Assembly: GCF_019575955.1 (NCBI RefSeq)
Contig: NZ_CP080575.1
Span: forward strand, 1,178,001 to 1,242,000
Reading direction: 5' to 3'
Origin: Nesterenkonia pannonica
GTDB taxonomy: Bacteria > Actinomycetota > Actinomycetes > Actinomycetales > Micrococcaceae
Length of the DNA stretch: 64,000 nucleotides
Position numbers and translations under genes: made by a program
Part shown: positions 1 through 64,000 of the stretch, in pieces
How positions within the stretch are numbered: position 1 is the first letter of the stretch
Layout of the letters: each line of letters begins with the position of its first letter
The notes under the pieces: generated by a model
Told to the model about the DNA's origin: nothing
What the model saw: only the letters and a program-made list of their open reading frames with translations
Database searches by the model: none

Positions 1-1045
1 GCAGCGCTACGGAGAGCTGCCGTTCCTCATGAAGGTGCTGAGCGCAGCGAAGCCCCTGTCCATTCAGGTCCATCCCACCGCGGATCAGGCCAAGGCTTGG
101 CTTCGACGCCGAAGAGGCGGAGGGCATCCCCTGGAGAGTCGCGTCCGCTGCTACCCGGACGTCCACCACAAGCCCGAACTCATCGTGGCCCTCACCGACT
201 TCGCCGCCCTGAGCGGCTTCCGACGGCACACGGAGGCAGCGTCTGAGCTCAGCAGCGTGCAGGCGCTCGCCGAGGAGCGGGGGCACGGCGGACCAGCCCT
301 GCGTGAGGTGCTCAGCACGGTCCAGGACCAGCTGGAGCGTCAGGACTACGCGGCGGCTCTCGAGTACATCCTCGCCTCCGGTCAGAAGCAGTCGGCCGAG
401 GCTGCGCGGGCTCTGCACGCCCTGGTTCAGGAGACTGAGACCGCGCCGGATCGTCTCGGGTCGGCTGCTTGGGACACGCTCACCCGGATCACCGAGCACT
501 TCCCCGGCGATCCCGGGATCTTGCTGGCGATGCTTCTGAACAGGGTCGACCTCCGGCCGGGGAGGCCATCTTCCTTCCCGCTGGGAATCTTCACGCATAC
601 CTGGGCGGCGCCGGTGTGGAAGTGATGGCCAACTCCGACAATGTGCTGCGCGGCGGTCTGACGTCGAAGCACATCGACGCCCGGGCCCTCATCGATGTCG
701 CCGACACCCAGGTGCTCGATGCCCCGGCTGCGCTCCTGAGCTGGTCACCCGCGGCGAGCTCGCCTACCGGCCTCCCTTCGAGGAGTTCGCGCTGACCCGC
801 TTCTCGGTGGAGACCCACGGAGATGTGAAGAGCCGGCGGCTCGTCGACGCGCCCGGCATCCTTCTGTGCACCGCAGGCAAGCTGACGGTGCTGGGGATCC
901 GGCGGATGAGGGACCGGCTCATGTGACGCTGGGACCCGGTGAGTCCGTCTTCCTGGCCCCAGGTGAGGCGATCCGCTTCGGAGGCGACATCGGGACGACG
1001 GCCTATCTGGCCTCCGCACCCGACGCTGTCCAGGCTGTTCGATGA
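1..1045 (+). CDS. manA: Mannose-6-phosphate isomerase, type I (5' end outside window)
   Basis: Cytosolic zinc enzyme that interconverts mannose-6-phosphate and fructose-6-phosphate and feeds GDP-mannose for glycan synthesis. The reading opens at base 2 inside the gene, with the type I motif SIQVHPTADQA near the start, then CYPDVHHKPELIVAL with the metal-binding His and Glu, and PAGNLHAYLGG further on. The N-terminus lies upstream of the window. The frame breaks several times: a compensating insertion and loss near 100 and 135, a lost G in the G run near 557, and breaks near 725 and 895. After joining, the protein ends in SAPDAVQAVR. Its stop overlaps the next start as ATGA, so it is translationally coupled to the GtrA gene. 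I read the breaks as sequence errors. Confidence 0.9.
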
Positions 1046-1574
1046 GGCCGCTGCACCTGCGGGTGGGCGATCTGATCGCTCGGATCTGGCGAGAGGTCGC
1101 CAAGTTCGGGGCGGTGGGCGCCGCGGCATTCGTCATCGACACCGTCATCTTCGTGTGGCTCATCGCGGGGCCCATGGATGATTCCCATGTGAAGGCCAAG
1201 GCCATCGCTGTGGCTGTTGCGACGCTGTTCTCCTGGCTCGGAAACCGCTACTGGACCTTCCGGCACCGCAGGACCAAGACCAAGACCCGCGAACTGGTCA
1301 TGTTCGTGCTGATGAACCTCATCGGGCTGGCCATTCAATCCGGGTGCGTCGCCATCAGCTTCTACATCCTCGGACTGACCTCTCCGGAGGCTTCGTTCGT
1401 CTCGGGCTCCATCATCGGCATGGGACTGGCCATGGTCTTCAGGTTCGTGGCCTACAAGTTCTGGGTCTTCACGGGCGACGCCGATGCAGCGGAATCCGCT
1501 GCCCGGACGGGCTCCGTGGAGACGCCCCACGCCATCAGCGATGCGGACATCCTCGGCCCGACCCCGAGGACTGA
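1042..1574 (+). CDS. GtrA-family membrane protein
   Basis: Small polytopic protein of the GtrA family, thought to help move polyprenyl-linked sugars across the membrane during cell-surface glycosylation. Four hydrophobic segments are visible at about residues 18-40, 50-68, 88-108 and 120-140, with the family feature NRYWTFRHR after segment 2 and FVAYKFWVF at the end of segment 4. The start overlaps the manA stop. The frame runs past 1574 into non-coding sequence antisense to the convergent gene. One lost C near 1560 would give the natural end PDPED followed by a stop at 1574, so I chose that end. The manA neighbour fits mannose-based envelope decoration. Confidence 0.85.
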
Positions 1575-1597
1575 CCCCGGCACAGGACCCTGCCGGA

Positions 1598-2321
1598 TCA
1601 CGCGCCGGAGAGGCCCTCCTGGCGAAGCATCTGCTGCCAGGCGTCGCCCTCTTGGCTGCCCTGGAACAGCACGACAGTCCCCCTCCGGCCAGCGTCGACA
1701 CCATAGCTTCGGCTGCGACGTCGTCCCACTGCGTGATCAGCAGCGACGAGGACGATCCTGCCGAACCGGGGCAGAGGACCGGCTCCAGAGGCTGCACCAG
1801 CTGATCGGGTGCTGACGCACCTCAGCTGAGATGTCCAGCGCCCACGCGGGCAGAGGCTCGCCGCCTACCTCCTCGAAAGAGCTGTCCAAGAGTCCGAGGG
1901 AGACCCCCGCCAGCTCGTCGAACTCTGTTCCGCCTGCGATCCAGCTCTGCGGGTCAGAGGTCACCACCAGCTGCTCCGGGTCCGCTGCCGCGTCGCAGCG
2001 AACGGCCGCGGGCCCCAGTGCTCGGGCCGCGACATGGACTGCCGCGGCCTTCCAGTGCGGAGGCATGTCCACGATGAGATGAGTCTGGGGTGTGATCTCC
2101 CATTCCGTGGAGAGGAGGTTGATCAGCTTCACGGCCCAGTTGGCGAGAACTCGGCCGGAGAGTTCGACGCGTTCGCCCGAGTGGCCGTCGTACCAGACGG
2201 CTGCCGGGCGGGGTGAGGCGCTGAGCCGGTCCAGAAGGTCGGAGTAGGTGCGGCTGGGCTCTTCAGGGAGCTGCCGAGGGTGAGGGAAGCCATGCGCCTC
2301 AGTGTAGTGACCGCAGATCAT
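1598..2321 (-). CDS. TIGR03089 family protein
   Basis: Actinobacterial protein of the TIGR03089 family, distantly related to the N-terminal part of adenylate-forming enzymes; its role is unknown to me. Recognisable blocks are VWYDGHSGERVELSGRVLAN, INLLSTEWEI, HWKAAAVHVAARALG and DVAAEAMVSTLAGGGTVV. The frame breaks near 1790 and 1690 (a lost G after the GGG of LAGGG); after joining it ends LRQEGLSGA with a stop at 1598. The start is uncertain: ATG at 2321 is in frame, an upstream ATG at 2354 also is, and an ATG at 2293 is one frame off. It converges on the GtrA gene. Confidence 0.75.
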
Positions 2322-2365
2322 CGCGCAGGCGGGATGGAGTCCGCGCGCAGACACGCCGGGGCCAC

Positions 2366-2395
2366 TTGACGGCGAAGTGCTTACGCCCGTGTAAT
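2366..2395 (+). promoter_or_regulatory. Candidate sigma-70-type promoter for whiB
   Basis: TTGACG at 2366-2371 and TGTAAT at 2390-2395 are separated by 18 bases, about 65 bases upstream of the whiB start. The spacer contains GCTTAC, one of the altered hexamers discussed in the findings, so the true spacer sequence may differ. Confidence 0.4.
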
Positions 2396-2460
2396 TAAGC
2401 GCGAGGCAAGCGAACGCAGCAGTGCGACAGGATTGACGACTTTGGGGAGGCCCGCACCGT

Positions 2461-3042
2461 ATGGGGAAGGCACAGCACGCAGCCGAGCTGAATACCGGCG
2501 AAACCGAAGGTGAGTCAGCGGCGCGGCACCGTGGGCTGGATGTCCCTCACGATTGGTTCATAGACCCGGCTGATCCGTCGGCAGCGGATCGCATGGAGCA
2601 CGGCGCCTCGATCGAGGATCAGGCGACGGCATACCTGCGAGCGGCGGAAGCCCTCGAGAAGGCAGTCGAGGAAGAGGTCGAGACCAAGGTGACCTCGCTC
2701 GACGAGGCCCCGTCCCGACGCTCACCCGTTCCGACGTCCGCGCCCCGGGAGCTGCCAGGCGACGCAGAGAGCCAGCGGCTCACGGTGGGAATGCCCAGCC
2801 TTCTGCCCACGGAGCAGGTGGAGGGGGAGCTCGCATGGCAGGTCGATGCGCTGTGCGCGCAGACCGACCCGGAGGCCTTCTTCCTGAGAAGGGCGGCTCC
2901 ACCAGAGACGCCAAGAAGATCTGCGGCGCCTGCACCGTCAAGCAGGAGTGCCTCGACTATGCCCTTGCCAATGACGAACGATTCGGCATTTGGGGGTCTC
3001 TCCGAGCGGGAACGCCGCAAGCTGAAGAAGCGGAGAGCCTGA
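2461..3042 (+). CDS. WhiB-family iron-sulfur transcriptional regulator
   Basis: Redox-sensing 4Fe-4S transcription factor that acts with the primary sigma factor. The four cluster cysteines are in VDALCAQTDP (first Cys) and ICGACTVKQEC (three Cys, spaced CxxC then C). The turn FGIWGGL and the basic tail SERERRKLKKRRA complete the domain. Frame breaks near 2885 and 2997 split the domain; its middle is in another frame. The open frame starts at 2461 with GGGGAGG upstream, giving about 110 extra acidic, Ala/Glu-rich residues before the WhiB domain. An internal ATG at 2791 would give a normal 80-85 residue WhiB. I cannot decide between them. The glycosyltransferase gene follows at once. Confidence 0.85.
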   Translation: MGKAQHAAELNTGETEGESAARHRGLDVPHDWFIDPADPSAADRMEHGASIEDQATAYLRAAEALEKAVEEEVETKVTSLDEAPSRRSPVPTSAPRELPGDAESQRLTVGMPSLLPTEQVEGELAWQVDALCAQTDPEAFFLRRAAPPETPRRSAAPAPSSRSASTMPLPMTNDSAFGGLSERERRKLKKRRA

Positions 3043-6000
3043 TCAGCCCCACCGGCGGTCTCAGCATTGCTGCCGTCATCCTCTTCGGCGACGGGGAGGA
3101 GTCTGACCCTGGGCCGCTCAGAGCCCTGCGGGAGGCGGTGGAGAGTCAGACGCGTCGTCCCGATTCTGTGGTGGAGCTCCATGGCTCAGACTATTCGGGT
3201 GTTCAGGACCTGAGCCGGTCCCTGCGTTCGGGGCTCATCGACGATCGCCGCGCTGCGAAGCAGTCGGTGACGACTGGCCCGGGCGGAGTGCAGCAGAGCC
3301 CCTGTGGCGCAGGCTCGAACGAGGTCTGGGCGAAGGATTCGCCCCCGATACCAGTGGCTGTGGATCCTCCCCGTCGGCAGCGCCCCCATCCGGAGGCGCT
3401 CCGGGAGCTGGAGAAGAGGCTCCTGGTCTCGGAGGACAGGCGGCATGGCGGAGGAGGGATCGTCCCTCCCTTCGAGATCGTGGGCGCGAAGCAGCTGCAC
3501 GCCGGCTTCGCAGAGGACCGCATCTCAGATGTGGGACTGTATGCGGCGCCCAATGGTGAGGTGCTCAGCCTCACGGAGCCCCTGGAGCTCGACCAGGGCC
3601 AGTACGACGGCCGCGATGCGGTGCCCGCGGTGTCCGGCTCAGGGATGCTCGTGTCCGCCGGGCTGTTCGGAGATCTCGGAGGATTTGATCCGGGCTCTCG
3701 CCCGAATACTCGGCCGCAAGGTTCTGCGCCAGGGCGCGCGAGGTGGGGCTCAGGCGGCTGTCGCCCCGCGCGCCCGGATGTACCAGGACCAGCCGCCTCA
3801 GCGAGAGGCTGTCCACCGGCTCGGCGGAGGACTGTGGCTGCCTGGGGAGCAGCGCCGTGCGCAGATCATGTCCCGCCTCGCAGATGCTCACCTTCTTGCC
3901 GTGCTGCCGCTGTGGCTCGGGCAGTGGGTGCTGGCTCTGCTGCGGTGCCTGGCCCTCATCAGCTGCAAGGCGCCTACCGCCGGGTTCAGCCAGCTCGGCG
4001 CCTCGGCATCCGCACTTCTTCGCCTCCCGCTGATCGGCCACCTGCGCAGGTTCAGGCGCTCGGGCCGAAAGGCGGCGCAGGCTCATCGTGCCCGCGCAGA
4101 GCGTCCTCGCCTCCCCGCAGACGCTCTCCCGCAGGCAGCTGAGCGTCCAGCGAGGCCGTGACGTCACCGCCGAGACGCTGGCGCCTCAGGTCCGACGCGG
4201 GACGGGGTCGGGGACCCATGAGGACCTCGCTGAGGGGCAGAGCCTCTTTGACGTGGGTGCGCAGGGCGGCGAGTTCGATGAGATGCCTGCCCGCCCGTCC
4301 GAGGACAGGCTGGGCCTGTTCGTCGTCCTGACAGCGCTCACGGGAGTTTCGCTCATCGGCAGCCGGGAGCTGCTGACGGCAGGGTCGCTCGGAGGCGGCG
4401 CAAGCCTTCCGGTCTCGGTGAGCATCGCTGAGACGTGGCAGCACGCCACCAGCTTCCTGGCAGCCGACTCCTGGGCGAACGGTCCGCGGCCGACCCTTTC
4501 TCGGCAGTCCTGCTGCTCATTTCGCTGGTGTCCTTGGGACATGCCTCCGGCGTCCTGCTCTGGATCGTCATTCTCAGCGCCCCGCTGAGTGCGGCGACCG
4601 CCTGGTGGGCGGCTGGGCTCGTCAGCAGGCGAGCCTTCCACCGAATGCTCGCCGCGCTCATCTGGGCCCTGGCCCCGCCCTGCAGATCGCCGGGGACCAG
4701 GGACGCGTAGGTGCTGTGGTGGCTCACATAGTGCTCCCCGCTGCGGTCGTTCTGGGCGTGCGTGCTCTGCAGCGCCGCCGTGCCGGGGGTCCGGTCTGGA
4801 GTCGGCAGCTGGTGCGGCGCTTCTGCTGGCCGTGGTCTGCGCCGCTGCTCCCGTTCTGCTCATCCTGACCGTCGTCGTCTGCTTCGCGGCGGGACTCATG
4901 CGCAGCAGGGGCGCTCGCACTGCGTGGCTGCTGCCGCTTCCCGCGCTTGCTCTCTTCGGGCCGATGCTCGTCTCCGCGCTGGATCGAGGATCCAATCTCG
5001 CAGCAGTTCTGCTCGCTGAGCCGGGCCGGACCGTATCGCCCGATGCTGCGGGAGAGTCCGCTCCGCTGTGGCAGCAGCTGCTCGGCCACTCGCAGGCGTT
5101 CGACCCGGCTGCGGGGCTGCCCGGCGCAGCGCCCGGGTAGGCATCGTGGCTGCCAGCATTCCTCGAAGGTGATTTCTGGGCCCTCCGGCTCGCGCTGCTC
5201 ATGGGTGCGCCGCTGCTGGCGGTTGCGGCCATTGCTCTGGTCGCAGCCCCCGCGCGACGTGTGCTGCTGTTTACCGGGCTCTCAGCGCTCGCTGCGCTGC
5301 TGCTCTCAGCAGCCACCTCGAGGCTCACGGCAGGAGCAGCAGGCAGCGAGCTCGTCGCAGCCCATACAGGGCCTCTGGTCTCCGCGACGCTGCTGTGCCT
5401 CACCCTGTGCGCACTCATGGCCCTGCGGACCGCGACGGCCGCGGGCGCCAGCGGCAGCTTCCTCCCCGTCGCCTCCACGCTACTGGTGCTCGGCGTCTTC
5501 GCGGCAGCAGTCCTATGGGCCGCCCCGAGGCTCCTGCTTACCGCCGAGCTCTCAGACCGCACCATCACGGCCGTGCACCACCAGCCTGTGCTCGTCGAAC
5601 GCGGCAGTCTGCGCGACATCCCCGCCTCCGCCGCAGATCAGGGAACAGGCCCGCAGCAGCTCCGCACTCTCATTCTGGGCAGCTCAGACGGAATGGTGGA
5701 GGCCGAGCTGACGGCAGGGCAGGGCCGCACCCTCGATGCTCACCGCACCCCTGTGTCAGTGGACGGCCTGCCCCTCTTCGTCGCATCCGACAGCGCAGAG
5801 GCTGAGCTCGACGCTCCGGACGAGCGGACCGCAGAGCTCGTCGGAGCCCTCCTGACCCCGGAAGCGAGAGGGTCGGACCTCTGATGCAGGAGCTTGCCAT
5901 CGGGCACATTCTCATCCCGGACGGGGACGAGACGCTCACCGGAGCTGCCGAGACGGCCCAGGGGCTGGTGAGCGTGGGGATGACTGACCGGGGCCCCTCT

Positions 6001-6506
6001 GGCGGGCCGAGGAGCAGATTTCGTGGGCGCGGATCGTGACAGCGGACGGGTCAGTCCTCGCGCAGATTCCCGGCGACCGGCACAGGGTGCAGACACGCAT
6101 CTCAGAGGACGACTGGATCTCCGCAGCAGATGCGCAGGAGGAGATGTTCCTTGAGCTCTCCGTCGAACGCGCCCGGGGATGGAACGCCCAGCTCGACGGT
6201 GAGCCCCTGGCCGCGGCCACAGAAGGCTCCACGGGCGCGGAGCAGCTTCCCTGGATGCGCCGCTTTCACCTGCCGCAGGACGCTGCTGCCGAGGAGCTCA
6301 CCGGCAGCTCGCTGACCGTGGGCCACCGATCGGCCCTTCAGCTTCCGATCCTGGTCTTCGTGGGCACTCTGCTGGTGCTGGTCGTGCTGATCGCTCTGCC
6401 GCTGCCCCGCAGCTGGCGCCTTCTGCCCATCGCCTCGCGGGAGCAGCTGCACGCCGGGTCGAGCCGTCAGGGTCCCCTCAACCCACGCGCTGGGGACGAC
6501 CCATGA
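3040..6506 (+). CDS. Large family 2 glycosyltransferase with C-terminal membrane region
   Basis: About 1,150 residues once frames are joined. The N-terminal third is a GT-A-like domain (VVELHGSDYSGVQDLS, then WLWILPVGSAP, then PPFEIVGAKQL, then GMLVSAGLFGDLGGFD). The rest holds repeated hydrophobic helices (for example ADAHLLAVLPLWLGQWVLAL near 3900 and QLPILVFVGTLLVLVVLIAL near 6370) with soluble loops between. It would act at the cytoplasmic membrane on an envelope polymer. At least eight frame breaks occur, so the start near the whiB stop is approximate. The end is firm: the stop overlaps the ATG of the next gene. The position where relatives usually have an acidic HDDS-type motif reads PVGS here, so catalysis is open to doubt. 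Confidence 0.7.
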
Positions 6507-8060
6507 GCCGGGTGGCACGCAAGCTGCGCCGACAGCGTCGCGACGCCCGCCGCGCTGCGCGCAGGGAGAGGCGCAGCCCCGCTCCGGGGCAGGACGCCCA
6601 GCACCTCGTCGCACCAGATGACTCATCGGCCGCGCCGCGGACGGCCTCCGCCCGGCACGCCGCCAGCCGCAGGCGCCGCGGGGAGCGTCCGGGGTCTCGC
6701 GCTCACCGTCGGACTCACCATCGCCGCACTCGGTGCGGGATCAGCGGCATGGAGCGCCTTCTCCACGGAGGACCGCGAGACGGGGCGGCACCCGTTCAGA
6801 CCGTCGAGACCAACTACGGAGGTCAGCCGGAGCTCTGCCCCGCTGCTCCTGAGGGAGTGAGCGCTGAGAGGGTGCCTCTGGAGTCCGGCGGCGAGGAGGA
6901 CGTCCTGACCGCCACCATCCAGCAGGCCGACGAGGGGAGTCCGCCGGGGTCGCGTCATCGCCATGCGCACGCCCGCAGCGCAGCCAGCTCTTCATGGGCC
7001 CCGAGACGGGGAGCGGAGCCGATTCGGTCCTGACCGTCACCAATCCGTATGACCGTCCCGCCACCGCTGAGGTCGTCACGTTCGGCGCAGAGGGGAGCGG
7101 GGAGCGTTGGGCTCCACGACCGTCCTGGTGCCTCCCGAAGAGGAGCGAGAGGTCAGCATGTCCGCGCTGGCCGAAGGCGACGAGCCCTTCGTCGTCGAAG
7201 TCACCGCGTCAGGGGCGCCCGTGGCCTCCAGCCTGCGCTCTTCGAGAGCATCCGGCAGCACCAGCCAGGGTGCGGAGCTCCTGCCCGCCCAGTCTGCTCC
7301 TGAGGCCGCCCACACTTTCGCCGGGGTTCCTATGCCGGAGGCAGGGGCCGAGACCGAACCCGCTGAGCTGTGGCTCTACGCTCCCGCATCGGACGAGCCG
7401 GGTGAGCTCACCGTCGAGCTTCAGGTCTTCGGGCCCGAGGGTCAGGTGATCCTGGAGACGCCCGGAGTGCTCACCCAGCAGCAGGGAGCTCTCGGTGTGG
7501 TGAGCATCGAGGGGATCGAAGACGCAGGGGTCTATGACGTGCTGGTGAGGACGTCGGTGCAGTCCGGGGCTGATCAGGACCCCGTCCCCAGCTACGCGGC
7601 AGTGCGCACTGCGGGGACGGCCAGGAGGTGGTGACGGTGGTCGAGCAGGAGCCGGTGGTCGAGTGGGATCCCGTGACCGGGCTGCCCACTGAGGTCGACC
7701 AGGACCCTGAGGAGGAGACGGCTGCGCCCGCCCCGGACTTCAGCTGGGCGGCGTCCTCTGCTCCAGTGCAGCCCGGAGACCTCATGCCGGGGAGGCTGAT
7801 GACGCTGCGCTGCACCTGTTCAACCCTGGCGAGGAGGATGCGTCGGTGACTCTGGAGAGCGGCGAGCAGGTGGAGGTGCCAGCCCGCTCCTCGACGCAGA
7901 TCGACCTCGAGACGGGCGGGGACGCGGCGGAGATCGAGCAGACGTCGGGCGAAGTCCACGCCGCGATCATTCTGCGCGACGCCGATGGGCGCTTCAGCGT
8001 GCTGGGAGGTCCCTCCGTCGAATCCGACCCTCCAGCGTGCCGGTCACGCTGCGCCGCTGA
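6503..8060 (+). CDS. DUF5719 family envelope protein
   Basis: About 515 residues. A strongly basic N-terminus (KLRRQRRDARRAARRERR) is followed by one membrane anchor (LALTVGLTIAALGAGSAAW, near 6690-6760), then an Ala/Glu-rich extracytoplasmic region with short beta-like repeats such as LTVTNPYDRPATAEVVTFG and TVELQVFGPEGQVILETPG. DUF5719 proteins commonly follow this glycosyltransferase in related actinobacteria; the function is unknown. Frames change near 6650, 6790, 6960, 7100, 7610 and 7790. The joined protein ends SVPVTLRR at 8060. It is coupled to the preceding gene by an ATGA overlap. Confidence 0.7.
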
Positions 8061-8082
8061 TCCGGGGTCTAGGGTCAGCCGG

Positions 8083-8492
8083 GTGGATTCTAAGCGACGG
8101 TGCAGCAAGAGCGGCTGCGAGGGACCGGCAGCGGCGACCCTGACGTATTCGTATCAGGACTCGACGATCGTCGTCGGGCCGATCAGCCTCTACGCCGAGC
8201 CGCACACCTACGATCTGTGCGCTCCGCACGCCGACACGGTGAGCGCACCCCGAGGCTGGGAAGTGCTGCGTCTGGACTACCGGACCGCACCGTCCCGCGA
8301 AGCGCAGCAGGACGGAGACCTCCTGGCGCTCGCCGATGCGGTGCGGGGGCCATCGCGGCAGAGAGCAGCCACGGACCGCGGCGACGAGAGCGTCCCGCCG
8401 GCCCGGCAGAAGCCCGCCCCCTGACGGCACCCTCAGGGCACCCCGACTCCGCAGAGCCGACGGCCCACCGAGGACACCTGCGCCTCATCTAG
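8083..8492 (+). CDS. DUF3499 family protein
   Basis: Small cysteine-bearing actinobacterial protein of unknown function. Family marks are RRCSKSGCEGPAAATLTYSY, SLYAEPHTYDLCAPHAD and TAPRGWEVLRL-like SAPRGWEVLRL, with a Cys pair near the N-terminus and Cys/His later that could bind a metal. The start is GTG at 8083 with no closer ATG. The frame breaks in the G run near 8345; joining gives the tail AHRGHLRLI ending at 8492, which fits the usual basic GHLR end of this family better than the unbroken frame that stops at 8424. Confidence 0.8.
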
Positions 8493-8510
8493 CGCATCCG
8501 CGCCTCAGGC

Positions 8511-9313
8511 TCAGATGCGCTCAAGCCTGGCAGCCAGGCGCTGCTGGCGGCCCTGGGACCTGACCAGCCGCTGATGCTCCCGGTTTCTCCGCTCCGCCAT
8601 GACAGCCGCGAGGAGCTCCAGGGGCGAGCAGGTAGGCGGCTGGGGCGACACATGCTGCCGCACTTCGGCGGCGAGCTCATGCCCCACAGCCTCGAGGGCG
8701 CGCATGTTCCGTGCCCGCCCCGACTGCTCCACAGTCCGCAGGAGCCGTCCTGTCTGAACGGCGAGATCCTCCGGCAGACGCCCGATGTCAGCGACCTGTG
8801 TCCAGGACGCCATCCTCGGCGGCACAGGCAGCATCATGGGCTGGACTCTCGAGTGACGCGCTGCGATGCCGTAGGTGCCGGCCACGAGGTCGCCGAGGCG
8901 TTTGCCCCTGCGAGTAGCCAGGGCGCAGACCACAGAGATCAGACCCATGGTGAAGAGCTCCAGGACGAGGACGAGCCCGCGCAGCAGCGCATGCCGGAAC
9001 CTGATCGAGCCGCCGTCGTCGCGCACCACACGGATGCCGAAGACGAACTTGCCCGCTGAGCGGCCGCGCGAGAGCGTCTCTACCGCCACGGGCACGGCCA
9101 CCAGGCAGAGCAGCGTCACCGCAGTCACCGACGCGACGGCCGCCGCCTCATTCGCGCCGAACGCGGCCCCGAAGGCGCCCAGCAGAATCATTGCCACCAG
9201 GAGGAGGAGCCCATAGAGGAGGAGGTCCAGCAGAAGAGACGCTCCCGGGTGATCAGGAGACCGCGGGCAGGTCCAGGGATACCGCCTCGGAGGTGAGCAC
9301 ACTGCGCCGCATG
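8511..9313 (-). CDS. RDD-family membrane protein
   Basis: Membrane protein with the RDD domain: hydrophobic helices at LLLDLLLYGLLLLVAMILLG, a second at VASVTAVTLLCLVAVPVAV, the motif RGRSAGKFVFGIRVVRDDGG and a third helix LRGLVLVLELFTMGLISVVC. A soluble C-terminal region of about 110 residues follows, rich in Arg and Glu (RLPEDLAVQTGRLLRTVEQ, MAERRNREHQRLVRSQGRQQ). The substrate is unknown. One frame break lies near 9255, where the N-terminal VLTSEAVSLDLPAVS must be joined to the rest. Start is ATG at 9313. It is divergent from the SpoIIM-like gene, with 18 bases between starts. Confidence 0.8.
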
Positions 9314-9331
9314 CACGCTAGCCTAGCGGCC

Positions 9332-10318
9332 ATGGACATCGATGCGTTCCTGCGCGTGCACCACAGCAGCTGGGACCGCTTGGCGGCCCTGGCACGTCGG
9401 CACAGGCTCACTGCGGAGGAGGCGGATGAGCTTCTGATGCTCTACCGGCGCGCCTCTGTGCACCTGTCGATGGTCCAGGCCTCCGAGCCTGACTCGCCTG
9501 CGGCCGCGGAGCTCTCCGCCATCCTGGGGCGAGCACGGGCGCATCTGACCGGAAGCGGCCCTCCTCCGGTCGCGGCGGCAGCCTATTTCGTGACGCAGAG
9601 CCTGCTTACCGCGCTCTATCGTCTCCGGTGGCTGACCCTGGCCGTCACGGCCGTCTGGTTGGCCGTTGCCGTCACTCTGGGAGTATGGACGGCCACTCAT
9701 CCCCAGCTGGATCTGCTTCAGCCGCTGGAGCAGAGGCAGGCGTACGCCCAGGACGAGTTCGTCAACTACTACTATGAGCACCCCAACTCCGCCTTCGCAT
9801 CCCAGGTGTGGACGAACAACGCATGGATTGCGGTGCAGTGCGTGGCATTCGGGGTGACGGGGATCTATCCGGCGTTCGTCCTGATGGTCAACGCCGTGGG
9901 AGTGGGCATGGCGGGCGGCGTGATGCATGAGCAGGGGCTGCCGCCGACTTCTGGGTGTACATCCTTCCCCATGGGCTGCTGGAGCTGACCGCGGTGTTCG
10001 TGGCCGGGGCAGCGGGACTGCGCATCTTCTGGTCATGGGTCGCGCCGGGAGAATGCGCCGCGCGGACTCTCTGGTCCAAGAGGCCATGCGTCTGATCACC
10101 GTGGCGGTGGGCCTGGTGTTCGTGCTTCTGGTCGCAGGGGTCATCGAAGGCTTCGTCACCCCCTCCGACCTTCCCTACTGGCTTCGCATCGCCATAGGGG
10201 TGCTCGCCCTCGGCGCCTTCTGGGCCTACACGATCATTGTCGGCTCCCGGGCCGCGCGGGCAGGCAGAACGGGCTCCCTGGGGAGTACGACAGCGGTCAT
10301 CACCAGCTCACTGCATGA
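9332..10318 (+). CDS. Stage II sporulation protein M-like membrane protein (DUF95 family)
   Basis: About 330 residues. A soluble helical N-terminal half (DIDAFLRVHHSSWDRLAALA, LLMLYRRASVHLSMVQ) precedes five or so membrane helices, with the family block YRLRWLTLAVTAVWLAVAV and NNAWIAVQCVAFGVTGIYPA. In actinobacteria such proteins sit beside RDD genes; this is a non-sporulating role and is not defined. Frame breaks occur near 9945, 10050 and 10280; the joined protein ends YDSGHHQLTA at 10318. At 9605 the DNA reads GCTTAC where relatives have Pro-Ala before ALYRLRW, one of the altered GCCGGC sites. Confidence 0.8.
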
Positions 10319-10401
10319 TGAGGGAGGCCGCCCCGCCTCCATTTGGGACTCTCCGGGCGTTTTAGGGCCTCAAACACCGCCCGCGCGCTTAGTCTGGAGC
10401 C

Positions 10402-11808
10402 ATGAGCCAGAATCCTGACGAGCAGCGGCATCACGACGCGGCAGACGACGACTTCGAGTCCGGGCTGGACTACGGGGCGTTCGCCGCGGACGAGCCCGAC
10501 TTCCTGAGGACCGCCTCGACTCGGGACAGCCAGAGGCTCCCCGGCATCTGAGCGTGCGGACGAGCCGCAGGCAGCTTCGGCTGCGCCGACGGGACAGCTT
10601 AACCGCAGCGGAGGAGCCGACCCCGGCGACGGCCCGGCGAAGCCCCAGCGGACCCGGTCCCTCAGCGAGGAGCTTGCTGCGGCCAAGGCGACCACCGGCG
10701 AGGACCGGGCCGATGCAGCCTCATCGGCCTCTGCCGATGCGCCGCTGAGCGCGGCCGACGTGTCCTCACGCCCAGAGACCGAGGCCGCTGATGAGCCCCA
10801 TCGCGAATCGACATTCCCGGAGGACCGCGACGCAGCGTCGGCCGCCGGAGCGTCGGCGGAGCGGACCCGGACCGACGTTCCGGCTCAGTCCGATCCGGGC
10901 CGGACCCACCCCACCCATGCAGACGCGCCGGCTGCTGATGAGCCGCATCGTCCTGAGCGGGCCGCAGGCGCGCTTACCACCACCGCGGCTGCCCGCCCGG
11001 CGGACGAAGAGATCACCGATGCGGACATCGATGAAGAGGTGCGCAAGTCCAAGCGCGGCGTCTCCCGCTTCCTGACGGTTCTGATCGCCATCTTCACACC
11101 GGTTCTGATCATCGCGGCTGCGGTCAGGTTCGTGGCGTCGCCGCTGTTCCTGTGGGTCACCTACAACCGTCCGGGGTTCCCCTCGGACGGCAGCGCCTGG
11201 GGCCTGTCCACCGCAGACCGGGAGCTCTACGGCTCCTACGGCATGGACTACCTGTTCAACATTGCAAGCACGGAATACCTGAGCAATGTGCTCTACGACG
11301 GGGAGCAGCTCTTCACCGCCGACGAGGTGGCTCACATGTTCGATGTGAAGCTGGTCGTCTGGTGGATCGTGACGGCCGGGCTGGTCCTGGCACTGCTGGT
11401 GCTGCTGTTCCTGCTCATGCTTCGTGCATGGCGGCCGGGCGGATTCGCCCGAGGTCTCTTCGCCGGTGCGTGGGTGACGCTCGCCCTGATCGTGGCCGCA
11501 GGTGTCCTCGCGATCCTGGACTGGCAGGCGTTCTTCGCCGAGTTCCACCGGGCGGCGTTCTTCTGGACTGACAACCCGTGGTCCTTCGACGGCGCCGAAT
11601 CCGGCCTGCTGGCCCTCTACCCCAATCAGTTCTGGATCGATGCCGCGATCTGGGGCTTGCATTCGTGGTGCTGGTCTCGCTGATCATCATCATTGCAACC
11701 TGGCCCACCAAGGCCCGTAGGGAACGTCGCGCGGAGCGCCTTGCAGTCGTCCAGGACAGGCGGCGCGAAAAGCTCATCGCGGAGATCAATAAGTCCAACT
11801 ACGAGTGA
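10402..11808 (+). CDS. TIGR01906 (DUF1461) family integral membrane protein
   Basis: The C-terminal 250 residues form the DUF1461 domain: a first helix (FLTVLIAIFTPVLIIAAAVR), an outer loop with YGSYGMDYLFNIAS, then helices at 11350-11420, 11450-11520 and 11640-11695, and a basic tail. The N-terminal 200 residues are low-complexity, rich in Ala, Glu, Asp and Pro, and probably unstructured. The start MSQNPDEQRHHD at 10402 is out of frame with the rest; a break near 10545 joins them. A lost G near 11655 separates the last helix. Function is unknown. The gene ends just before a strong hairpin. Confidence 0.75.
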
Positions 11809-11831
11809 TCCTCGCCTGAGCGGAGGCTGAA

Positions 11832-11876
11832 GCGCAGAGAGGCCGGGAGCCCCACGGGCACCCGGCCTCTCTGCGC
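11832..11876. terminator. Bidirectional rho-independent-type hairpin
   Basis: A perfect 16-base inverted repeat (GCGCAGAGAGGCCGGG at 11832-11847 and its complement at 11861-11876) with a 13-base loop lies between the convergent TIGR01906 and Nudix genes. No T tract follows on either strand. Confidence 0.85.
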
Positions 11877-11877
11877 A

Positions 11878-12505
11878 CTACGGCTGGATGCTGCGCGGGT
11901 GGCTGCGAAACGGAGCGTCCCACGGCCGCAGGCTCTGCTTCTGCGACCGGGCGGCCTGCAGCGCGAGGATGCCGGTGACCGCGAGGTTGTTCCGGAGCTC
12001 ACCGGTGAGGACGAGGCTGAACGGCCTCGTCGAGAGGCACCCACCTGGGCACGATCTCGGCCTCCTCGCCCTGGCGGGCATGGCGATCGGCCTCAGGGAC
12101 ATCTTCAAGGCCTTGGGCGAGGTAGATGCGGGTCGATTCGTCGCTCATGCCCGGCGTGACGTGCAGGTCAAGCAGGGTCTGCCAGGTATGCGCCCTGATG
12201 TCGGCCTCCTCGGCGAGCTCACGGACCGCCGCAGCCTGCATGGACTCTGCGTCGACGTCCAGCAGGCCTGCGGGAAGCTCCCAGAGGAGCTGGCGGACGG
12301 GGTGCCGGTACTGACGCAGCAGCAGCAGCTCGTCGTCCTCGTTGAGCGCAAGGACAGCGACGGCGCTGAAGTGTTTGACGTACCCGCGGGTGAGCTCTTC
12401 GCCGCCCAGATCGAAGCGGTCTTCGATCACCTCAAAGATGGGCGTCGAAGCCAGGCTTCTGCGGTGGGTCACGGGGTAGTCGGCAGCGGAATCCTTGATC
12501 TCCAT
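11878..12505 (-). CDS. Nudix hydrolase, ADP-ribose pyrophosphatase type
   Basis: Likely hydrolyses ADP-ribose to AMP and ribose-5-phosphate. The Nudix box is clear: ELPAGLLDVDAES followed by AVRELAEEAD, with the REL-EE metal residues. LLLLRQYRHPVRQLLWELPA precedes it, as in the ADP-ribose-active group. The C-terminal piece LVLTGELRNNLAVTGILAL is in another frame after a break near 12025. Start ATG at 12505 lies 23 bases after the ligD stop, so the two probably share a transcript. It converges on the hairpin at 11832. Confidence 0.85.
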
Positions 12506-12528
12506 GGGGTCAGCCTATGCTTCGGCGC

Positions 12529-14907
12529 TCAGCGCAGGCCCCGCCAGGCAGCGTGGCGGAGGCGTCCCTCCTGTGTGAATCCGGCATGGGACGCTTCGGC
12601 GCGGAGGGTGGGGTCACCCACACTGCGTCCGTGCTGTCCTCGGCAGGCACGCCCTCGAGGGCGGCGTCTTGCGGGTGAGGCCGTTCAGCGTGGTCCTGAG
12701 CCGCTTCAGCTCACTGTCCGAGAAGCCGGTGCCCACTCGTCCGGCGTATACGAGGTCCCCGGCGTCGTTCTTCACTGCGACCAGCAGAGAGCTGAAGGTG
12801 GAGCTCCGGCTCCCTGCACCTCTGCGGAAGCCGACGATGACCAGGTCGGCGTGCTGGGCGTGCTTCAGCTTCACCCATCCTTCGGAGCGCCGACCCGCGT
12901 CGTACGCATCCTTGGTGCGCTTGGCCACGACGCCTTCGAGACTCAACTCCTGGGAGACCTCCATGGCGTGGGACAGGTCTTCTCCCAGGTCATCGGGCCG
13001 CTGCACGTGCCGTGTCGGACTGAGCACCTGAGCCAGCAGCTCTCGGCGTCGTGCGTACGTCTCTCCCCGCAGGTCGCCGTGCTTCGTCGTACGGAGGAGG
13101 TCGAATGCCATGTAATGCACGGGGTTGCCTCGGGCGGCGCGTTCTACCTCCCGCGGCGCGGTGAGCTTTCCGCGCTTCTGCAGCCGTCCGAAGTCGGGAC
13201 GGTCGCGGCTGTTCAGGGCGACCACCTCTCCGTCCAGGACGGTGCTAAGCCGGGACTGCCTGGGCCAGCTCCTCCAGTTCGGGAACGTGGAGGTCATGTC
13301 ATGGCCGTTTCGGCTGCGCAGCTGGACCTCACCCGACTCGTCGACGGCGGCGATGACCCGGTACCCGTCCCACTTCGCTTCGAACACCCAGCCTCCGCCC
13401 CTGATGTCGGAGGGCTTGCCGAGGAGGCGAGCATCGGGGAGGGAAGCGGCCGGGGAAAGGGTGCCTACTCAGCGCGACGGTGCTCCTCCGGAGACTCTCG
13501 GCTCCTCCTCCCGTCCGTCGAGGGCTGCTCCTTGGTGAGCCGCATGATCCACTGGTCGTCGTCCTTCCCCTGCCGGTCCTCACCAGCGCGTACCGGCGAG
13601 GAGTACCGCCCAGACCGCCGTCGGGCTCTCCGCGGAGCACGACGATGATCTTCCCAGGCTCCCACTTCTCGATCTGCGCCGTCCCTCGGTCCCAGACCGT
13701 CATCTCACCGGCACCGTACTGGCCCTTGGGTATGGTCCCCTGGAACTCGGCGTACTCGATGGGGTGGTCCTCGGTCTGGACGGCGAGCCGCTGGGCTCCC
13801 TGCTTCAGCGGCGGGGCCTTGGGAACAGCCCAGGAGACCAGTGCGCCGCCGTGCTCCACGCGGGTGTCGAAGTGCAGCCGACGAGCGTGATGCTCCTGAA
13901 TGACGAAGATCGGGTCTCCGGTGCGCGGCTCGGGGCGCGCCTCGGGAACCGGCTCGGGGTCTTGTCAGCGCTGCGCATCGAGCGGTATGCGGTGAGCGTG
14001 TCCTCCGGTGCCCCTTCGGAGCCTGCCGAGAACTCCTCCATGGGGTCGATTCCGCGATCCAGGCGGTCCATGACGTCGTGGAGGTCGAGGTGCCTCAGCT
14101 CAGGGTCCTCCAGCTCGTCCCAGGTGCGGGGCGCGGCCACCCACGGACGCTCGCGGCCGCGCAGCGAATAGGGGGCCACTGTGGTTTTGTTCGAATTGTT
14201 CTGAGACCAGTCGATGAGAACCCTGCCGCTGCGCTTGGCCTTGGGCATCTCGGACACGACGTGGTCCGGGTGGTCCTTCTCCAGGGCCTTGGCCAGCTCC
14301 TTCGCCACCTCTGAGACCTGCGCTGACGTGTAGGCCCCATCCAGTGCGGCGTAGAGGTGGATGCCCTTGGACCCTGAGGTGACCGGCACGGAGGGGAGTC
14401 CCATCGAGTCGAGAAGGTCTCGGCACCATCGGGCCACCTGGGCGCACTCCGCCAGTGCGGCGCCGGATCCGGGATCCAAGTCCAGCACGAGCCGATCCGG
14501 GTTGATGCTGCCGGGAGGCTGAGGCTCATCCGCTGCCGCATCAGCCCGCCACTGGGGACGTGGAGCTCCAGTGCGGCGACCTGCGCGAACCAGGCCAGCA
14601 CCGCCGCAGAGTCTGCGAGGGTAGGTGTTCACGTGGTCGGAGTGCTGCACCTTGACCGCCCTGACCCACTCGGGTGCCGAGTCCTCCAGGTTCTTGCGGA
14701 AGAAGTCCCCGCCCCGGTGCCGTCCGGCCATCGTTTGCGGGTCACGGGCCGTCCGGCCAGCAGGGGCAGCATGGCGGGGGCAGCCGCGTGGTAGTACTCC
14801 AGCACCTCAGCTTTGGTGGTGCTTACCGCCGGGTAGAGGACCTTGTCGAGGCTTGTGACGCGCAGCTGACGTCCGTCCACGCTGACGGTCTGTCGGCGCG
14901 TGGCCAT
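12529..14907 (-). CDS. ligD: Multifunctional NHEJ DNA ligase D
   Basis: Repairs double-strand breaks with Ku. Domain order is polymerase, phosphoesterase, ligase. The polymerase/primase domain starts with SLDKVLYP and includes LVLDLDPG (the acidic pair) and VTSGSKGIHLYA. The 3'-phosphoesterase domain has EHHARRLHFDTR and YAEFQGTIPKGQYGAGEMTV. The ATP-dependent ligase has the nucleotidyl-transfer motif FEAKWDGYR with the active-site Lys, VLDGEVVAL and SLEGVVAKR. About 790 residues after joining at least seven frames. Start ATG at 14907 (MATRRQTVSVDGR). At 14820 the DNA encodes AVSTTK where the family has a Gly-Thr-Thr; restoring GCCGGC yields AAGTT. Confidence 0.92.
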
Positions 14908-14965
14908 CGGCTGCCTCCCAGGCGGTTTCCAGAGTTCAGGGACGGAGTGTCTAGCCCAGAGTGGG

Positions 14966-14992
14966 ATTCTCAGCTGAGCGTCCACTGAGAAT
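14966..14992. repeat. Inverted repeat in the ligD-PPK2 divergent promoter region
   Basis: ATTCTCAG at 14966-14973 is repeated inverted as CTGAGAAT at 14985-14992, with 11 bases between. It is the only dyad I see in the 105-base region between the divergent starts, so it is a candidate operator for the NHEJ genes. Confidence 0.4.
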
Positions 14993-15012
14993 TAGCAAGG
15001 AATGAGGTCGAC

Positions 15013-16115
15013 ATGCCAGTCAGCGAGTCTGCGCTGGACGCAGAGCTCACGGGAGTCCGTGGGCCGCGTGCGCACAAAGGTCAGCCATTCGCCGAGGATC
15101 CGCGCGACCTCTGGAGACCCGCACAGTACAGCGCCCCTTCGATCTGGCTGAGGTGCCGACCCGTCGGCGCAGAGGCTTCGAGGGCGGCAAATCCTCCGGA
15201 AAGAAGCTCCTGGATCAGCGCGGCGAGCTGCTGGCCGACCTGCAGGAGCTGCTGTGGGCCCATGTGGCAGCCGCCCCGGAGGAGGAGCGCCGTGCCGTGG
15301 AGAAGGGCATAGCTGCGCGGGTGAAGCGGCGCAGCTCGAAGGAGGCCACCCGGCGCGAGAAGCTGTTCGCCCCGGACGTCGAGAAGGCGCTCGAGGCCGT
15401 GGAGCGCGGGCCTCGGGTCCTGCTGGTGCTCCAAGGAATGGACTCCTCGGGCAAGGGTGGGATGGTCTCGTCCGTCGCAGGGGCGATGGACCCGCTCGGC
15501 GTCGACGTCGCCGCGTTCGGCAGGCCGACGCAGGAGGAGAGCCGTCAGCACTACCTCGAAAGAATCATCGCGGCACTTCCGGGGCCCGGCCACGTCGGAG
15601 TGTTCGACCGCTCCCACTACGAGGACGTCCTCGTTCCGGCAGTGAGCGGAACTCTGGGCGAGCAGGACCTGGAGGGGCGCACGGAGGCGCTGCAGCTCTT
15701 CGAGCAGGAGCTCGTCCGACGCGGATTCGTCATCGTCAAGGTGATGCTGCACATCTCGGCGGATGAGCAGCTCGAGCGCCTGCTCTCTCGACTGGACCGT
15801 GAGCACAAGCACTGGAAGTACGACCCCTCTGACGCTGATGCCCGGACGCAGTTCCAGACGTACCAGGATGTCTACGCACAGCTCATTGAAGCCACTGATG
15901 CCGATCACGCCCCTTGGCACGTGATCGGCGCGGACCGCAAGTGGTATTCGCGGCTTGCTGTGCAGGAGCTGCTGATCGCTGCGCTCGCCGACCTCGGCTT
16001 GAAGTGGCCCGCGGCGGACTACGACGTCGAGAGCGAGCGCCGTCGGCTCAAGCAGACGAAGGACTCTGCCCCTGATCCGGGTAGGCGAGCATGCTTAAGC
16101 AGGTCTGAGCGGTGA
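15013..16115 (+). CDS. Polyphosphate kinase 2 family protein
   Basis: PPK2 enzymes transfer phosphate between polyphosphate and nucleotides. The kinase core is visible: Walker A in LQGMDSSGKGGMV, then GRPTQEESRQHYLERI (lid region), DRSHYEDVLVP (Walker B) and WKYDPSDADAR, and APWHVIGADRKWYSR near the end. The N-terminal 45 residues are in another frame until a break near 15150; the rest is uninterrupted. Start ATG at 15013. The last codons cross a GCTTAAGC at 16092, so the C-terminus is uncertain by a few residues. It sits between ligD and ku. I cannot tell which nucleotide class it uses. Confidence 0.85.
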
Positions 16116-16223
16116 CGGTCGGCAGGGCTGTTCAGCGTCGGCCCACGGATCCTCCACTGAGCATCAAGGTGCCGGTGCCATTCTTCCTAAAATTTCTGAC
16201 GTGATGATGAAGGAGCTGCTCCG

Positions 16224-17047
16224 GTGCGTGCGATCTGGTCTGGTGAGGTCTCATTCGGCCTGGTGTCTGTGCCGGTCAAGCTGTATTCGGCGACGAAGAG
16301 CCACGATGTGTCCCTGCACCAGGTGCACGACGCCGACGGCGGGCGCATCCGGTACCAGCGCCGGTGCGAAGTCTGCGACGAGGCGGTGGACTACAAGAAC
16401 ATCGACAAGGCATACGACGACGGTGAGAAGTCGGTGGTCATCACGAAGGATGAGATCTCCGACCTGCCGGCGGACGACTCCAAGGAAATATCGGTCGAGC
16501 AGTTTGTGCCCGAGGACCAGATCGATTCGATGGTGCTCGACACGTCGTACTACCTCGAGCCCGCAGGGAAGTCCGCGAAGGCGTACGTTCTCCTTCGACG
16601 GACGCTCAATGAGGCTGAGCGGGTCGCCGTGGTGACATTCACGCTGCGCTCCAAGACCCGTTTGGGCGTCCTGCGCATCCGTGACAGCGTCATCGTGCTC
16701 CAGGGTCTGCGCTGGGCGGACGAGCTGCGTGAGCCCGATTTCGACATACCTGACTCCAGGGTGTCGAAGAAGGAGCAGGAGATGGCCGAGTCTCTCGTGG
16801 AGAGCTATTCGGAGGACTTCGAGCCGGAGCGGTTCACCGACGAGTATCAGCACCAGCTTCAGACCCTCATCGAGGAGAAGCTCGAGTCAGGTGAAGACAT
16901 CGACACCGAGGCGACCTTCGGCGAGACCGATGAGAATGATGATGGCGAGGGCAACGTCGTCGATCTCATGGAGGCCCTGAAGAAGTCCGTGGACGAGCGC
17001 CGCCGAACCAGGGAGAAGGGGCTGAGTCCGAGAGGAAGCGTGCGTAG
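16224..17047 (+). CDS. ku: Ku DNA end-binding protein
   Basis: Homodimeric ring that binds DNA ends and recruits LigD. The protein opens MRAIWSGEVSFGLVSVPVKL, a signature of bacterial Ku, then SLHQVHDADGGRIRYQRRCE, VLRIRDSVIVLQGLRWADE and the C-terminal helix block. Start is GTG at 16224 behind AAGGAGCTG. A lost G near 17018 shifts the tail; restored, it ends KGAESERKRA at 17047, which fits the usual basic Ku tail better than the readthrough to 17168. Together with ligD this gives a complete two-protein bacterial NHEJ system. Confidence 0.93.
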
Positions 17048-17092
17048 AGGCTCCGGAGCAGGTGCGCTGCCTGATGGGGCGGGCATCCAGAC

Positions 17093-17880
17093 CTACCGGT
17101 CGGCCGTGAGGAAGCCCTTCAGAATCTCAGTGAAGATGTCGGGCTGCTCGGCGTGGACCCAGTGGTAAGCGTCTTTGACCGTGAACAGGCGGGTGCGGGG
17201 AAGAGCTCGCGCATGGCATCACCGTGCTGATCGCTGTCCACGTAATCGGACTCCGCCCCGGCAATCCACAGCACGGGGCCATCGTACTGAGCCTCCATCT
17301 GAGGGAACCCTCCTATGGCAGGCAGGGACTCGCGCAGCAGTCTGAGGTTCGGCTTCCACCGGAGCCCGTCGCTGCCGGTGCTCAGGCTCTGCATCAGGAA
17401 CCCGCGCACCATGTCTTGGGAATGGGGCCCTTCAGCTGCTCGTCGGCGTCCCTGCGGGACTCCGTCTCGCTGAGGTCGAGTCCGAGCAGCGCGTCGAGAA
17501 GATGCTCGAACTCATCCATCTCCGGACGGTCAACCGGCGATATGTCCACGACGGTGAGGCGGCTGATCAGGTCCGGGTGCCGCAGGGCAAGCACCATGGC
17601 GGTCTTGCCGCCCATGGAGTGTCCGACCAGGGCCACCGGCCCCTGGGCGGCAATGCCGTCCTTCAGGTGCTCGGCGATCAGATCGGCCTGCTCGACATAG
17701 TCGAAAGTCTCGGTCCAGTCCGAGTCCCCATGATTGGGCAGATCGACCAGCACCGACTTCAGCTCCGGGCGGAGATTCTTCGCGATCGTCGAGAAGTTCT
17801 TGCCCTGGCCGAAGAGGCCGGGCAGAAACACCACGGGGCGCCGTCGTCGCCCACCGTTTGGGTGTTCAGGAGAACGCCAT
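17093..17880 (-). CDS. Alpha/beta hydrolase
   Basis: Serine hydrolase fold, about 260 residues. FLPGLFGQGKNFS holds the oxyanion loop, VALVGHSMGGKTAMVLAL holds the nucleophile Ser (GHSMGG), VVDISPVDRP the strand after it, and KDAYHWVHAEQPDIF the catalytic His. The residue before that His-Trp is normally Gly; the DNA here reads GTAAGC on the plus strand at 17165, and restoring GCCGGC gives DAGHWVHAE. Frames change near 17850, 17400 and 17190. The gene follows the VOC gene on the same strand with only four bases between, so they form an operon. The substrate is unknown (YbfF-like esterases are the closest look). Confidence 0.8.
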
Positions 17881-17884
17881 GGGT

Positions 17885-18536
17885 TCAGAGAGTGACCTCG
17901 CCCTTGGGCGTCTGGAAGGTGACGCTCATCAGGCCGGGAGTGCCTGAGGGGCGACCCATTCCACGTCGACGTCGTCGAAGGGGTCTGCGTCGGGGAGCCC
18001 AGCCAGTCGGCCACACGCTCCCGGGAGTAAGCGATGGAGAGTCGGGTCAGGCGCGCCTCGGGGAGAGGCCGTCCTTCTCGTATGCGCGGGAGGGGTGCAG
18101 GTGGTCAGTGCCGTCGTCCCAGCGCAGGAGATAGGGCACCTGGGGATCAGCGATGAGCCCCTTGATCCCGATCTGCTCCCACGTGAGCTCCTGGCCGTCG
18201 GGGAACTTGCGGTTTCCCGGAACGGCTTTGCGTCCCAGGCGCTCCTCGAATGGGGAGAGCTCATCGACGGCGACGCACCATCCCATCCAGCCTCCGCCGA
18301 CCTGTGACCTGTTGCGGACGGCCTGCCCGAAGGGTGCCTTGTCCGCGCTGGGGTGGTCCAGAACCTGCACAATCTCGAAGTATTGGCAGTTCTCCAGGGA
18401 ATGATCGCATTCGTGGTTCCGAACCGGGGTGAATTCCGCCCTTGACGCGTTCCACGCCCAAAGCCTCGGTGATGGTGGCCACCGTGGCGTCCATCCCGTC
18501 GGGTCCAACTGCGTAAGAGACATGATCCAGCCGCAT
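17885..18536 (-). CDS. VOC (glyoxalase-like) family protein
   Basis: About 215 residues with a glyoxalase-like fold: LDHVSYAVGPDGMDATVATI at the start, a PRFGTTNAIIPLENCQYFEI metal-side strand, GGGWMGWCVAVDELSPFEER in the middle, and MSVTFQTPKGEVTL at the end. Frames change near 18425, 18040 and 17960. Start ATG at 18536. It precedes the alpha/beta hydrolase gene in one operon. The reaction is unknown. Confidence 0.75.
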
Positions 18537-18598
18537 AGGCCCATCTTGGCACCGGGGCGTGATACCCGAAATCGAGGAGCCGCTGAACGGCGCCCCTT

Positions 18599-18617
18599 CT
18601 TCTACCGCGTGTAGAAG
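18599..18617. promoter_or_regulatory. Palindrome between VOC and SURF1 genes
   Basis: CTTCTAC, five bases, GTAGAAG: a perfect 7-base dyad in the 111-base region between divergent genes, about 30 bases upstream of the SURF1 start. A candidate operator; the regulator is unknown. Confidence 0.4.
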
Positions 18618-18647
18618 TGAAGGAGCGTGCGCGCGTAGAATCGACGG

Positions 18648-19516
18648 GTGCTCCACACCGCCCTGCAGCCGAAATGGATCGGAACGCTGATCCTCGCGCT
18701 GCTGCTGGCGACCGTCTTTGTGGTCATGTCGGCGTGGCAGTTCGGCGAGTCACGCAGCGAGGACGAGATCGTCAGCACCGAAGAGCTCAACACGCCCGTG
18801 GCGCTGACCGAGGTCTACGAGCCCCAGCGCAGCATGACGATCTACGAGGCGGACCGCATCGTCACCCTGGACGGTGAGATCGTCCCCGACACTCAGGCGC
18901 TCATCGCCTCCCGCATCCAGGGTGAGCAGGAGGGCTACTGGGCCGTGGCCGCGATGCGCGTGGACGGTGCGCCCGACGGCGAAGTCATACCGCTGGTGCT
19001 CGGATGGACCGACGACCCCAGTGGGCCGCGGAGGCCGACGAGTTTGCGGAGGGGCAGAGCCTCCCAGAGCTGAGCGCCCAGGGGCGTCTGCTGCCGCCCG
19101 AGGCGCCGGGCCCCGGTTCGCGCGAGGGCCTGCCGCCCCGCGGCCTTCCGACCCTGTCCACCGCGGAGCTCATCAACCTGTGGGAGGAGGACTCCTACTC
19201 CGGCTTCGTGGTCGCCTTCGACATGGAGTTCGCGGGCGACGTCGTGGAGCCCGAGTCGATGGGGCTGGAGCAGGTGTGGGTGGACACCCAGCCGGAGACC
19301 TCCAACATCAATTGGCTGAACCTCTTCTACGCCCTGGAATGGACGCTCTTCGCCGGCTTCGCCTTCTTCATGTGGTGGCGACTGGTCAAGGACGCTCATC
19401 TTCGGAGGCTCGAGGAGGAGAGGCTCGACCGAGAGTGGGAGGAGAAGTGGCGCGCCGAGCAGCTGGCAGCGCTCCACGCCTCCGAGACATCACAGCAGAA
19501 GGACAGCAATGACTGA
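18648..19516 (+). CDS. SURF1-family cytochrome oxidase assembly protein
   Basis: Inner-membrane factor for cytochrome c oxidase assembly. The N-terminal helix IGTLILALLLATVFVVMSAW is followed by the SURF1 motif WQFGESR, the extracytoplasmic domain with EGYWAVAAMRVDG and LVLGWTDD, and a second helix LEWTLFAGFAFFMWWRL near the C-terminus. One frame break near 19015 joins the halves. Start GTG at 18648. The stop overlaps the DUF3817 start by eight bases. Confidence 0.85.
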
Positions 19517-20037
19517 GCAGCACAGAACTGAGCCGAACGCCGCCGATCTCGGGACCCCGCCGCCCCGGCCCGGCAAGGGACAGCGCCGCTACCTCGGCAC
19601 GCACGAGCAGATCCGCAGCGCGTTCAGCTTCTACCGCGTGATGGCCTTCATCACCGGCATCTTCCTGCTCATCATGGTCGCCAAGATACTGATCAGCGGG
19701 TCCCTCTTCGGGTGGCACATGTGGCCGGGCTGGGAGATCTACATCGGAGGCACGACTCAGGTACGAGAGCAACAGCATCGGATTCCACCGTCCGGACACT
19801 GTGGTCGACGCCCGGTCGGTCTCAACGCTCATCGCCCAGGCCCACGGCGTGGCCTACATCGTGTATCTGGTGGCGGGCTTCCGCCTCTGGTACATGCTGC
19901 GGTGGGGAGCAGCCCGCATGCTCCTGATCATCTCCGGCGGGCTCATCCCCTTCTTCAGCTTCTTCGTGGAGCGCAAGGTGGCGAGCCTGGTGACCAAGGA
20001 TCTTAAGGAGAACCCGAACGCTGTCTCGCGATACTGA
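19509..20037 (+). CDS. DUF3817 family membrane protein
   Basis: About 175 residues with three membrane helices: RVMAFITGIFLLIMVAKIL, a second at HGVAYIVYLVAGFRLWYML and a third at MLLIISGGLIPFFSFFVERK. The block FYRVMAFITG and the WEIYIGG region identify the family. A frame break near 19755 lies between helices. It sits between SURF1 and guaA, as in related actinobacteria. The function is unknown; the SURF1 overlap suggests a respiratory link. Confidence 0.8.
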
Positions 20038-20088
20038 GCAGGGCCGTTCCCGGGGAGCAGCGGGCTCTGCGGACGATAGGATGCGTGG

Positions 20089-21686
20089 GTGAGTTTCGAG
20101 ACCCCGGCGCGGGAGCGCGCACAGGATGATGCACAGACAGTTCTGGTCGTCGACTACGGCGCCCAGTATGCCCAGCTGATCGCCCGGAGGGTCCGCGAGG
20201 CCCGGGTCTACTCCGAGGTGGTGCCGCACACCCTCTCCGCGGCCGAGATCATTGCCCGGAAGCCATCGGCCGTCATCCTGTCCGGGGCCCGTCCTCCGTC
20301 TACTCCGACGGGGCGCCGGGAGTGGACGAGGATCTCTTCGACGCGGGCATCCCCGTGATGGGCATCTGCTACGGCTTCCAAGCCATGGCGCATGCCCTGG
20401 GCGGCGAGGTGGCCCGCACCGGCCAGCGCGAGTACGGCAAGACCGAGGTTCGCGCCACCACGGCCCCGCACGGGCTGCTCTCCGGCACGGATGAGCTTCA
20501 GACCACGTGGATGTCCCATGGCGACGCGGTCACTGCGGCGCCCGAGAGCTTCGAGGTGCTGGCCTCCTCCGAGGCCGCGCCGGTGGCGGCCTTCGCCGAC
20601 GATGAGCGTCGGCTCTACGGCGTCCAATGGCACCCCGAGGTTCGGCACTCCCCGCAGGGGCAGCGCGTCATAGAGAACTTCCTCTACCAGGGCGCAGGAC
20701 TGACGCCGGAGTGGACGGCCGGGAACATCGTGGAGGAGCAGGTCGCCGCGATCCGCGAGCAGGTCGGCGACGCGAAGGTCATCTGCGGCCTGTCGGGAGG
20801 CGTGGACTCCGCCGTCGCCGCGGCCCTGGTGCAGAAGGCCGTAGGGGAGCAGCTCACCTGCGTGTTCGTTGACCACGGCCTGCTGCGCGCAGGAGAGGCC
20901 GAGCAGGTCGAGCGGGACTTCGTCGCCGCCACCGGCGCAAAGCTGTACGTGGCCGATGAGAAGAAGCGCTTCCTGACCGCCCTTGCCGATGTCAGCGACC
21001 CGGAGGAGAAGCGTCGAATCATCGGCCGCGAGTTCATCCGTGCCTTCGAGGAGGCGGAGCGGAACATCCTCGAGGAGGCGCAGGCCGAGGGAGCCAAGGT
21101 CGAGTTCCTGGTCCAGGGCACTCTGTACCCCGACGTGGTGGAGTCCGGAGGCGGTGAGGGAGCTGCCAACATCAAGTCCCACCACAATGTCGGCGGCCTC
21201 CCGAGGACCTCCAGTTCAAGCTTGTCGAGCCGCTGCGCGCCCTGTTCAAGGACGAGGTGCGTGCCGTGGGAGCCGCACTGGGCCTGCTTACAGAGATCGT
21301 GCAGCGGCAGCCGTTCCCCGGCCCAGGCTTGGGCATACGCATCGTGGGGGCGGTGACGGAGGAGCGCCTGGAGATCCTTCGGACCGCAGACCTGATCGCC
21401 CGGGAAGAGCTGACGGCGGCAGGCCTGGACCAGGACGTCTGGCAGATGCCCGTGGTGCTGCTGGCCGACGTCCGCTCGGTGGGCGTGCAGGGGACGGGCG
21501 CACCTACGGGCACCCGATCGTGCTGCGGCCGGTCAGCTCGGAGGATGCCATGACCGCGGACTGGACCCGTATGCCCTACGACCTCTTGGCCCGCATCTCC
21601 AACCGGATCACCAATGAGGTGGAGGAGGTCAACCGAGTAACCCTCGACGTGACCTCGAAGCCCCGGGGACCATCGAGTGGGAGTGA
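20089..21686 (+). CDS. guaA: GMP synthase (glutamine-hydrolysing)
   Basis: Amidates XMP to GMP. The N-terminal class I amidotransferase has the catalytic Cys in [15 protein letters not shown] and the His/Glu in [15 protein letters not shown]. The ATP-pyrophosphatase loop is [15 protein letters not shown]. The C-terminal dimerisation domain has [16 protein letters not shown] and [16 protein letters not shown]. Start GTG at 20089. Frames break near 20287 (lost G), 21197 (lost C), 21495 and 21660. GCTTAC at 21286 gives Leu-Thr where the family has Leu-Pro-Ala before [18 protein letters not shown] restores it. An essential-type gene so broken is strong evidence of sequence error. Confidence 0.95.
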
Positions 21687-21733
21687 CGGTAGCCTTCCGG
21701 ACAAAGCGCGTCCGTGTTCGGGAGGAATAGCCG

Positions 21734-24700
21734 TTGAGCGAAGTCGACGACGTCGTCACCGAGAGTGGCGGTGATGGGGCTGAGGTGCTGAGCTGGATCG
21801 AATCCTTCGGCACCGGCACTGAGAACGACACCATGCTGCGATTCACGCCCTCGCAGCACAACGCAGTCGATCTCACCGACGCCAACTCGTCCGGGCTGAT
21901 GCAGCTGCTGGGCGGGAGGCGCACGAGACTCTCGACCCTGCTGAACGATTCCGCAGTCTTCACCCCTGCGGCGAAGGCCGCGGCCAACATCCGTGCAAAG
22001 ATCCGCGAGATGCGCGACGACCGCGGCATCGAGACCGGGTACATGGCATGCGGCATCGCTTCGTGGACGGAGCACGACGCCTCCGGCGGGTCCACCTTCA
22101 CTGCGCCCGTCATGCTCATCCCAGTCACCCTGGGGACGCGAAGCGACAGCGGCGACTACGACCTGCAGTTCACCGGCCCCGCCCGGCTGAACCCAGCCCT
22201 GGCTCGTCACATGGCCACCGTCCATGGGGTGGTCCTGAGCCCGGACGAGTTCTACGCTGCCGGTTACGTCACGGCACGCTTCGACTACCAGCGCACCTCG
22301 GCGCTGCTCCAGAAGACCGTCTCAGCGACGAGCAGCGATGAGGAGGCGCAGGCTGAGGCGCCGCCGGAGACCTGGAGTCTCTCCAGGTGTGGAACCAGAT
22401 CTACGTCTCGACATTCGCCGACCTCGCCGACCTCGGCAACCCGCAGACGCTGAGCCTCGACCACCCCGTCATCTCGGCCATGGCCGCAGGTGAGCCCCTC
22501 GGCCAGCGGGACGCCGAAGAGGCCCAGGCGGCGATGCCTGCTCCCGATGACCGTGCCCCTGAGACCGAGCGGCTCGTGACCGACGCCGACGCAGACCAGC
22601 AGGAGGCGCTGGACGCGATCATGGCTTAAGCACGTCCGTGGTCGTCTCTGCGCCCCCGGCACCGGTCAGACCCAGACCGCCGTCAACGCGGCCGCCGGAC
22701 TGGCCTGGGCCGGCAGACGTGTTCTGGTGGTCGCGGAGCGCACAGAGACTCTGTCGGAGTTCAGTAAGCGCCTCTCCGCCGCCAAGCTGGGAACCCTGGC
22801 CGTGCACGTTCCTGCGGCAGCCGACCCCTCAGCGCTGCGGGATCAGGTCATACGAGCCATCAAACGGGCCGAACGAGCCGAGCCCCTCGCCTCTCGGCGG
22901 TGCACAGGAAGCTGACCAGCGCGCGCCACCAGCTGAGAGATCACGTCGCGAGCCTGCACAAGGTCCGTGACCGGTGGAGCTGCTCTCCATACCAGGCCAT
23001 GCAGGCACTCGCGGCGCTCACCAGCCTGAATCCGGCCCCGGCCACCTCGGTGCGCCTGCGCCGCTCCGTGCTGGACAACACGGTCGAGCGCTCGCCCGCG
23101 GCAGTCAAGCTCAAGCGGGCTGCCGAGTTGGGGCCTTCTCGGAGTCCACGCGCACCAGCCCATGGTTCGACGCCCGCCTGAGCAACCGGCAGGAGACGAA
23201 GGACGCGCATGACCTCGTCAAGCACCTGCGCGATGAGCTGCCGGAGCTGAAGGCCCAGATGGAGAATGCGTGCCGCAGCGCAAGCCTCCGTATGGGGATT
23301 CGTTCGCGGACTGGCACGCCCAGGTCCTGCTCTTCCAGCAGGTCCAGGAGTCGCTCGGCAAGTTCAGCCATGACGTGTACGCCCGCGACGTGCATGACCT
23401 GATCGCGGCGACTGCGCCCGGCTGGTGGAGGCGCCAGCACGGTGTGGAGATGAGCTCCATGAACCGGTCACGGCTGCGCCGGGTCGCCAAGGAGTACATC
23501 CGGCCCGGCGTGTCCATCAACGATCTGCACGGCTCACTGGTCGATGTGCAGGCTGAGCGCGAAAGCTGGCTGAAGCACGCCCAAGGAGACTCGCTCCCAA
23601 GGTGCCGCCCAAGCTGGACGCCCTGGTCGACGGCGTGGGCGAGGTGCAGACCCGTCTGCAGAAGCTCGTCTCAGGCTTGGCTCCTGCGGGTGAGGACGAG
23701 CAGACTCTCTTCGACCTGCCTGCCGAGGAGCTCTTTGCGACCGTGGAGGCTCTCGCGGAGGACGAGCGGTCCCTGCACACCCTTCCTGAGCGCACGCTTC
23801 TCACCGAGCAGCTCCGTGAGCAGGGCTTCGGGAGCTGATCGACGACTTCGCCTCGCGCGAGGTCGAGCCAGGCCGGGTGGCCGACGAGCTGGAGCTGGCG
23901 TGGTGGCAGTCCGCACTGGAGGCGATGATCTCCGGCGACGAGTACCTGGCCATGACGGCTTACGAGAACCTGCGCACCATCGAGGCGGAGTTCGCGGAGG
24001 CTGATGCGGCGCACATCGCCACCGGGGCCCAGCGGCTCACCCACGATCTCGCCACGCGGTGGAAGGCAGCCCTCGAGGACCATCCTGAAGAGGCGGGGCA
24101 GCTGCGCGGCCTGCTGAAGAACGCAACGCCGTCCGCGGAGTCGCTGCAGCAGATTCCGGCCTCTTTGGTTCAGCCTCTGGTGCCGCTGTGGACGACGTCC
24201 CCTCTCGGGCTGGCAGAGCACCTGCCCGCCGCTCCGCGGACGCACCGGGCTTCGACGCGGTGATCCTCCTCGACGCGGAGACCCTCGCCGTGCTTAAGCC
24301 GCTCTGGGAGCCATTTCCCGCGCCGATCAGGTGGTGGCGTTCGGAGACCCTGTCTCGGGTGCGCCCAAGCCCTTGGCCGTGTCCGCGGACCCCATCGCGC
24401 GGGCCGCGGAGGCGCACGTTCCCGGCTCGATCTGCACCGAGCTGGCCAGAGTGCTGCCGGTGCACCGCCTGCGCCAGGTCCATCGAGGCGTCGACCAGGA
24501 GCTCACTGCGCTGCTCTCGGACCACCTCTACGACGGCGACCTCGTGCGGCTGCCCGATGCTTCGCAGCTGACAGGACTCAGCAGGCGCGTATCTGTGGAG
24601 CACGTCAGCGCAGCCGCCTCAGGCGGCCGCGAGACGGTGGAGTCGCCCACAGCGGAGGTCAACCGAGTGGTGGACCTCGTCTTCGAACACGTCCGTCGGA

Positions 24701-25867
24701 ATCGAAACCGCTCCTGGCCGTGGTCACCGGCTCGGCATGGCACGCCCAGCGAGTTGCCGATGCCATCAGGCTGCACCTGGCGAACCATGCCTGGGCATCG
24801 TCCTTCTTCGAGCACGGTGCTGCAGGCGTCCCGGGCGGATCCGGCGCCGGGGCAGCAGGCGAAGGCACAGGAGAGAGCTTCGTCGTGGCGCCGGTGGAGC
24901 GTGCCCACGCCGTAGTGCGCGACGACGTCATCTTCTCCCTGGGCTTCGGCAGAACGCCCCAGGGCAAGTTTAAGCAGCGGAGCTCGGCGAGCTCTCCGGA
25001 CCTCGAGGGCGTGAGTACTTTGCGCAGGCGGTGACACGGGCTCGGGGCCTACTGACGGTCGTCGTGTCCCTGACTGCTGACGAGCTCCGCGAGACGGACC
25101 TGGACCAGGGCGCGGCCCTGCTTCCTGAGCTGCTGAGCCTGCAGACTGACTCTTCAGAGGCAGCCAGAGGCTCCGATGAGCTCACCGACCCGCTCGTGCT
25201 GGACCTGGTGGACCGGATTCGGGCGCGCGGCGGGCGTGTCGAGGACGCGTTCCGCGGGACGATGGACCTGGCCGCCTGTCCGCGAAAGATCTCGCTTACC
25301 GCCCAGGTGACACCGGTGGCGATGATCTCGGACGGCACCGCCGCGTACGCGGCACAGTCCGTCCGCGAGCGTTCTCGGCTGATCCCGCAGCGGTTCCGGA
25401 GCCTCGGGTGGGAGTGCATGGTGCTGTGGACCATCGAGGTGTTCTCCGATCCGCGTCGCATCACCGAGTTGGTGGCCGAGAAGGTCGGCCTGTCGTCCGG
25501 ACCCGAATTCGCAGAGGGCGGGCGTGCCAGACTTCCTCGACTCCGCGCCTCCGCCTAACACCGGCCCGCTGACATTCGGCGGCGCTGCGGATGCGTCGAA
25601 TTCCTCCAGCCGTGTGCCGCAGCGTCAGTGGCTGAGCCCGCGGCAGCGCGGCAACCTCAGCCGATGACGGGCGATGAGGGCCGGGTGCGGCAGAGGAGGA
25701 CGGGCCGCGGACGACGTCGCGTCACGGTGCCAGGCACCTCGGGGCAGTCGGAAGCGGCGGAGTCCCAGCCCTGGGTGCCGCTGACGGCAGAAGCGGTCCT
25801 GCCTGCGCGGGAGACCGATGAGCGGGCGGAAGCGCTCAAGCGCGAGCGTCCTCCCCACTGGGGCTGA
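21734..25867 (+). CDS. Large superfamily 1 helicase-like ATPase
   Basis: About 1,380 residues. The N-terminal 300 residues are unassigned. A P-loop follows in [19 protein letters not shown] (after restoring GCCGGC at 22624), then long helical stretches, [15 protein letters not shown] as the Walker B/motif III region, and near the end [13 protein letters not shown] and [17 protein letters not shown], the SF1 motif VI region. A further C-terminal part with [20 protein letters not shown] resembles the nuclease-like end of DUF4011/AAA helicases. Frames change at least ten times, and GCTTAAGC occurs at 22624 and 24292. The P-loop has Gln where Lys is usual. It follows guaA by 47 bases. Confidence 0.7.
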
Positions 25868-25967
25868 GTCTTCCACCGACTCAGGTGCCGCCGCCTCGGC
25901 GCGCCGGTCGCGTCAGGAACCGGGTTCCTGCTGCGCGTGACGGCAGACGCTGCGACAGCGTGGAGCC

Positions 25968-26850
25968 ATGATTGCCAGCTCGCGGACGCGCGTGAATGAT
26001 CGTCGCACATCGCCCACGTCGGCTCGGCACGCGGCGCCTGACTCCATGCCCTTCGTGCCGCGCCTACCGCGTGCGCCCCAGGTGCGCTCCGCTGCGATGC
26101 CCGCACCGGTCAGCCCCGCCCGCCGAGGCGCAGCGTCACCGCGCAGAGGCGGTTCGCCCAGCCCTCGCAGACCTCCACGCGTGCGACGGAGAATGCGCGG
26201 ATCGGGGTGCCGCGAGCGCTGCGACGCTTCCGCGCCCCGCTGGCCCTGCTCATGGGGGCCGCGGCGCTAGTCGCCGTGCTCATGGGCCAGCAGGGCGGGG
26301 CCTCGGACACGGTGACAGCCGTGCGGGTCACCGTCGACGTGCCGGCGGGCGAACTCCTGAGCGCCTCTATGCTGGAGGAGGATCAGGTCGACGCAGGGTC
26401 GCTGCCTGAAGGGTACGCCCACACGGCCGAGTCGTTCGAGGGGAAGCGATGGCTGCGCCCCTGCCCGCAGGAGCGGTGCTCCACCCGGCCCAGCTGGTGG
26501 GCCCGGGCCTTCTCCAGGGCCATCCGGTAAGCACGGTGGCGGTTCCTGTCCGTCCTGCAGACACAGCAATCCTGGGCTTCATGTCCGCGGGCCAACGCGT
26601 CGATGTGCTTGCCTCATCGGACGCGCCCGAGGGCGAGTCTGCGGCTGCTCGAGTGGTCGAAGCCGCGCCGGTGCTCTGGGTTCCGCAGGGAGGAGACGAG
26701 ACCTGGCTCGGCAGCTCGGCCGACAGCAGCGATGTGGTCATCCTTGGGGTGGACGCTCAGACGGCAGAGGATGTCGCCGAGGCCGGATATCGCGGCAGGC
26801 TGGACCTCGTTCTCACCAGCGCCTCGGGCGAGGCCTCGGAAAGCTCCTGA
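25968..26850 (+). CDS. SAF-domain protein, CpaB/RcpC-like
   Basis: One membrane helix (LALLMGAAALVAVLMGQQGG near 26240) followed by a SAF domain (VTAVRVTVDVPAGELLSASM) and a CpaB-like C-terminal domain (STVAVPVRPADTAILGFMSA, GQRVDVLASSDAP, DVVILGVDAQTAEDVAEAG). CpaB proteins assemble Flp/Tad pili, but no other tad gene is here. Frames change near 26200 and 26450; the N-terminal Arg-rich piece and the start are uncertain. The end at 26850 is firm and abuts the stop of the convergent FmdB gene. Confidence 0.7.
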
Positions 26851-27171
26851 TCAGGAGGCAGTCGCTGCGGCCGACGAGGAGGCGGAGCTGGATGACGACG
26901 AACCGCCTGAGGACGTCTCTGAGCCGGAGCTCGAGGCGCTGGAGCCGCTGGCGGAGTCAGACTTCTCCGAGCTGGCCCCGGCAGAGTCGGAGCTCCGCCG
27001 CGGGCGTCGTTGCGGTAGAAACCGGCGCCCTTGAAGGCGACCCCACATTGCCGAACTTCTTGCGCAGCACCCCGAGCATTCGGGGCATGCGGTCAGGGCG
27101 TCATCCTCGAACGACTGGTAGATGTCGAAGGCATGGCTGCATTCCTTGCAGGCATAGGCGTACGTCGGCAT
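26851..27171 (-). CDS. FmdB-family zinc-ribbon protein
   Basis: Small regulatory-type zinc ribbon. It opens MPTYAYACKECSHAFDIYQS, with CKEC and the second pair CPEC forming the metal site. Frames change near 27060 and 27005, so the middle (VGVAFKGAGFYRNDARG after joining) is broken. The C-terminal 45 residues are almost only Ser, Ala and Glu. Start ATG at 27171. It converges on the SAF gene; the two stop codons lie side by side in the palindrome CTCCTGATCAGGAG. Confidence 0.85.
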   Translation of the reverse strand: MPTYAYACKECSHAFDIYQSFEDDALTACPECSGCCARSSAMWGRLQGRRFLPQRRPRRSSDSAGASSEKSDSASGSSASSSGSETSSGGSSSSSSASSSAAATAS

Positions 27172-27194
27172 TGAAACTCCATACTCGGCTCTCG

Positions 27195-27905
27195 CTAGGT
27201 GTGAGCACTCGGATTGTCCGAGTGCCGATTATATGCCTCGCCCAGCGCTTCGAGGCCCTTCTCGGTCACGGCAGCCTGCACCCGCAGATCATGGGCCTCC
27301 ACAGGAAATGATCCAGCCCTGAGCAGCTCGTCGTGGTGGACGACGCCGATGACCTCGCAGCTCAGCTCAGGGTCTGCGGCGCGCAGCTGCGACAGTGAGC
27401 TGAGCGTGGTGTCGTAGAAGCCGCCGCCCTGCCCCATTCTGGCACCCGACTCATCAATGGCGAGCGCTTAAGCACCAGCAGGGCCACGCGGCCGGAGGCC
27501 AGGCTGGGCAGGTCTGCGAGGCTCATCTCTGATCCGGGGAATGTCGGGCTCGCGCAGAGGCAGCACGGGATGCTCCCGAAGGGGCGTCTCTGGGGTCCAT
27601 CGCCCCCATTGCAGCTCCCGGCTCCCGTCGTGCGGGGTGAGAGGAAGAACGACGATTCCGCCACGCTCAGCATGCCGCCGGAGGAACGGAAGCACGTCGG
27701 GCTCTCCGGCGAACGGCAGGTAGCCGACAGCGAGGGCCGATGGGTCAACGTGAGACTCCAGAGCGTCGGACATCAGGCGTGCCCGTTCGGCCGTCTCCTC
27801 GTGGGTGATCTGGGCTCTGCGCGCACGCAGCCTCCGCCGGGCCTCCGCTTTGCTGTCAGAGGCGCCGCTCAGATCCATGAGTCGATCCACATCCGCCATT
27901 GCCAC
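27195..27905 (-). CDS. 5-formyltetrahydrofolate cyclo-ligase
   Basis: ATP-dependent conversion of 5-formyl-THF to 5,10-methenyl-THF. KAEARRRLRARRAQI holds the N-terminal basic motif, PDVLPFLRRHAERGGIVVLP the folate side, and ARMGQGGGFYDTTLS the conserved Gly-rich phosphate loop. Frames break near 27540 and at GCTTAAGC (27466). Restoring GCCGGC at that place gives ALLVPALAIDESGARMGQGG, the family sequence, with no other change. Start ATG at 27905 overlaps the end of the mannosyltransferase gene by 37 bases. Confidence 0.9.
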
Positions 27906-29486
27906 TCATCGTAGGGGATCAGCTCAGCCGTCCACACCGGCCAGAAGAAGATCGAGACGGCGATGCTCAGCAGCGTGAAGCAGGACACGAGCACCGTGTT
28001 GCGCTGCCGCACGGAGGGCCGCGTCGTGTCCCCCACCTGAGGACGAGGGCCGCAAGGATGGTCACCGCAAGGATCAGGAACGGGTGGAAGCTGATCGTGT
28101 AGAAGAAGAACATCGTGCGGTCGGGGAAGAGGAGCCACACCGCATAGCCTGCGGCGAAGCCTGAGAGCACAGCTCCGCTGCGCCAGTCCCGTCGTCCGAG
28201 CCACAGAAGCAGGACAACGGCAGCGGCGACCGCTCCGGTCCACCAGATGAGGGGTTGGCGAGGTCGACGACAGCGGAGGAGCAGCGATCTGCGCCGCAGG
28301 TCTCTCCGGTGTGCTCGTAGACCTCCCTCTGCCCGACCCCTGATAGTGCATCGAGACGGGGCGGCCCATGAAGAGCCAGGTCCAGGGAGCGGAGGCGTAG
28401 TCGTGTCCTGTCTCGAGCCCTGTGTGGAAGTCTGCGGCAGCCGCGTGGTAGTTCCACAGTGAACGCAGAGCACCGGGCACCAGCGTCGCCACCCCTCAGC
28501 GGGGTTCTCCTCGTGCCAGTTCCTGCCCCACCCGCCGCTGGTGGCAAGCCACCCTGACCAGCTCAGAACATAGGTCAGGAGTGCCAGCGGCAGAACAGTG
28601 GCCACCGCGGGAAGCCCGTCACGCACCAGACCGCTGGCCAACCACCGCCGGACTCCCACGGTGCGGCGCGCCTCGACGTCCCAGAGCACCACCATGATGC
28701 CGAATACCGGAATGAAGGCGAGGGCTGAGAGCTTCACCGCCACGGCGCAGCCCAGCAGGACTCCAGCGGCCAGGCGCCAAGGCCGCAGCGCCAGCCGGGG
28801 CCCCCACGCACGCTCAGCAGCGCTGAGCTGCTCACGATCCCGCGAGGCCCACTCCGCCAGCCTCCGACGCGTGCTGTACCTGTCGGCCAGCAGGGCGCCG
28901 AATGCTGCCAGGACGAAGAGCATCAGAAAGATGTCCAGCAGCGCGGTGCGCGACATCACCAGGTGGTGGCCCTCCACCGCCGTGAGCAGGCCTGCGAAGC
29001 CGCCCAGGAACACGGAGCGGAACATTCGCTGCGCGATCAGGGCGATGAGCAGCACTGCCAGGGCGCCCGCCACCGCGGAGGAGAAGCGCCACCCGTAGGC
29101 GGTCTCGGTGCCGAAGATCCTCAGACCGATCGCAATGAGCCACTTGCCCAGGGGCGGGTGAACCACATAGGAGCCTTCATCGGATGGGCGAGGGTCCCCG
29201 GCGATGAACTGGGCATCGTGATTCTCCGGCCAGGCCAGCTCGTGGCCTGCGGTCATGAGCGCGTACGCATCCTTGGCGTAGTACGTCTCGTCGAAGATGA
29301 GAGCCCGAGGGTTGCCGAGGTTCCACAGCCGCAGGGCACCGGCCAGCAGGGCCAGCAGCACCGGCACGACCCATCCCCACAGGCCTGGGACGTACGGCGC
29401 TGCGCTGAGCCGCTGCTCCCACAGGGCGCGCCGCCGAGCCTCCGTGCCCCCGGACGGGGTGGTTGGGACCGGGTCAGAGCTGTCAC
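27869..29486 (-). CDS. Dolichyl-phosphate-mannose-type protein mannosyltransferase (GT39)
   Basis: Polytopic membrane enzyme that adds mannose to secreted proteins using a polyprenyl-phosphate donor. The family acidic motif is ALIFDETYYAKDAYAL in the first outer loop, then VHPPLGKWLIAIGLRIFG; about ten membrane helices follow, for example YVLSWSGWLAT, AGYAVWLLFPDRTMFFFYTI and SCFTLLSIAVSIFFWPVW. Frames change near 29430, 29380, 28490, 28290 and 28030. Start is GTG at 29486, 19 bases from the rsmI start on the other strand. With manA in the same window it points to protein O-mannosylation. Confidence 0.88.
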
Positions 29487-29505
29487 TGTGGGTATCCTAC
29501 TTTCG

Positions 29506-30455
29506 ATGAGCATCGCTCCGGCTGACCCCGGCCACACCGACCCCGACGACCAGCTGTGGGACACCCCTGTGGTGCTCGCCGCCACCCCGATCGGAAATCT
29601 CTCCGACACCACCGACCGGCTGCGGGAGCTGATCCGCACCGCTGAGGTCATTGCCTGCGAGGACACGCGGCGCACCAGGCACCTCATCAGCGGTCTGGGC
29701 CTCAGCACACGGGCGAAGCTGGTGAGCCTCCATGAGCACAATGAGGCCGCACGGAGTGAGGAGCTCGTGCGCCAGGCAGGCGAGGGAGTCAGAATTCTTG
29801 TGGTCTCCGATGCGGGAATGCCCGCAGTCTCGGACCCCGGATTCAGACTGATCGCAGCGGCAGTGGAAGCGGATGTGGCATTCACCGTGGCGCCCGGCGC
29901 ATCGGCTGTGACAACAGCTTTGGCGCTCTCGGGGCTGGCGACGGATGCGTTCACCTTCGGCGGGTTCATTCCGCGCCGAGAGTCCCAGAGGCAGCGGCTC
30001 TTCGACCGCCTCCGGTCGGAGGAGTGGACGACGGTGCTCTTCGAATCGCCGCATCGCATCTCTCGCAGCGTCGACGCGCTGGCACAGGCGCTGGGCCGTG
30101 AACGGCGCGCCGCGGTCGCTCGTGAGCTCACCAAGCGCTACGAGGAGGTTCTGCGCGGGACTCTGGGCGAGCTCTCCCGTGAGCTGGAGGAGCGCCAAAG
30201 TGCAGGCGGCATCAAGGGCGAGATGGTGCTCGTGCTCGCCGGGGCCGCGCCGGGCGACGACGGATCGGCTCAGCTGACCGAGGCGGAGCAGGTGGAGGCG
30301 CTCGCGAGCGTAGTGCTGCGTCGGTGCGAGGAGGGGACGAGGCTCAAGGATGCCGCTAAGCAGGTCGCGGCGGAGCAGCCATGGGCGAGCATCGCATCAG
30401 CAGCCGAGACCTGTACCAGGCCGTCCTGCAGCGGCGCGAAGCTACCGAGCAGTAA
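29506..30455 (+). CDS. rsmI: 16S rRNA C1402 2'-O-methyltransferase
   Basis: SAM-dependent methyltransferase for the ribosomal P site. Marks are VVLAATPIGNLSDTTDRLRE, ACEDTRRTRHLI, VSDAGMPAVSDPGFRLI and FESPHRISRSVDAL. Start ATG at 29506. Only the tail is broken, near 30380; joined, it ends DLYQAVLQRREATEQ with a stop at 30455. It is divergent from the mannosyltransferase gene, and the two promoters must overlap the coding regions. Confidence 0.93.
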
Positions 30456-30513
30456 CAGGCGACGGGCTGTTCTGGCCCGCCGCTGTGCGGAATCTGATGG
30501 TTAGACTGACCAG

Positions 30514-32394
30514 GTGAATGCGACCAGTGACGCCCCAGTGAACCCTGCTGCGCCTAAGAGCCCCATCTCTGAGGCGGCCACCGAACAGGTCGTGCACCTG
30601 CCGGACGACTCCAACGTCACCGACGGTGTGCTCGCGCTGGCTGAGCGCCTACCCGAGCATGCGGTCTACGCGGTCCGCAACGGTGCCGATGGGTGGCTGG
30701 ACATTTCGATCGCGGGCTTTCTGAGCACCGTCCGAGGTGTGGCCAAGGGTTTCATAGCTTCGGGCGTTGAGCCGGGGACAGGATCGCGATCATGTCCCAG
30801 ACCTCCTATCCGTGGGCTGTGGTGGACCAGGCCGCGTGGTTCGCGGGTGCAGTCTCCGTTCCGATCTACGAGACTGCGTCCACGCATCAGGTCTCTCATG
30901 TGCTGGCCAACTCCGGCGCCAAGCTGGTTCTCGTCGGCGAGGAGTCGCTGAGCGCGAAGGTGCGCAGCGCCGCAAACATGGTGCGCGCCGATGTGACCAT
31001 CCGCTCCATGGGCAGTGTGGCTGCTCTGCATGAGCTCGCCGAGGGCGGGGCGTCGGTCACTGACGCCGAGCTCGAGCAGGCGCGCACAGCACGCACTCTC
31101 GACGACGTCGCGACGATCGTCTACACCTCCGGCACCACCGGCAAGCCCAAGGGTGCGCGCATCACGCACCGCAACCTCGCAGAAGGCGTGGCGAACCTGC
31201 TCGACTTCTCCCGAGACATACTCGGTCACGGGGAGTCCAGAACGCTGCTGTTCCTGCCGCTGGCCCATGTCCTCGCCCGCGCAGTTCAGCTGGCGTGCAT
31301 CCATCGCGGCATTCAGGTCGCCCACACCGGAGACACCAGCACCCTGATTGAGGACCTCGGGACCTTCCGGCCCACCTGGCTGCTGGCTGTGCCGCGCGTC
31401 TTCGAGAAGGTGTATCACTCTGCGGCGGCCAAGGCTGAGTCCGAAGGCAAGGGCGGCATCTTCCATGCCGCTCGGCGGACCGCCATCGCCTACTCGCAGG
31501 CCCGACAGGATGAAGCCGACGGGACGGGTCGCGGTCCCTCGGCCGCGCTGCAGGCCAAGCATGCGGTGTTCTCGAAGCTGGTCTACGGCAAGCTGCATGA
31601 CCGCATGGGCGGATGCGTCACCCACTTCGTCTCGGGCGCCTCTCCGCTGAACTCCGAGATCGGCCACTTCTTCACGGGCATCGGGCTTCCGGTCCAAGAG
31701 GGGTACGGGCTGACCGAGTCCACGGCCCCGATCACGCTGAACACCCCGGGGCGACCCGCATCGGCTCGGTGGGGCTGCCGGTTCCGGGCAACAGCGTGCG
31801 CCTGGCCGAGGACGGCGAGATCCTCCTGCGGGGCCCGGTGATCTTCGACGGCTATCACCGCGATGAGGAGGCAACCTCGGAGACCTTCGACGAGGAGGGC
31901 TGGTTCCGCTCCGGCGACCTCGGCACCTTGGATGCTGACGGGTTCCTGACGATCAGCGGACGCAAGAAGGAGCTCATCGTCACCGGGAGCGGCAAGAACG
32001 TGTATCCGACGCCGATGGAGGAGACGGTTCGCGCTGATTCGCTCGTCGCCCAGGCCATTGTGGTGGGAGACGGCAAGCCCTTCGTGGCCGCGCTCGTCTT
32101 CCCGGACCCGGACAACCTGGCGGGCTGGGCGGAGCGGCACGGATACGGCTCCGGACTGTCCATCGGTGAGGTGCTGGAGCACGAGGAGGTTACCCGGCAC
32201 TGCGTGCCCAGGTTCAGGCCCGCGTGGATGAGGCGAACGACCACGTGTCACGAGCGGAGTCGATCAGGAAGTTTGAACTGGTGGATGCCGAGCTCACGGA
32301 GGCATCGGGGCATCTGACACCCAGCATGAAGCTCATCCGCCAGAAAGTGGTGGCGGACTACGCGGACACTGTGGAGTCCCTCTACGCGGAATGA
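30514..32394 (+). CDS. Long-chain fatty acid-CoA ligase (AMP-forming)
   Basis: Adenylate-forming enzyme making acyl-CoA from fatty acid, ATP and CoA. The P-loop-like motif is IVYTSGTTGKPKGARITHRN, the A5 motif VQEGYGLTESTAPITLN, the hinge WFRSGDLGTLDADGFLTI and the C-terminal GRKKELIVTGSGKNVYP. Start GTG at 30514. Frames break near 30780, 31755 and 32195; the joined C-terminus TPSMKLIRQKVVADYADTVE ends at 32394. Confidence 0.92.
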
Positions 32395-32422
32395 GACACT
32401 CCGGCGAGTAAAGTGTGGTCCC

Positions 32423-33318
32423 GTGGATATTCAGCACCTGTACTCCGAATACATCGGCCGCGCTCAGCAGGTCCTCTCGGCCTTGGGCCTCGAGGGCGAC
32501 GTCGTCCAGCTGGACACGGTCTGCCTGGAGGTGAGCAGCCACGAGCGGTACGACCAGCTCAAGGCTCAGCTGACAGAGGAGGATGCGCGCCTGCTGTCCG
32601 AGAAGGAGATCAGCGGTCGACTCATTGCTGTCTTCGCGCCCGGCGCTCCGGTCGGAGGGGCCGGCAGCCGGTGGTTCGCCAGCTTCGTGGAGATCCCGCA
32701 GCCGAAGAGCGGTGCTGAGCCGGACGCCGAGGGCGTGAAGCACGTGCAGTTCGTCACGCGCACCGGCATTGAGGCTTTTCGTGAGAAGCACGAGCACATT
32801 CGCTTTGTGGAGCGCGGCAGCTCCGCCAATCGGCTGCTGGAGACCACTCATCAGGGCACGGTTCTGCGTTTCCATGACAAGAATCTGGGGCCGTCATCGA
32901 GCAGGAGAAGGCTGCCGCTCTTCTGCCCCCGGTGGAGTTCGCAGTCCCTGGTCCGATGAGGGAGGCGCTGGTGAGTGCCGTGGAATCCGGCGAGAAGACT
33001 GCCACGACGTCGCTGCTCGCCGAGTATCAGGCCTTCGGAGAGGCGCTTCCTGCGGTCGGGGATCGAGGTGTGGTGGTTGACTCGGACAACCAGCCTACCT
33101 GCGTCATCGAGGTCACCGACGTGCAGGTCGTCCCGCTGAAGGACGTCTCCCGCGCCCACATCACCGCCGAGGGAGAGGGCTTCGACGATCCGGGCCAGTG
33201 GCGTGCGGCCCACCGGGAGTTCTGGGACTCGGCCGAGGTCCGCGAGCACATCGGTGAGGACCTGGAGATCAGCGAGAGCACACTGGTGGTCCTGGAGCGA
33301 TTCCGCACTCTTCCCTAG
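32423..33318 (+). CDS. YecM-like VOC domain protein, apparently fused to an ASCH domain
   Basis: Residues 1-150 resemble the YecM-like VOC fold (LDTVCLEVSSHERYDQLKAQ, LIAVFAPGAPVGGAGSRWFA, KHVQFVTRTGIEAFREKHE). Residues 165-298 form an ASCH domain (MREALVSAVESGEKTATTSL, GDRGVVVDSDNQPTCVIEV, AAHREFWDSAEVREHIGED), a putative RNA- or nucleotide-binding fold. One lost G in the run near 32888 separates them; restoring it gives one continuous frame with a short helical linker. A GTG at 32932 could instead start a separate ASCH gene. Start GTG at 32423. The stop overlaps that of ispE on the other strand. Confidence 0.7.
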
Positions 33319-34373
33319 GAGGCATGGGCTCCTCCCGCGCTCCTCTGCTTCTGAGTGAGGAGCCGGGCCCCGCTTACTGGGGCAGTCACAGGAAGGGCCC
33401 ACACCTCTGCGCGCTCCTCCAGCGACGTGGCGAGCTGCGAGGCGTGAGCGGCGTCGTGGGCAAGAAAGAACACAGTTGGGCCGGAGCCTGAGACGATGCC
33501 CTGCATGGCTCCCTCTGAGAGCCCCAGATCCAAAAGGTCGTCCAATTCTGGAAGCTGGCTGACGGCAGGGGCCTGGAGATCGTTGACCATCAGGGCGGAG
33601 AGCGTCTCGGCGTCCGCCTGGGAGACCGCTCGCACCAGGTCCGGGTCAAGATCGGGATCCTCGGCGCGCACGCCGGCCTGCTCGCGCATGGAGTCCAGGG
33701 TGCGGTAGACCCCGGGGGTCGAGAGCCCCACCGAGGCTGGTGCGATGACCAGATGCAGCGTTCCGCGGTGCAGCAGCGGCGAGAGCTCGTCTCCCACGCC
33801 CTGACCGGCGGCTGCCCCGCCCATCAGGGCGAAGGGCACGTCTGCGCCCAGTTCGGCACCGATCTCGGCGAGCTGCTCTTTGGACAGCCCGGCGTTCCAC
33901 AGTGCCGAGCATGCGACCAGGGTGGCTGCCGCGTCCGCGGAGCCGCCCCCATGCCCCCGGCGACGGGCACGTTCTTCACCAGGGACAGGTCGACGCCGTA
34001 GCTCGGCGGCTCGCTGCCCAGCCACGGCCCAGAGAGCACCCCTTCGCGCTGCTGCCTGACGCGATCGCGCAGCAGTGCGGCAGCCCGGTAGGCGAGATTG
34101 CGCTCGTCCAGGGGTATCTCAGCCTAAGCACTCGCTCACCGGTGCTCTCATCGAGCAGATCCACGCCGGAGAACACGGAGCGTTCGGAGATGCTGACAGT
34201 GATGGCCTCGTCCTCGCGAGGCGAGGCTGTGACTCTCTCGTACATAGACACCGCGCAGTAGAGGGTGGCCACCTCGTGGTACCCGTCCGCGCGCACAGGG
34301 CCCACGCGGAGGCTGAGGTTGACCTTCCCGGGGCTTCCGCCGTCACATGCCCGAAGAGCTGACTGTCTCGCAT
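33315..34373 (-). CDS. ispE: 4-diphosphocytidyl-2-C-methyl-D-erythritol kinase
   Basis: GHMP kinase of the non-mevalonate isoprenoid pathway. The N-terminus (FGHVTAEAPG then VNLSLRVGPVRADGYHEV) holds the substrate Lys/Asn and His region, the Gly-rich ATP loop is VAGGMGGGSADAAATL, and the C-terminal GHMP loop is QGIVSGSGPTVFFLAHD. Frames change near 34325, 34120 and 33955. At 34122 the DNA reads GCCTAAGC; restoring GCCGGC gives VPAEIPLDERNLAYRAAALL, the family sequence. Start ATG at 34373. It is last in an operon with rsmA, TatD, TauE and a metallo-beta-lactamase gene. Confidence 0.92.
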
Positions 34374-34443
34374 AGTGCCCCCAACCCTAGACGCAGGGCC
34401 TGACAAGGTTCCTGACCCCACGCTGGCCCTCGCCTGGGAGAAG

Positions 34444-35412
34444 TCACAGCTCGCGCAGAGCGGCAGCCAGATGAGCGAAGGCTTCGACGTTCAGGGTCTC
34501 ACCCCGGGCTTGGGGGAGATGCCTGCCTTCACCAGCGCCTGCTCGGCGGCACCGGGGAGCTACCAGCGAGGACAGGGCCGCACGCAGCGTCTTGCGACGC
34601 TGGGCGAAGGCCGCGTCGATGACGGCGAAGACCTCGTCGCGGCGCACCTGTGCGCTGACCGGCTCGCGCCGGTCGAAGCGCACCAGGCCGGAGGAGATCC
34701 GCGGCTCCGGCCAGAAGACACGCTTGCCGACCACTCCGACCTTCCTCGTGTCAGTGTCCCACGCGGCCTTCACGCTCGGCACTCCGTAGATCTTCGAGCC
34801 CGGCTCGGCGGCCATGCGGTCGGCAACCTCCTCCTGCACCATCACCAGCCCCTTGGTGAGCGAGGGCAGAGCCTGCAGCAGGTGGAGCACGACGGGTACG
34901 GCAATGTTGTAGGGCAGGTTGGCCACGAGCACCTCCGGCTCGCCCAGGGCCACGGGAGGCCCGGCCTCGCGCACGGCGGCATCGCCGAAAGAGGAATGGT
35001 GACCTATCACCCTGCCGCTGAGCGTTCCTGCACGGATCTTCATCGCGTCCTGCCGCACCACCGTGAGGTGATCGGCGCTCTCGGGACGGAAGGATCGGAT
35101 CGTCTCCGGAAGCTGGGCGGCGAGCTTGGGGTCGATCTCCACGGCCGTGACATGGGCGGCCTCGTCCAGGAGCCCCAGGGTCAGCGAGCCCAGGCCCGGG
35201 CCCACCTCCAGCACGTGCTCATCGCCGCGCAGGTCCGCCAGTCCGACGATGCGTCGAATGGTGTTCGGATCGATCACAAAGTTCTGGCCCCACTGCTTGG
35301 TGGGGCGGATGCTCAGCCGGGCAGCCAGCTCGCGGACGTGCGCCGCCGAGAGCAGAGGTCGGGGAGACTCGGAGGGAGCGGAGGCGACCGCATCGGCGCT
35401 GGACCCGCTCAT
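34444..35412 (-). CDS. rsmA: 16S rRNA (adenine 1518/1519) dimethyltransferase
   Basis: Dimethylates two adjacent adenines in the 3' end of 16S r[36 protein letters not shown] (SAM site) and [19 protein letters not shown] (NLPY catalytic motif) are clear. The frame is continuous, but the stretch after AALSSLV is garbled by compensating errors near 34540 and returns to frame at [18 protein letters not shown]. Start ATG at 35412 overlaps the TatD stop (ATGA), which fixes the start over an in-frame ATG further upstream. Confidence 0.92.
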
Positions 35413-36414
35413 GTCCACGTCCCGTAGGCCTGGGCGGTGTTGAGCATGACCTGCTGGCACAGCCCGGGCAGGGCAGCCTCGCGCACCTGAGCCATGCGTC
35501 GCATGGTCTGCGGAATCATGTAGGGAGCGTTGGGCTGACCGCGATAGGGGTGCGGGGTGAGGAAGGGGCAGTCGGTCTCGACGAGGATGAGCTGGGGTCA
35601 GCCTCGCGGAGCCTGTCCCGTATGCCTTCGGCGTTGTTGAACGTCACGGTGCCGGCGAAGCTCATGTACCAGCCGTTCGCGTTGCATATCCTGGCCAGCT
35701 CGGCGTCCCCGGAGTAGCAGTGGAAGACGACTGCCGCGGCAGCGCCGGGGCGTCCTTCAGCACGCGGACGACATCGGCGTGCGCCTCGCGGTCGTGGATC
35801 TGTACGGGAAGCCCGCGCTGAGCGGCAAGCGCCAGGTGGTCGTAGAAGGACTCCTTCTGCGCGGCCCGTCCGGCCTCTGCGGTGCGGAAGAAGTCCAGCC
35901 CCGTCTCTCCCACAGCGACCACATGCTCGGCCTCCGCCAGGGTCGTAATCTCCTCGAAGGCAGAGGCATACTTGCCCTTCTCCGCCAGCTGCGGAGCATC
36001 GTTGGGGTGCAGGGCCACCGCGGCTTTGGCGCGCGGGTCGGTCCGAGCGGCCTCGACGGAGAAGCGTGAGCTGGCGACGTCGTACCCCACCAGCACGGCG
36101 CCGCTGACGCCGACCTGCTGGGCGGCATCGAGATGCTCTGCCACGGTCACCTGGACCTGCCCGTCCCGGAAGTCCAGGTGAGCATGGTTGTCGATTACGG
36201 GAACAGGGAGCGGCTCCGGCGCTGGAGGGTAGTCGAGGCGCCGCTTCCGGCCCGACTTCTCCTCGGTAAGCTCGCGCACCGGCCCGCGCTCGCCGAGCGG
36301 CTCCGCCGCAGCGGGACGATAGGCGGCAGGGATCTCACCGGGGGTCACAGCTGATGGGCTCACACCGCCGGAGTCTACCGAGCGGGCGGCCGCTGCCGCT
36401 TGATGAGGAGTCAT
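35409..36414 (-). CDS. TatD-family metal-dependent hydrolase
   Basis: Two-metal deoxyribonuclease-type hydrolase. [15 protein letters not shown] holds the first His pair, [14 protein letters not shown] the Glu, [15 protein letters not shown] a His and [17 protein letters not shown] the last Asp. An N-terminal extension of about 75 residues, rich in Ala and Pro, precedes the domain. Frames break near 35735 and 35590. Start ATG at 36414 overlaps the TauE stop, and the stop at 35409 overlaps the rsmA start. TatD-rsmA-ispE is a common order in actinobacteria. Confidence 0.9.
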
Positions 36415-37163
36415 ACGAGCTGGACCAGCCCTGTCACCAGCGCCATGACCGCGCCGAGGAAGGCCAGCGCGATCACAAGCCTGCGCACAGTGCCCGCCGC
36501 GACGCGCCTGCTGAGATGCCCGCCGATCCAAATGCCGACCAGGATTGCTATCAGGCAGCCCAGCCATACGGTCCAGTGGAACTGGGGAGTCTGATTCCCG
36601 CTGAAGGTGAGCTTGCTGCTGAGCGCGCCCGCAGAGATGGCCACCCACAGCGGCTGGAGCGTCGCGGCCATACGGTGGGGTTCCACCGGGCAAGCACCGC
36701 GTAGATCGTCATGGCAGGGCCGCCCACGCTTACCAGCACGGTTCCGGCGCCTGCGCTTACGCTTACCAGGATGCGCGCTGCGGGGCCGTCGTGCGGCTTC
36801 CTCCCACCCAGGAGGCAATGATTCCGGCTGAGAGTCCCAGGATCACCAAGGTGGCCACCACCACGTAGAGCACACCTACGTGGGAGCGTTCAGCGACCCA
36901 TGCGAAGAGCGGGGTGACGAGAACCGCCGCGGAACGATCCACGCGATGCGCCGCCATTCGATGTCTCTCCACACGGCGGCGAGCATGATCAGAGGCATGG
37001 CCCCGCCGAGGATGTTGGTCAGCATCACACCGGAATGGGGGCCGAGCATCACGACGAAGAAGGGTGAGACGACCATGGCGAAGCCCAGGCCGGTCACGCG
37101 CTGCAGAGCCGAGGCCACCACCACAAGCCCGACGACGGCCGCCGGTATGAGCAGCTCGCTCAC
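36411..37163 (-). CDS. TauE/SafE-family (sulfite exporter-like) membrane protein
   Basis: Eight-helix anion transporter family. The first repeat has ALQRVTGLGFAMVVSPFFVV and MLTNILGGAMPLIMLAAVW; the second has TVLVSVGGPAMTIYAVLARW and GCLIAILVGIWIGGHLSRRV. Frames break near 36930, 36790 and 36680. GTAAGC occurs three times on the coding strand between 36725 and 36775 at places that would read Ala-Gly with GCCGGC. Start is GTG at 37163 overlapping the previous stop. The anion carried is unknown. Confidence 0.8.
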
Positions 37164-37851
37164 CCGGAGACGAATTCTTGGGTGGAGATATCCCGTTCGG
37201 GCTCGGAGACCGTGATCTCGTAGGGGCCGCTCTCGCGCAGCCAGGTCAGCTCGTATCCGGTCAGGTTGGTGATCTGGCGGGTGAACAGTTCGCGCCCACG
37301 GTCGGCGAGGAGCTCGTCGTGAATGGGGATGACGGTCTTCAGCCCGTCGAAGCCGCGCACGAACTCCACCTGCTCCTTCATCGCCGACCAGGGGGCCATG
37401 ATCGGCAGTGCGAGGACATCGATGGAGGGCGGGGTGCTCTCCAGGGCATCGCCCGGGTGGAAGAGGGTCGGCTCCTCCGGGTGGGTGATCACGTAGCCGA
37501 CGTTCCTCACGCGCGGGATGTCGTCGTGGATGACGGCGTGATCTCCTCCCACGACCTGCACCTGCAGCCTACCGACGGCGAACTTCGCCCCAGGAACCAC
37601 GTGCTGGACACCGGAGAGACGGACAGCCTCGTCCGTGTCAGTGGGCGCGCGGACGGCGGCGTCCGGGTTGGCCTCCACCAGAGCGGCAGCATGCTCGGGG
37701 TCCAGGTGGTCCGGATGCCGGTGGGTGATGAGGATGCCGTCCAGCCCCTCTGTGCCGTGCCACGCATCGGAGAACGCCCTGGGTCCAGCAGCACGCGAGT
37801 GTCTGCGGCTTCGATCAGCAGGCATGAGTGTCCCAAGTGTGTGATCTGCAT
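37160..37851 (-). CDS. Metallo-beta-lactamase fold hydrolase (UlaG-like)
   Basis: About 230 residues. The metal motif is ITHRHPDHLDPEH (HxHxDH), followed by TLFHPGDAL and LALPIMAPWSAMKEQVEFV, and IPIHDELLADRGRELF near the end. The N-terminus MQITHLGHSCLLIEAADTRV is in another frame until a break near 37780. Start ATG at 37851. It is first in the five-gene overlapping operon that ends with ispE. The substrate is unknown. Confidence 0.85.
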
Positions 37852-37948
37852 ACGACTGATCCTACGTGTCGGCCTGAACGTCCGCCGGGCGATGAGCTGA
37901 GTCTGGACTGATTACCGACTGCGGGCGTCGAGTCAATACCCTGTTTCT

Positions 37949-39757
37949 GTGGCACATCTATTGGGCGCCGAAGCCCTGCATCTTCAGTATCCGACGCACA
38001 CTGTGTTCGAATCGGTCACCATCGGGGTCAATGAGGGCGATCGGATCGGGATCGTGGGTCGCAACGGCGGAGGAAAGTCGAGCCTGATGGCGATGCTCTC
38101 GGGCCAGCTGCAGCCCGACGCCGGGCGCGTGACACGTCGCAGCGGCGTGCGCTTCGGCGTGCTCGACCAGTCCGACGATCTGAGTGCGACAGACACCGTG
38201 GGCTACTCCATCGTCGGGGACCAGGCGGACCACGAGTGGGCATCGGACGCGAAGATCCGTGATGTGATCTCCGGCCTGGCCTCGGACCTCCCGTGGGATC
38301 GTCCGGTGGCGGAGCTCAGCGGGGGCAGCGCAGGCGGGTCGCTCTGGCGAAGCTCCTGGTCGGCGAGTGGGACCTGATGGCCCTCGACGAGCCCACGAAC
38401 CACTTGGACGTCGAAGGCATCGCATGGCTCGCCGGGCACCTGAAGCGCCGCTGGGCGAAAACCTCCGGCGGACTGCTGGTCATCACTCACGATCGCTGGT
38501 TCCTCGACGAAGTGTGCACCACCACCTGGGAGGTCCACGACGGCATCGTCGAGCCCTTCGAGGGCGGCTACGCGGCCTACGTGCTGCAGCGCGTGGAGAG
38601 GGACAAGCAGGCCGCAGCGGTGGAGGCGAAGCGCCAGAACCTGATGCGCAAGGAGCTCGCCTGGCTGCGTCGAGGGGCCCCGGCCCGCACCTCGAAGCCA
38701 AAGTTCCGTGTGGAGGCGGCCAACCAGCTCATCAACGATGTTCCGCCCCCGAGGGACAGTGTGGAGCTGAAGAAGATGGCGACCGCGCGCCTGGGCAAAG
38801 ACGTGGTCGACCTCCTGGGAGTCTCGGTGGCGTTCGACGGGCGCGTCGTGCTCAACGATGTGACGTGGAGGATCGGTCCGGGGAGCGCACGGGCATTCTG
38901 GGAGCCAACGGTGCCGGCAAGTCCACCCTGCTGGGGCTCATCGCCGGAACCGTCGAGCCCACCGAGGGCCGGATCAAGCGGGGCAAGACGGTGAAGGTCG
39001 GCATCCTGGATCAGCAGTTCTCGCAGCTGGCTGAGATCGAATCCGATCGGGTTCGTGAGGTCCTCGCCCGGGAGAAGACGGTTGTCGAGGTGGAGGGCAA
39101 GGAGACGACGCCCTCCCAGCTGCTCGAACGGCTGGGGTTCTCCCGCGCTCACCTGTCCTCGCGAGTGGGCGATCTCTCGGGAGGTCAGCGACGGCGGCTT
39201 CAGCTGCTGCTGGTGCTGCTGAGCGAGTGCAACGTCATGATTCTCGACGAGCCCTCCAACGATGTGGACCTCGACATGCTCGCAGCCATCGAGGACCTCC
39301 TAGACTCCTGGCCTACCACACTCATCGTCGTGTCGCACGACCGGTACCTTCTCGAACGGGCCACCGATCAGCAGTATGCGATCCTCGGCGGATCGCTGCG
39401 CCACGTGCCCGGGGGTGTGGACGAGTACCTGCAGCTCCGGGATCAGCAGTTTACGCCGTCCGCTGCCCCGGGAGCCGCGGCGAATCAGCGCCTCTGAGCC
39501 CCAGCGGGCCGAAGCCCGAGAAGGACGCCGGCGTCTCAGGCGCGGACCGGCGGGCTGCGCAGAAGGAGGCGTCATCGATCGAGCGGAAGCTGGAGAAGAT
39601 GCAGGCCCAGGTGAACGAGCTCGATGAGCGTCTGGCTGCCCATGACCAGAGCGACTTCGAGGGGCTGGCTGCCATCACCGCTGAGCGGCAGCAGGTCCAG
39701 GACCAGGCCGATGAGCTGGAGAGCAGGTGGCTGGAGCTCGCTGAGATCACGGGATAG
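37949..39757 (+). CDS. ABC-F family ATPase (Uup-like)
   Basis: Soluble tandem ATPase that acts on ribosomes. First domain: Walker A GIVGRNGGGKSSLMAML, signature ELSGGQRRRVALAKLL, Walker B LMALDEPTNHLDVEG. Second domain: Walker A ILGANGAGKSTLLGLIAG, signature DLSGGQRRRLQLLLVLL, Walker B VMILDEPSNDVDLDM. A linker of about 80 residues lies between. The C-terminal coiled coil (SIERKLEKMQAQVNELDERL) is the Uup-type tail. Frames break near 38325, 38880 and 39480. Start GTG at 37949. Confidence 0.92.
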
Positions 39758-39760
39758 GCC

Positions 39761-40930
39761 TCAGGGGCCCTGCGGCTCCAGGTCGTCACTGGTGAGGACC
39801 CAGTCAGGAAGGTCTGCGCCGAACGCTTCAGCAGTTGCACCGTCAGTGGTCAGCGACCAGCGCACGAGCCCGTCGACTTCGGCTTCGTACTTGTCCCAGT
39901 TGAACCAGCTGATCAGCCGAATGTGCTCGAACCTCTCGTGCACCTCCTCCGAGAAGACCTGCTGCCACCAGCTGCGCCGGATCGCGAGGCCGCGTTCGTC
40001 GTCGGCGTCCGCGGAGACGAACGCGGCCGTCTCAGGGATGGCCATCGGCTTGCCCTGTTCCACCGCGTACTCCGTATAGAAGTCGGGGAAGACAGTGTCA
40101 TCTCCGCCGAGCCCGTCGTAGGAGCCTGTCAGCTGGTCGGTGAGCTTGCCGGGCTCGGGCATGCTGTCGGTGCCCCAGGGGTAGGAGTCGCCCCAGTGAT
40201 AGATGGTCATGCCTACCCAGTCGACGACGTCATCGCCGGGATAGTAGGGGCGTAGGGGTCGTCGCCCTCGGTGAGGTGGCCGTCGCCGTCGGTGTCGAGG
40301 GCCGCGTGGTCCGCAGAGCCTGGCTGGGCATGGTGACCGCCGCCCGAGTAGGGGTACCCGCCGGCGTAGTTGGGCGCCCAGAGCATCTCGGTCGCCGGAG
40401 CGGCGCTGACTGCCTCCGCCACCTCCCTGAAGCTGCGCACGTACTCTTCGGGCTGCTGCCCCCATGCATACCAGGAGCCGTTCATCTCGTGGGCGTATCT
40501 GAGCAGGACCGGCACTCCGGATTCGTTGATGCTCCGGAGTACGCTCACCAGCTCCTCGATCACCTCAGGGGTGACGGCGCCCAGACCATCGACAGGCTCC
40601 ACAGTGAGCATCAGCACGCCGTTGAACTCGGCGATCTGGTCCGCTGCTGCGGTGACGTTCTCCACGTCCCCTCGTCCCACGGAAGCTCCACGAACGAGAC
40701 CGCAGCGCCGGGCCCGACCCCGGTCGTCTCGGCGAATTCGCGGAGGGTCTCCACGCCCCAGTCAGGGTTCAGCCCGAACACAGTTCGCCCCTCGGGAAGC
40801 AGGGCCGAGGGAGGAATGGCGGAAGCCCGTGCGTTCACCTCGTTCTCCTCCCGCGCGGGTACTCGAGTCAGGGCTGCCCAGTGTGCGGCATGCCTCAGAG
40901 GTCCCGCTGAGGCCAGGATCAGTTTGCTCT
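39761..40930 (-). CDS. GH26-like glycoside hydrolase (beta-mannanase type)
   Basis: Clan A glycosidase. LLRYAHEMNGSWYAWGQQP holds the acid/base Glu (HEMN) and GKPMAIPETAAFVSAD the nucleophile Glu; MTIYHWGDSYPWGTDSM and RLISWFNWDKYEAE are further active-site strands. An EF-hand-like insert, DTDGDGHLTEGDD, could bind calcium. Frames break near 40660, 40450 and 40250. The N-terminus and any signal peptide are not resolved, so the start is approximate. It ends three bases from the ABC-F stop on the other strand. Confidence 0.75.
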
Positions 40931-40993
40931 GAGGGCCGCGGTGGCCGCTACCCTGACAGGGAGCGCATCCATACTGGCACAGCCGAGCTGGCC

Positions 40994-41134
40994 ATGACGT
41001 CGTCACCTGCCCCGAAGGAACTCGTGCACATCACTCCCGCCAAGCGGCTCATCGCCGTCCTGCTGGCCCTCATGCTCTTCCTCTCAGCGGGCGCAGGCCT
41101 TCTCGCCACACTGGCCGACGCCGCCGCTGCCTGA
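40994..41134 (+). CDS. Small single-helix membrane protein
   Basis: 46 residues: a short polar N-terminus, then one membrane helix (LIAVLLALMLFLSAGAGLLA) and a short Ala-rich end. ATG at 40994; no strong ribosome site is visible. It lies between the GH26-like gene and tRNA-Gln. I do not recognise it; codon use is like its neighbours, so it may be real. Confidence 0.45.
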   Translation: MTSSPAPKELVHITPAKRLIAVLLALMLFLSAGAGLLATLADAAAA

Positions 41135-41180
41135 AGCCTCGGGCGATCTGTTCCTTGGTAGTCTTGTCGGGCTTGATTCA

Positions 41181-41251
41181 TCCGCCATGGTGTAAGGGCA
41201 GCACACCGGTTTTTGGTACCGATAGTCTAGGTTCGAATCCTAGTGGCGGAA
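41181..41251 (+). tRNA. tRNA-Gln (anticodon TTG)
   Basis: The 7-base acceptor stem TCCGCCA (41181-41187) pairs with TGGCGGA (41244-41250), the discriminator is A, and the T arm CTAGG-TTCGAAT-CCTAG is perfect. The anticodon loop is TTTTGGT with TTG at the anticodon. One mismatch (C-A) sits at the outer pair of the anticodon stem. No CCA is encoded. The glmU start lies two bases downstream. Confidence 0.93.
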
Positions 41252-41252
41252 C

Positions 41253-42737
41253 GTGAGAACACCAGTGCGCCCGACCGCAGTGATCGTGCTTGCCGCAGGC
41301 GCGGCACCCGCATGAAGTCATCGCTGCCGAAGATCCTCCATCCCCTGGCAGGCACGAGCCTCATCGGCCACGCCCTGGACACCGCGCGGGCGATCGAGCC
41401 CGAGCATCTCGTGGCGGTGGTCCGCCATGAGCGGGAGCAGGTCGCCAGGCACATCACCGAGCACGACGCCGACGTGTTGCTGGCCGATCAGGATGACATT
41501 CCTGGGACCGGCCGTGCGGTGGAGTGCGGGCTGGCGGCTCTTCCTGAGGAGGCGCTCACCGGCACCGTCGTGGTGACCTACGGCGATGTTCCGCTGCTGA
41601 CCCCGGCGCTGCTCAGCGACCTCGTCTTTGAGCACGAGGGAAAGGGCAGCGCGGTCACAGTGCTCTCCGCAGAGGTGCAGGATCCCACCGGCTACGGGCG
41701 AGTCCTCCGTCAGGGCGATGACGTCATCGGCATCGTGGAGCACAAGGATGCGGACGAGTCGCAGCGGGCAGTGCGCGAGATCAACTCGGGCATCTATGCC
41801 TTCGACGCTGCCGTCCTGACCCGGGCGCTGCAGCAGGTCTCCACGGAGAACGCTCAGGGCGAGAAGTACCTGACGGATGTGCTCGCCATCGCCCACCGTG
41901 AGGGCGGCAGAGTCTCCGCCGTCGTGGCGGAGGACCGCTGGCAGGTGGAGGGAGCCAACGACCGGGTCCAGCTGCAGGCCCTCGGCGCCGAGCTCAACCG
42001 GCGGGTCGTCGAAGCTGCGATGCGCGCGGGGACCACCGTGGTGGACCCCGCGTCCACATGGATCGAGCCGACCGTCACCCTCGAGCAGGACACCACCATC
42101 CTGCCGGGCACGCAGCTGCACGGCGCAACCCACGTCGCTGCTTACGCCACCGTAGGCCCGGACACCACACTCACCGATGTCACAGTCGGGCAGGGGGCCA
42201 AGGTCATCCGCACCCACGGCGCAGGTGCGGTGATCGGCGCGGGCAGCAGCGTGGGCCCATTCACCTACCTGCGTCCGGGCACGGTGCTTGGGGAAGCGGG
42301 CAGGATCGGCGCGTTCTACGAGACCAAGAACGTCCGCATCGGGAACCGCAGCAAGCTCAGCCACCTCGGCTACGCTTACGATGCGGAGATCGGCGAGGAC
42401 TCCAACATCGGCTGCGGCAACATCACCGCCAACTACGACGGGGTGGACAAGCACCGCACCGTGATCGGCGACCACGTGCGCACCAGCTCCAACACCGTCT
42501 TCGTTGCGCCCGTAGAGCTCGGCGACGGCGCGTACACGGGCGCGAAGCGCGGTGGTTCGCCAGGACGTGCCGCACGGCGCACTGGCCATCACGGCAGCGC
42601 AGCAGCGAAATCTTGAAGGATGGGTCGAGCGAAGGAGGCCCGGCTCCGCAGCGGCACAGGCAGCGGAGAGGGCTGGTCTCGCGTCCGCCGAACAGTCAGA
42701 GAACACCGAAGGGGCAGGGGAGCACCGCAATGGATGA
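41253..42737 (+). CDS. glmU: Bifunctional N-acetylglucosamine-1-phosphate uridyltransferase / glucosamine-1-phosphate acetyltransferase
   Basis: Makes UDP-GlcNAc. The uridyltransferase domain starts [10 protein letters not shown] and continues [15 protein letters not shown], with [15 protein letters not shown] and [19 protein letters not shown]. The left-handed beta-helix acetyltransferase has [20 protein letters not shown] and [17 protein letters not shown]. Frames break near 41305 (G run) and 42542. GCTTAC at 42140 gives AYAT where AGAT is expected, and GCGAAGC at 42542 stands where TGAGAVVR needs GCCGGC. Start GTG at 41253 is two bases after the tRNA; GTG at 41265 is an alternative. The end overlaps prs. 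Confidence 0.93.
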
Positions 42738-43708
42738 GATCAGGGTCCACACCGAGAAGACCATGGTCGTCGCCTCAGGCCGGGCGCACCCTCAGCTGGG
42801 GAGGAGATCGCGGCCGAGCTGGGCACCGAGCTGCTCCCCATGGACGCCTACGACTTCGCCAACGGCGAGATCTATGTGCGATCGGCGGAGTCCGTCCGGG
42901 GCAAGGATGTGTTCCTCATCCAGTCGCATCCGGCTCCGCTGAACAACTGGCTCATGGAGCAGCTGATCATGATCGACTCGATGAAGCGGGCCTCCGCCAA
43001 GCGCATCACGGTCGTCAGCCCCTTCTACCCTACTCGCGTCAGGACAAGAAGGGCCGCGGACGCGAGCCGATCTCCGCACGCCTGGTCGCCGACATGTACC
43101 GAACCGCTGGCGCGGACCGGATCATGACCGTTGATCTGCACACCGCGCAGATACAGGGCTTCTTCGACGGTCCCGTCGACCACCTCTTCGGGATTCCGCT
43201 GCTGGCCGACTACATCCGTGGTGAGGTCTCCGAGGACGAGGTGACGGTGGTGTCCCCGGACACTGGTCGCGTTCGGGTCGCTGAGCAGTGGGCGGACCGG
43301 CTCGGAGGAGCGCCCCTGGCGTTCGTCCACAAGACGCGTGATCTGACCCAGCCCAACCTGGCTGAGGCGAAGCGCGTCGTCGGTGACATCGAAGGCCGCA
43401 CCTGCGTTCTGATCGACGACATGATCGACACCGGCGGGACCATCTCAGGCGCGGTGAAGGTGCTCAAGGACGCCGGCGCCAAGGACGTGATCATCGCAGC
43501 GACCCATGCCATCCTCTCGGAGCCTGCGGCTGAGCGGCTCGCCAACTGCGGGGCCCGTCAGGTTGTGGTCACGAACACGCTTCCGATCCCCGAGGAGAAG
43601 CGCTTCGAGAACCTGAAGGTCCTCTCCATCGCTCCCATCCTTGCCCGCGCGATCAAAGAGGTGTTCACCGACGGGTCGGTGACCACACTCTTCGACGGCC
43701 AGTCCTGA
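42730..43708 (+). CDS. prs: Ribose-phosphate pyrophosphokinase
   Basis: Makes PRPP from ribose-5-phosphate and [43 protein letters not shown] (catalytic flexible loop), [18 protein letters not shown] and the PRPP loop [16 protein letters not shown] are clear. Frames break near 42805 and 43030. Start ATG at 42730 overlaps the glmU stop by eight bases, giving translational coupling. The protein ends 12 bases from the pobA stop on the other strand. Confidence 0.95.
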
Positions 43709-43720
43709 GCGTCGCGGCGG

Positions 43721-44918
43721 CTACGCCCAGCCGGTGTAGCCGTCCGCGAAGTAGGCGCGGCCCTCCGGGGATCCGGTGATCGCATCGAACTCTCCGCGAC
43801 GCCGCCGGTACGCGAACGCGTCGTCGTTCGGCCGGTTGTGCATCAGGGAGGTGGCCCAGTAGGAGAAGTGCTGAGCTTTCCACACCCGGTCCAGAGCGGT
43901 CTGTGAGTACTGCTCCAGGGCGGCTGTGCCTCCGTCCGGCTCTGCGAGGAACTCTTCCACCTTCGGGATGAGCGCCCGGACATCCGTGAAGGCCAGGTTC
44001 AGGCCCTTGGCGCCGGTGGGCGGCACCGTATGGCCCGCATCGCCTGCCAGCACCAGTCGCCCGTAGGTCATCGGCTCGCAGACGTAGGAACGGAAGGGAG
44101 CACATTCTTGCTGATGATGGGTCCGCGCTTCAGCTCCGTGGCGGACCCGAGGACGCTCTGGATGCGATCGAAGATCGCGTCGTCGTCCCAGTCGTCCGGG
44201 TTCGCCTCCGGGTCGCACTGGAAGTACATCCTCTGCACAGTCGCGCTGCGCTGAGAGATCAGGGCGAAGCCGTCCTGGGAGTTCGCGTAGATGAGCTCCG
44301 GCGCCGTGGGAGGGGCCTCGCAGAGAATCCCGAACCATGCGAAGGGATACTCGGTGAAGTAGTCGGTCCGCACATCCTCCGGGATGCTCCTGCGGCACAC
44401 TGAACGTGAGCCGTCGGCTCCGATGATCATCTTGGCCTCGATGCGCCGGGCGCGTCCGTCGCTGTCGGTGAAGTCGATGGCCGGAGTGCTGGTCGTGAGG
44501 CCGCTGACGGCTGTGTCGCTGACCGACCAGTGGACCTCTCCATCCTCCTCCTGCCACGCGCGAGCCAGGTCGGTGAAGACCTCATTCTGCGGGTAGAGCC
44601 ACACCGAACGGCCGACGGCCTCCTTGAGCGGGATGCGCACCTGCGTGCCGTCGAAGCTGAGGATCGTGCCGGTGTGCTCGTGGCCCTCCGTGAGGACGCG
44701 CGAGCCGATGTCAGCCTGGACGAGCATGTCGACCGTGCCCGCCTCCAGGATGCTTAGGCGCGGTGTGTGGTGCGGATCTCCTGCTCGCTGCGCTGCTCGA
44801 TCACAGCAGCGGTGATCCCGCGCCGGGCCAGCAGGATGGCGGACATCAGTCCGGCGGGGCCGCCGCCCACGATGCCCACGTCGACGGTGCTGATATCTTC
44901 GGTTTTCGCAGCAGACAT
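43721..44918 (-). CDS. pobA: 4-hydroxybenzoate 3-monooxygenase
   Basis: FAD enzyme that hydroxylates 4-hydroxybenzoate to protocatechuate with NAD(P)H. The FAD fold is VGIVGGGPAGLMSAILLARR, the second FAD motif LVLAGDAGHTVPPTGAKGLN, and IIGADGSRSVCRRSIPE the DG motif. Frames break near 44100 and at 44752, where the plus strand has GCTTAGGC; restoring GCCGGC gives THRAGILEAGTVDML, the family sequence. Start ATG at 44918. A CCATTGAATGG operator lies about 75 bases upstream. It feeds the pca genes. Confidence 0.93.
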
Positions 44919-44989
44919 GGGACTCCTTGCTGGACGGGGCGCTGACCTGTCCAGTCTCGAGAACAATAGTGACCCGTGCCACATGTGAT

Positions 44990-45000
44990 CCATTCAATGG
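44990..45000 (-). promoter_or_regulatory. Candidate IclR operator upstream of pobA
   Basis: CCATTCAATGG is a perfect odd palindrome, reading CCATTGAATGG towards pobA. ATCACATGTGG follows it on the same strand. The same core recurs at five or six other promoters in the island. Confidence 0.65.
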
Positions 45001-45040
45001 AATGGCGCACGCGGGTGCCCTGTGTGCGGATGGGCCTTGC

Positions 45041-46306
45041 TCAGCGCGGGGTCTCGGCGGCCGCGCGAAGCTCGGGGGTCACGGATTCGCCCGTCTCATC
45101 CCCATGCTCCGGCGCCCTCTGGGGCATCTCGAGCCGGAGCATCAGGCCGCCCCTGCGGCGAGGAGTATGAGCAGTCCGACTCCGGTGCAGAGCGCAGCAG
45201 GGGTCCATCCTGAGTCAAGCAGGCCGCCGACGATGATGGGTGCCAGGATGGCGCCGCACCGACCGACTCCGAGCGCCGCTCCTACTCCCGTGGAACGCAG
45301 GGTGGGGAATAGGTCATGGGCGCCAAGGTGTACAGACCCGAGATGCACCTGTTGACGATCATGCCCAGGCCCACACCGGTGATCAGGGCGAGCGCGTAGA
45401 CGTTGGTCGAGGTGATGAAGACGACGAACATCGTCCCGGACAGGGCGGCGAAGACGGCCAGCACGGCGCGGGGATCCCATGTGGCCGTGCACACGCCGTA
45501 GAGGACTGCCCCCACGGCTCCGCCGAGCATGAGCATCACGCCGCCCATGATCCCCTCCTCGGGGTGAACCCGACCTCGGTGAGCAGCTGCGGCGTCCAGG
45601 TGTTTGCGAAGTAGAAGGCGAACATGACGATGAAGAAGACTGCCCACAGGAACAGGGTGTTCCTCCGATTCTGCGGGGAGAGCAGTGCGGCGTAGGAGCT
45701 GCCGCCCTCCTCAGCGCCGCCCTGGTCGGCGGCGCTGAGGCTCGATGTCGAATCGGCCTGCAGGCCCAGGCCTGCTGCGATGCGCTCTGCGGTCCGCGTC
45801 GGCGCCAAGCGATGCCGCGGCTCTTTGAACAGCCAGAAATTCCAGGGACTCAGGCATGGCCGCGGCGGTGAGCACGATGGCCGCGACGGTCAGGGCGCCG
45901 CCGAGGACGAACACCGACTGCCACCCGAAGCTCTGGATCAGCGGCACGGCCATCAGGCCGCCCATGGTGGCGATGACCGGATACCCGGCCGCGTAGATGC
46001 TCAGCGCCAGCCCTCGATGCTTCGCGTTGGAGTACTCGGATATCAGCACGGTCCCGGAGGCGAGGATGCCCCGACTCCCAGCCCATTGATCACGCGCCAG
46101 AGCATCAGCTCCGGCATGGAGGATGCCGTGGCGGAGAGGAAGAGGCTTGGCGCAGTTGACGATCAGGGCATGTCCTGGGAGACGGCGTTGGCCGTGAATG
46201 CCATCGCCTGCACGTCGTAGCCGTCCAGGCCCATGAGAAAGGTCGCCAGGGCGACGATGAACCACTGATAGCGGCTCATGGGCCGGGCATCGAGCTGCTC
46301 GCGCAT
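45041..46306 (-). CDS. Major facilitator transporter, aromatic acid/H+ symporter type
   Basis: About 420 residues, twelve helices in outline. FIVALATFLMGLDGYDVQAM carries the DGYD motif typical of PcaK/BenK-type aromatic acid carriers; SIYAAGYPVIATMGGLMAVP and GWQSVFVLGGALTVAAIVLT follow. Frames change near 46165, 46075, 45820, 45565 and 45170. Joined, the tail reads LRLEMPQRAPEHGDETGES and ends at 45041. Start ATG at 46306 is the best in frame; ATG at 46323 needs a frame change. Its place upstream of pobA suggests uptake of 4-hydroxybenzoate or protocatechuate. Confidence 0.85.
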
Positions 46307-46349
46307 TGAGGTCGTGCTCGCATTCCTTCTCTGAACGGGGCTGCGGTGT

Positions 46350-46364
46350 GCTGTGAATCACAGC
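46350..46364. promoter_or_regulatory. GCTGTGAATCACAGC palindrome
   Basis: A perfect 15-base palindrome with TGTGA/TCACA arms but a one-base spacer, 43 bases upstream of the MFS start and between it and the divergent IclR gene. The arms match CRP-like half sites; the spacing does not. Confidence 0.5.
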
Positions 46365-46420
46365 CGCAGTGACCGTACTGAGGAGGTGGTACGGGCCACA
46401 AAAGGCGTCCCACGCTGGAT

Positions 46421-46432
46421 CCATTGAATGAG
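46421..46432 (+). promoter_or_regulatory. Candidate IclR operator upstream of the first IclR gene
   Basis: CCATTGAATGAG, matching the pobA and pcaF sites. It lies 66 bases before the IclR start and suggests autoregulation. Confidence 0.55.
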
Positions 46433-46497
46433 ACTCGCGTACGGCCTCGAGGTCTGCGCCCCGTCATACTGGCCATCAGACGATGTGCTGCTGATCA

Positions 46498-47287
46498 TGA
46501 AGGAGGCGCCGCAGCGGATGGCAAACTCGCGCTCAGGCGACGCCCTGCTGGACCGCGTGATGCGCATACTCGGCGCTCTCGAGCGGGACCCTGTCCTGTC
46601 TCCCGGCGAGCTGGCAGAGGCGGCAGAGCTGCCGAGGACCACCGCATACCGGCTGATCACCGACCTCGTCGAGCGCGGGATGCTGGCGCGCACGGCTGTG
46701 GGCGACATCGAGCTGGGCCAGCGGCTGTGGAGATCGCTCAGCACACCGTGCTCTCCCGCACCCTGCGCCACGCTGCCCTGCCCTTCATGCAGGACGTCAA
46801 CTACGTCGTGCAGCAGACCACGCAGCTGGCTGTGCTGGACGGCGCGGATGTGCTGATCGTCGAGCGGCTCTCGCGGCGCGGGGCCGTCTCGAATCCCGCG
46901 GAGGTGGCCAGCCGCATGCCCGTCCACCTCACCTCCATGGGCCACGCTCTCCTCGCCTTCGCCGCACCGGGGCAGATGGACCGGGTGATGAGCGTCCACG
47001 GTGAGCGCATCAGGCGTGAGCGGCCCGAGTTCCTCAGGGAGCTCGGGGAGGCACGGTCGAGGGGTCATTTGAGGCTCGGAGGGCTGATCAACACCGACAC
47101 GGCCGGAGCATCAGTGCCCATTCTGGATGCCCGAGGACATGCCATAGCTGCGCTCACCATCGTGGTGCCCCTCGCGTGGGATCGCCTGCCTCAGGCGCTG
47201 ATGGCGATGCAGACGGCTTCGCGAGGGATCAGCAGAGCCTTGGCGGCTGGGGCCGTCCCCGGCGCATCGGGGCGTCCTGTTGAATGA
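46498..47287 (+). CDS. IclR-family regulator, PcaR/PobR type (paralog 1)
   Basis: Winged-helix N-terminus (LLDRVMRILGALERD, LPRTTAYRLITDLVERGML) and an effector-binding C-terminal domain (VLIVERLSRRGAVSNPAEVA, MPVHLTSMGHALLAFAAPGQ, GLINTDTAGASVPILDARGH). The frame breaks near 46728 within the linker. Start ATG at 46498 is the first Met before the conserved MANSRSGDALLDRV; an ATG at 46428 is also open but overlaps the operator. It sits between the MFS gene and pcaH and is closely similar to the IclR at 61867. Confidence 0.88.
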
Positions 47288-47290
47288 AAA
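47276..47290 (+). promoter_or_regulatory. Weak operator match upstream of pcaH
   Basis: CCTGTTGAATGAAAA overlaps the IclR stop codon and keeps the TTGAATGA core. It lies about 80 bases before the pcaH start. Confidence 0.35.
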
Positions 47291-47370
47291 GGCAGTCGCA
47301 GTGATCCAGCTCACTAACAGAGACTGTCAGCACGATCACCAGCGGCCCTACCAAAGGAGCGGTCAGGCAC

Positions 47371-48172
47371 ATGACGTCGTCCCCAACACCAATCCCGACG
47401 CTGCCGCAGCGACGCAGGATGAGATGACCGCGGAGATCCGCGAGGTCCATAAGGAGTACGAGCACGCACTGGCTCACGGCGGGCCCGAGGAGACAACTGC
47501 TCGGCTGGCCTTCCCGCCCTATCGCAGCTCCCTGCTGCGCCACCCCACCAAGAGCCTCCACCACACCGATCCGGAAGAGATCGAGCTGTGGAGCCCGGCC
47601 TTCGGGGAGCGGGACGTGCATCCCCTGGAAGCCGACCTGACCATTCAGCACAACGGCCAGCCCATCGGTGAGCGGATCATCGTCACCGGACGCGTCGTGG
47701 ACGGTCAGCTTACCGGTGGCCGGGCAACTGATCGAGGTCTGGCAGGCCAATGCTGCCGGGCGGTACATCCACAAGCGCGATCAGCACCCCGCGCCGCTGG
47801 ATCCCAACTTCACCGGAGTGGGGCGGGCCATCACCGGGCCCGACGGCGAATACACCTTCACCACCATCAAGCTTAAGCGCCCTACCCCTGGAAGAACCAC
47901 AACAACGCGTGGCGGCTTACCACATCCACTTCAGCCTGTTCGGCACCGACTTCACCCAGCGCATCATCACCCAGATGTACTTCCCGGGCGATCCGCTGTT
48001 CTCACTGGACCCCATCTATCAGTCCATCGTGGACCAGCAGGCCCGTGACCGACTGGTGGCCTCCTACGACCACTCCGTCTCCCAGCATGAGTGGGCAACG
48101 GGCTACCGCTGGGATATCGTCCTTTCGGGGTCGAACCGCACCTGGACCGAGCCTGAGGAGGGCGATCACTGA
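47371..48172 (+). CDS. pcaH: Protocatechuate 3,4-dioxygenase, beta subunit
   Basis: Iron(III) enzyme that opens the protocatechuate ring to beta-carboxy-cis,cis-muconate. The iron ligands are Tyr in [11 protein letters not shown], Tyr in [11 protein letters not shown] and the His pair in [28 protein letters not shown] is at the N-terminus. ATG at 47371 follows AAAGGAG; a frame change near 47420 is needed. Three altered sites lie here: 47705-47715, GCTTAAGC at 47871 and GCTTAC at 47915. With GCCGGC restored, the two ligand Tyr are 39 residues apart and Tyr to His 13 apart, equal to the spacing in the known enzyme. Confidence 0.93.
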
Positions 48173-48174
48173 TT

Positions 48175-48769
48175 ATGCAGGACCTCACCCCTACCCCCGC
48201 CCAGACAGTGGGCCCCTTCTACGGGTACGCGCTCCCTTCGAACGGGGCGGTGAGCTCGTGCCGCCCTCTCGGGAGGGATCCATCCGGTTCCACGGCACCG
48301 TGCGCGACGGTGATGGCAAGCCCATCCCTGACGCCCTGATCGAGATCTGGCAGCCCGACGCCTCGGGTTCCATCTCGCGGCAGCCCGGCTCTCTCAAGCG
48401 TGACGGCTACACCTTCACCGGATGGGGCGCACCCCGTGGACGACGCCGGGCACTTCACCTTCACCACCGTCGACCCCGGCCCCACGCGTGAGGGCGGCGC
48501 TCCGTTCATCCTGGTCTGTGTGTTCGCCCGCGGCCTCCTCGACCGGGTCTTCACCCGGGCCTATCTCCCGGAGAGCGATGCATTGGGAGAGGACCCGCTG
48601 CTGAGCAGCGTGGAGGAGTCCCGCCGGGGCACCCTGATCGCCCAGCGGGAGTCCGACGGGGGCTCCTGTTCAACATCACCCTGCAGGGGAGGACGAGACG
48701 GTCTTCCTGTCGTACCCGCAGACTCCGGCCCTGAACGGTCCAGCAGCAGCGGAGCAGAACCGGTCCTGA
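48175..48769 (+). CDS. pcaG: Protocatechuate 3,4-dioxygenase, alpha subunit
   Basis: Partner subunit without iron ligands. TPTPAQTVGPFYGYALPFE, DGDGKPIPDALIEIWQPDAS, GAPFILVCVFARGLLDRVFT and TRAYLPESDALGEDPLLSSV are typical. Frames break near 48235, 48430, 48660 and 48695. Start ATG at 48175, two bases after the pcaH stop. The stop TGA overlaps the pcaB ATG by one base. Confidence 0.92.
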
Positions 48770-50136
48770 TGGCGCCCTCGAGTCTGTTCACCCCGGCGTG
48801 GGCGAACACGCGTGCTGCGGAGACGCTCTCTGAGCAGGCCTTCGTGGACGCGCTGCTCGATGTGGAGGCCGCCTGGGGCGCGGTGCTGGCGGAGCACGGC
48901 TTCGCCGAGCGTTCTGATGCCGAGGAGCTGACTGCGATCTGCGCTGATCGCCGCCAGCTCCCTGCGCTGGCTCCTGAGCAGCTCGCCGAAGCCGCCGCGG
49001 GCGGCGGCAATCCGGTCATTCCGCTGCTGAAGGCTCTGCGCGCCGAGCTCGCGGAGCGGGGCGCAGGGGACTCGGCGCTGCACCGGGGTGCCACCAGCCA
49101 GGACATCCTGGACACCGCTGTTGTCCTGCTCTGTTTACGAGCCGCCCGGCACGCCGTCGAGGACGCACGGGCGGCGGCCGCGTCCTGGCCGATCTGGCCG
49201 AGCGGCATCGGGGCACCCTCTGCACTGCGCACTCTCTGACCCAGCACGCCCTGCCGACCGTCTTCGGCCTCAAAGCGGCTGTCTGGCTGGACGGGATCAG
49301 CTCAGCGGCGGAGACGCTCGCCCACGCTGCGGCATCGCTGCCCCTGCAGTGGGGCGGCGCGGTGGGGACTCAGGCGGCGCTCGTGCAGATCGCAGGCCGA
49401 GGCAAGGCCGCGGAGCTGACGGAGGCGTTGGGGGAACGCCTGGGCCTGAGCGTTCCTGACCTTCCGTGGCACGTGCAGAGGCAGCCCGTCCTGAGCCTGG
49501 CCTCCGCCTTCTCAGGAGTCACTGCGGCGCTGGGCAAGTCCGCTGTGGACGTCCTCACCCTCCAGCGTCCGGAGCTGGGGAGCTGCGCGAGCCCTCTGCC
49601 GCGGGCAGGGGCGGCTCCTCCGCCATGCCGCAGAAGCAGAATCCCGTGCTGGCCACGCTGATCCGCTCCGCATCGCTCGCGGCGCCCGGCCACCTGAGCA
49701 CCCTGCATCAGGCTGCGGCGGCCGCCGATGACGAGCGTCCCGACGGTGCCTGGCATGCGGAGTGGGCTGCCCTGACAGAGCTGGGTCGCATGACCGTCGG
49801 AGCTGCGGATAGAGCCCGAGAGCTCTTCGCCTACCTGATCGTCAACGAGAAGGCGATGGCGGCCAACCTGAGCAGCGCAGGGGATCTTCTGCTGTCCGAA
49901 CGCCTGATGCTCACCATGGGCCAGAGGCTGCCCGGCGGCCGATCCCAGCTGCAGGCCCTGATCCAGGCTGAGGCGGCTTACGCCGGGGAGCTGCGTGCCG
50001 GTCTCATCGAAGCGCTCGGAGATTCCCAGGCCGTCGATGAGGCGCTCGACCCATCCGGATACCTCGGGCGTGCAGACGAGTTCATCGACGCTGCCGCAGA
50101 CGCCCACCGTCGCAGATCAGGAGAGAACCCCTATGA
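48769..50136 (+). CDS. pcaB: 3-carboxy-cis,cis-muconate cycloisomerase
   Basis: Fumarase/aspartase-superfamily enzyme that lactonises carboxymuconate. ALHRGATSQDILDTAVVLL and the signature GRGGSSAMPQKQNPVLATL are clear, with SLPLQWGGAVGTQAALVQIA between. Frames break near 49185, 49575 and 50125. Joined, it ends SGENPL with the stop overlapping the pcaD start (ATGA). Start ATG at 48769. Confidence 0.92.
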
Positions 50137-50925
50137 GCCTGTCCCTGACCCCCAGCCTGCTCACGCCGGAGGCAGAGGGCCCTCGCCCTCCTGATGGTCG
50201 GCCCTCGCTGGGCACCTCGGTGACGGCCCTCTGGGGCCCTGCCCTGCCCTTCCTGGCCGATCGCTTCACGGTGGTGGGCTGGGATCTGCCGGGGCACGGC
50301 AGCTCGGCTGCGCACCCGGGGCCCTTCAGCCTGTCGAACCTGGCGTCCGCAGTGGTTCGCGCGGCTGATCATGCAGCAGCTGAGCACGGTGCCGTCGACG
50401 CTGCCCTCCCGCGGTTTCACGCCGGCTGTGTCGATCGCAGGAGCCGTCAGCCTGACCCTCGCAGTCGATCACCCCGGCACGTTCCGCAGCCTGGCGGTCC
50501 TGTGCTCGGCAGCCAAGCTCGGAACCCCGAAGGATGGCGCGAACGAGCGGACCTCGTCGCCCAGGCGGGGACTCCGACCATGGTTGAGGGCTCCGCCAAA
50601 CGCTGGTTCGCACCGGGCTTCCTGGAGAAGCACCCCGAACGGGTCACCCCGCTGCTGCATGCGCTGCAGCAGACAGACCGCCACTCCTACGCAGCAGCCT
50701 GCCGGGCACTGGCCGACTACGACCTGACCGAACGCCTGGGCGAGGCGTCAGACCCCATCCTCGCCCTCGCCGGCGAGGAGGACACGGTCTGCCCCCGGCT
50801 GATGCGGACACCATCGCCGAGGGCGTGCCGGAAGGGCGCGCCGTCACCCTTCGAGGAGTTGCCCACCAGGCCCCACGGAGGACCCCGAGAACACTGCCGA
50901 GATGCTGAAGGACTTCTTCTCATGA
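50133..50925 (+). CDS. pcaD: 3-oxoadipate enol-lactonase
   Basis: Alpha/beta hydrolase that opens the enol-lactone. FTVVGWDLPGHGSSAAHPGP, the nucleophile region FHAGVSIAGAVSLTLAVDHP (after removing one extra T near 50416), LALAGEEDTVCPPADADTIA and the His in RGVAHQAPTEDPENTAEML. Frames change near 50195, 50415, 50535, 50800 and 50870. It is a separate gene from pcaC, although fused PcaL forms are known in actinobacteria; the ATGA overlap is the remnant boundary. Confidence 0.88.
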
Positions 50926-51344
50926 CCAGCCCCGAACAGCACGAGCCGCGCACCGGCGAGCAGATCTACGCCGATGGAATGGCTGTTCGTCGCGAAGTCC
51001 TCGGCGACGAGCACGTCGACCGGGCCACCGCCGCCTCCGACGCGTTCACCGAAGAGTTCCAGTCCATGATCACCCGGCACGCCTGGGGCACCATCTGGAC
51101 CCGGCCGGGGCTCGACCGCAGATCACGCTCCATCATCACCCTCACCGCCCTCATCTCGGGCGGCTACTGGCACGAGCTCGAGATGCACGTCCGAGCCGCG
51201 CGCCGCAACGGTCTCGAAGCGGAGGAGATCAAGGAAGTCTTTCTCCAAGCAGCCATCTACTGCTCCGTCCCCGCCGCCAACGTGGCCTTCGGCATCGGCC
51301 AGCGCGTCCTTGCCGAGGAAGCCGCCGGAGACGAGAGCGCCTAG
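50922..51344 (+). CDS. pcaC: 4-carboxymuconolactone decarboxylase
   Basis: Decarboxylates carboxymuconolactone to 3-oxoadipate enol-lactone. One unbroken frame of 140 residues: GMAVRREVLGDEHVDRATAA, FTEEFQSMITRHAWGTIWTR, LDRRSRSIITLTALISGGYW, and ELEMHVRAARRNGLEAEEIK with EVFLQAAIYCSVPAANVAFG. The catalytic Glu, Arg and His residues of the family are all present. Start ATG at 50922 overlaps the pcaD stop. Fifth in the pcaHGBDC operon. Confidence 0.95.
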   Translation: MTSPEQHEPRTGEQIYADGMAVRREVLGDEHVDRATAASDAFTEEFQSMITRHAWGTIWTRPGLDRRSRSIITLTALISGGYWHELEMHVRAARRNGLEAEEIKEVFLQAAIYCSVPAANVAFGIGQRVLAEEAAGDESA

Positions 51345-51396
51345 CACGACACCGCAGTCCGATTCGCCCTCCCGTTCGTAGGAAAGGACCACCGTC

Positions 51397-52843
51397 ATGA
51401 CTCTGCTCAACCCCGACATCTGGTCAGGAAAGCTCTTCACCGGCAGCTGGAGCTCTTCAGGCGAGACAGGCACTGCCACAGATCCAGCCACACAGGCCGA
51501 GCTCGGCAGCTGGGGCATGCCTTCCGCAGACGATGTGCGCGCCTCAGCTCAGAGTGCCGCCCGAGCCCAGCGTGACTGGGCCGCTCGTCCGCCGTCCGAG
51601 AGGGCCGCGGTGCTTCGGAAGGCCGGCATGCTCTTCGAGGAGCACGCCGCTGAGATCGAACAGTGGATTGTTCAGGAGTCGGGCGCTATTGCGCCCAAGG
51701 CTCAGCTGGAGACGCACATCGCGGCGGAGGAGTGCTACGAGGCCTCCGCATTGGGGAGATGCCCCATTGGGGAGATGCTGTCCACGGACAAGCCTCACTG
51801 GTCCATCGCTCGACGCAGGGCGGCTGGAGTCGTGAGCGTCATCGCTCCCTTCAACTTCCCTGATCCTGTCCATCCGCGCCGTGGCGCCTGCTCTGGCCCT
51901 GGGCAACGCCGTGCTGCTGAAGCCGGATCCGCGCACCGCAGTCTGCGGCGGCGTGGTGCTGGCCCGCATCTTCGAGGAGGCGGGGCTGCCCGAAGGGCTG
52001 CTGCACCTGCTGCCAGGCGGAGCCGAAATCGGTCAGGCCACGATCACGGCCCCGAGACGCGAGTGGTGGCCTTCACCGGCTCCACGCCCGCAGGCCGGAA
52101 GATCGGCGCCCTCTGCGCCGAGCACCTCAAGCGAGCCCATCTGGAGCTCGGGGGCAACAACGCCATGGTGGTCCTCCCGGCGCGGACATCGAGAAGGCCG
52201 TCTCAGCTGCCGCATTCGGATCGTTCATGCACCAGGGCAGATCTGTATGACCACCGGCCGCCACATCATCCACGAGGACATCTACGACGAATACGCATCA
52301 GCCCTGGCCGAGAAGGCCGACGGAATCATGGTCGGCAGGCCTTCCGACTCAGGAGTGATGATGGGGCCGATCATCGACGAGAACCAGCTCAAGAGGGTCG
52401 ACTCCATCGTCCAGGACGGGCTCGTTCAGGGCGCCCAGCTGCTGGTTACGGCACGCATGACGGCCTGTTCTACCGACCGACGGTGCTGGGCAACGTGGCC
52501 TCCGACAACCCCGCTTGGAGCGACGAGATCTTCGGCCCCGTCGCACCCTGGCCCCGGTGTCATCCGTCGAGGAGGCTGTTCGTCTGGCCAACGATTCGCA
52601 GTTCGGGCTCTCGCTGTCGGTGCTGGGCCCCGTCAGCGAGGCCATCGCTGTGGCGGACGCCTTCGACTCCGGAATCGTGCACATCAACGAGTCCACGGTG
52701 GCCGACGAAGCCACGGCTCCATTCGGAGGGACCAAGGACTCCGGCAACGGCTCCCGCCACGGGGTGCGGCTGCGAACATCGAAGCCTTCACAGAGACGCA
52801 GTGGCTCACGGTGTCCGGGAACATCCCTCCGTACCCGTTCTGA
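51397..52843 (+). CDS. Aldehyde dehydrogenase, vanillin/benzaldehyde type
   Basis: NAD(P)-dependent oxidation of an aromatic aldehyde. Cofactor segments VVSVIAPFNFPLILSIRAVA and VVAFTGSTPAGRKIG, the general base in LELGGNNAMVVLPGADIE, the catalytic Cys in FMHQGQICMTTGRHI and the C-terminal EIFGPVAPVAPVSSVEEAVR. Frames break near 51867, 52055, 52185, 52445, 52545 and 52770. At 52445 the DNA reads GGTTACGG where LLAGGTHDGLFYRPT needs GGCCGGCGG. Start ATG at 51397 with AGGAAAGGACC upstream. Vanillin is my inferred substrate, because a LigM demethylase is in the same island. Confidence 0.85.
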
Positions 52844-52852
52844 GCCTCTGGA

Positions 52853-52887
52853 TTCCATTGAATGAGAGACCTTGCGACTGTGACACA
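52853..52887 (+). promoter_or_regulatory. Paired operator upstream of pcaF
   Basis: TTCCATTGAATGAG (52853-52866) and, 12 bases later, TGTGACACA (52879-52887). The pcaF start is at 52911. Same two elements as upstream of the ABC permease gene at 56822. Confidence 0.6.
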
Positions 52888-52910
52888 AACCACGAATTAC
52901 GGTTCCACAT

Positions 52911-54116
52911 ATGACTGACGCGTTTGTTTTTGATGGTGTGCGCACTCCTTTCGGCAAGGTGGGCGGGGCGCTGTCCGGGGTGCGTCCGGATGATCTCGCG
53001 GAGGTGGTGATCAGCGAGCTGCTGGCCCGTGCTCCGGGTGTCTCCGGTGAGGACGCCACGATGTGGTCGGTGAGGTGATCTTCGGCAACGCCAATGGTGC
53101 GGGTGAGGAGAACCGCAATGTGGGGCGAATGGCGTGGCTGCTGGCTGGGGTTCGACCTCGGTGCCTGCCAGCACGGTGAACCGGCTGTGCGGCTCCTCGA
53201 TGGACGCCGCGATTCAGGCTGCCCGTCAGGTGAGGCTCGAAGAGACCGATGTGGTGCTGGTCGGGGTGTGGAGTCGATGTCTCGAGCGCCGTGGGTGCTG
53301 CCGAAGACGGAGCGTCCGTTCCCCATGAAGAACCTTGAGCTGGTGAACACCGCGCTCGGGTGGCGGCTGATCAATGAGCGGATGCCTGCGGAGTGGACGG
53401 TCTCGTTGGGTGAGGCCACTGAGCAGCTTCGGGAGAAGTACGGGGTCTCTCGGATCCGTCAGGACGAGTTCGCCGCCCGGTCCCACCGCCTCGCGCTGGA
53501 GGCTTGGGATGCTGGAAAGTATGAGGGACTGACCGTGGAGGTTCCCGGTGCGGATCTGACCCGGGACGAGACCCTGCGGCAGGGCGTCAGTGCTGAGTCG
53601 CTGGCGAATCTGTCTCCGGTGTTCCGCAAGGAGGGCGGCACGGTGACGGCCGGGAATGCGTCACCGCTGAATGATGGGGCGTCGGCTGCGTGGATCGGGT
53701 CCCGGGCCGCATGGGGAGAGGCTGGGCCTGAAGCCTCAGGCTCGCATCGTTTACTGGGGCGCGGCTGCCAACGAGCCCCAGTTCTTCGGCTATGCGCCTG
53801 TCGAGGCCTCGAACAGGGCGTTGGAGCACGCCACCTGACGTGGGACCGTGTCGACGCTGTGGAGCTGAATGAGGCGTTCGCTGCTCAATCTGTGGCGTGC
53901 ATCGATGCGTGGGGGATCGACCCTGAGATCGTCAATGCGTGGGGCGGAGCGGTGGCGATCGGGCATCCGCTGGGCGCTTCGGGGACCCGGTGCTTGTCGA
54001 CGTTGGCGGCCCGCATGCAGGCTGACGGGCAGCGGTGGGGTGTAGCGACACTGTGCATCGGTGTGGGGCAGGGCCTGGCTGTTGTTCTTGAGAACGTCGA
54101 CGCGGAAGGGGAGTGA
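52911..54116 (+). CDS. pcaF: 3-oxoadipyl-CoA thiolase
   Basis: Splits 3-oxoadipyl-CoA into succinyl-CoA and acetyl-CoA. The acyl Cys is in [39 protein letters not shown] is the NEAF motif, [20 protein letters not shown] has the catalytic His and [17 protein letters not shown] the second Cys. Frames break near 53065, 53155, 53270, 53710 and 53820. Start ATG at 52911. Codons here use more T-ending forms (GTTTTTGATGGTGTG) than the pcaHGBDC genes. Confidence 0.93.
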
Positions 54117-54119
54117 GGC

Positions 54120-54827
54120 ATGTCGGTGAATATTGCGGCTGACCCTGCTGAGGCTGTGGCTGGAGTCGGTGATGGGGCGACGGTGCTTCTGGGTGGGTTC
54201 GGCAATGCTGGGCAGGCTCATGAGCTGATTGATGCGCTGCTGGACTCTGGCGCTAAGGAGTTGACGGTGGTGAGCAACAATGCCGGTCAGGGTGATGCGG
54301 GGTTGGCGCTGCTGGTCAAGGAGTCCCGGGTGGGGAAGATCATCTGTTCGTTTCCGCGGCAGTCGGATTCGTGGCATTTCGATGAGGCCTACCGGGCTGG
54401 TCGGATTGAGCTGGAGCTTGTGCCTCAGGGCAATCTGGCTGAGCGGCTGCGCGCAGCGGGTGCGGGCATTGGGGCTTTCTTCACTCCCACCGGTTACGGA
54501 ACCACGTTGGCCGAGGGCAAGGAGGTCCGGGAGATTCAGGGCCGGAACTACGTGCTGGAGTACCCGTTGGGCGGTGATGTGGCGCTGATCAAAGCGCTGG
54601 CAGCTGATGAGGTGGGGAATCTGGTGTATCGCAAGACGGCCCGGAATTTCGGTCCGGTGATGGCTGCTGCGGCAGCGCGCACGGTGGTTCAGGTGGAGCA
54701 GGTTCTGCTTACTGGGTCCATCGACCCGGAGTCGGTGGTCACGCCGGGGCTGTATGTGGACACTGTGGTGGAGGTGCCCACCGCGTCCGGTGAGGCTGCG
54801 AGCAGGGAAGGAAGACTCCAAGGATGA
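54120..54827 (+). CDS. pcaI: 3-oxoadipate CoA-transferase, alpha subunit
   Basis: Transfers CoA from succinyl-CoA to 3-oxoadipate. Unbroken, 235 residues: VGDGATVLLGGFGNAGQAHE, LTVVSNNAGQGDAGLALLVK, GTTLAEGKEVREIQGRNYVL and ALIKALAADEVGNLVYRKTA. GCTTAC at 54707 encodes Leu-Thr in VLLTGSIDPE; the family has Pro-Ala there, as GCCGGC would give. Start ATG at 54120, three bases after pcaF. The stop overlaps the pcaJ start. Confidence 0.95.
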   Translation: MSVNIAADPAEAVAGVGDGATVLLGGFGNAGQAHELIDALLDSGAKELTVVSNNAGQGDAGLALLVKESRVGKIICSFPRQSDSWHFDEAYRAGRIELELVPQGNLAERLRAAGAGIGAFFTPTGYGTTLAEGKEVREIQGRNYVLEYPLGGDVALIKALAADEVGNLVYRKTARNFGPVMAAAAARTVVQVEQVLLTGSIDPESVVTPGLYVDTVVEVPTASGEAASREGRLQG

Positions 54828-55475
54828 TCACCGCACGATATGACGAGAAGCTCTCACGGCAGCAGTTGGCGCAGTTGGTGGCGGCTGATATTCCGGCGGG
54901 TTCGTATGTGAATCTGGGGATCGGTCAGCCTACGACGGTGTCGGATTATCTGACTCCGGAGCAGGGGGTGACTCTGCATACCGAGAATGGGATGTTGGGG
55001 ATGGGCCCGGCGGCTCAGGGGATGAGGTCGATGGTGATCTGATCAATGCGGGCAAGATCCCGGTCACGGAGCTGCCGGGGACCAGCTATTTCCATCATGC
55101 TGATTCCTTCGCGATGATGCGCGGGGGCACCTGGACGTCTGTGTGCTGGGTGCTTTCCAGGTCTCTGCTGGTGGGGATCTGGCCAATTGGTCCACTGGTG
55201 CCCCGGATGCGATTCCGGCGGTGGGCGGTGCGATGGATCTGGCGATCGGGGCTAAGGATGTGTTTGTGATGATGAGCCTCTTCGCCAAGGACGGCACGGC
55301 GAAGATCGTTCCGCAGCTGGGGTATCCGGCGACGGGGCTGGGGTGTGTGAGTCGGGTCTATACCGATCATGGTGTCTTCCACATCGAAGACGGTGGGGTC
55401 AGGCTGCGTCAGGCCTACGGTCTCAGCGCCGAGGAGATCCAGGATCGTCTGGACTTCGAGCTGCTCACCGACTGA
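54824..55475 (+). CDS. pcaJ: 3-oxoadipate CoA-transferase, beta subunit
   Basis: Catalytic partner of Pca[21 protein letters not shown], the Glu in [35 protein letters not shown] and [20 protein letters not shown] are typical. Frames break near 55030 and 55130. Start ATG at 54824. The end overlaps the end of the convergent MFS gene by a few bases. Confidence 0.93.
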
Positions 55476-56672
55476 CCCCTGCCCGAACAGACGCACATCC
55501 CGTCCGGTCCACATTCCCATCGCGGTGTACACCGCAATGACCCCCAGGCTCAGCAGCAGAGGCACTGTCCAGGTGCCGCTGACCTGGAAGAGGTATCCGG
55601 CCGCGAGGGGCTGCGCCGCCGATGACGTAGCCCACTCCTTGGGCCATGCCTGAGAGCTCGTTTACCTGCTGCGGCCCCGCCGCGCGCAGGCTGATCATCG
55701 TCAGCGCCAGGAGCAGAGAGCTGGCCGAGAAGAAGCCGCTCACGACGGCCCACAGCAGCATCAGCTCCGGCAGCAGCACCATCCCTAAGCTGCCGAGAGC
55801 CATTCCTACGCCCGTGACCCCACCACCAGTCGGTGGTCGCGGGTTCTCTGCAGAATCCGAGAGATCAGCAGCATCGCCGCAATGCCCGTCGCCTGATAGA
55901 TCCCCACTCCCAGTCCCGCCGTTACGGCGCTGAACCCGTGGTACGTGTGGATGGCGGCAAGCCACGTCAGGAAGAAGTAGAACATCGCTGACTGGAATCC
56001 GAAGAAGATCATGACTCCCCAGGCCAGGGGTGAGGACCACACGGAGCGGGATGAGCCCCCGCGCCCCGTGCTGCTGCTGTCGACGGCCTCACTGGGCCCG
56101 CTGCGGCTCTGGCGCCACCCCAGAGGAGCGCAGCGAGAAGCGAGAGAGCAGCTGCTGCTGCCAGGGCAAGTTCCCAGTTCAGCGCGCCGGACAGCGGGAC
56201 GGCCGTGCTTGAGGCGAGTGCGGCCACACCGGTCATCACCGCCGTGTAGGCGCCCGTCATCACCGGCACCCGATCCGGGAAGTCCCTGCGCACCACTGCT
56301 GGGAGCACCACGTTGAGGACCGCCACGGCCGCAGAGAGGATGAGCGTGCCGAGGAACAGCGGCACCGCCTCGCCCCCGCGGATCTGGCGACAGTGCCCAG
56401 CGTCAGCACGGTCAGGGCGGCAAGCACGGTGCGGTCCATGCCCCACCGCCGAGACAGCAGGTGGACGAAGGGGAGACGAGGGCGAAGGTGAAGACCGGCA
56501 GTGCACCCAGCGCCCCGAGGGCGGTGGGCCCTGCGCCCGTCTCATCTCCGATGGTCTCCAGCAGCGGCCCGACGGCGCTGATGGCGGGCCGCAGGTTTGC
56601 CGCGGCCACGAAGACGAGAGTCGCAAGTGCAAGGTGTGATGATGCTCTGCTCCCTGACAACAGCCCCTCCAT
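55465..56672 (-). CDS. Major facilitator transporter, CynX/NimT-like
   Basis: About 400 residues with twelve hydrophobic segments. The start MEGLLSGSRASSHLALATLV then AAANLRPAISAVGPLLETIG is the typical CynX/YycB opening; TGAYTAVMTGVAALASSTAV, FQSAMFYFFLTWLAAIHTYH and LALTMISLRAAGPQQVNELS follow. Frames change near 56470, 56385, 56110, 55830, 55625 and 55510, and the C-terminus is not firm. Start ATG at 56672. It is divergent from the ABC permease gene, sharing the operator region at 56726. The substrate is unknown; location suggests an aromatic or a product of its breakdown. Confidence 0.75.
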
Positions 56673-56725
56673 ATATGTGGCGTAGGCCACAGTCTTGTGG
56701 AGAGGCTGCCGTCCGGCCCTGTGAG

Positions 56726-56772
56726 TCCCACTGAATGAGTCCGTGCCAAGCAGAACTGTGCCCTGTGTCACA
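56726..56772 (+). promoter_or_regulatory. Paired operator upstream of the ABC importer genes
   Basis: TCCCACTGAATGAG (56726-56739) and TGTGTCACA (56764-56772), the reverse complement of the TGTGACACA found upstream of pcaF. Both lie in the 149-base region between the divergent MFS and permease genes. Confidence 0.6.
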
Positions 56773-56821
56773 TGATGGCTGAACAAGGACGAGTCAGCTG
56801 CACCCACAGGAGGCACACACC

Positions 56822-57637
56822 GTGGCACCCGAAACATCATCCCGGCGAAGGCCGACCTCTGGTCGGTCCTGGGGCTCGCCCGTTCTGGGCCTCACCGGGA
56901 TCCTGGCCTTCCTGGCGATCTGGGAACTGTTTCCCAGACTAGGCCTCGCTGACAGCCGCTATCTGCCTCCCGCCAGCGAAGTGCTGATGACAGCGGCGGG
57001 CAATCTGGCCGACCTCGGCTTCTGGGCCTCCGTCGGCGTGACGATGCAGGCCTGGGCGATAGGCCTCTTCATCGCCACGGCAGTAAGCACCATTCTCGGC
57101 CTCGTGATCGGCATGAGCAGCTTCCTGCGCCGCTACACCCACTCGACCATCGAGTTCCTGCGGCCCATCCCTTCCGTGGCACTGATCCCATTGGCGGTGC
57201 TGCTCTTCGGCATCGGCCTGGACTCCGCTCTGCTGCTCATCGTCTACGCCTGCTTCTGGCAGGTCCTGATTCAGGTCCTCTACGGGGTCGGCGACATCGA
57301 CACGGTGGCGATGAACACCGCACAGTCCTACCGGTTCAGCTACTGGCAGCGCATCCGTGACGTCGTCATCCCGACGATGCTTCCCTATCTGATGACCGGA
57401 CTGCGGCTGGCCGCGGCTGTCGCACTGATCCTCGCGATCACCGCTGGCCTGGTGATCGGCACCCCGGGGCTGGGCAGCGACATCGCGCTGTCGCAGCAGG
57501 GAGGTGCCATCACCAACATGTACGCCCTCATCCTGGCGACGGGGGCACTGGGCGTCGTGATCAACTTCGGTGCACGTCTCGTGGAGCGCCGCGTCCTGTC
57601 ATGGCACACATCCGTCCGAGGGGAGCTCGCATCATGA
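56822..57637 (+). CDS. ABC transporter permease, SsuC/TauC type (1)
   Basis: Six-helix permease, unbroken, 271 residues. The N-terminus is basic; helices include LTGILAFLAIWELFPRLG and AIGLFIATAVSTILGLVIGM, and the EAA loop region is NTAQSYRFSYWQRIRDVVIP. GTAAGC at 57083 encodes Val-Ser in ATAVSTILG; GCCGGC would give Ala-Gly, common there. Start GTG at 56822 behind AGGAGG. The stop overlaps the next start. The family moves nitrate, sulfonates, taurine and aromatic acids such as phthalate. Confidence 0.88.
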   Translation: MAPETSSRRRPTSGRSWGSPVLGLTGILAFLAIWELFPRLGLADSRYLPPASEVLMTAAGNLADLGFWASVGVTMQAWAIGLFIATAVSTILGLVIGMSSFLRRYTHSTIEFLRPIPSVALIPLAVLLFGIGLDSALLLIVYACFWQVLIQVLYGVGDIDTVAMNTAQSYRFSYWQRIRDVVIPTMLPYLMTGLRLAAAVALILAITAGLVIGTPGLGSDIALSQQGGAITNMYALILATGALGVVINFGARLVERRVLSWHTSVRGELAS

Positions 57638-58410
57638 GAATCTTCAAGCGCTATATCTCGCCGGTCCTGGCGCTCTTTGCCCTTCCGGTGCTGCTGATCG
57701 CGGCGTGGTGGGCGTACGCCACCACCAGCCCGAGCTTCTTCGTGCCCGAGCCCATTCCGCTCGCTGAGACGTTCGTCGACACCTGGATCACCGGCGAGCG
57801 TCTCACCCGGGATGTCCTTCCCAGCCTCCAGCGACTCCTCATCGGCCTGGCCCTCGCCCTGATCCTCGGGGTGGTGCTCGGACTGCTCATCGGTCTCAAC
57901 CGCGTGATCCGGCAGCTCACCGAGCCCGTGTTCGAGTTCTTCCGGGCCCTTCCCCGCCGGTGCTGATCCCCGTCCTGATGCTCCTCATCGGAGTCGGCGC
58001 CCCCATGCAGGTCGCGGTGATCGTCTCGGGCTGCATCTGGCCGATCCTCCTCAACACCATCGAGGGCGTCCGGGCCATCGACCCCGTCCAGTCCGAAACA
58101 TCACGCAGCTACGGACTGAGCGGCTTCAACCGTGTCAGGTACCAGCTGCTTCCGGCGGCCGCCCCAACGATCATGGCCGGTGTTCGCCAGAGCCTGTCGA
58201 TCGGCCTGATCCTCATGGTCATCTCCGAGATGTTCGCCACGTCCTCCGGACTCGGATTCACCATTGTGCAGTTCCAGCGCTCCTTCGCGATCTCCGAGAT
58301 GTGGTCCGGGATCGTAGTCCTGGGACTCATCGGCGTGACCCTGTCCTTCATCTTCCGATTTGTAGAGCAGCGCCTCCTGCGCTGGTACCACGGCCTGAAA
58401 GAGGTAGAAA

Positions 58411-58421
<11 letters not shown>
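57634..58421 (+). CDS. ABC transporter permease, SsuC/TauC type (2)
   Basis: Second permease of the importer. Helices at VLALFALPVLLIAAWWAYAT and LIGLALALILGVVLGLLIGL, the loop FEFFRALPPPVLIPVLMLLI (broken near 57955 by a lost C), and the EAA-like loop SETSRSYGLSGFNRVRYQLL. Start ATG at 57634 overlaps the previous stop; the end overlaps the ATPase start by 11 bases. Two different permeases imply a heterodimeric channel. Confidence 0.88.
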
Positions 58422-61771
<3,350 letters not shown>

Positions 61772-61799
61772 GGGGTTCCTCTCGTGCGGTGTACTCGTG

Positions 61800-61861
61800 T
61801 GTGAGTCATATCACACTCGCTGATCTCGTCCGCGGAGCAAAATCGGGTCCCATCCAATGGG
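61800..61861 (-). promoter_or_regulatory. CRP-like site and operator upstream of the binding-protein gene
   Basis: TGTGAGTCATATCACA (61800-61815) is an exact TGTGA-N6-TCACA dyad, 29 bases upstream of the start. CCCATCCAATGGG (61849-61861) is an odd palindrome like the operator upstream of pobA. Confidence 0.65.
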
Positions 61862-61866
61862 CTGAT

Positions 61867-62641
61867 CTACGCAGCGGCAGCTGCGGCGGGTCGTGACGGA
61901 GGAAGGTGATAGGACCGCAGGTGCTTGAGATGCTCCGCGCCGCTGCCTGCAGCGAGCTCACGTAGAGGCCGAGCTTCGAATCGTCGCTCGGGACCACCAG
62001 CGTCAGTGCGGCCACCGCGCTGGCATGCTCATCGATCACGGGTGCGGAGATTCCCATCGTGCCGGTGTGGATGGCCTCGTTGATGCGTGAGAATCCGCGT
62101 CTGCGTGTATCGGCAAGCTCCGAGCGCAGCTGCGGGCGCTCGGAGGCGATGCGGTGCTGCTGCTGCCGGATGACTGACTCGGCGGTCTCTCGGGGGAGTA
62201 GGCGAGCAGCACGTGCCCCATGGAGGTCAGGTGGACTGGCATGTGAGTGCCCACTTCCGCGGGGTTGGTGACGGCGCCGGTGCGAGACAGGCGTTCGACG
62301 ATCAGCACCTGAGCGTCCTCGAGGACGGCGAGCTGTACGGTCTGCCCGACGAGGCTGTTGAGCTCCTGCATCTGGGGCAGGGCGGCCTGGCGAAGCATGG
62401 CTGCCAGGGGGTGTGCTGCGCCATGCCCCAGATCCGCCTGCCCAGGGTCACCTCGCCCCGGGCGTCCCGCTGGAGGAGCCCCCTGCGCGCCAGATCATCG
62501 ATCAGACGGTATGCGGTGCTCTTGGGGAGCCCGGTCTGGCGGGCCAGCTGCCCGGCAGGCAGGTGCTGCTCCATCTCCACGATGCTGAGTATGCGCATGA
62601 CGCGGTCGAGGACAGCTTCGCCTGAGGCTGAGTTCGCCATT
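61867..62641 (-). CDS. IclR-family regulator (paralog 2)
   Basis: Same family and close in sequence to the regulator at 46498: EAVLDRVMRILSIVEMEQHL, GLPKSTAYRLIDDLARRGLL, VLIVERLSRTGAVTNPAEVG and MPVHLTSMGHVLLAYSPE. Frames break near 62415, 62195, 62055 and 61935; after the last, the C-terminus reads HLPPSRPAAAAA and stops at 61867. Start ATG at 62641 (MANSASGEA) matches the paralog; GTG at 62673 is an alternative. It lies between the binding-protein gene and metF and probably controls the demethylation genes. Confidence 0.85.
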
Positions 62642-62685
62642 TCTTCGTCCTTCCGCTGAGGGGTGCTGGTCACGCTCCCTCATAG

Positions 62686-62701
62686 TGTGATACGAGTCAC
62701 A
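62686..62701. promoter_or_regulatory. CRP-like site in the iclR-metF region
   Basis: TGTGATACGAGTCACA, an exact TGTGA-N6-TCACA dyad, 45 bases upstream of the ATG of the second IclR gene. Confidence 0.6.
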
Positions 62702-62737
62702 GACACCGCCAAACTATGCGGCCAAATGGTCGCGTTA

Positions 62738-62806
62738 TCCCGGTGAATGGGAGAAACTCTGACGGAGGCGACGAGTGAGGGCATCATCTGTGTGATGCAG
62801 GGCACA
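62738..62806 (+). promoter_or_regulatory. Paired operator upstream of metF
   Basis: TCCCGGTGAATGGGAG (62738-62753) resembles the IclR-type operator. TGTGATGCAGGGCACA (62791-62806) is a CRP-like dyad with one mismatch, 32 bases before the metF start. Confidence 0.5.
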
Positions 62807-62838
62807 CAAGTCCCGCTCAAGGGTAGAAGGAGTGTTTG

Positions 62839-63696
62839 ATGGCACGATCACTGGCGACGAACGAGGACGAGCGGCGCACGCTTCACACCCTGGCGCACAA
62901 TCTCAGCTACGAAGTGATGCCGTTCAAGACGGCGGTGGAGAAGGTGCGGGCCCACGTACCCACAGAGGTCCCGCTCACTGTCACCGCCACCGGGGCAAAG
63001 GCCTCGAGCCCACGCTGGACGTCTCCGCGCAGCTGGCCGGAAGCGGCTATTCCGTGGCACCCCACGTGCCGGCGAGGCTGGTCTCCGGACCCGACGAGCT
63101 CAACACCATCGTCGAGCGGCTCGAGGCGGCCGGAATCGATCGCCTCTTCGTCATCGGCGGCGACGCTGAGGAGCCTGCGGGGAGTTCCACGAGGCTCTCG
63201 ACCTGCTCCGAGCGCTCGACGAGAGAGGTCACCACTTCGTCGACATCGGCATCGGCGGCTACCCGAGGGACACGCCTTCTTCGACGATGCGGTGATCGGC
63301 GAAGCCCTGCGCCGAAAGGCCGCGCACTCCCACAGGATCCTGACGCAGATCTGCTTCGACCCCGACGCCTACATCAAGTGGGGCACCCAGCTGCGGCAGG
63401 AGGGCGTGGATCTTCCCGTCTACGCCGGTGTGCCCGGTCCCGTGAGCCGCCAGAAGCTGATGCGCATCTCGGCCAGCCTCGGGCTGGGACCCTCGGCAAA
63501 CTTCCTCAAGAAGCAGCAGAACATGCTCTGGAAGTTCTTCACCCTCCGGATACCGGCCGACGGCGCTTCTGCGGGGCTGGTGCAGAAGCTGCACACCGCG
63601 GACACCCGCATCGCCGGTCTCCACATCTACACGTTCAATGATCTCGAGCGGACCGAGGCGTGGCGGCAGGAGCTGCTCGCACAGGCCCGCGGCTGA
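62839..63696 (+). CDS. metF: Methylenetetrahydrofolate reductase
   Basis: FAD enzyme interconverting 5,10-methylene-THF and 5-methyl-THF; here it probably runs in the oxidising direction to recycle the methyl group taken by LigM. Strands LSYEVMPFKTAVEKVRAHVP, VPLTVTATGGKGLEPTLDVS, IDRLFVIGGDAEEPAGEFHE, ILTQICFDPDAYIKWGTQLR and VDLPVYAGVPGPVSRQKLMR follow the barrel order. Frames break near 63000, 63180 and 63272. Start ATG at 62839. The stop lies 30 bases before purU. Confidence 0.88.
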   Translation: MARSLATNEDERRTLHTLAHNLSYEVMPFKTAVEKVRAHVPTEVPLTVTATGAKASSPRWTSPRSWPEAAIPWHPTCRRGWSPDPTSSTPSSSGSRRPESIASSSSAATLRSLRGVPRGSRPAPSARRERSPLRRHRHRRLPEGHAFFDDAVIGEALRRKAAHSHRILTQICFDPDAYIKWGTQLRQEGVDLPVYAGVPGPVSRQKLMRISASLGLGPSANFLKKQQNMLWKFFTLRIPADGASAGLVQKLHTADTRIAGLHIYTFNDLERTEAWRQELLAQARG

Positions 63697-63726
63697 TCTC
63701 GGCACCATCGTCAAAGGAATCCTGAT

Positions 63727-64000
63727 ATGACAGAAGCGTCCCCCGTGAGAGTTCGGCACCCTGGCGATGGTCCAGGCGGCCTCAGACCCGTCCCTGCAGG
63801 ACGTCGGCCGCCTCATCGTCCAGGGCACGGACAGCCCTGGGCTCGTCGCAGCGATCAGCGGCACCCTGGCCGAGCACGGAGCCAACATCGCAAGTCTCGA
63901 CCAGCACACCTCGGACCCCAGCGGCGGACGCTTCTTCCAGCGCACCGTCTTCACCCTGGACAGCCTCTCGGCTCATGCTCCGCAGCTGCGGGAGGCACTG
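63727..64000 (+). CDS. purU: Formyltetrahydrofolate deformylase, N-terminal part (cut by window end)
   Basis: Hydrolyses 10-formyl-THF to THF and formate. Only the ACT domain is in the window: GRLIVQGTDSPGLVAAISGT, LAEHGANIASLDQHTSDPSG and GRFFQRTVFTLDSLSAHAPQ. The catalytic formyltransferase domain lies beyond 64000. ATG at 63727 follows AAAGGA; a frame change near 63755 is needed. Placed after ligM and metF, it would release THF and close the C1 cycle. Confidence 0.82.
   Translation, partial: MTEASPVRVRHPGDGPGGLRPVPAGRRPPHRPGHGQPWARRSDQRHPGRARSQHRKSRPAHLGPQRRTLLPAHRLHPGQPLGSCSAAAGGT

Follow-up and report, generated by a model that had tools for sequence, protein, structure and literature searches.

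Predicted oxygen-independent vanillate demethylation with folate recycling in a catabolic island of Nesterenkonia pannonica

An aromatic catabolic island of Nesterenkonia pannonica very probably encodes oxygen-independent demethylation of vanillate, with the folate cofactor recycled by MetF, FolD, and PurU. The island spans positions 43,721 to 64,000 of the window, the 64,000-nt stretch analyzed here (NZ_CP080575.1, 1,178,001 to 1,242,000), and places pobA/pca genes and a LigM module between the core genes prs and rplY. In the proposed pathway, vanillate (or a closely related methoxylated phenolic acid) would be taken up by a linked ABC importer, and LigM would transfer its methyl group to tetrahydrofolate (THF), yielding protocatechuate and 5-methyl-THF. 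Protocatechuate would then be processed via PcaHG, PcaB, PcaC, PcaD, PcaIJ, and PcaF, while MetF and PurU, together with a FolD from another part of the genome, would return 5-methyl-THF to THF with release of formate. IclR-type regulators acting on a common operator may switch the pob/pca and LigM genes together. An earlier note on this DNA had proposed much of this scheme: its LigM assignment, MetF/PurU link, feed into the pca genes, importer, and absence of VanA all stand, but its claim of rarity in actinobacteria does not.

Gene content of the island

Genes were called by frame-by-frame reading and by hmmscan searches against NCBIfam and Pfam profiles with curated cutoffs. All genes previously named (pobA, a PcaK-type carrier, pcaHGBDC, pcaFIJ, an aldehyde dehydrogenase, an ABC importer, ligM, metF, and purU) are present, and the island additionally holds two IclR regulators and one CynX-type MFS transporter; beyond the window, the tail of purU is followed by rplY. 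Several proteins fit their family by similarity yet score below the NCBI curated cutoff, perhaps in part because frameshifts cost score.

The minus strand carries pobA (4-hydroxybenzoate 3-monooxygenase; 43721..44930; NF006091, 452 bits, cutoff 351) and a PcaK-like aromatic acid/H+ symporter of the AAHS MFS type (45100..46320; TIGR00895, 231 bits, below the cutoff of 418), which is broken by several frameshifts and scores 140 bits against the PcaK equivalog NF053517 (cutoff 770). The protocatechuate genes lie on the plus strand, in the same island as ligM. They comprise pcaH and pcaG, for the protocatechuate 3,4-dioxygenase beta subunit (47370..48172; TIGR02422, 282 bits, cutoff 296) and alpha subunit (48176..48770; TIGR02423, 161 bits, cutoff 126), pcaB (3-carboxymuconate cycloisomerase; 48770..50135), pcaD (3-oxoadipate enol-lactonase; 50134..50922; TIGR02427, 168 bits, cutoff 256), pcaC (4-carboxymuconolactone decarboxylase; 50923..51345; TIGR02425, 167 bits, cutoff 156), pcaF (3-oxoadipyl-CoA thiolase; 52913..54117; NF006551, the top thiolase model, 385 bits, cutoff 605), and pcaI and pcaJ, for 3-oxoacid CoA-transferase subunits A (54120..54830; TIGR02429, 338 bits, cutoff 128.5) and B (54825..55478; TIGR02428, 246.5 bits, cutoff 243.6). 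pcaB was named by context: TIGR02426 gives 299 bits (cutoff 356) and is narrowly outscored by a nitrosuccinate lyase model, and all models remain below cutoff. Between pcaC and pcaF, also on the plus strand, is an aromatic aldehyde dehydrogenase of the benzaldehyde/4-hydroxybenzaldehyde/vanillin type (51397..52842; PDB matches 3r64, 9jw2, and 9ihb), 59% identical to an aldehyde dehydrogenase whose gene in N. cremea lies ~5 kb away from ligM. A CynX/NimT-type MFS transporter (55440..56740, minus strand; TIGR00896, 258 bits, cutoff 406) has homologues (51 to 54%) adjoining ligM in both N. halophila and N. cremea.

LigM and the fate of the methyl group

The window protein is a genuine LigM, predicted to perform THF-dependent demethylation of vanillate. 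Its gene (59283..60686, plus strand; THF-dependent vanillate/3-O-methylgallate O-demethylase) encodes a product scoring 903 bits with NF047885 (cutoff 580) and 628 bits with the DesA model NF047633 (cutoff 800), and it is 68% identical to LigM of Sphingobium sp. SYK-6 (PDB 5x1i; 461 aligned amino acids). The Tyr in VGSRTYSSN aligns with that in VGSRAYPSN of 5x1i, which we take to be the catalytic Tyr247. DmdA (41 bits, cutoff 410), sarcosine oxidase SoxA (49 bits, cutoff 1164), and GcvT (87 bits, cutoff 300) were rejected as identities. In a quick tree without bootstrap (130 LigM-like sequences thinned to 47 at 86% identity, SYK-6 DesA itself not being included), a set of 36 sequences (SH-aLRT 100) contains both the SYK-6 and the window LigM, apart from DesA-like proteins. 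Within it, actinobacterial LigM proteins form one set (SH-aLRT 99) beside those of sphingomonads, and recent acquisition from sphingomonads was therefore rejected. DesA-like sequences fall outside, and the two that were scanned (L179_4362 and L012_7616) score below both the LigM and DesA cutoffs.

A LigM route in an actinobacterium had been considered unusual, but 79 of the 295 genomes searched in the same family (G295 to G301 lay outside the search) pass the LigM cutoff, and record titles assign 79 of the best 80 related loci to actinobacteria. Actinobacterial LigM-type or related enzymes have also been mentioned in print (PMC9296663, PMC5547118), and a literature search on LigM for Nesterenkonia and Arthrobacter gave no lead. 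A pathway within one locus is rare, as just two of the 80 ligM loci (L012 and L071) gave matches to pca genes nearby.

Genes for folate recycling start in the same window as ligM: a divergent metF (62839..63696, plus strand), for which oxidation of 5-methyl-THF is proposed, and purU (formyl-THF deformylase, by profile match; from 63729 to the window end at 64000 and ~640 bases beyond, plus strand). The MetF passes the Pfam gathering score (PF02219, 54 bits, cutoff 24), and its closest PDB entry is 7xg9 (E value of 6e-26, versus 1e-7 for E. coli MetF 1b5t), for whose source a paper search gave no match; a canonical MetF was rejected (TIGR00676, 65 bits, cutoff 294). MetF lies within 5 kb of LigM (center to center) in all 26 LigM genomes among G000 to G099. 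Of 80 ligM loci, 50 have a PurU at ≤6 kb, whereas in 29 no PurU cluster member was found, and PurU is thus not an obligatory neighbor. The N. pannonica genome holds a second operon, metF-purU-folD-ligM2-SBP (ligM2 at C1:2323 kb), overlooked in the earlier note, and encodes FolD at two places. In Pseudomonas putida KT2440 with LigM replacing VanAB, growth on vanillate needed MetF, LigH, and a host mutation (PMC12997858).

Three alternatives bear on the function of this module. Decay of the LigM region to a nonfunctional state could account for the frameshifts in LigM (where two frame switches are needed inside the gene), MetF, and PcaK, but it is extremely improbable: frameshift density is similar across the window (1.74 per coding kb in 1 to 43700 and 2.17 in 43700 to 64000, with many genes split) and genome completeness is 62%, so the split genes were read as assembly errors. 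An alternative in which LigM2 is the vanillate enzyme and the main substrate of the window LigM is a different methoxylated ring (3-O-methylgallate, isovanillate, or a veratrate-type acid) is unlikely. The two paralogues are 62% identical and belong to separate subclades, a second paralogue occurs within the retrieved stretch in 17 of 80 ligM loci, and Novosphingobium LigM accepts vanillate as well as 3-O-methylgallate (PMC8091115). Nevertheless, the island feeds protocatechuate genes and shows no gallate genes, and N. halophila has an 86% identical LigM in a hydroxycinnamate-type cluster at the place where the relative G042 has VanA. PurU-family enzymes hydrolyze 10-formyl-THF to formate, an outlet rather than a supply, and PurU and FolD recur in the second operon; both points make it doubtful that the methyl group mainly feeds one-carbon metabolism (methionine and other folate products), with MetF and PurU only venting an excess. 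Such a role would fit the finding of only the two divergent metF genes by PF02219 in the N. pannonica genome, the restriction of a canonical-scoring MetF (~200 bits) to 3 of 30 genomes of the genus, and the description of C1-folates from the SYK-6 LigM route as needed for biosynthesis (PMC6888825). Demethylation of vanillate with recycling of THF is the reading retained here.

Importer, exchange with VanA, and control

Importer genes flank ligM: two SsuC/TauC-type permeases (56822..57637 and 57635..58421) and an ATPase (58411..59256), all recognized by profile matches on the plus strand, and a substrate-binding lipoprotein of the SsuA/NMT1 family (60680..61771, minus strand; PF09084, 102 bits). 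Permease 1 was found in 67 of 79 LigM genomes versus 29 of 211 others, and the binding protein in 67 of 79 versus 28 of 211, counts that ignore relatedness. These 290 genomes were treated as belonging to the 295 searched for LigM, G290 was counted as having no match, and of the genomes without a match 174 and 175, respectively, were not listed individually. Within the genus (23 genomes), permease 1 at ≥60% identity occurs in 12/12 genomes with LigM or VanA and 0/11 without, a cutoff picked after the matches were seen (a looser one adds G253, at 43%, giving 1/11). All 55 genomes whose binding protein scores at least 305 bits have LigM.

A profile search of the whole N. pannonica genome for VanA_C found no VanA. 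Among the 23 genomes of the genus, LigM and VanA occur in six each and never overlap. N. halophila has most of the G042 cluster with LigM in place of VanA, and the importer is present in both. General mutual exclusion was rejected, as among G000 to G099 VanA occurs in 12 of 26 LigM genomes versus 13 of 74 others, more than expected. Because the two often coexist outside the genus, vanillate demethylation need not fall to LigM in every genome. Ferulate induced vanAB in a Kocuria strain but did not induce three further annotated O-demethylase genes (PMC12343579).

The substrate predicted for the importer is a methoxylated phenolic acid, and among the papers listed by a literature search no title or abstract opening names this importer. 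Transport of sulfonates, taurine, or nitrate, with a position beside ligM due to chance, is very unlikely. The best NCBIfam and PDB matches are indeed SsuA/TauA/SaoX types, although no curated cutoff was reached (TIGR01728, 124.5 bits, cutoff 163.5, for the binding protein), and permease 1 is often distant from LigM: of 91 matches used from the listing, only 18 have a LigM at ≤10 kb, and in G066, G261, and G269 the gap exceeds 300 kb. Co-occurrence with LigM, the distance of ≤3 kb between binding protein and LigM in 32 of the 57 listed matches of ≥305 bits, and the location of the importer beside VanA in genomes lacking LigM all argue against chance. Uptake of ferulate or another hydroxycinnamate instead of vanillate is a possibility of some weight: in G042 as well as N. 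halophila, the importer is grouped with an acyl-CoA ligase, a MaoC-like hydratase, an SDR, and an amidohydrolase, and in G075, G074, and G029 with the ligase, an arrangement that resembles the Agrobacterium hydroxycinnamate region (PMC7797058). Against it, homologues of these four proteins are absent from the window, and in G232 the binding protein lies between ligM and metF.

Two regulators may couple the modules. IclR1 (46490..47290, plus strand) is PcaR/PcaU/PobR-like (TIGR02431, 83 bits, below the cutoff of 285), and IclR2 (61850..62671, minus strand) is 52% identical to it. Putative IclR operators with an exact 10-base core are located in noncoding DNA before pobA (TTCCATTGAATGGATC; 44987..45002, minus strand), between pcaK and iclR1 (ATCCATTGAATGAGAC; 46419..46434, plus strand), and before pcaF (TTCCATTGAATGAGAG; 52853..52868, plus strand). 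A weight matrix trained on the pca/pob sites only ranked operator-like sites before the importer-ligM genes (TCCCACTGAATGAGTC; 56726..56741, plus strand) and before the binding protein gene (GCCCATTGGATGGGAC; 61847..61862, minus strand) fifth and eighth in the window, and a weak one between iclR2 and metF (TCCCGGTGAATGGGAG; 62738..62753, plus strand) twelfth. The first two outscore every untrained coding match; the third ranks below three coding matches taken as chance.

These observations suggest a broader reading, held tentatively and with the balance tipped slightly against it as a whole. A Micrococcaceae ABC importer dedicated to methoxylated phenolic acids would serve VanA in some Nesterenkonia and LigM in others, the enzymes having displaced each other in similar clusters; the LigM form would recycle THF without LigH, relying on a specialized MetF, FolD, and PurU, and here a shared CCATTGAATG-type operator and a paralogous IclR regulator would have placed it in the pca regulon. 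The third LigM-block site, which scores within chance matches, counts against this reading. LigM itself is already common in relatives; the part that seems new is its context, as the linked importer and the exchange of LigM with VanA seem to be undescribed. Demethylation is a recognized bottleneck in biological lignin use, and LigM needs no oxygen but does need folate recycling. The natural set of LigM, MetF, PurU, and importer in Gram-positive hosts offers parts, the presence of VanA or LigM in similar clusters provides a natural comparison for when a cell prefers which chemistry, and the predicted importer is open to a direct binding test.

Comparison with known systems

VanAB yields the same product as LigM and in relatives shares the importer and a similar cluster context, but it is a Rieske oxygenase requiring O2 and its VanA was not found in the N. 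pannonica genome. The LigM-MetF-LigH operon of Sphingobium sp. SYK-6 likewise links an orthologous LigM to MetF and converts vanillate to protocatechuate. SYK-6 is described as having LigH (formyl-THF synthetase), whereas N. pannonica has PurU in the window and FolD in its second operon, and as cleaving protocatechuate at the 4,5 position, in contrast to 3,4-cleavage in the Nesterenkonia genome (PMC6888825). Agrobacterium fabrum also combines a THF-dependent vanillate demethylase with MetF (Atu1420/Atu1418), in a hydroxycinnamate region, and passes the product to pca genes, but its genes are under GntR-family control with no PurU named in the outline of that system, and belong to another phylum (PMC7797058). 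Novosphingobium aromaticivorans similarly has redundant THF-dependent O-demethylases (LigM and DesA), but it is an alphaproteobacterium with a different ring-opening route (PMC8091115). The cluster on Rhodococcus opacus plasmid pRop44186_a shares LigM, metF, purU, and folD with N. pannonica and carries a DesA-like protein alongside; unlike the window, it is linked to a class III extradiol dioxygenase and a CHA-type aldolase.

Identity and distribution of LigM

When the frames of the window (G000:C1:1178001-1242000, from a 2.70-Mb, single-contig genome scored 62% complete) were traced with a codon model permitting frame switches and the proteins compared with NCBIfam and Pfam, the genes named in the earlier note were all recovered, with enzyme activities that are predicted. 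Frameshifts numbered 1.74 per coding kb before position 43700 and 2.17 after it; the island is thus about as broken as the remaining window, and assembly error is their likely cause. The observation is sound, and its core is ordinary, as LigM is common in the GTDB family. The surroundings of LigM are more interesting: importer linkage, LigM/VanA exchange, PurU replacing LigH and, possibly, a shared operator.

The window LigM scores 903 bits on NF047885 (cut-off, 580) and 628 bits on the model for DesA, whose cut-off is 800, shares 68.1% identity with SYK-6 LigM across 461 amino acids and retains a conserved tyrosine, which we take to be the catalytic residue. Among the matches listed, the nearest three named LigM sequences are from Nesterenkonia (83-86% identity), and on that ground the source genome is assigned to this genus. 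GcvT, DmdA and sarcosine oxidase were rejected as identities, with scores far below the cut-offs of all three. A quick-search tree of 47 rows, with SH-aLRT as its sole support measure, groups 32 actinobacterial rows into one set (99), beside which stand three sphingomonad LigM rows with SYK-6 (90). Outside fall the DesA-like rows and one from Rhizobium. A separate LigM-related branch, 50-53% identical to the window LigM, occurs in two fetched stretches (L109 13218 and L024 6669).

LigM relatives are encoded by at least 583 stretches in a search of genome contigs, and the best 80 of these comprise 79 that are actinobacterial by title and one Sphingosinicella. The LigM cut-off was passed by 6 of 23 genus genomes and by 79 of 295 genomes of the GTDB family; these counts do not support the view that a LigM route is unusual in an actinobacterium. 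The accessible part of PMC9296663 describes a Micromonosporaceae MAG with a LigM-type gene, and DesA-like genes in Solirubrobacterales and others, and that of PMC5547118 a LigM-like gene in Arthrobacter GBD-1 and the actinobacterial demethylenases BrdA and SesA. A 2022 tally, in the portion of the paper available, gives four reported THF-dependent demethylase genes, all sphingomonad (PMC9404685). In the partly accessible literature, with subscription journals mostly outside the search, no report was found of an actinobacterial LigM being assayed with vanillate.

Genomic site and putative operators

Upstream of the island lie glmU and prs. Downstream, past the window end, purU is completed and is followed by rplY and pth; these two, like glmU and prs, were named from reading sequences. 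Of 28 rplY loci of relatives, 8 have a full-length prs and 9 have pcaJ (8 of them with pcaI) no more than 1.5 kb from rplY, and LigM, MetF, PurU, ABC and binding-protein genes had no match in these loci. In G228, the relative whose rplY is nearest, the only window genes in the gap are pobA, pcaK and iclR1, and LigM is absent from the gap in longer stretches of nine relatives (the G276 stretch stops short of prs). From these comparisons, the gap between prs and rplY is a site at which aromatic genes vary; the source genome has the LigM block, from pcaJ to rplY, in addition.

The sequence CCATTGAATG has three exact occurrences in the window: one ahead of pobA, one in the pcaK-iclR1 gap and one ahead of pcaF. 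Sites of this type lie at 44987, 46419, 52853, 56726, 61847 and 62738 (the last weak), in gaps that precede pob, pca and LigM-block genes. When 3 or fewer mismatches were allowed, the 14-base pattern matched 11 times, compared with an expectation of 4.3 and a maximum of 10 in shuffles. The LigM-block sites were first spotted by eye and were kept out of the training of an operator PWM, which was built from the three window CCATTGAATG sites and three sites in two relatives (G228 and G276). Among about 128,000 positions, the noncoding LigM-block promoter gaps ranked 5th (17.3), 8th (13.2) and 12th (11.1); because coding matches, taken as chance, reach 12.8 (then 11.8 and 11.3), just the first two stand out. 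PWM matches also precede importer, binding-protein or aldehyde dehydrogenase genes in N. halophila (7417 and 5011) and N. cremea (18248 and 6176). Their scores (10.7 to 19.7) overlap those reached at further ligM loci (up to 11.7 in L105 and L107, 12.9 in L102 and up to 16.0 in L109-L110), so that conservation of the putative operator is weak evidence. The two window regulators, IclR1 (46490-47290) and IclR2 (61850-62671), are 52% identical.

Importer linkage and VanA

Of 290 genomes, 96 have a match to permease 1 of the SsuABC-like importer (E 1e-45) and 95 have one to the binding protein (E 1e-40), these 290 being treated as a subset of the 295 searched for LigM. Each occurs in 67 of the 79 LigM genomes, versus 29 (permease 1) and 28 (binding protein) of the 211 others (Fisher about 1e-30, with genomes counted as independent without kinship correction). 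Binding-protein rows of at least 305 bits number 57 in 55 genomes, all 55 of which carry LigM, and 32 of the 57 lie within 3 kb of it. Permease 1 is less bound to LigM by position, lying within 3 kb in 7, 10 kb in 18 and 20 kb in 23 of 91 rows; in G066, G261 and G269 the two are more than 300 kb apart.

Of 30 genus genomes, 7 have a VanA_C match. LigM is absent from the six of these that were searched for it (the seventh, G295, was outside the LigM search), and the listed coordinates put permease 1 about 12 kb from VanA in each of the six. Across 23 genus genomes, with a minimum identity of 60%, a cut chosen after the rows were inspected, permease 1 occurs in 12/12 with LigM or VanA and 0/11 without. 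The VanA-type oxygenase of one relative (G042; 157 bits on PF19112, under every NCBIfam VanA cut-off) adjoins a reductase in a cluster with the importer, an acyl-CoA ligase, two binding proteins and an amidohydrolase (Pfam), plus MaoC-like, acyl-CoA dehydrogenase, SDR and MarR genes named by reading. In the 21-kb stretch fetched from N. halophila, LigM lies among homologues (49-75%) of the ligase, MaoC-like, dehydrogenase, amidohydrolase, SDR, MarR and importer genes, and the G042 VanA has no match. The importer, acyl-CoA ligase and VanA occur together in three more Micrococcaceae loci (G075, G074 and G029). The importer may carry vanillate, ferulate or both.

In 51 of the best 80 of at least 583 loci, a regulator read as PadR-like lies no more than 6 kb from ligM, and a similar-looking one adjoins VanA in G042. 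Elsewhere in the source genome (L103, C1:1315000-1326000), Rieske oxygenase, reductase and dimethylglycine-dehydrogenase-like genes were named by reading; judged from sequence, these Rieske genes are perhaps for glycine betaine demethylation.

Folate genes beside ligM

In the best 80 of at least 583 ligM loci, a MetF-family cluster is present in 74 (within 6 kb in 73) and PurU in 51 (within 6 kb in 50). Among genomes G000-G099, all 26 LigM genomes have a MetF whose centre is at most 5 kb from that of a LigM, and 14 of the 74 without LigM have a MetF match. Two MetF subfamilies, about 29% identical to each other, accompany ligM, and the window MetF is closer to PDB 7xg9 than to E. coli MetF. 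The MetF search of the source genome found two divergent genes and no other. In the genus, 16 of 30 genomes have any MTHFR match and 3 of 30 a canonical-scoring MetF; the genomes lacking the latter have a divergent MetF or none, which bears on methionine supply.

On R. opacus plasmid pRop44186_a (L179), typed as mobilizable, LigM, a DesA-like protein, metF, purU and folD adjoin a class III extradiol dioxygenase.

The source genome has a second operon, metF2-purU2-folD-ligM2-SBP2 (L102 6188-10861, within C1:2316000-2331000), with genes named from sequence reading and similarity; LigM2, scored as pieces joined by X, reaches 755 on NF047885. The SYK-6 operon order is ligM-metF-ligH in the accessible text of PMC6888825, whereas the source genome has PurU where SYK-6 has LigH.
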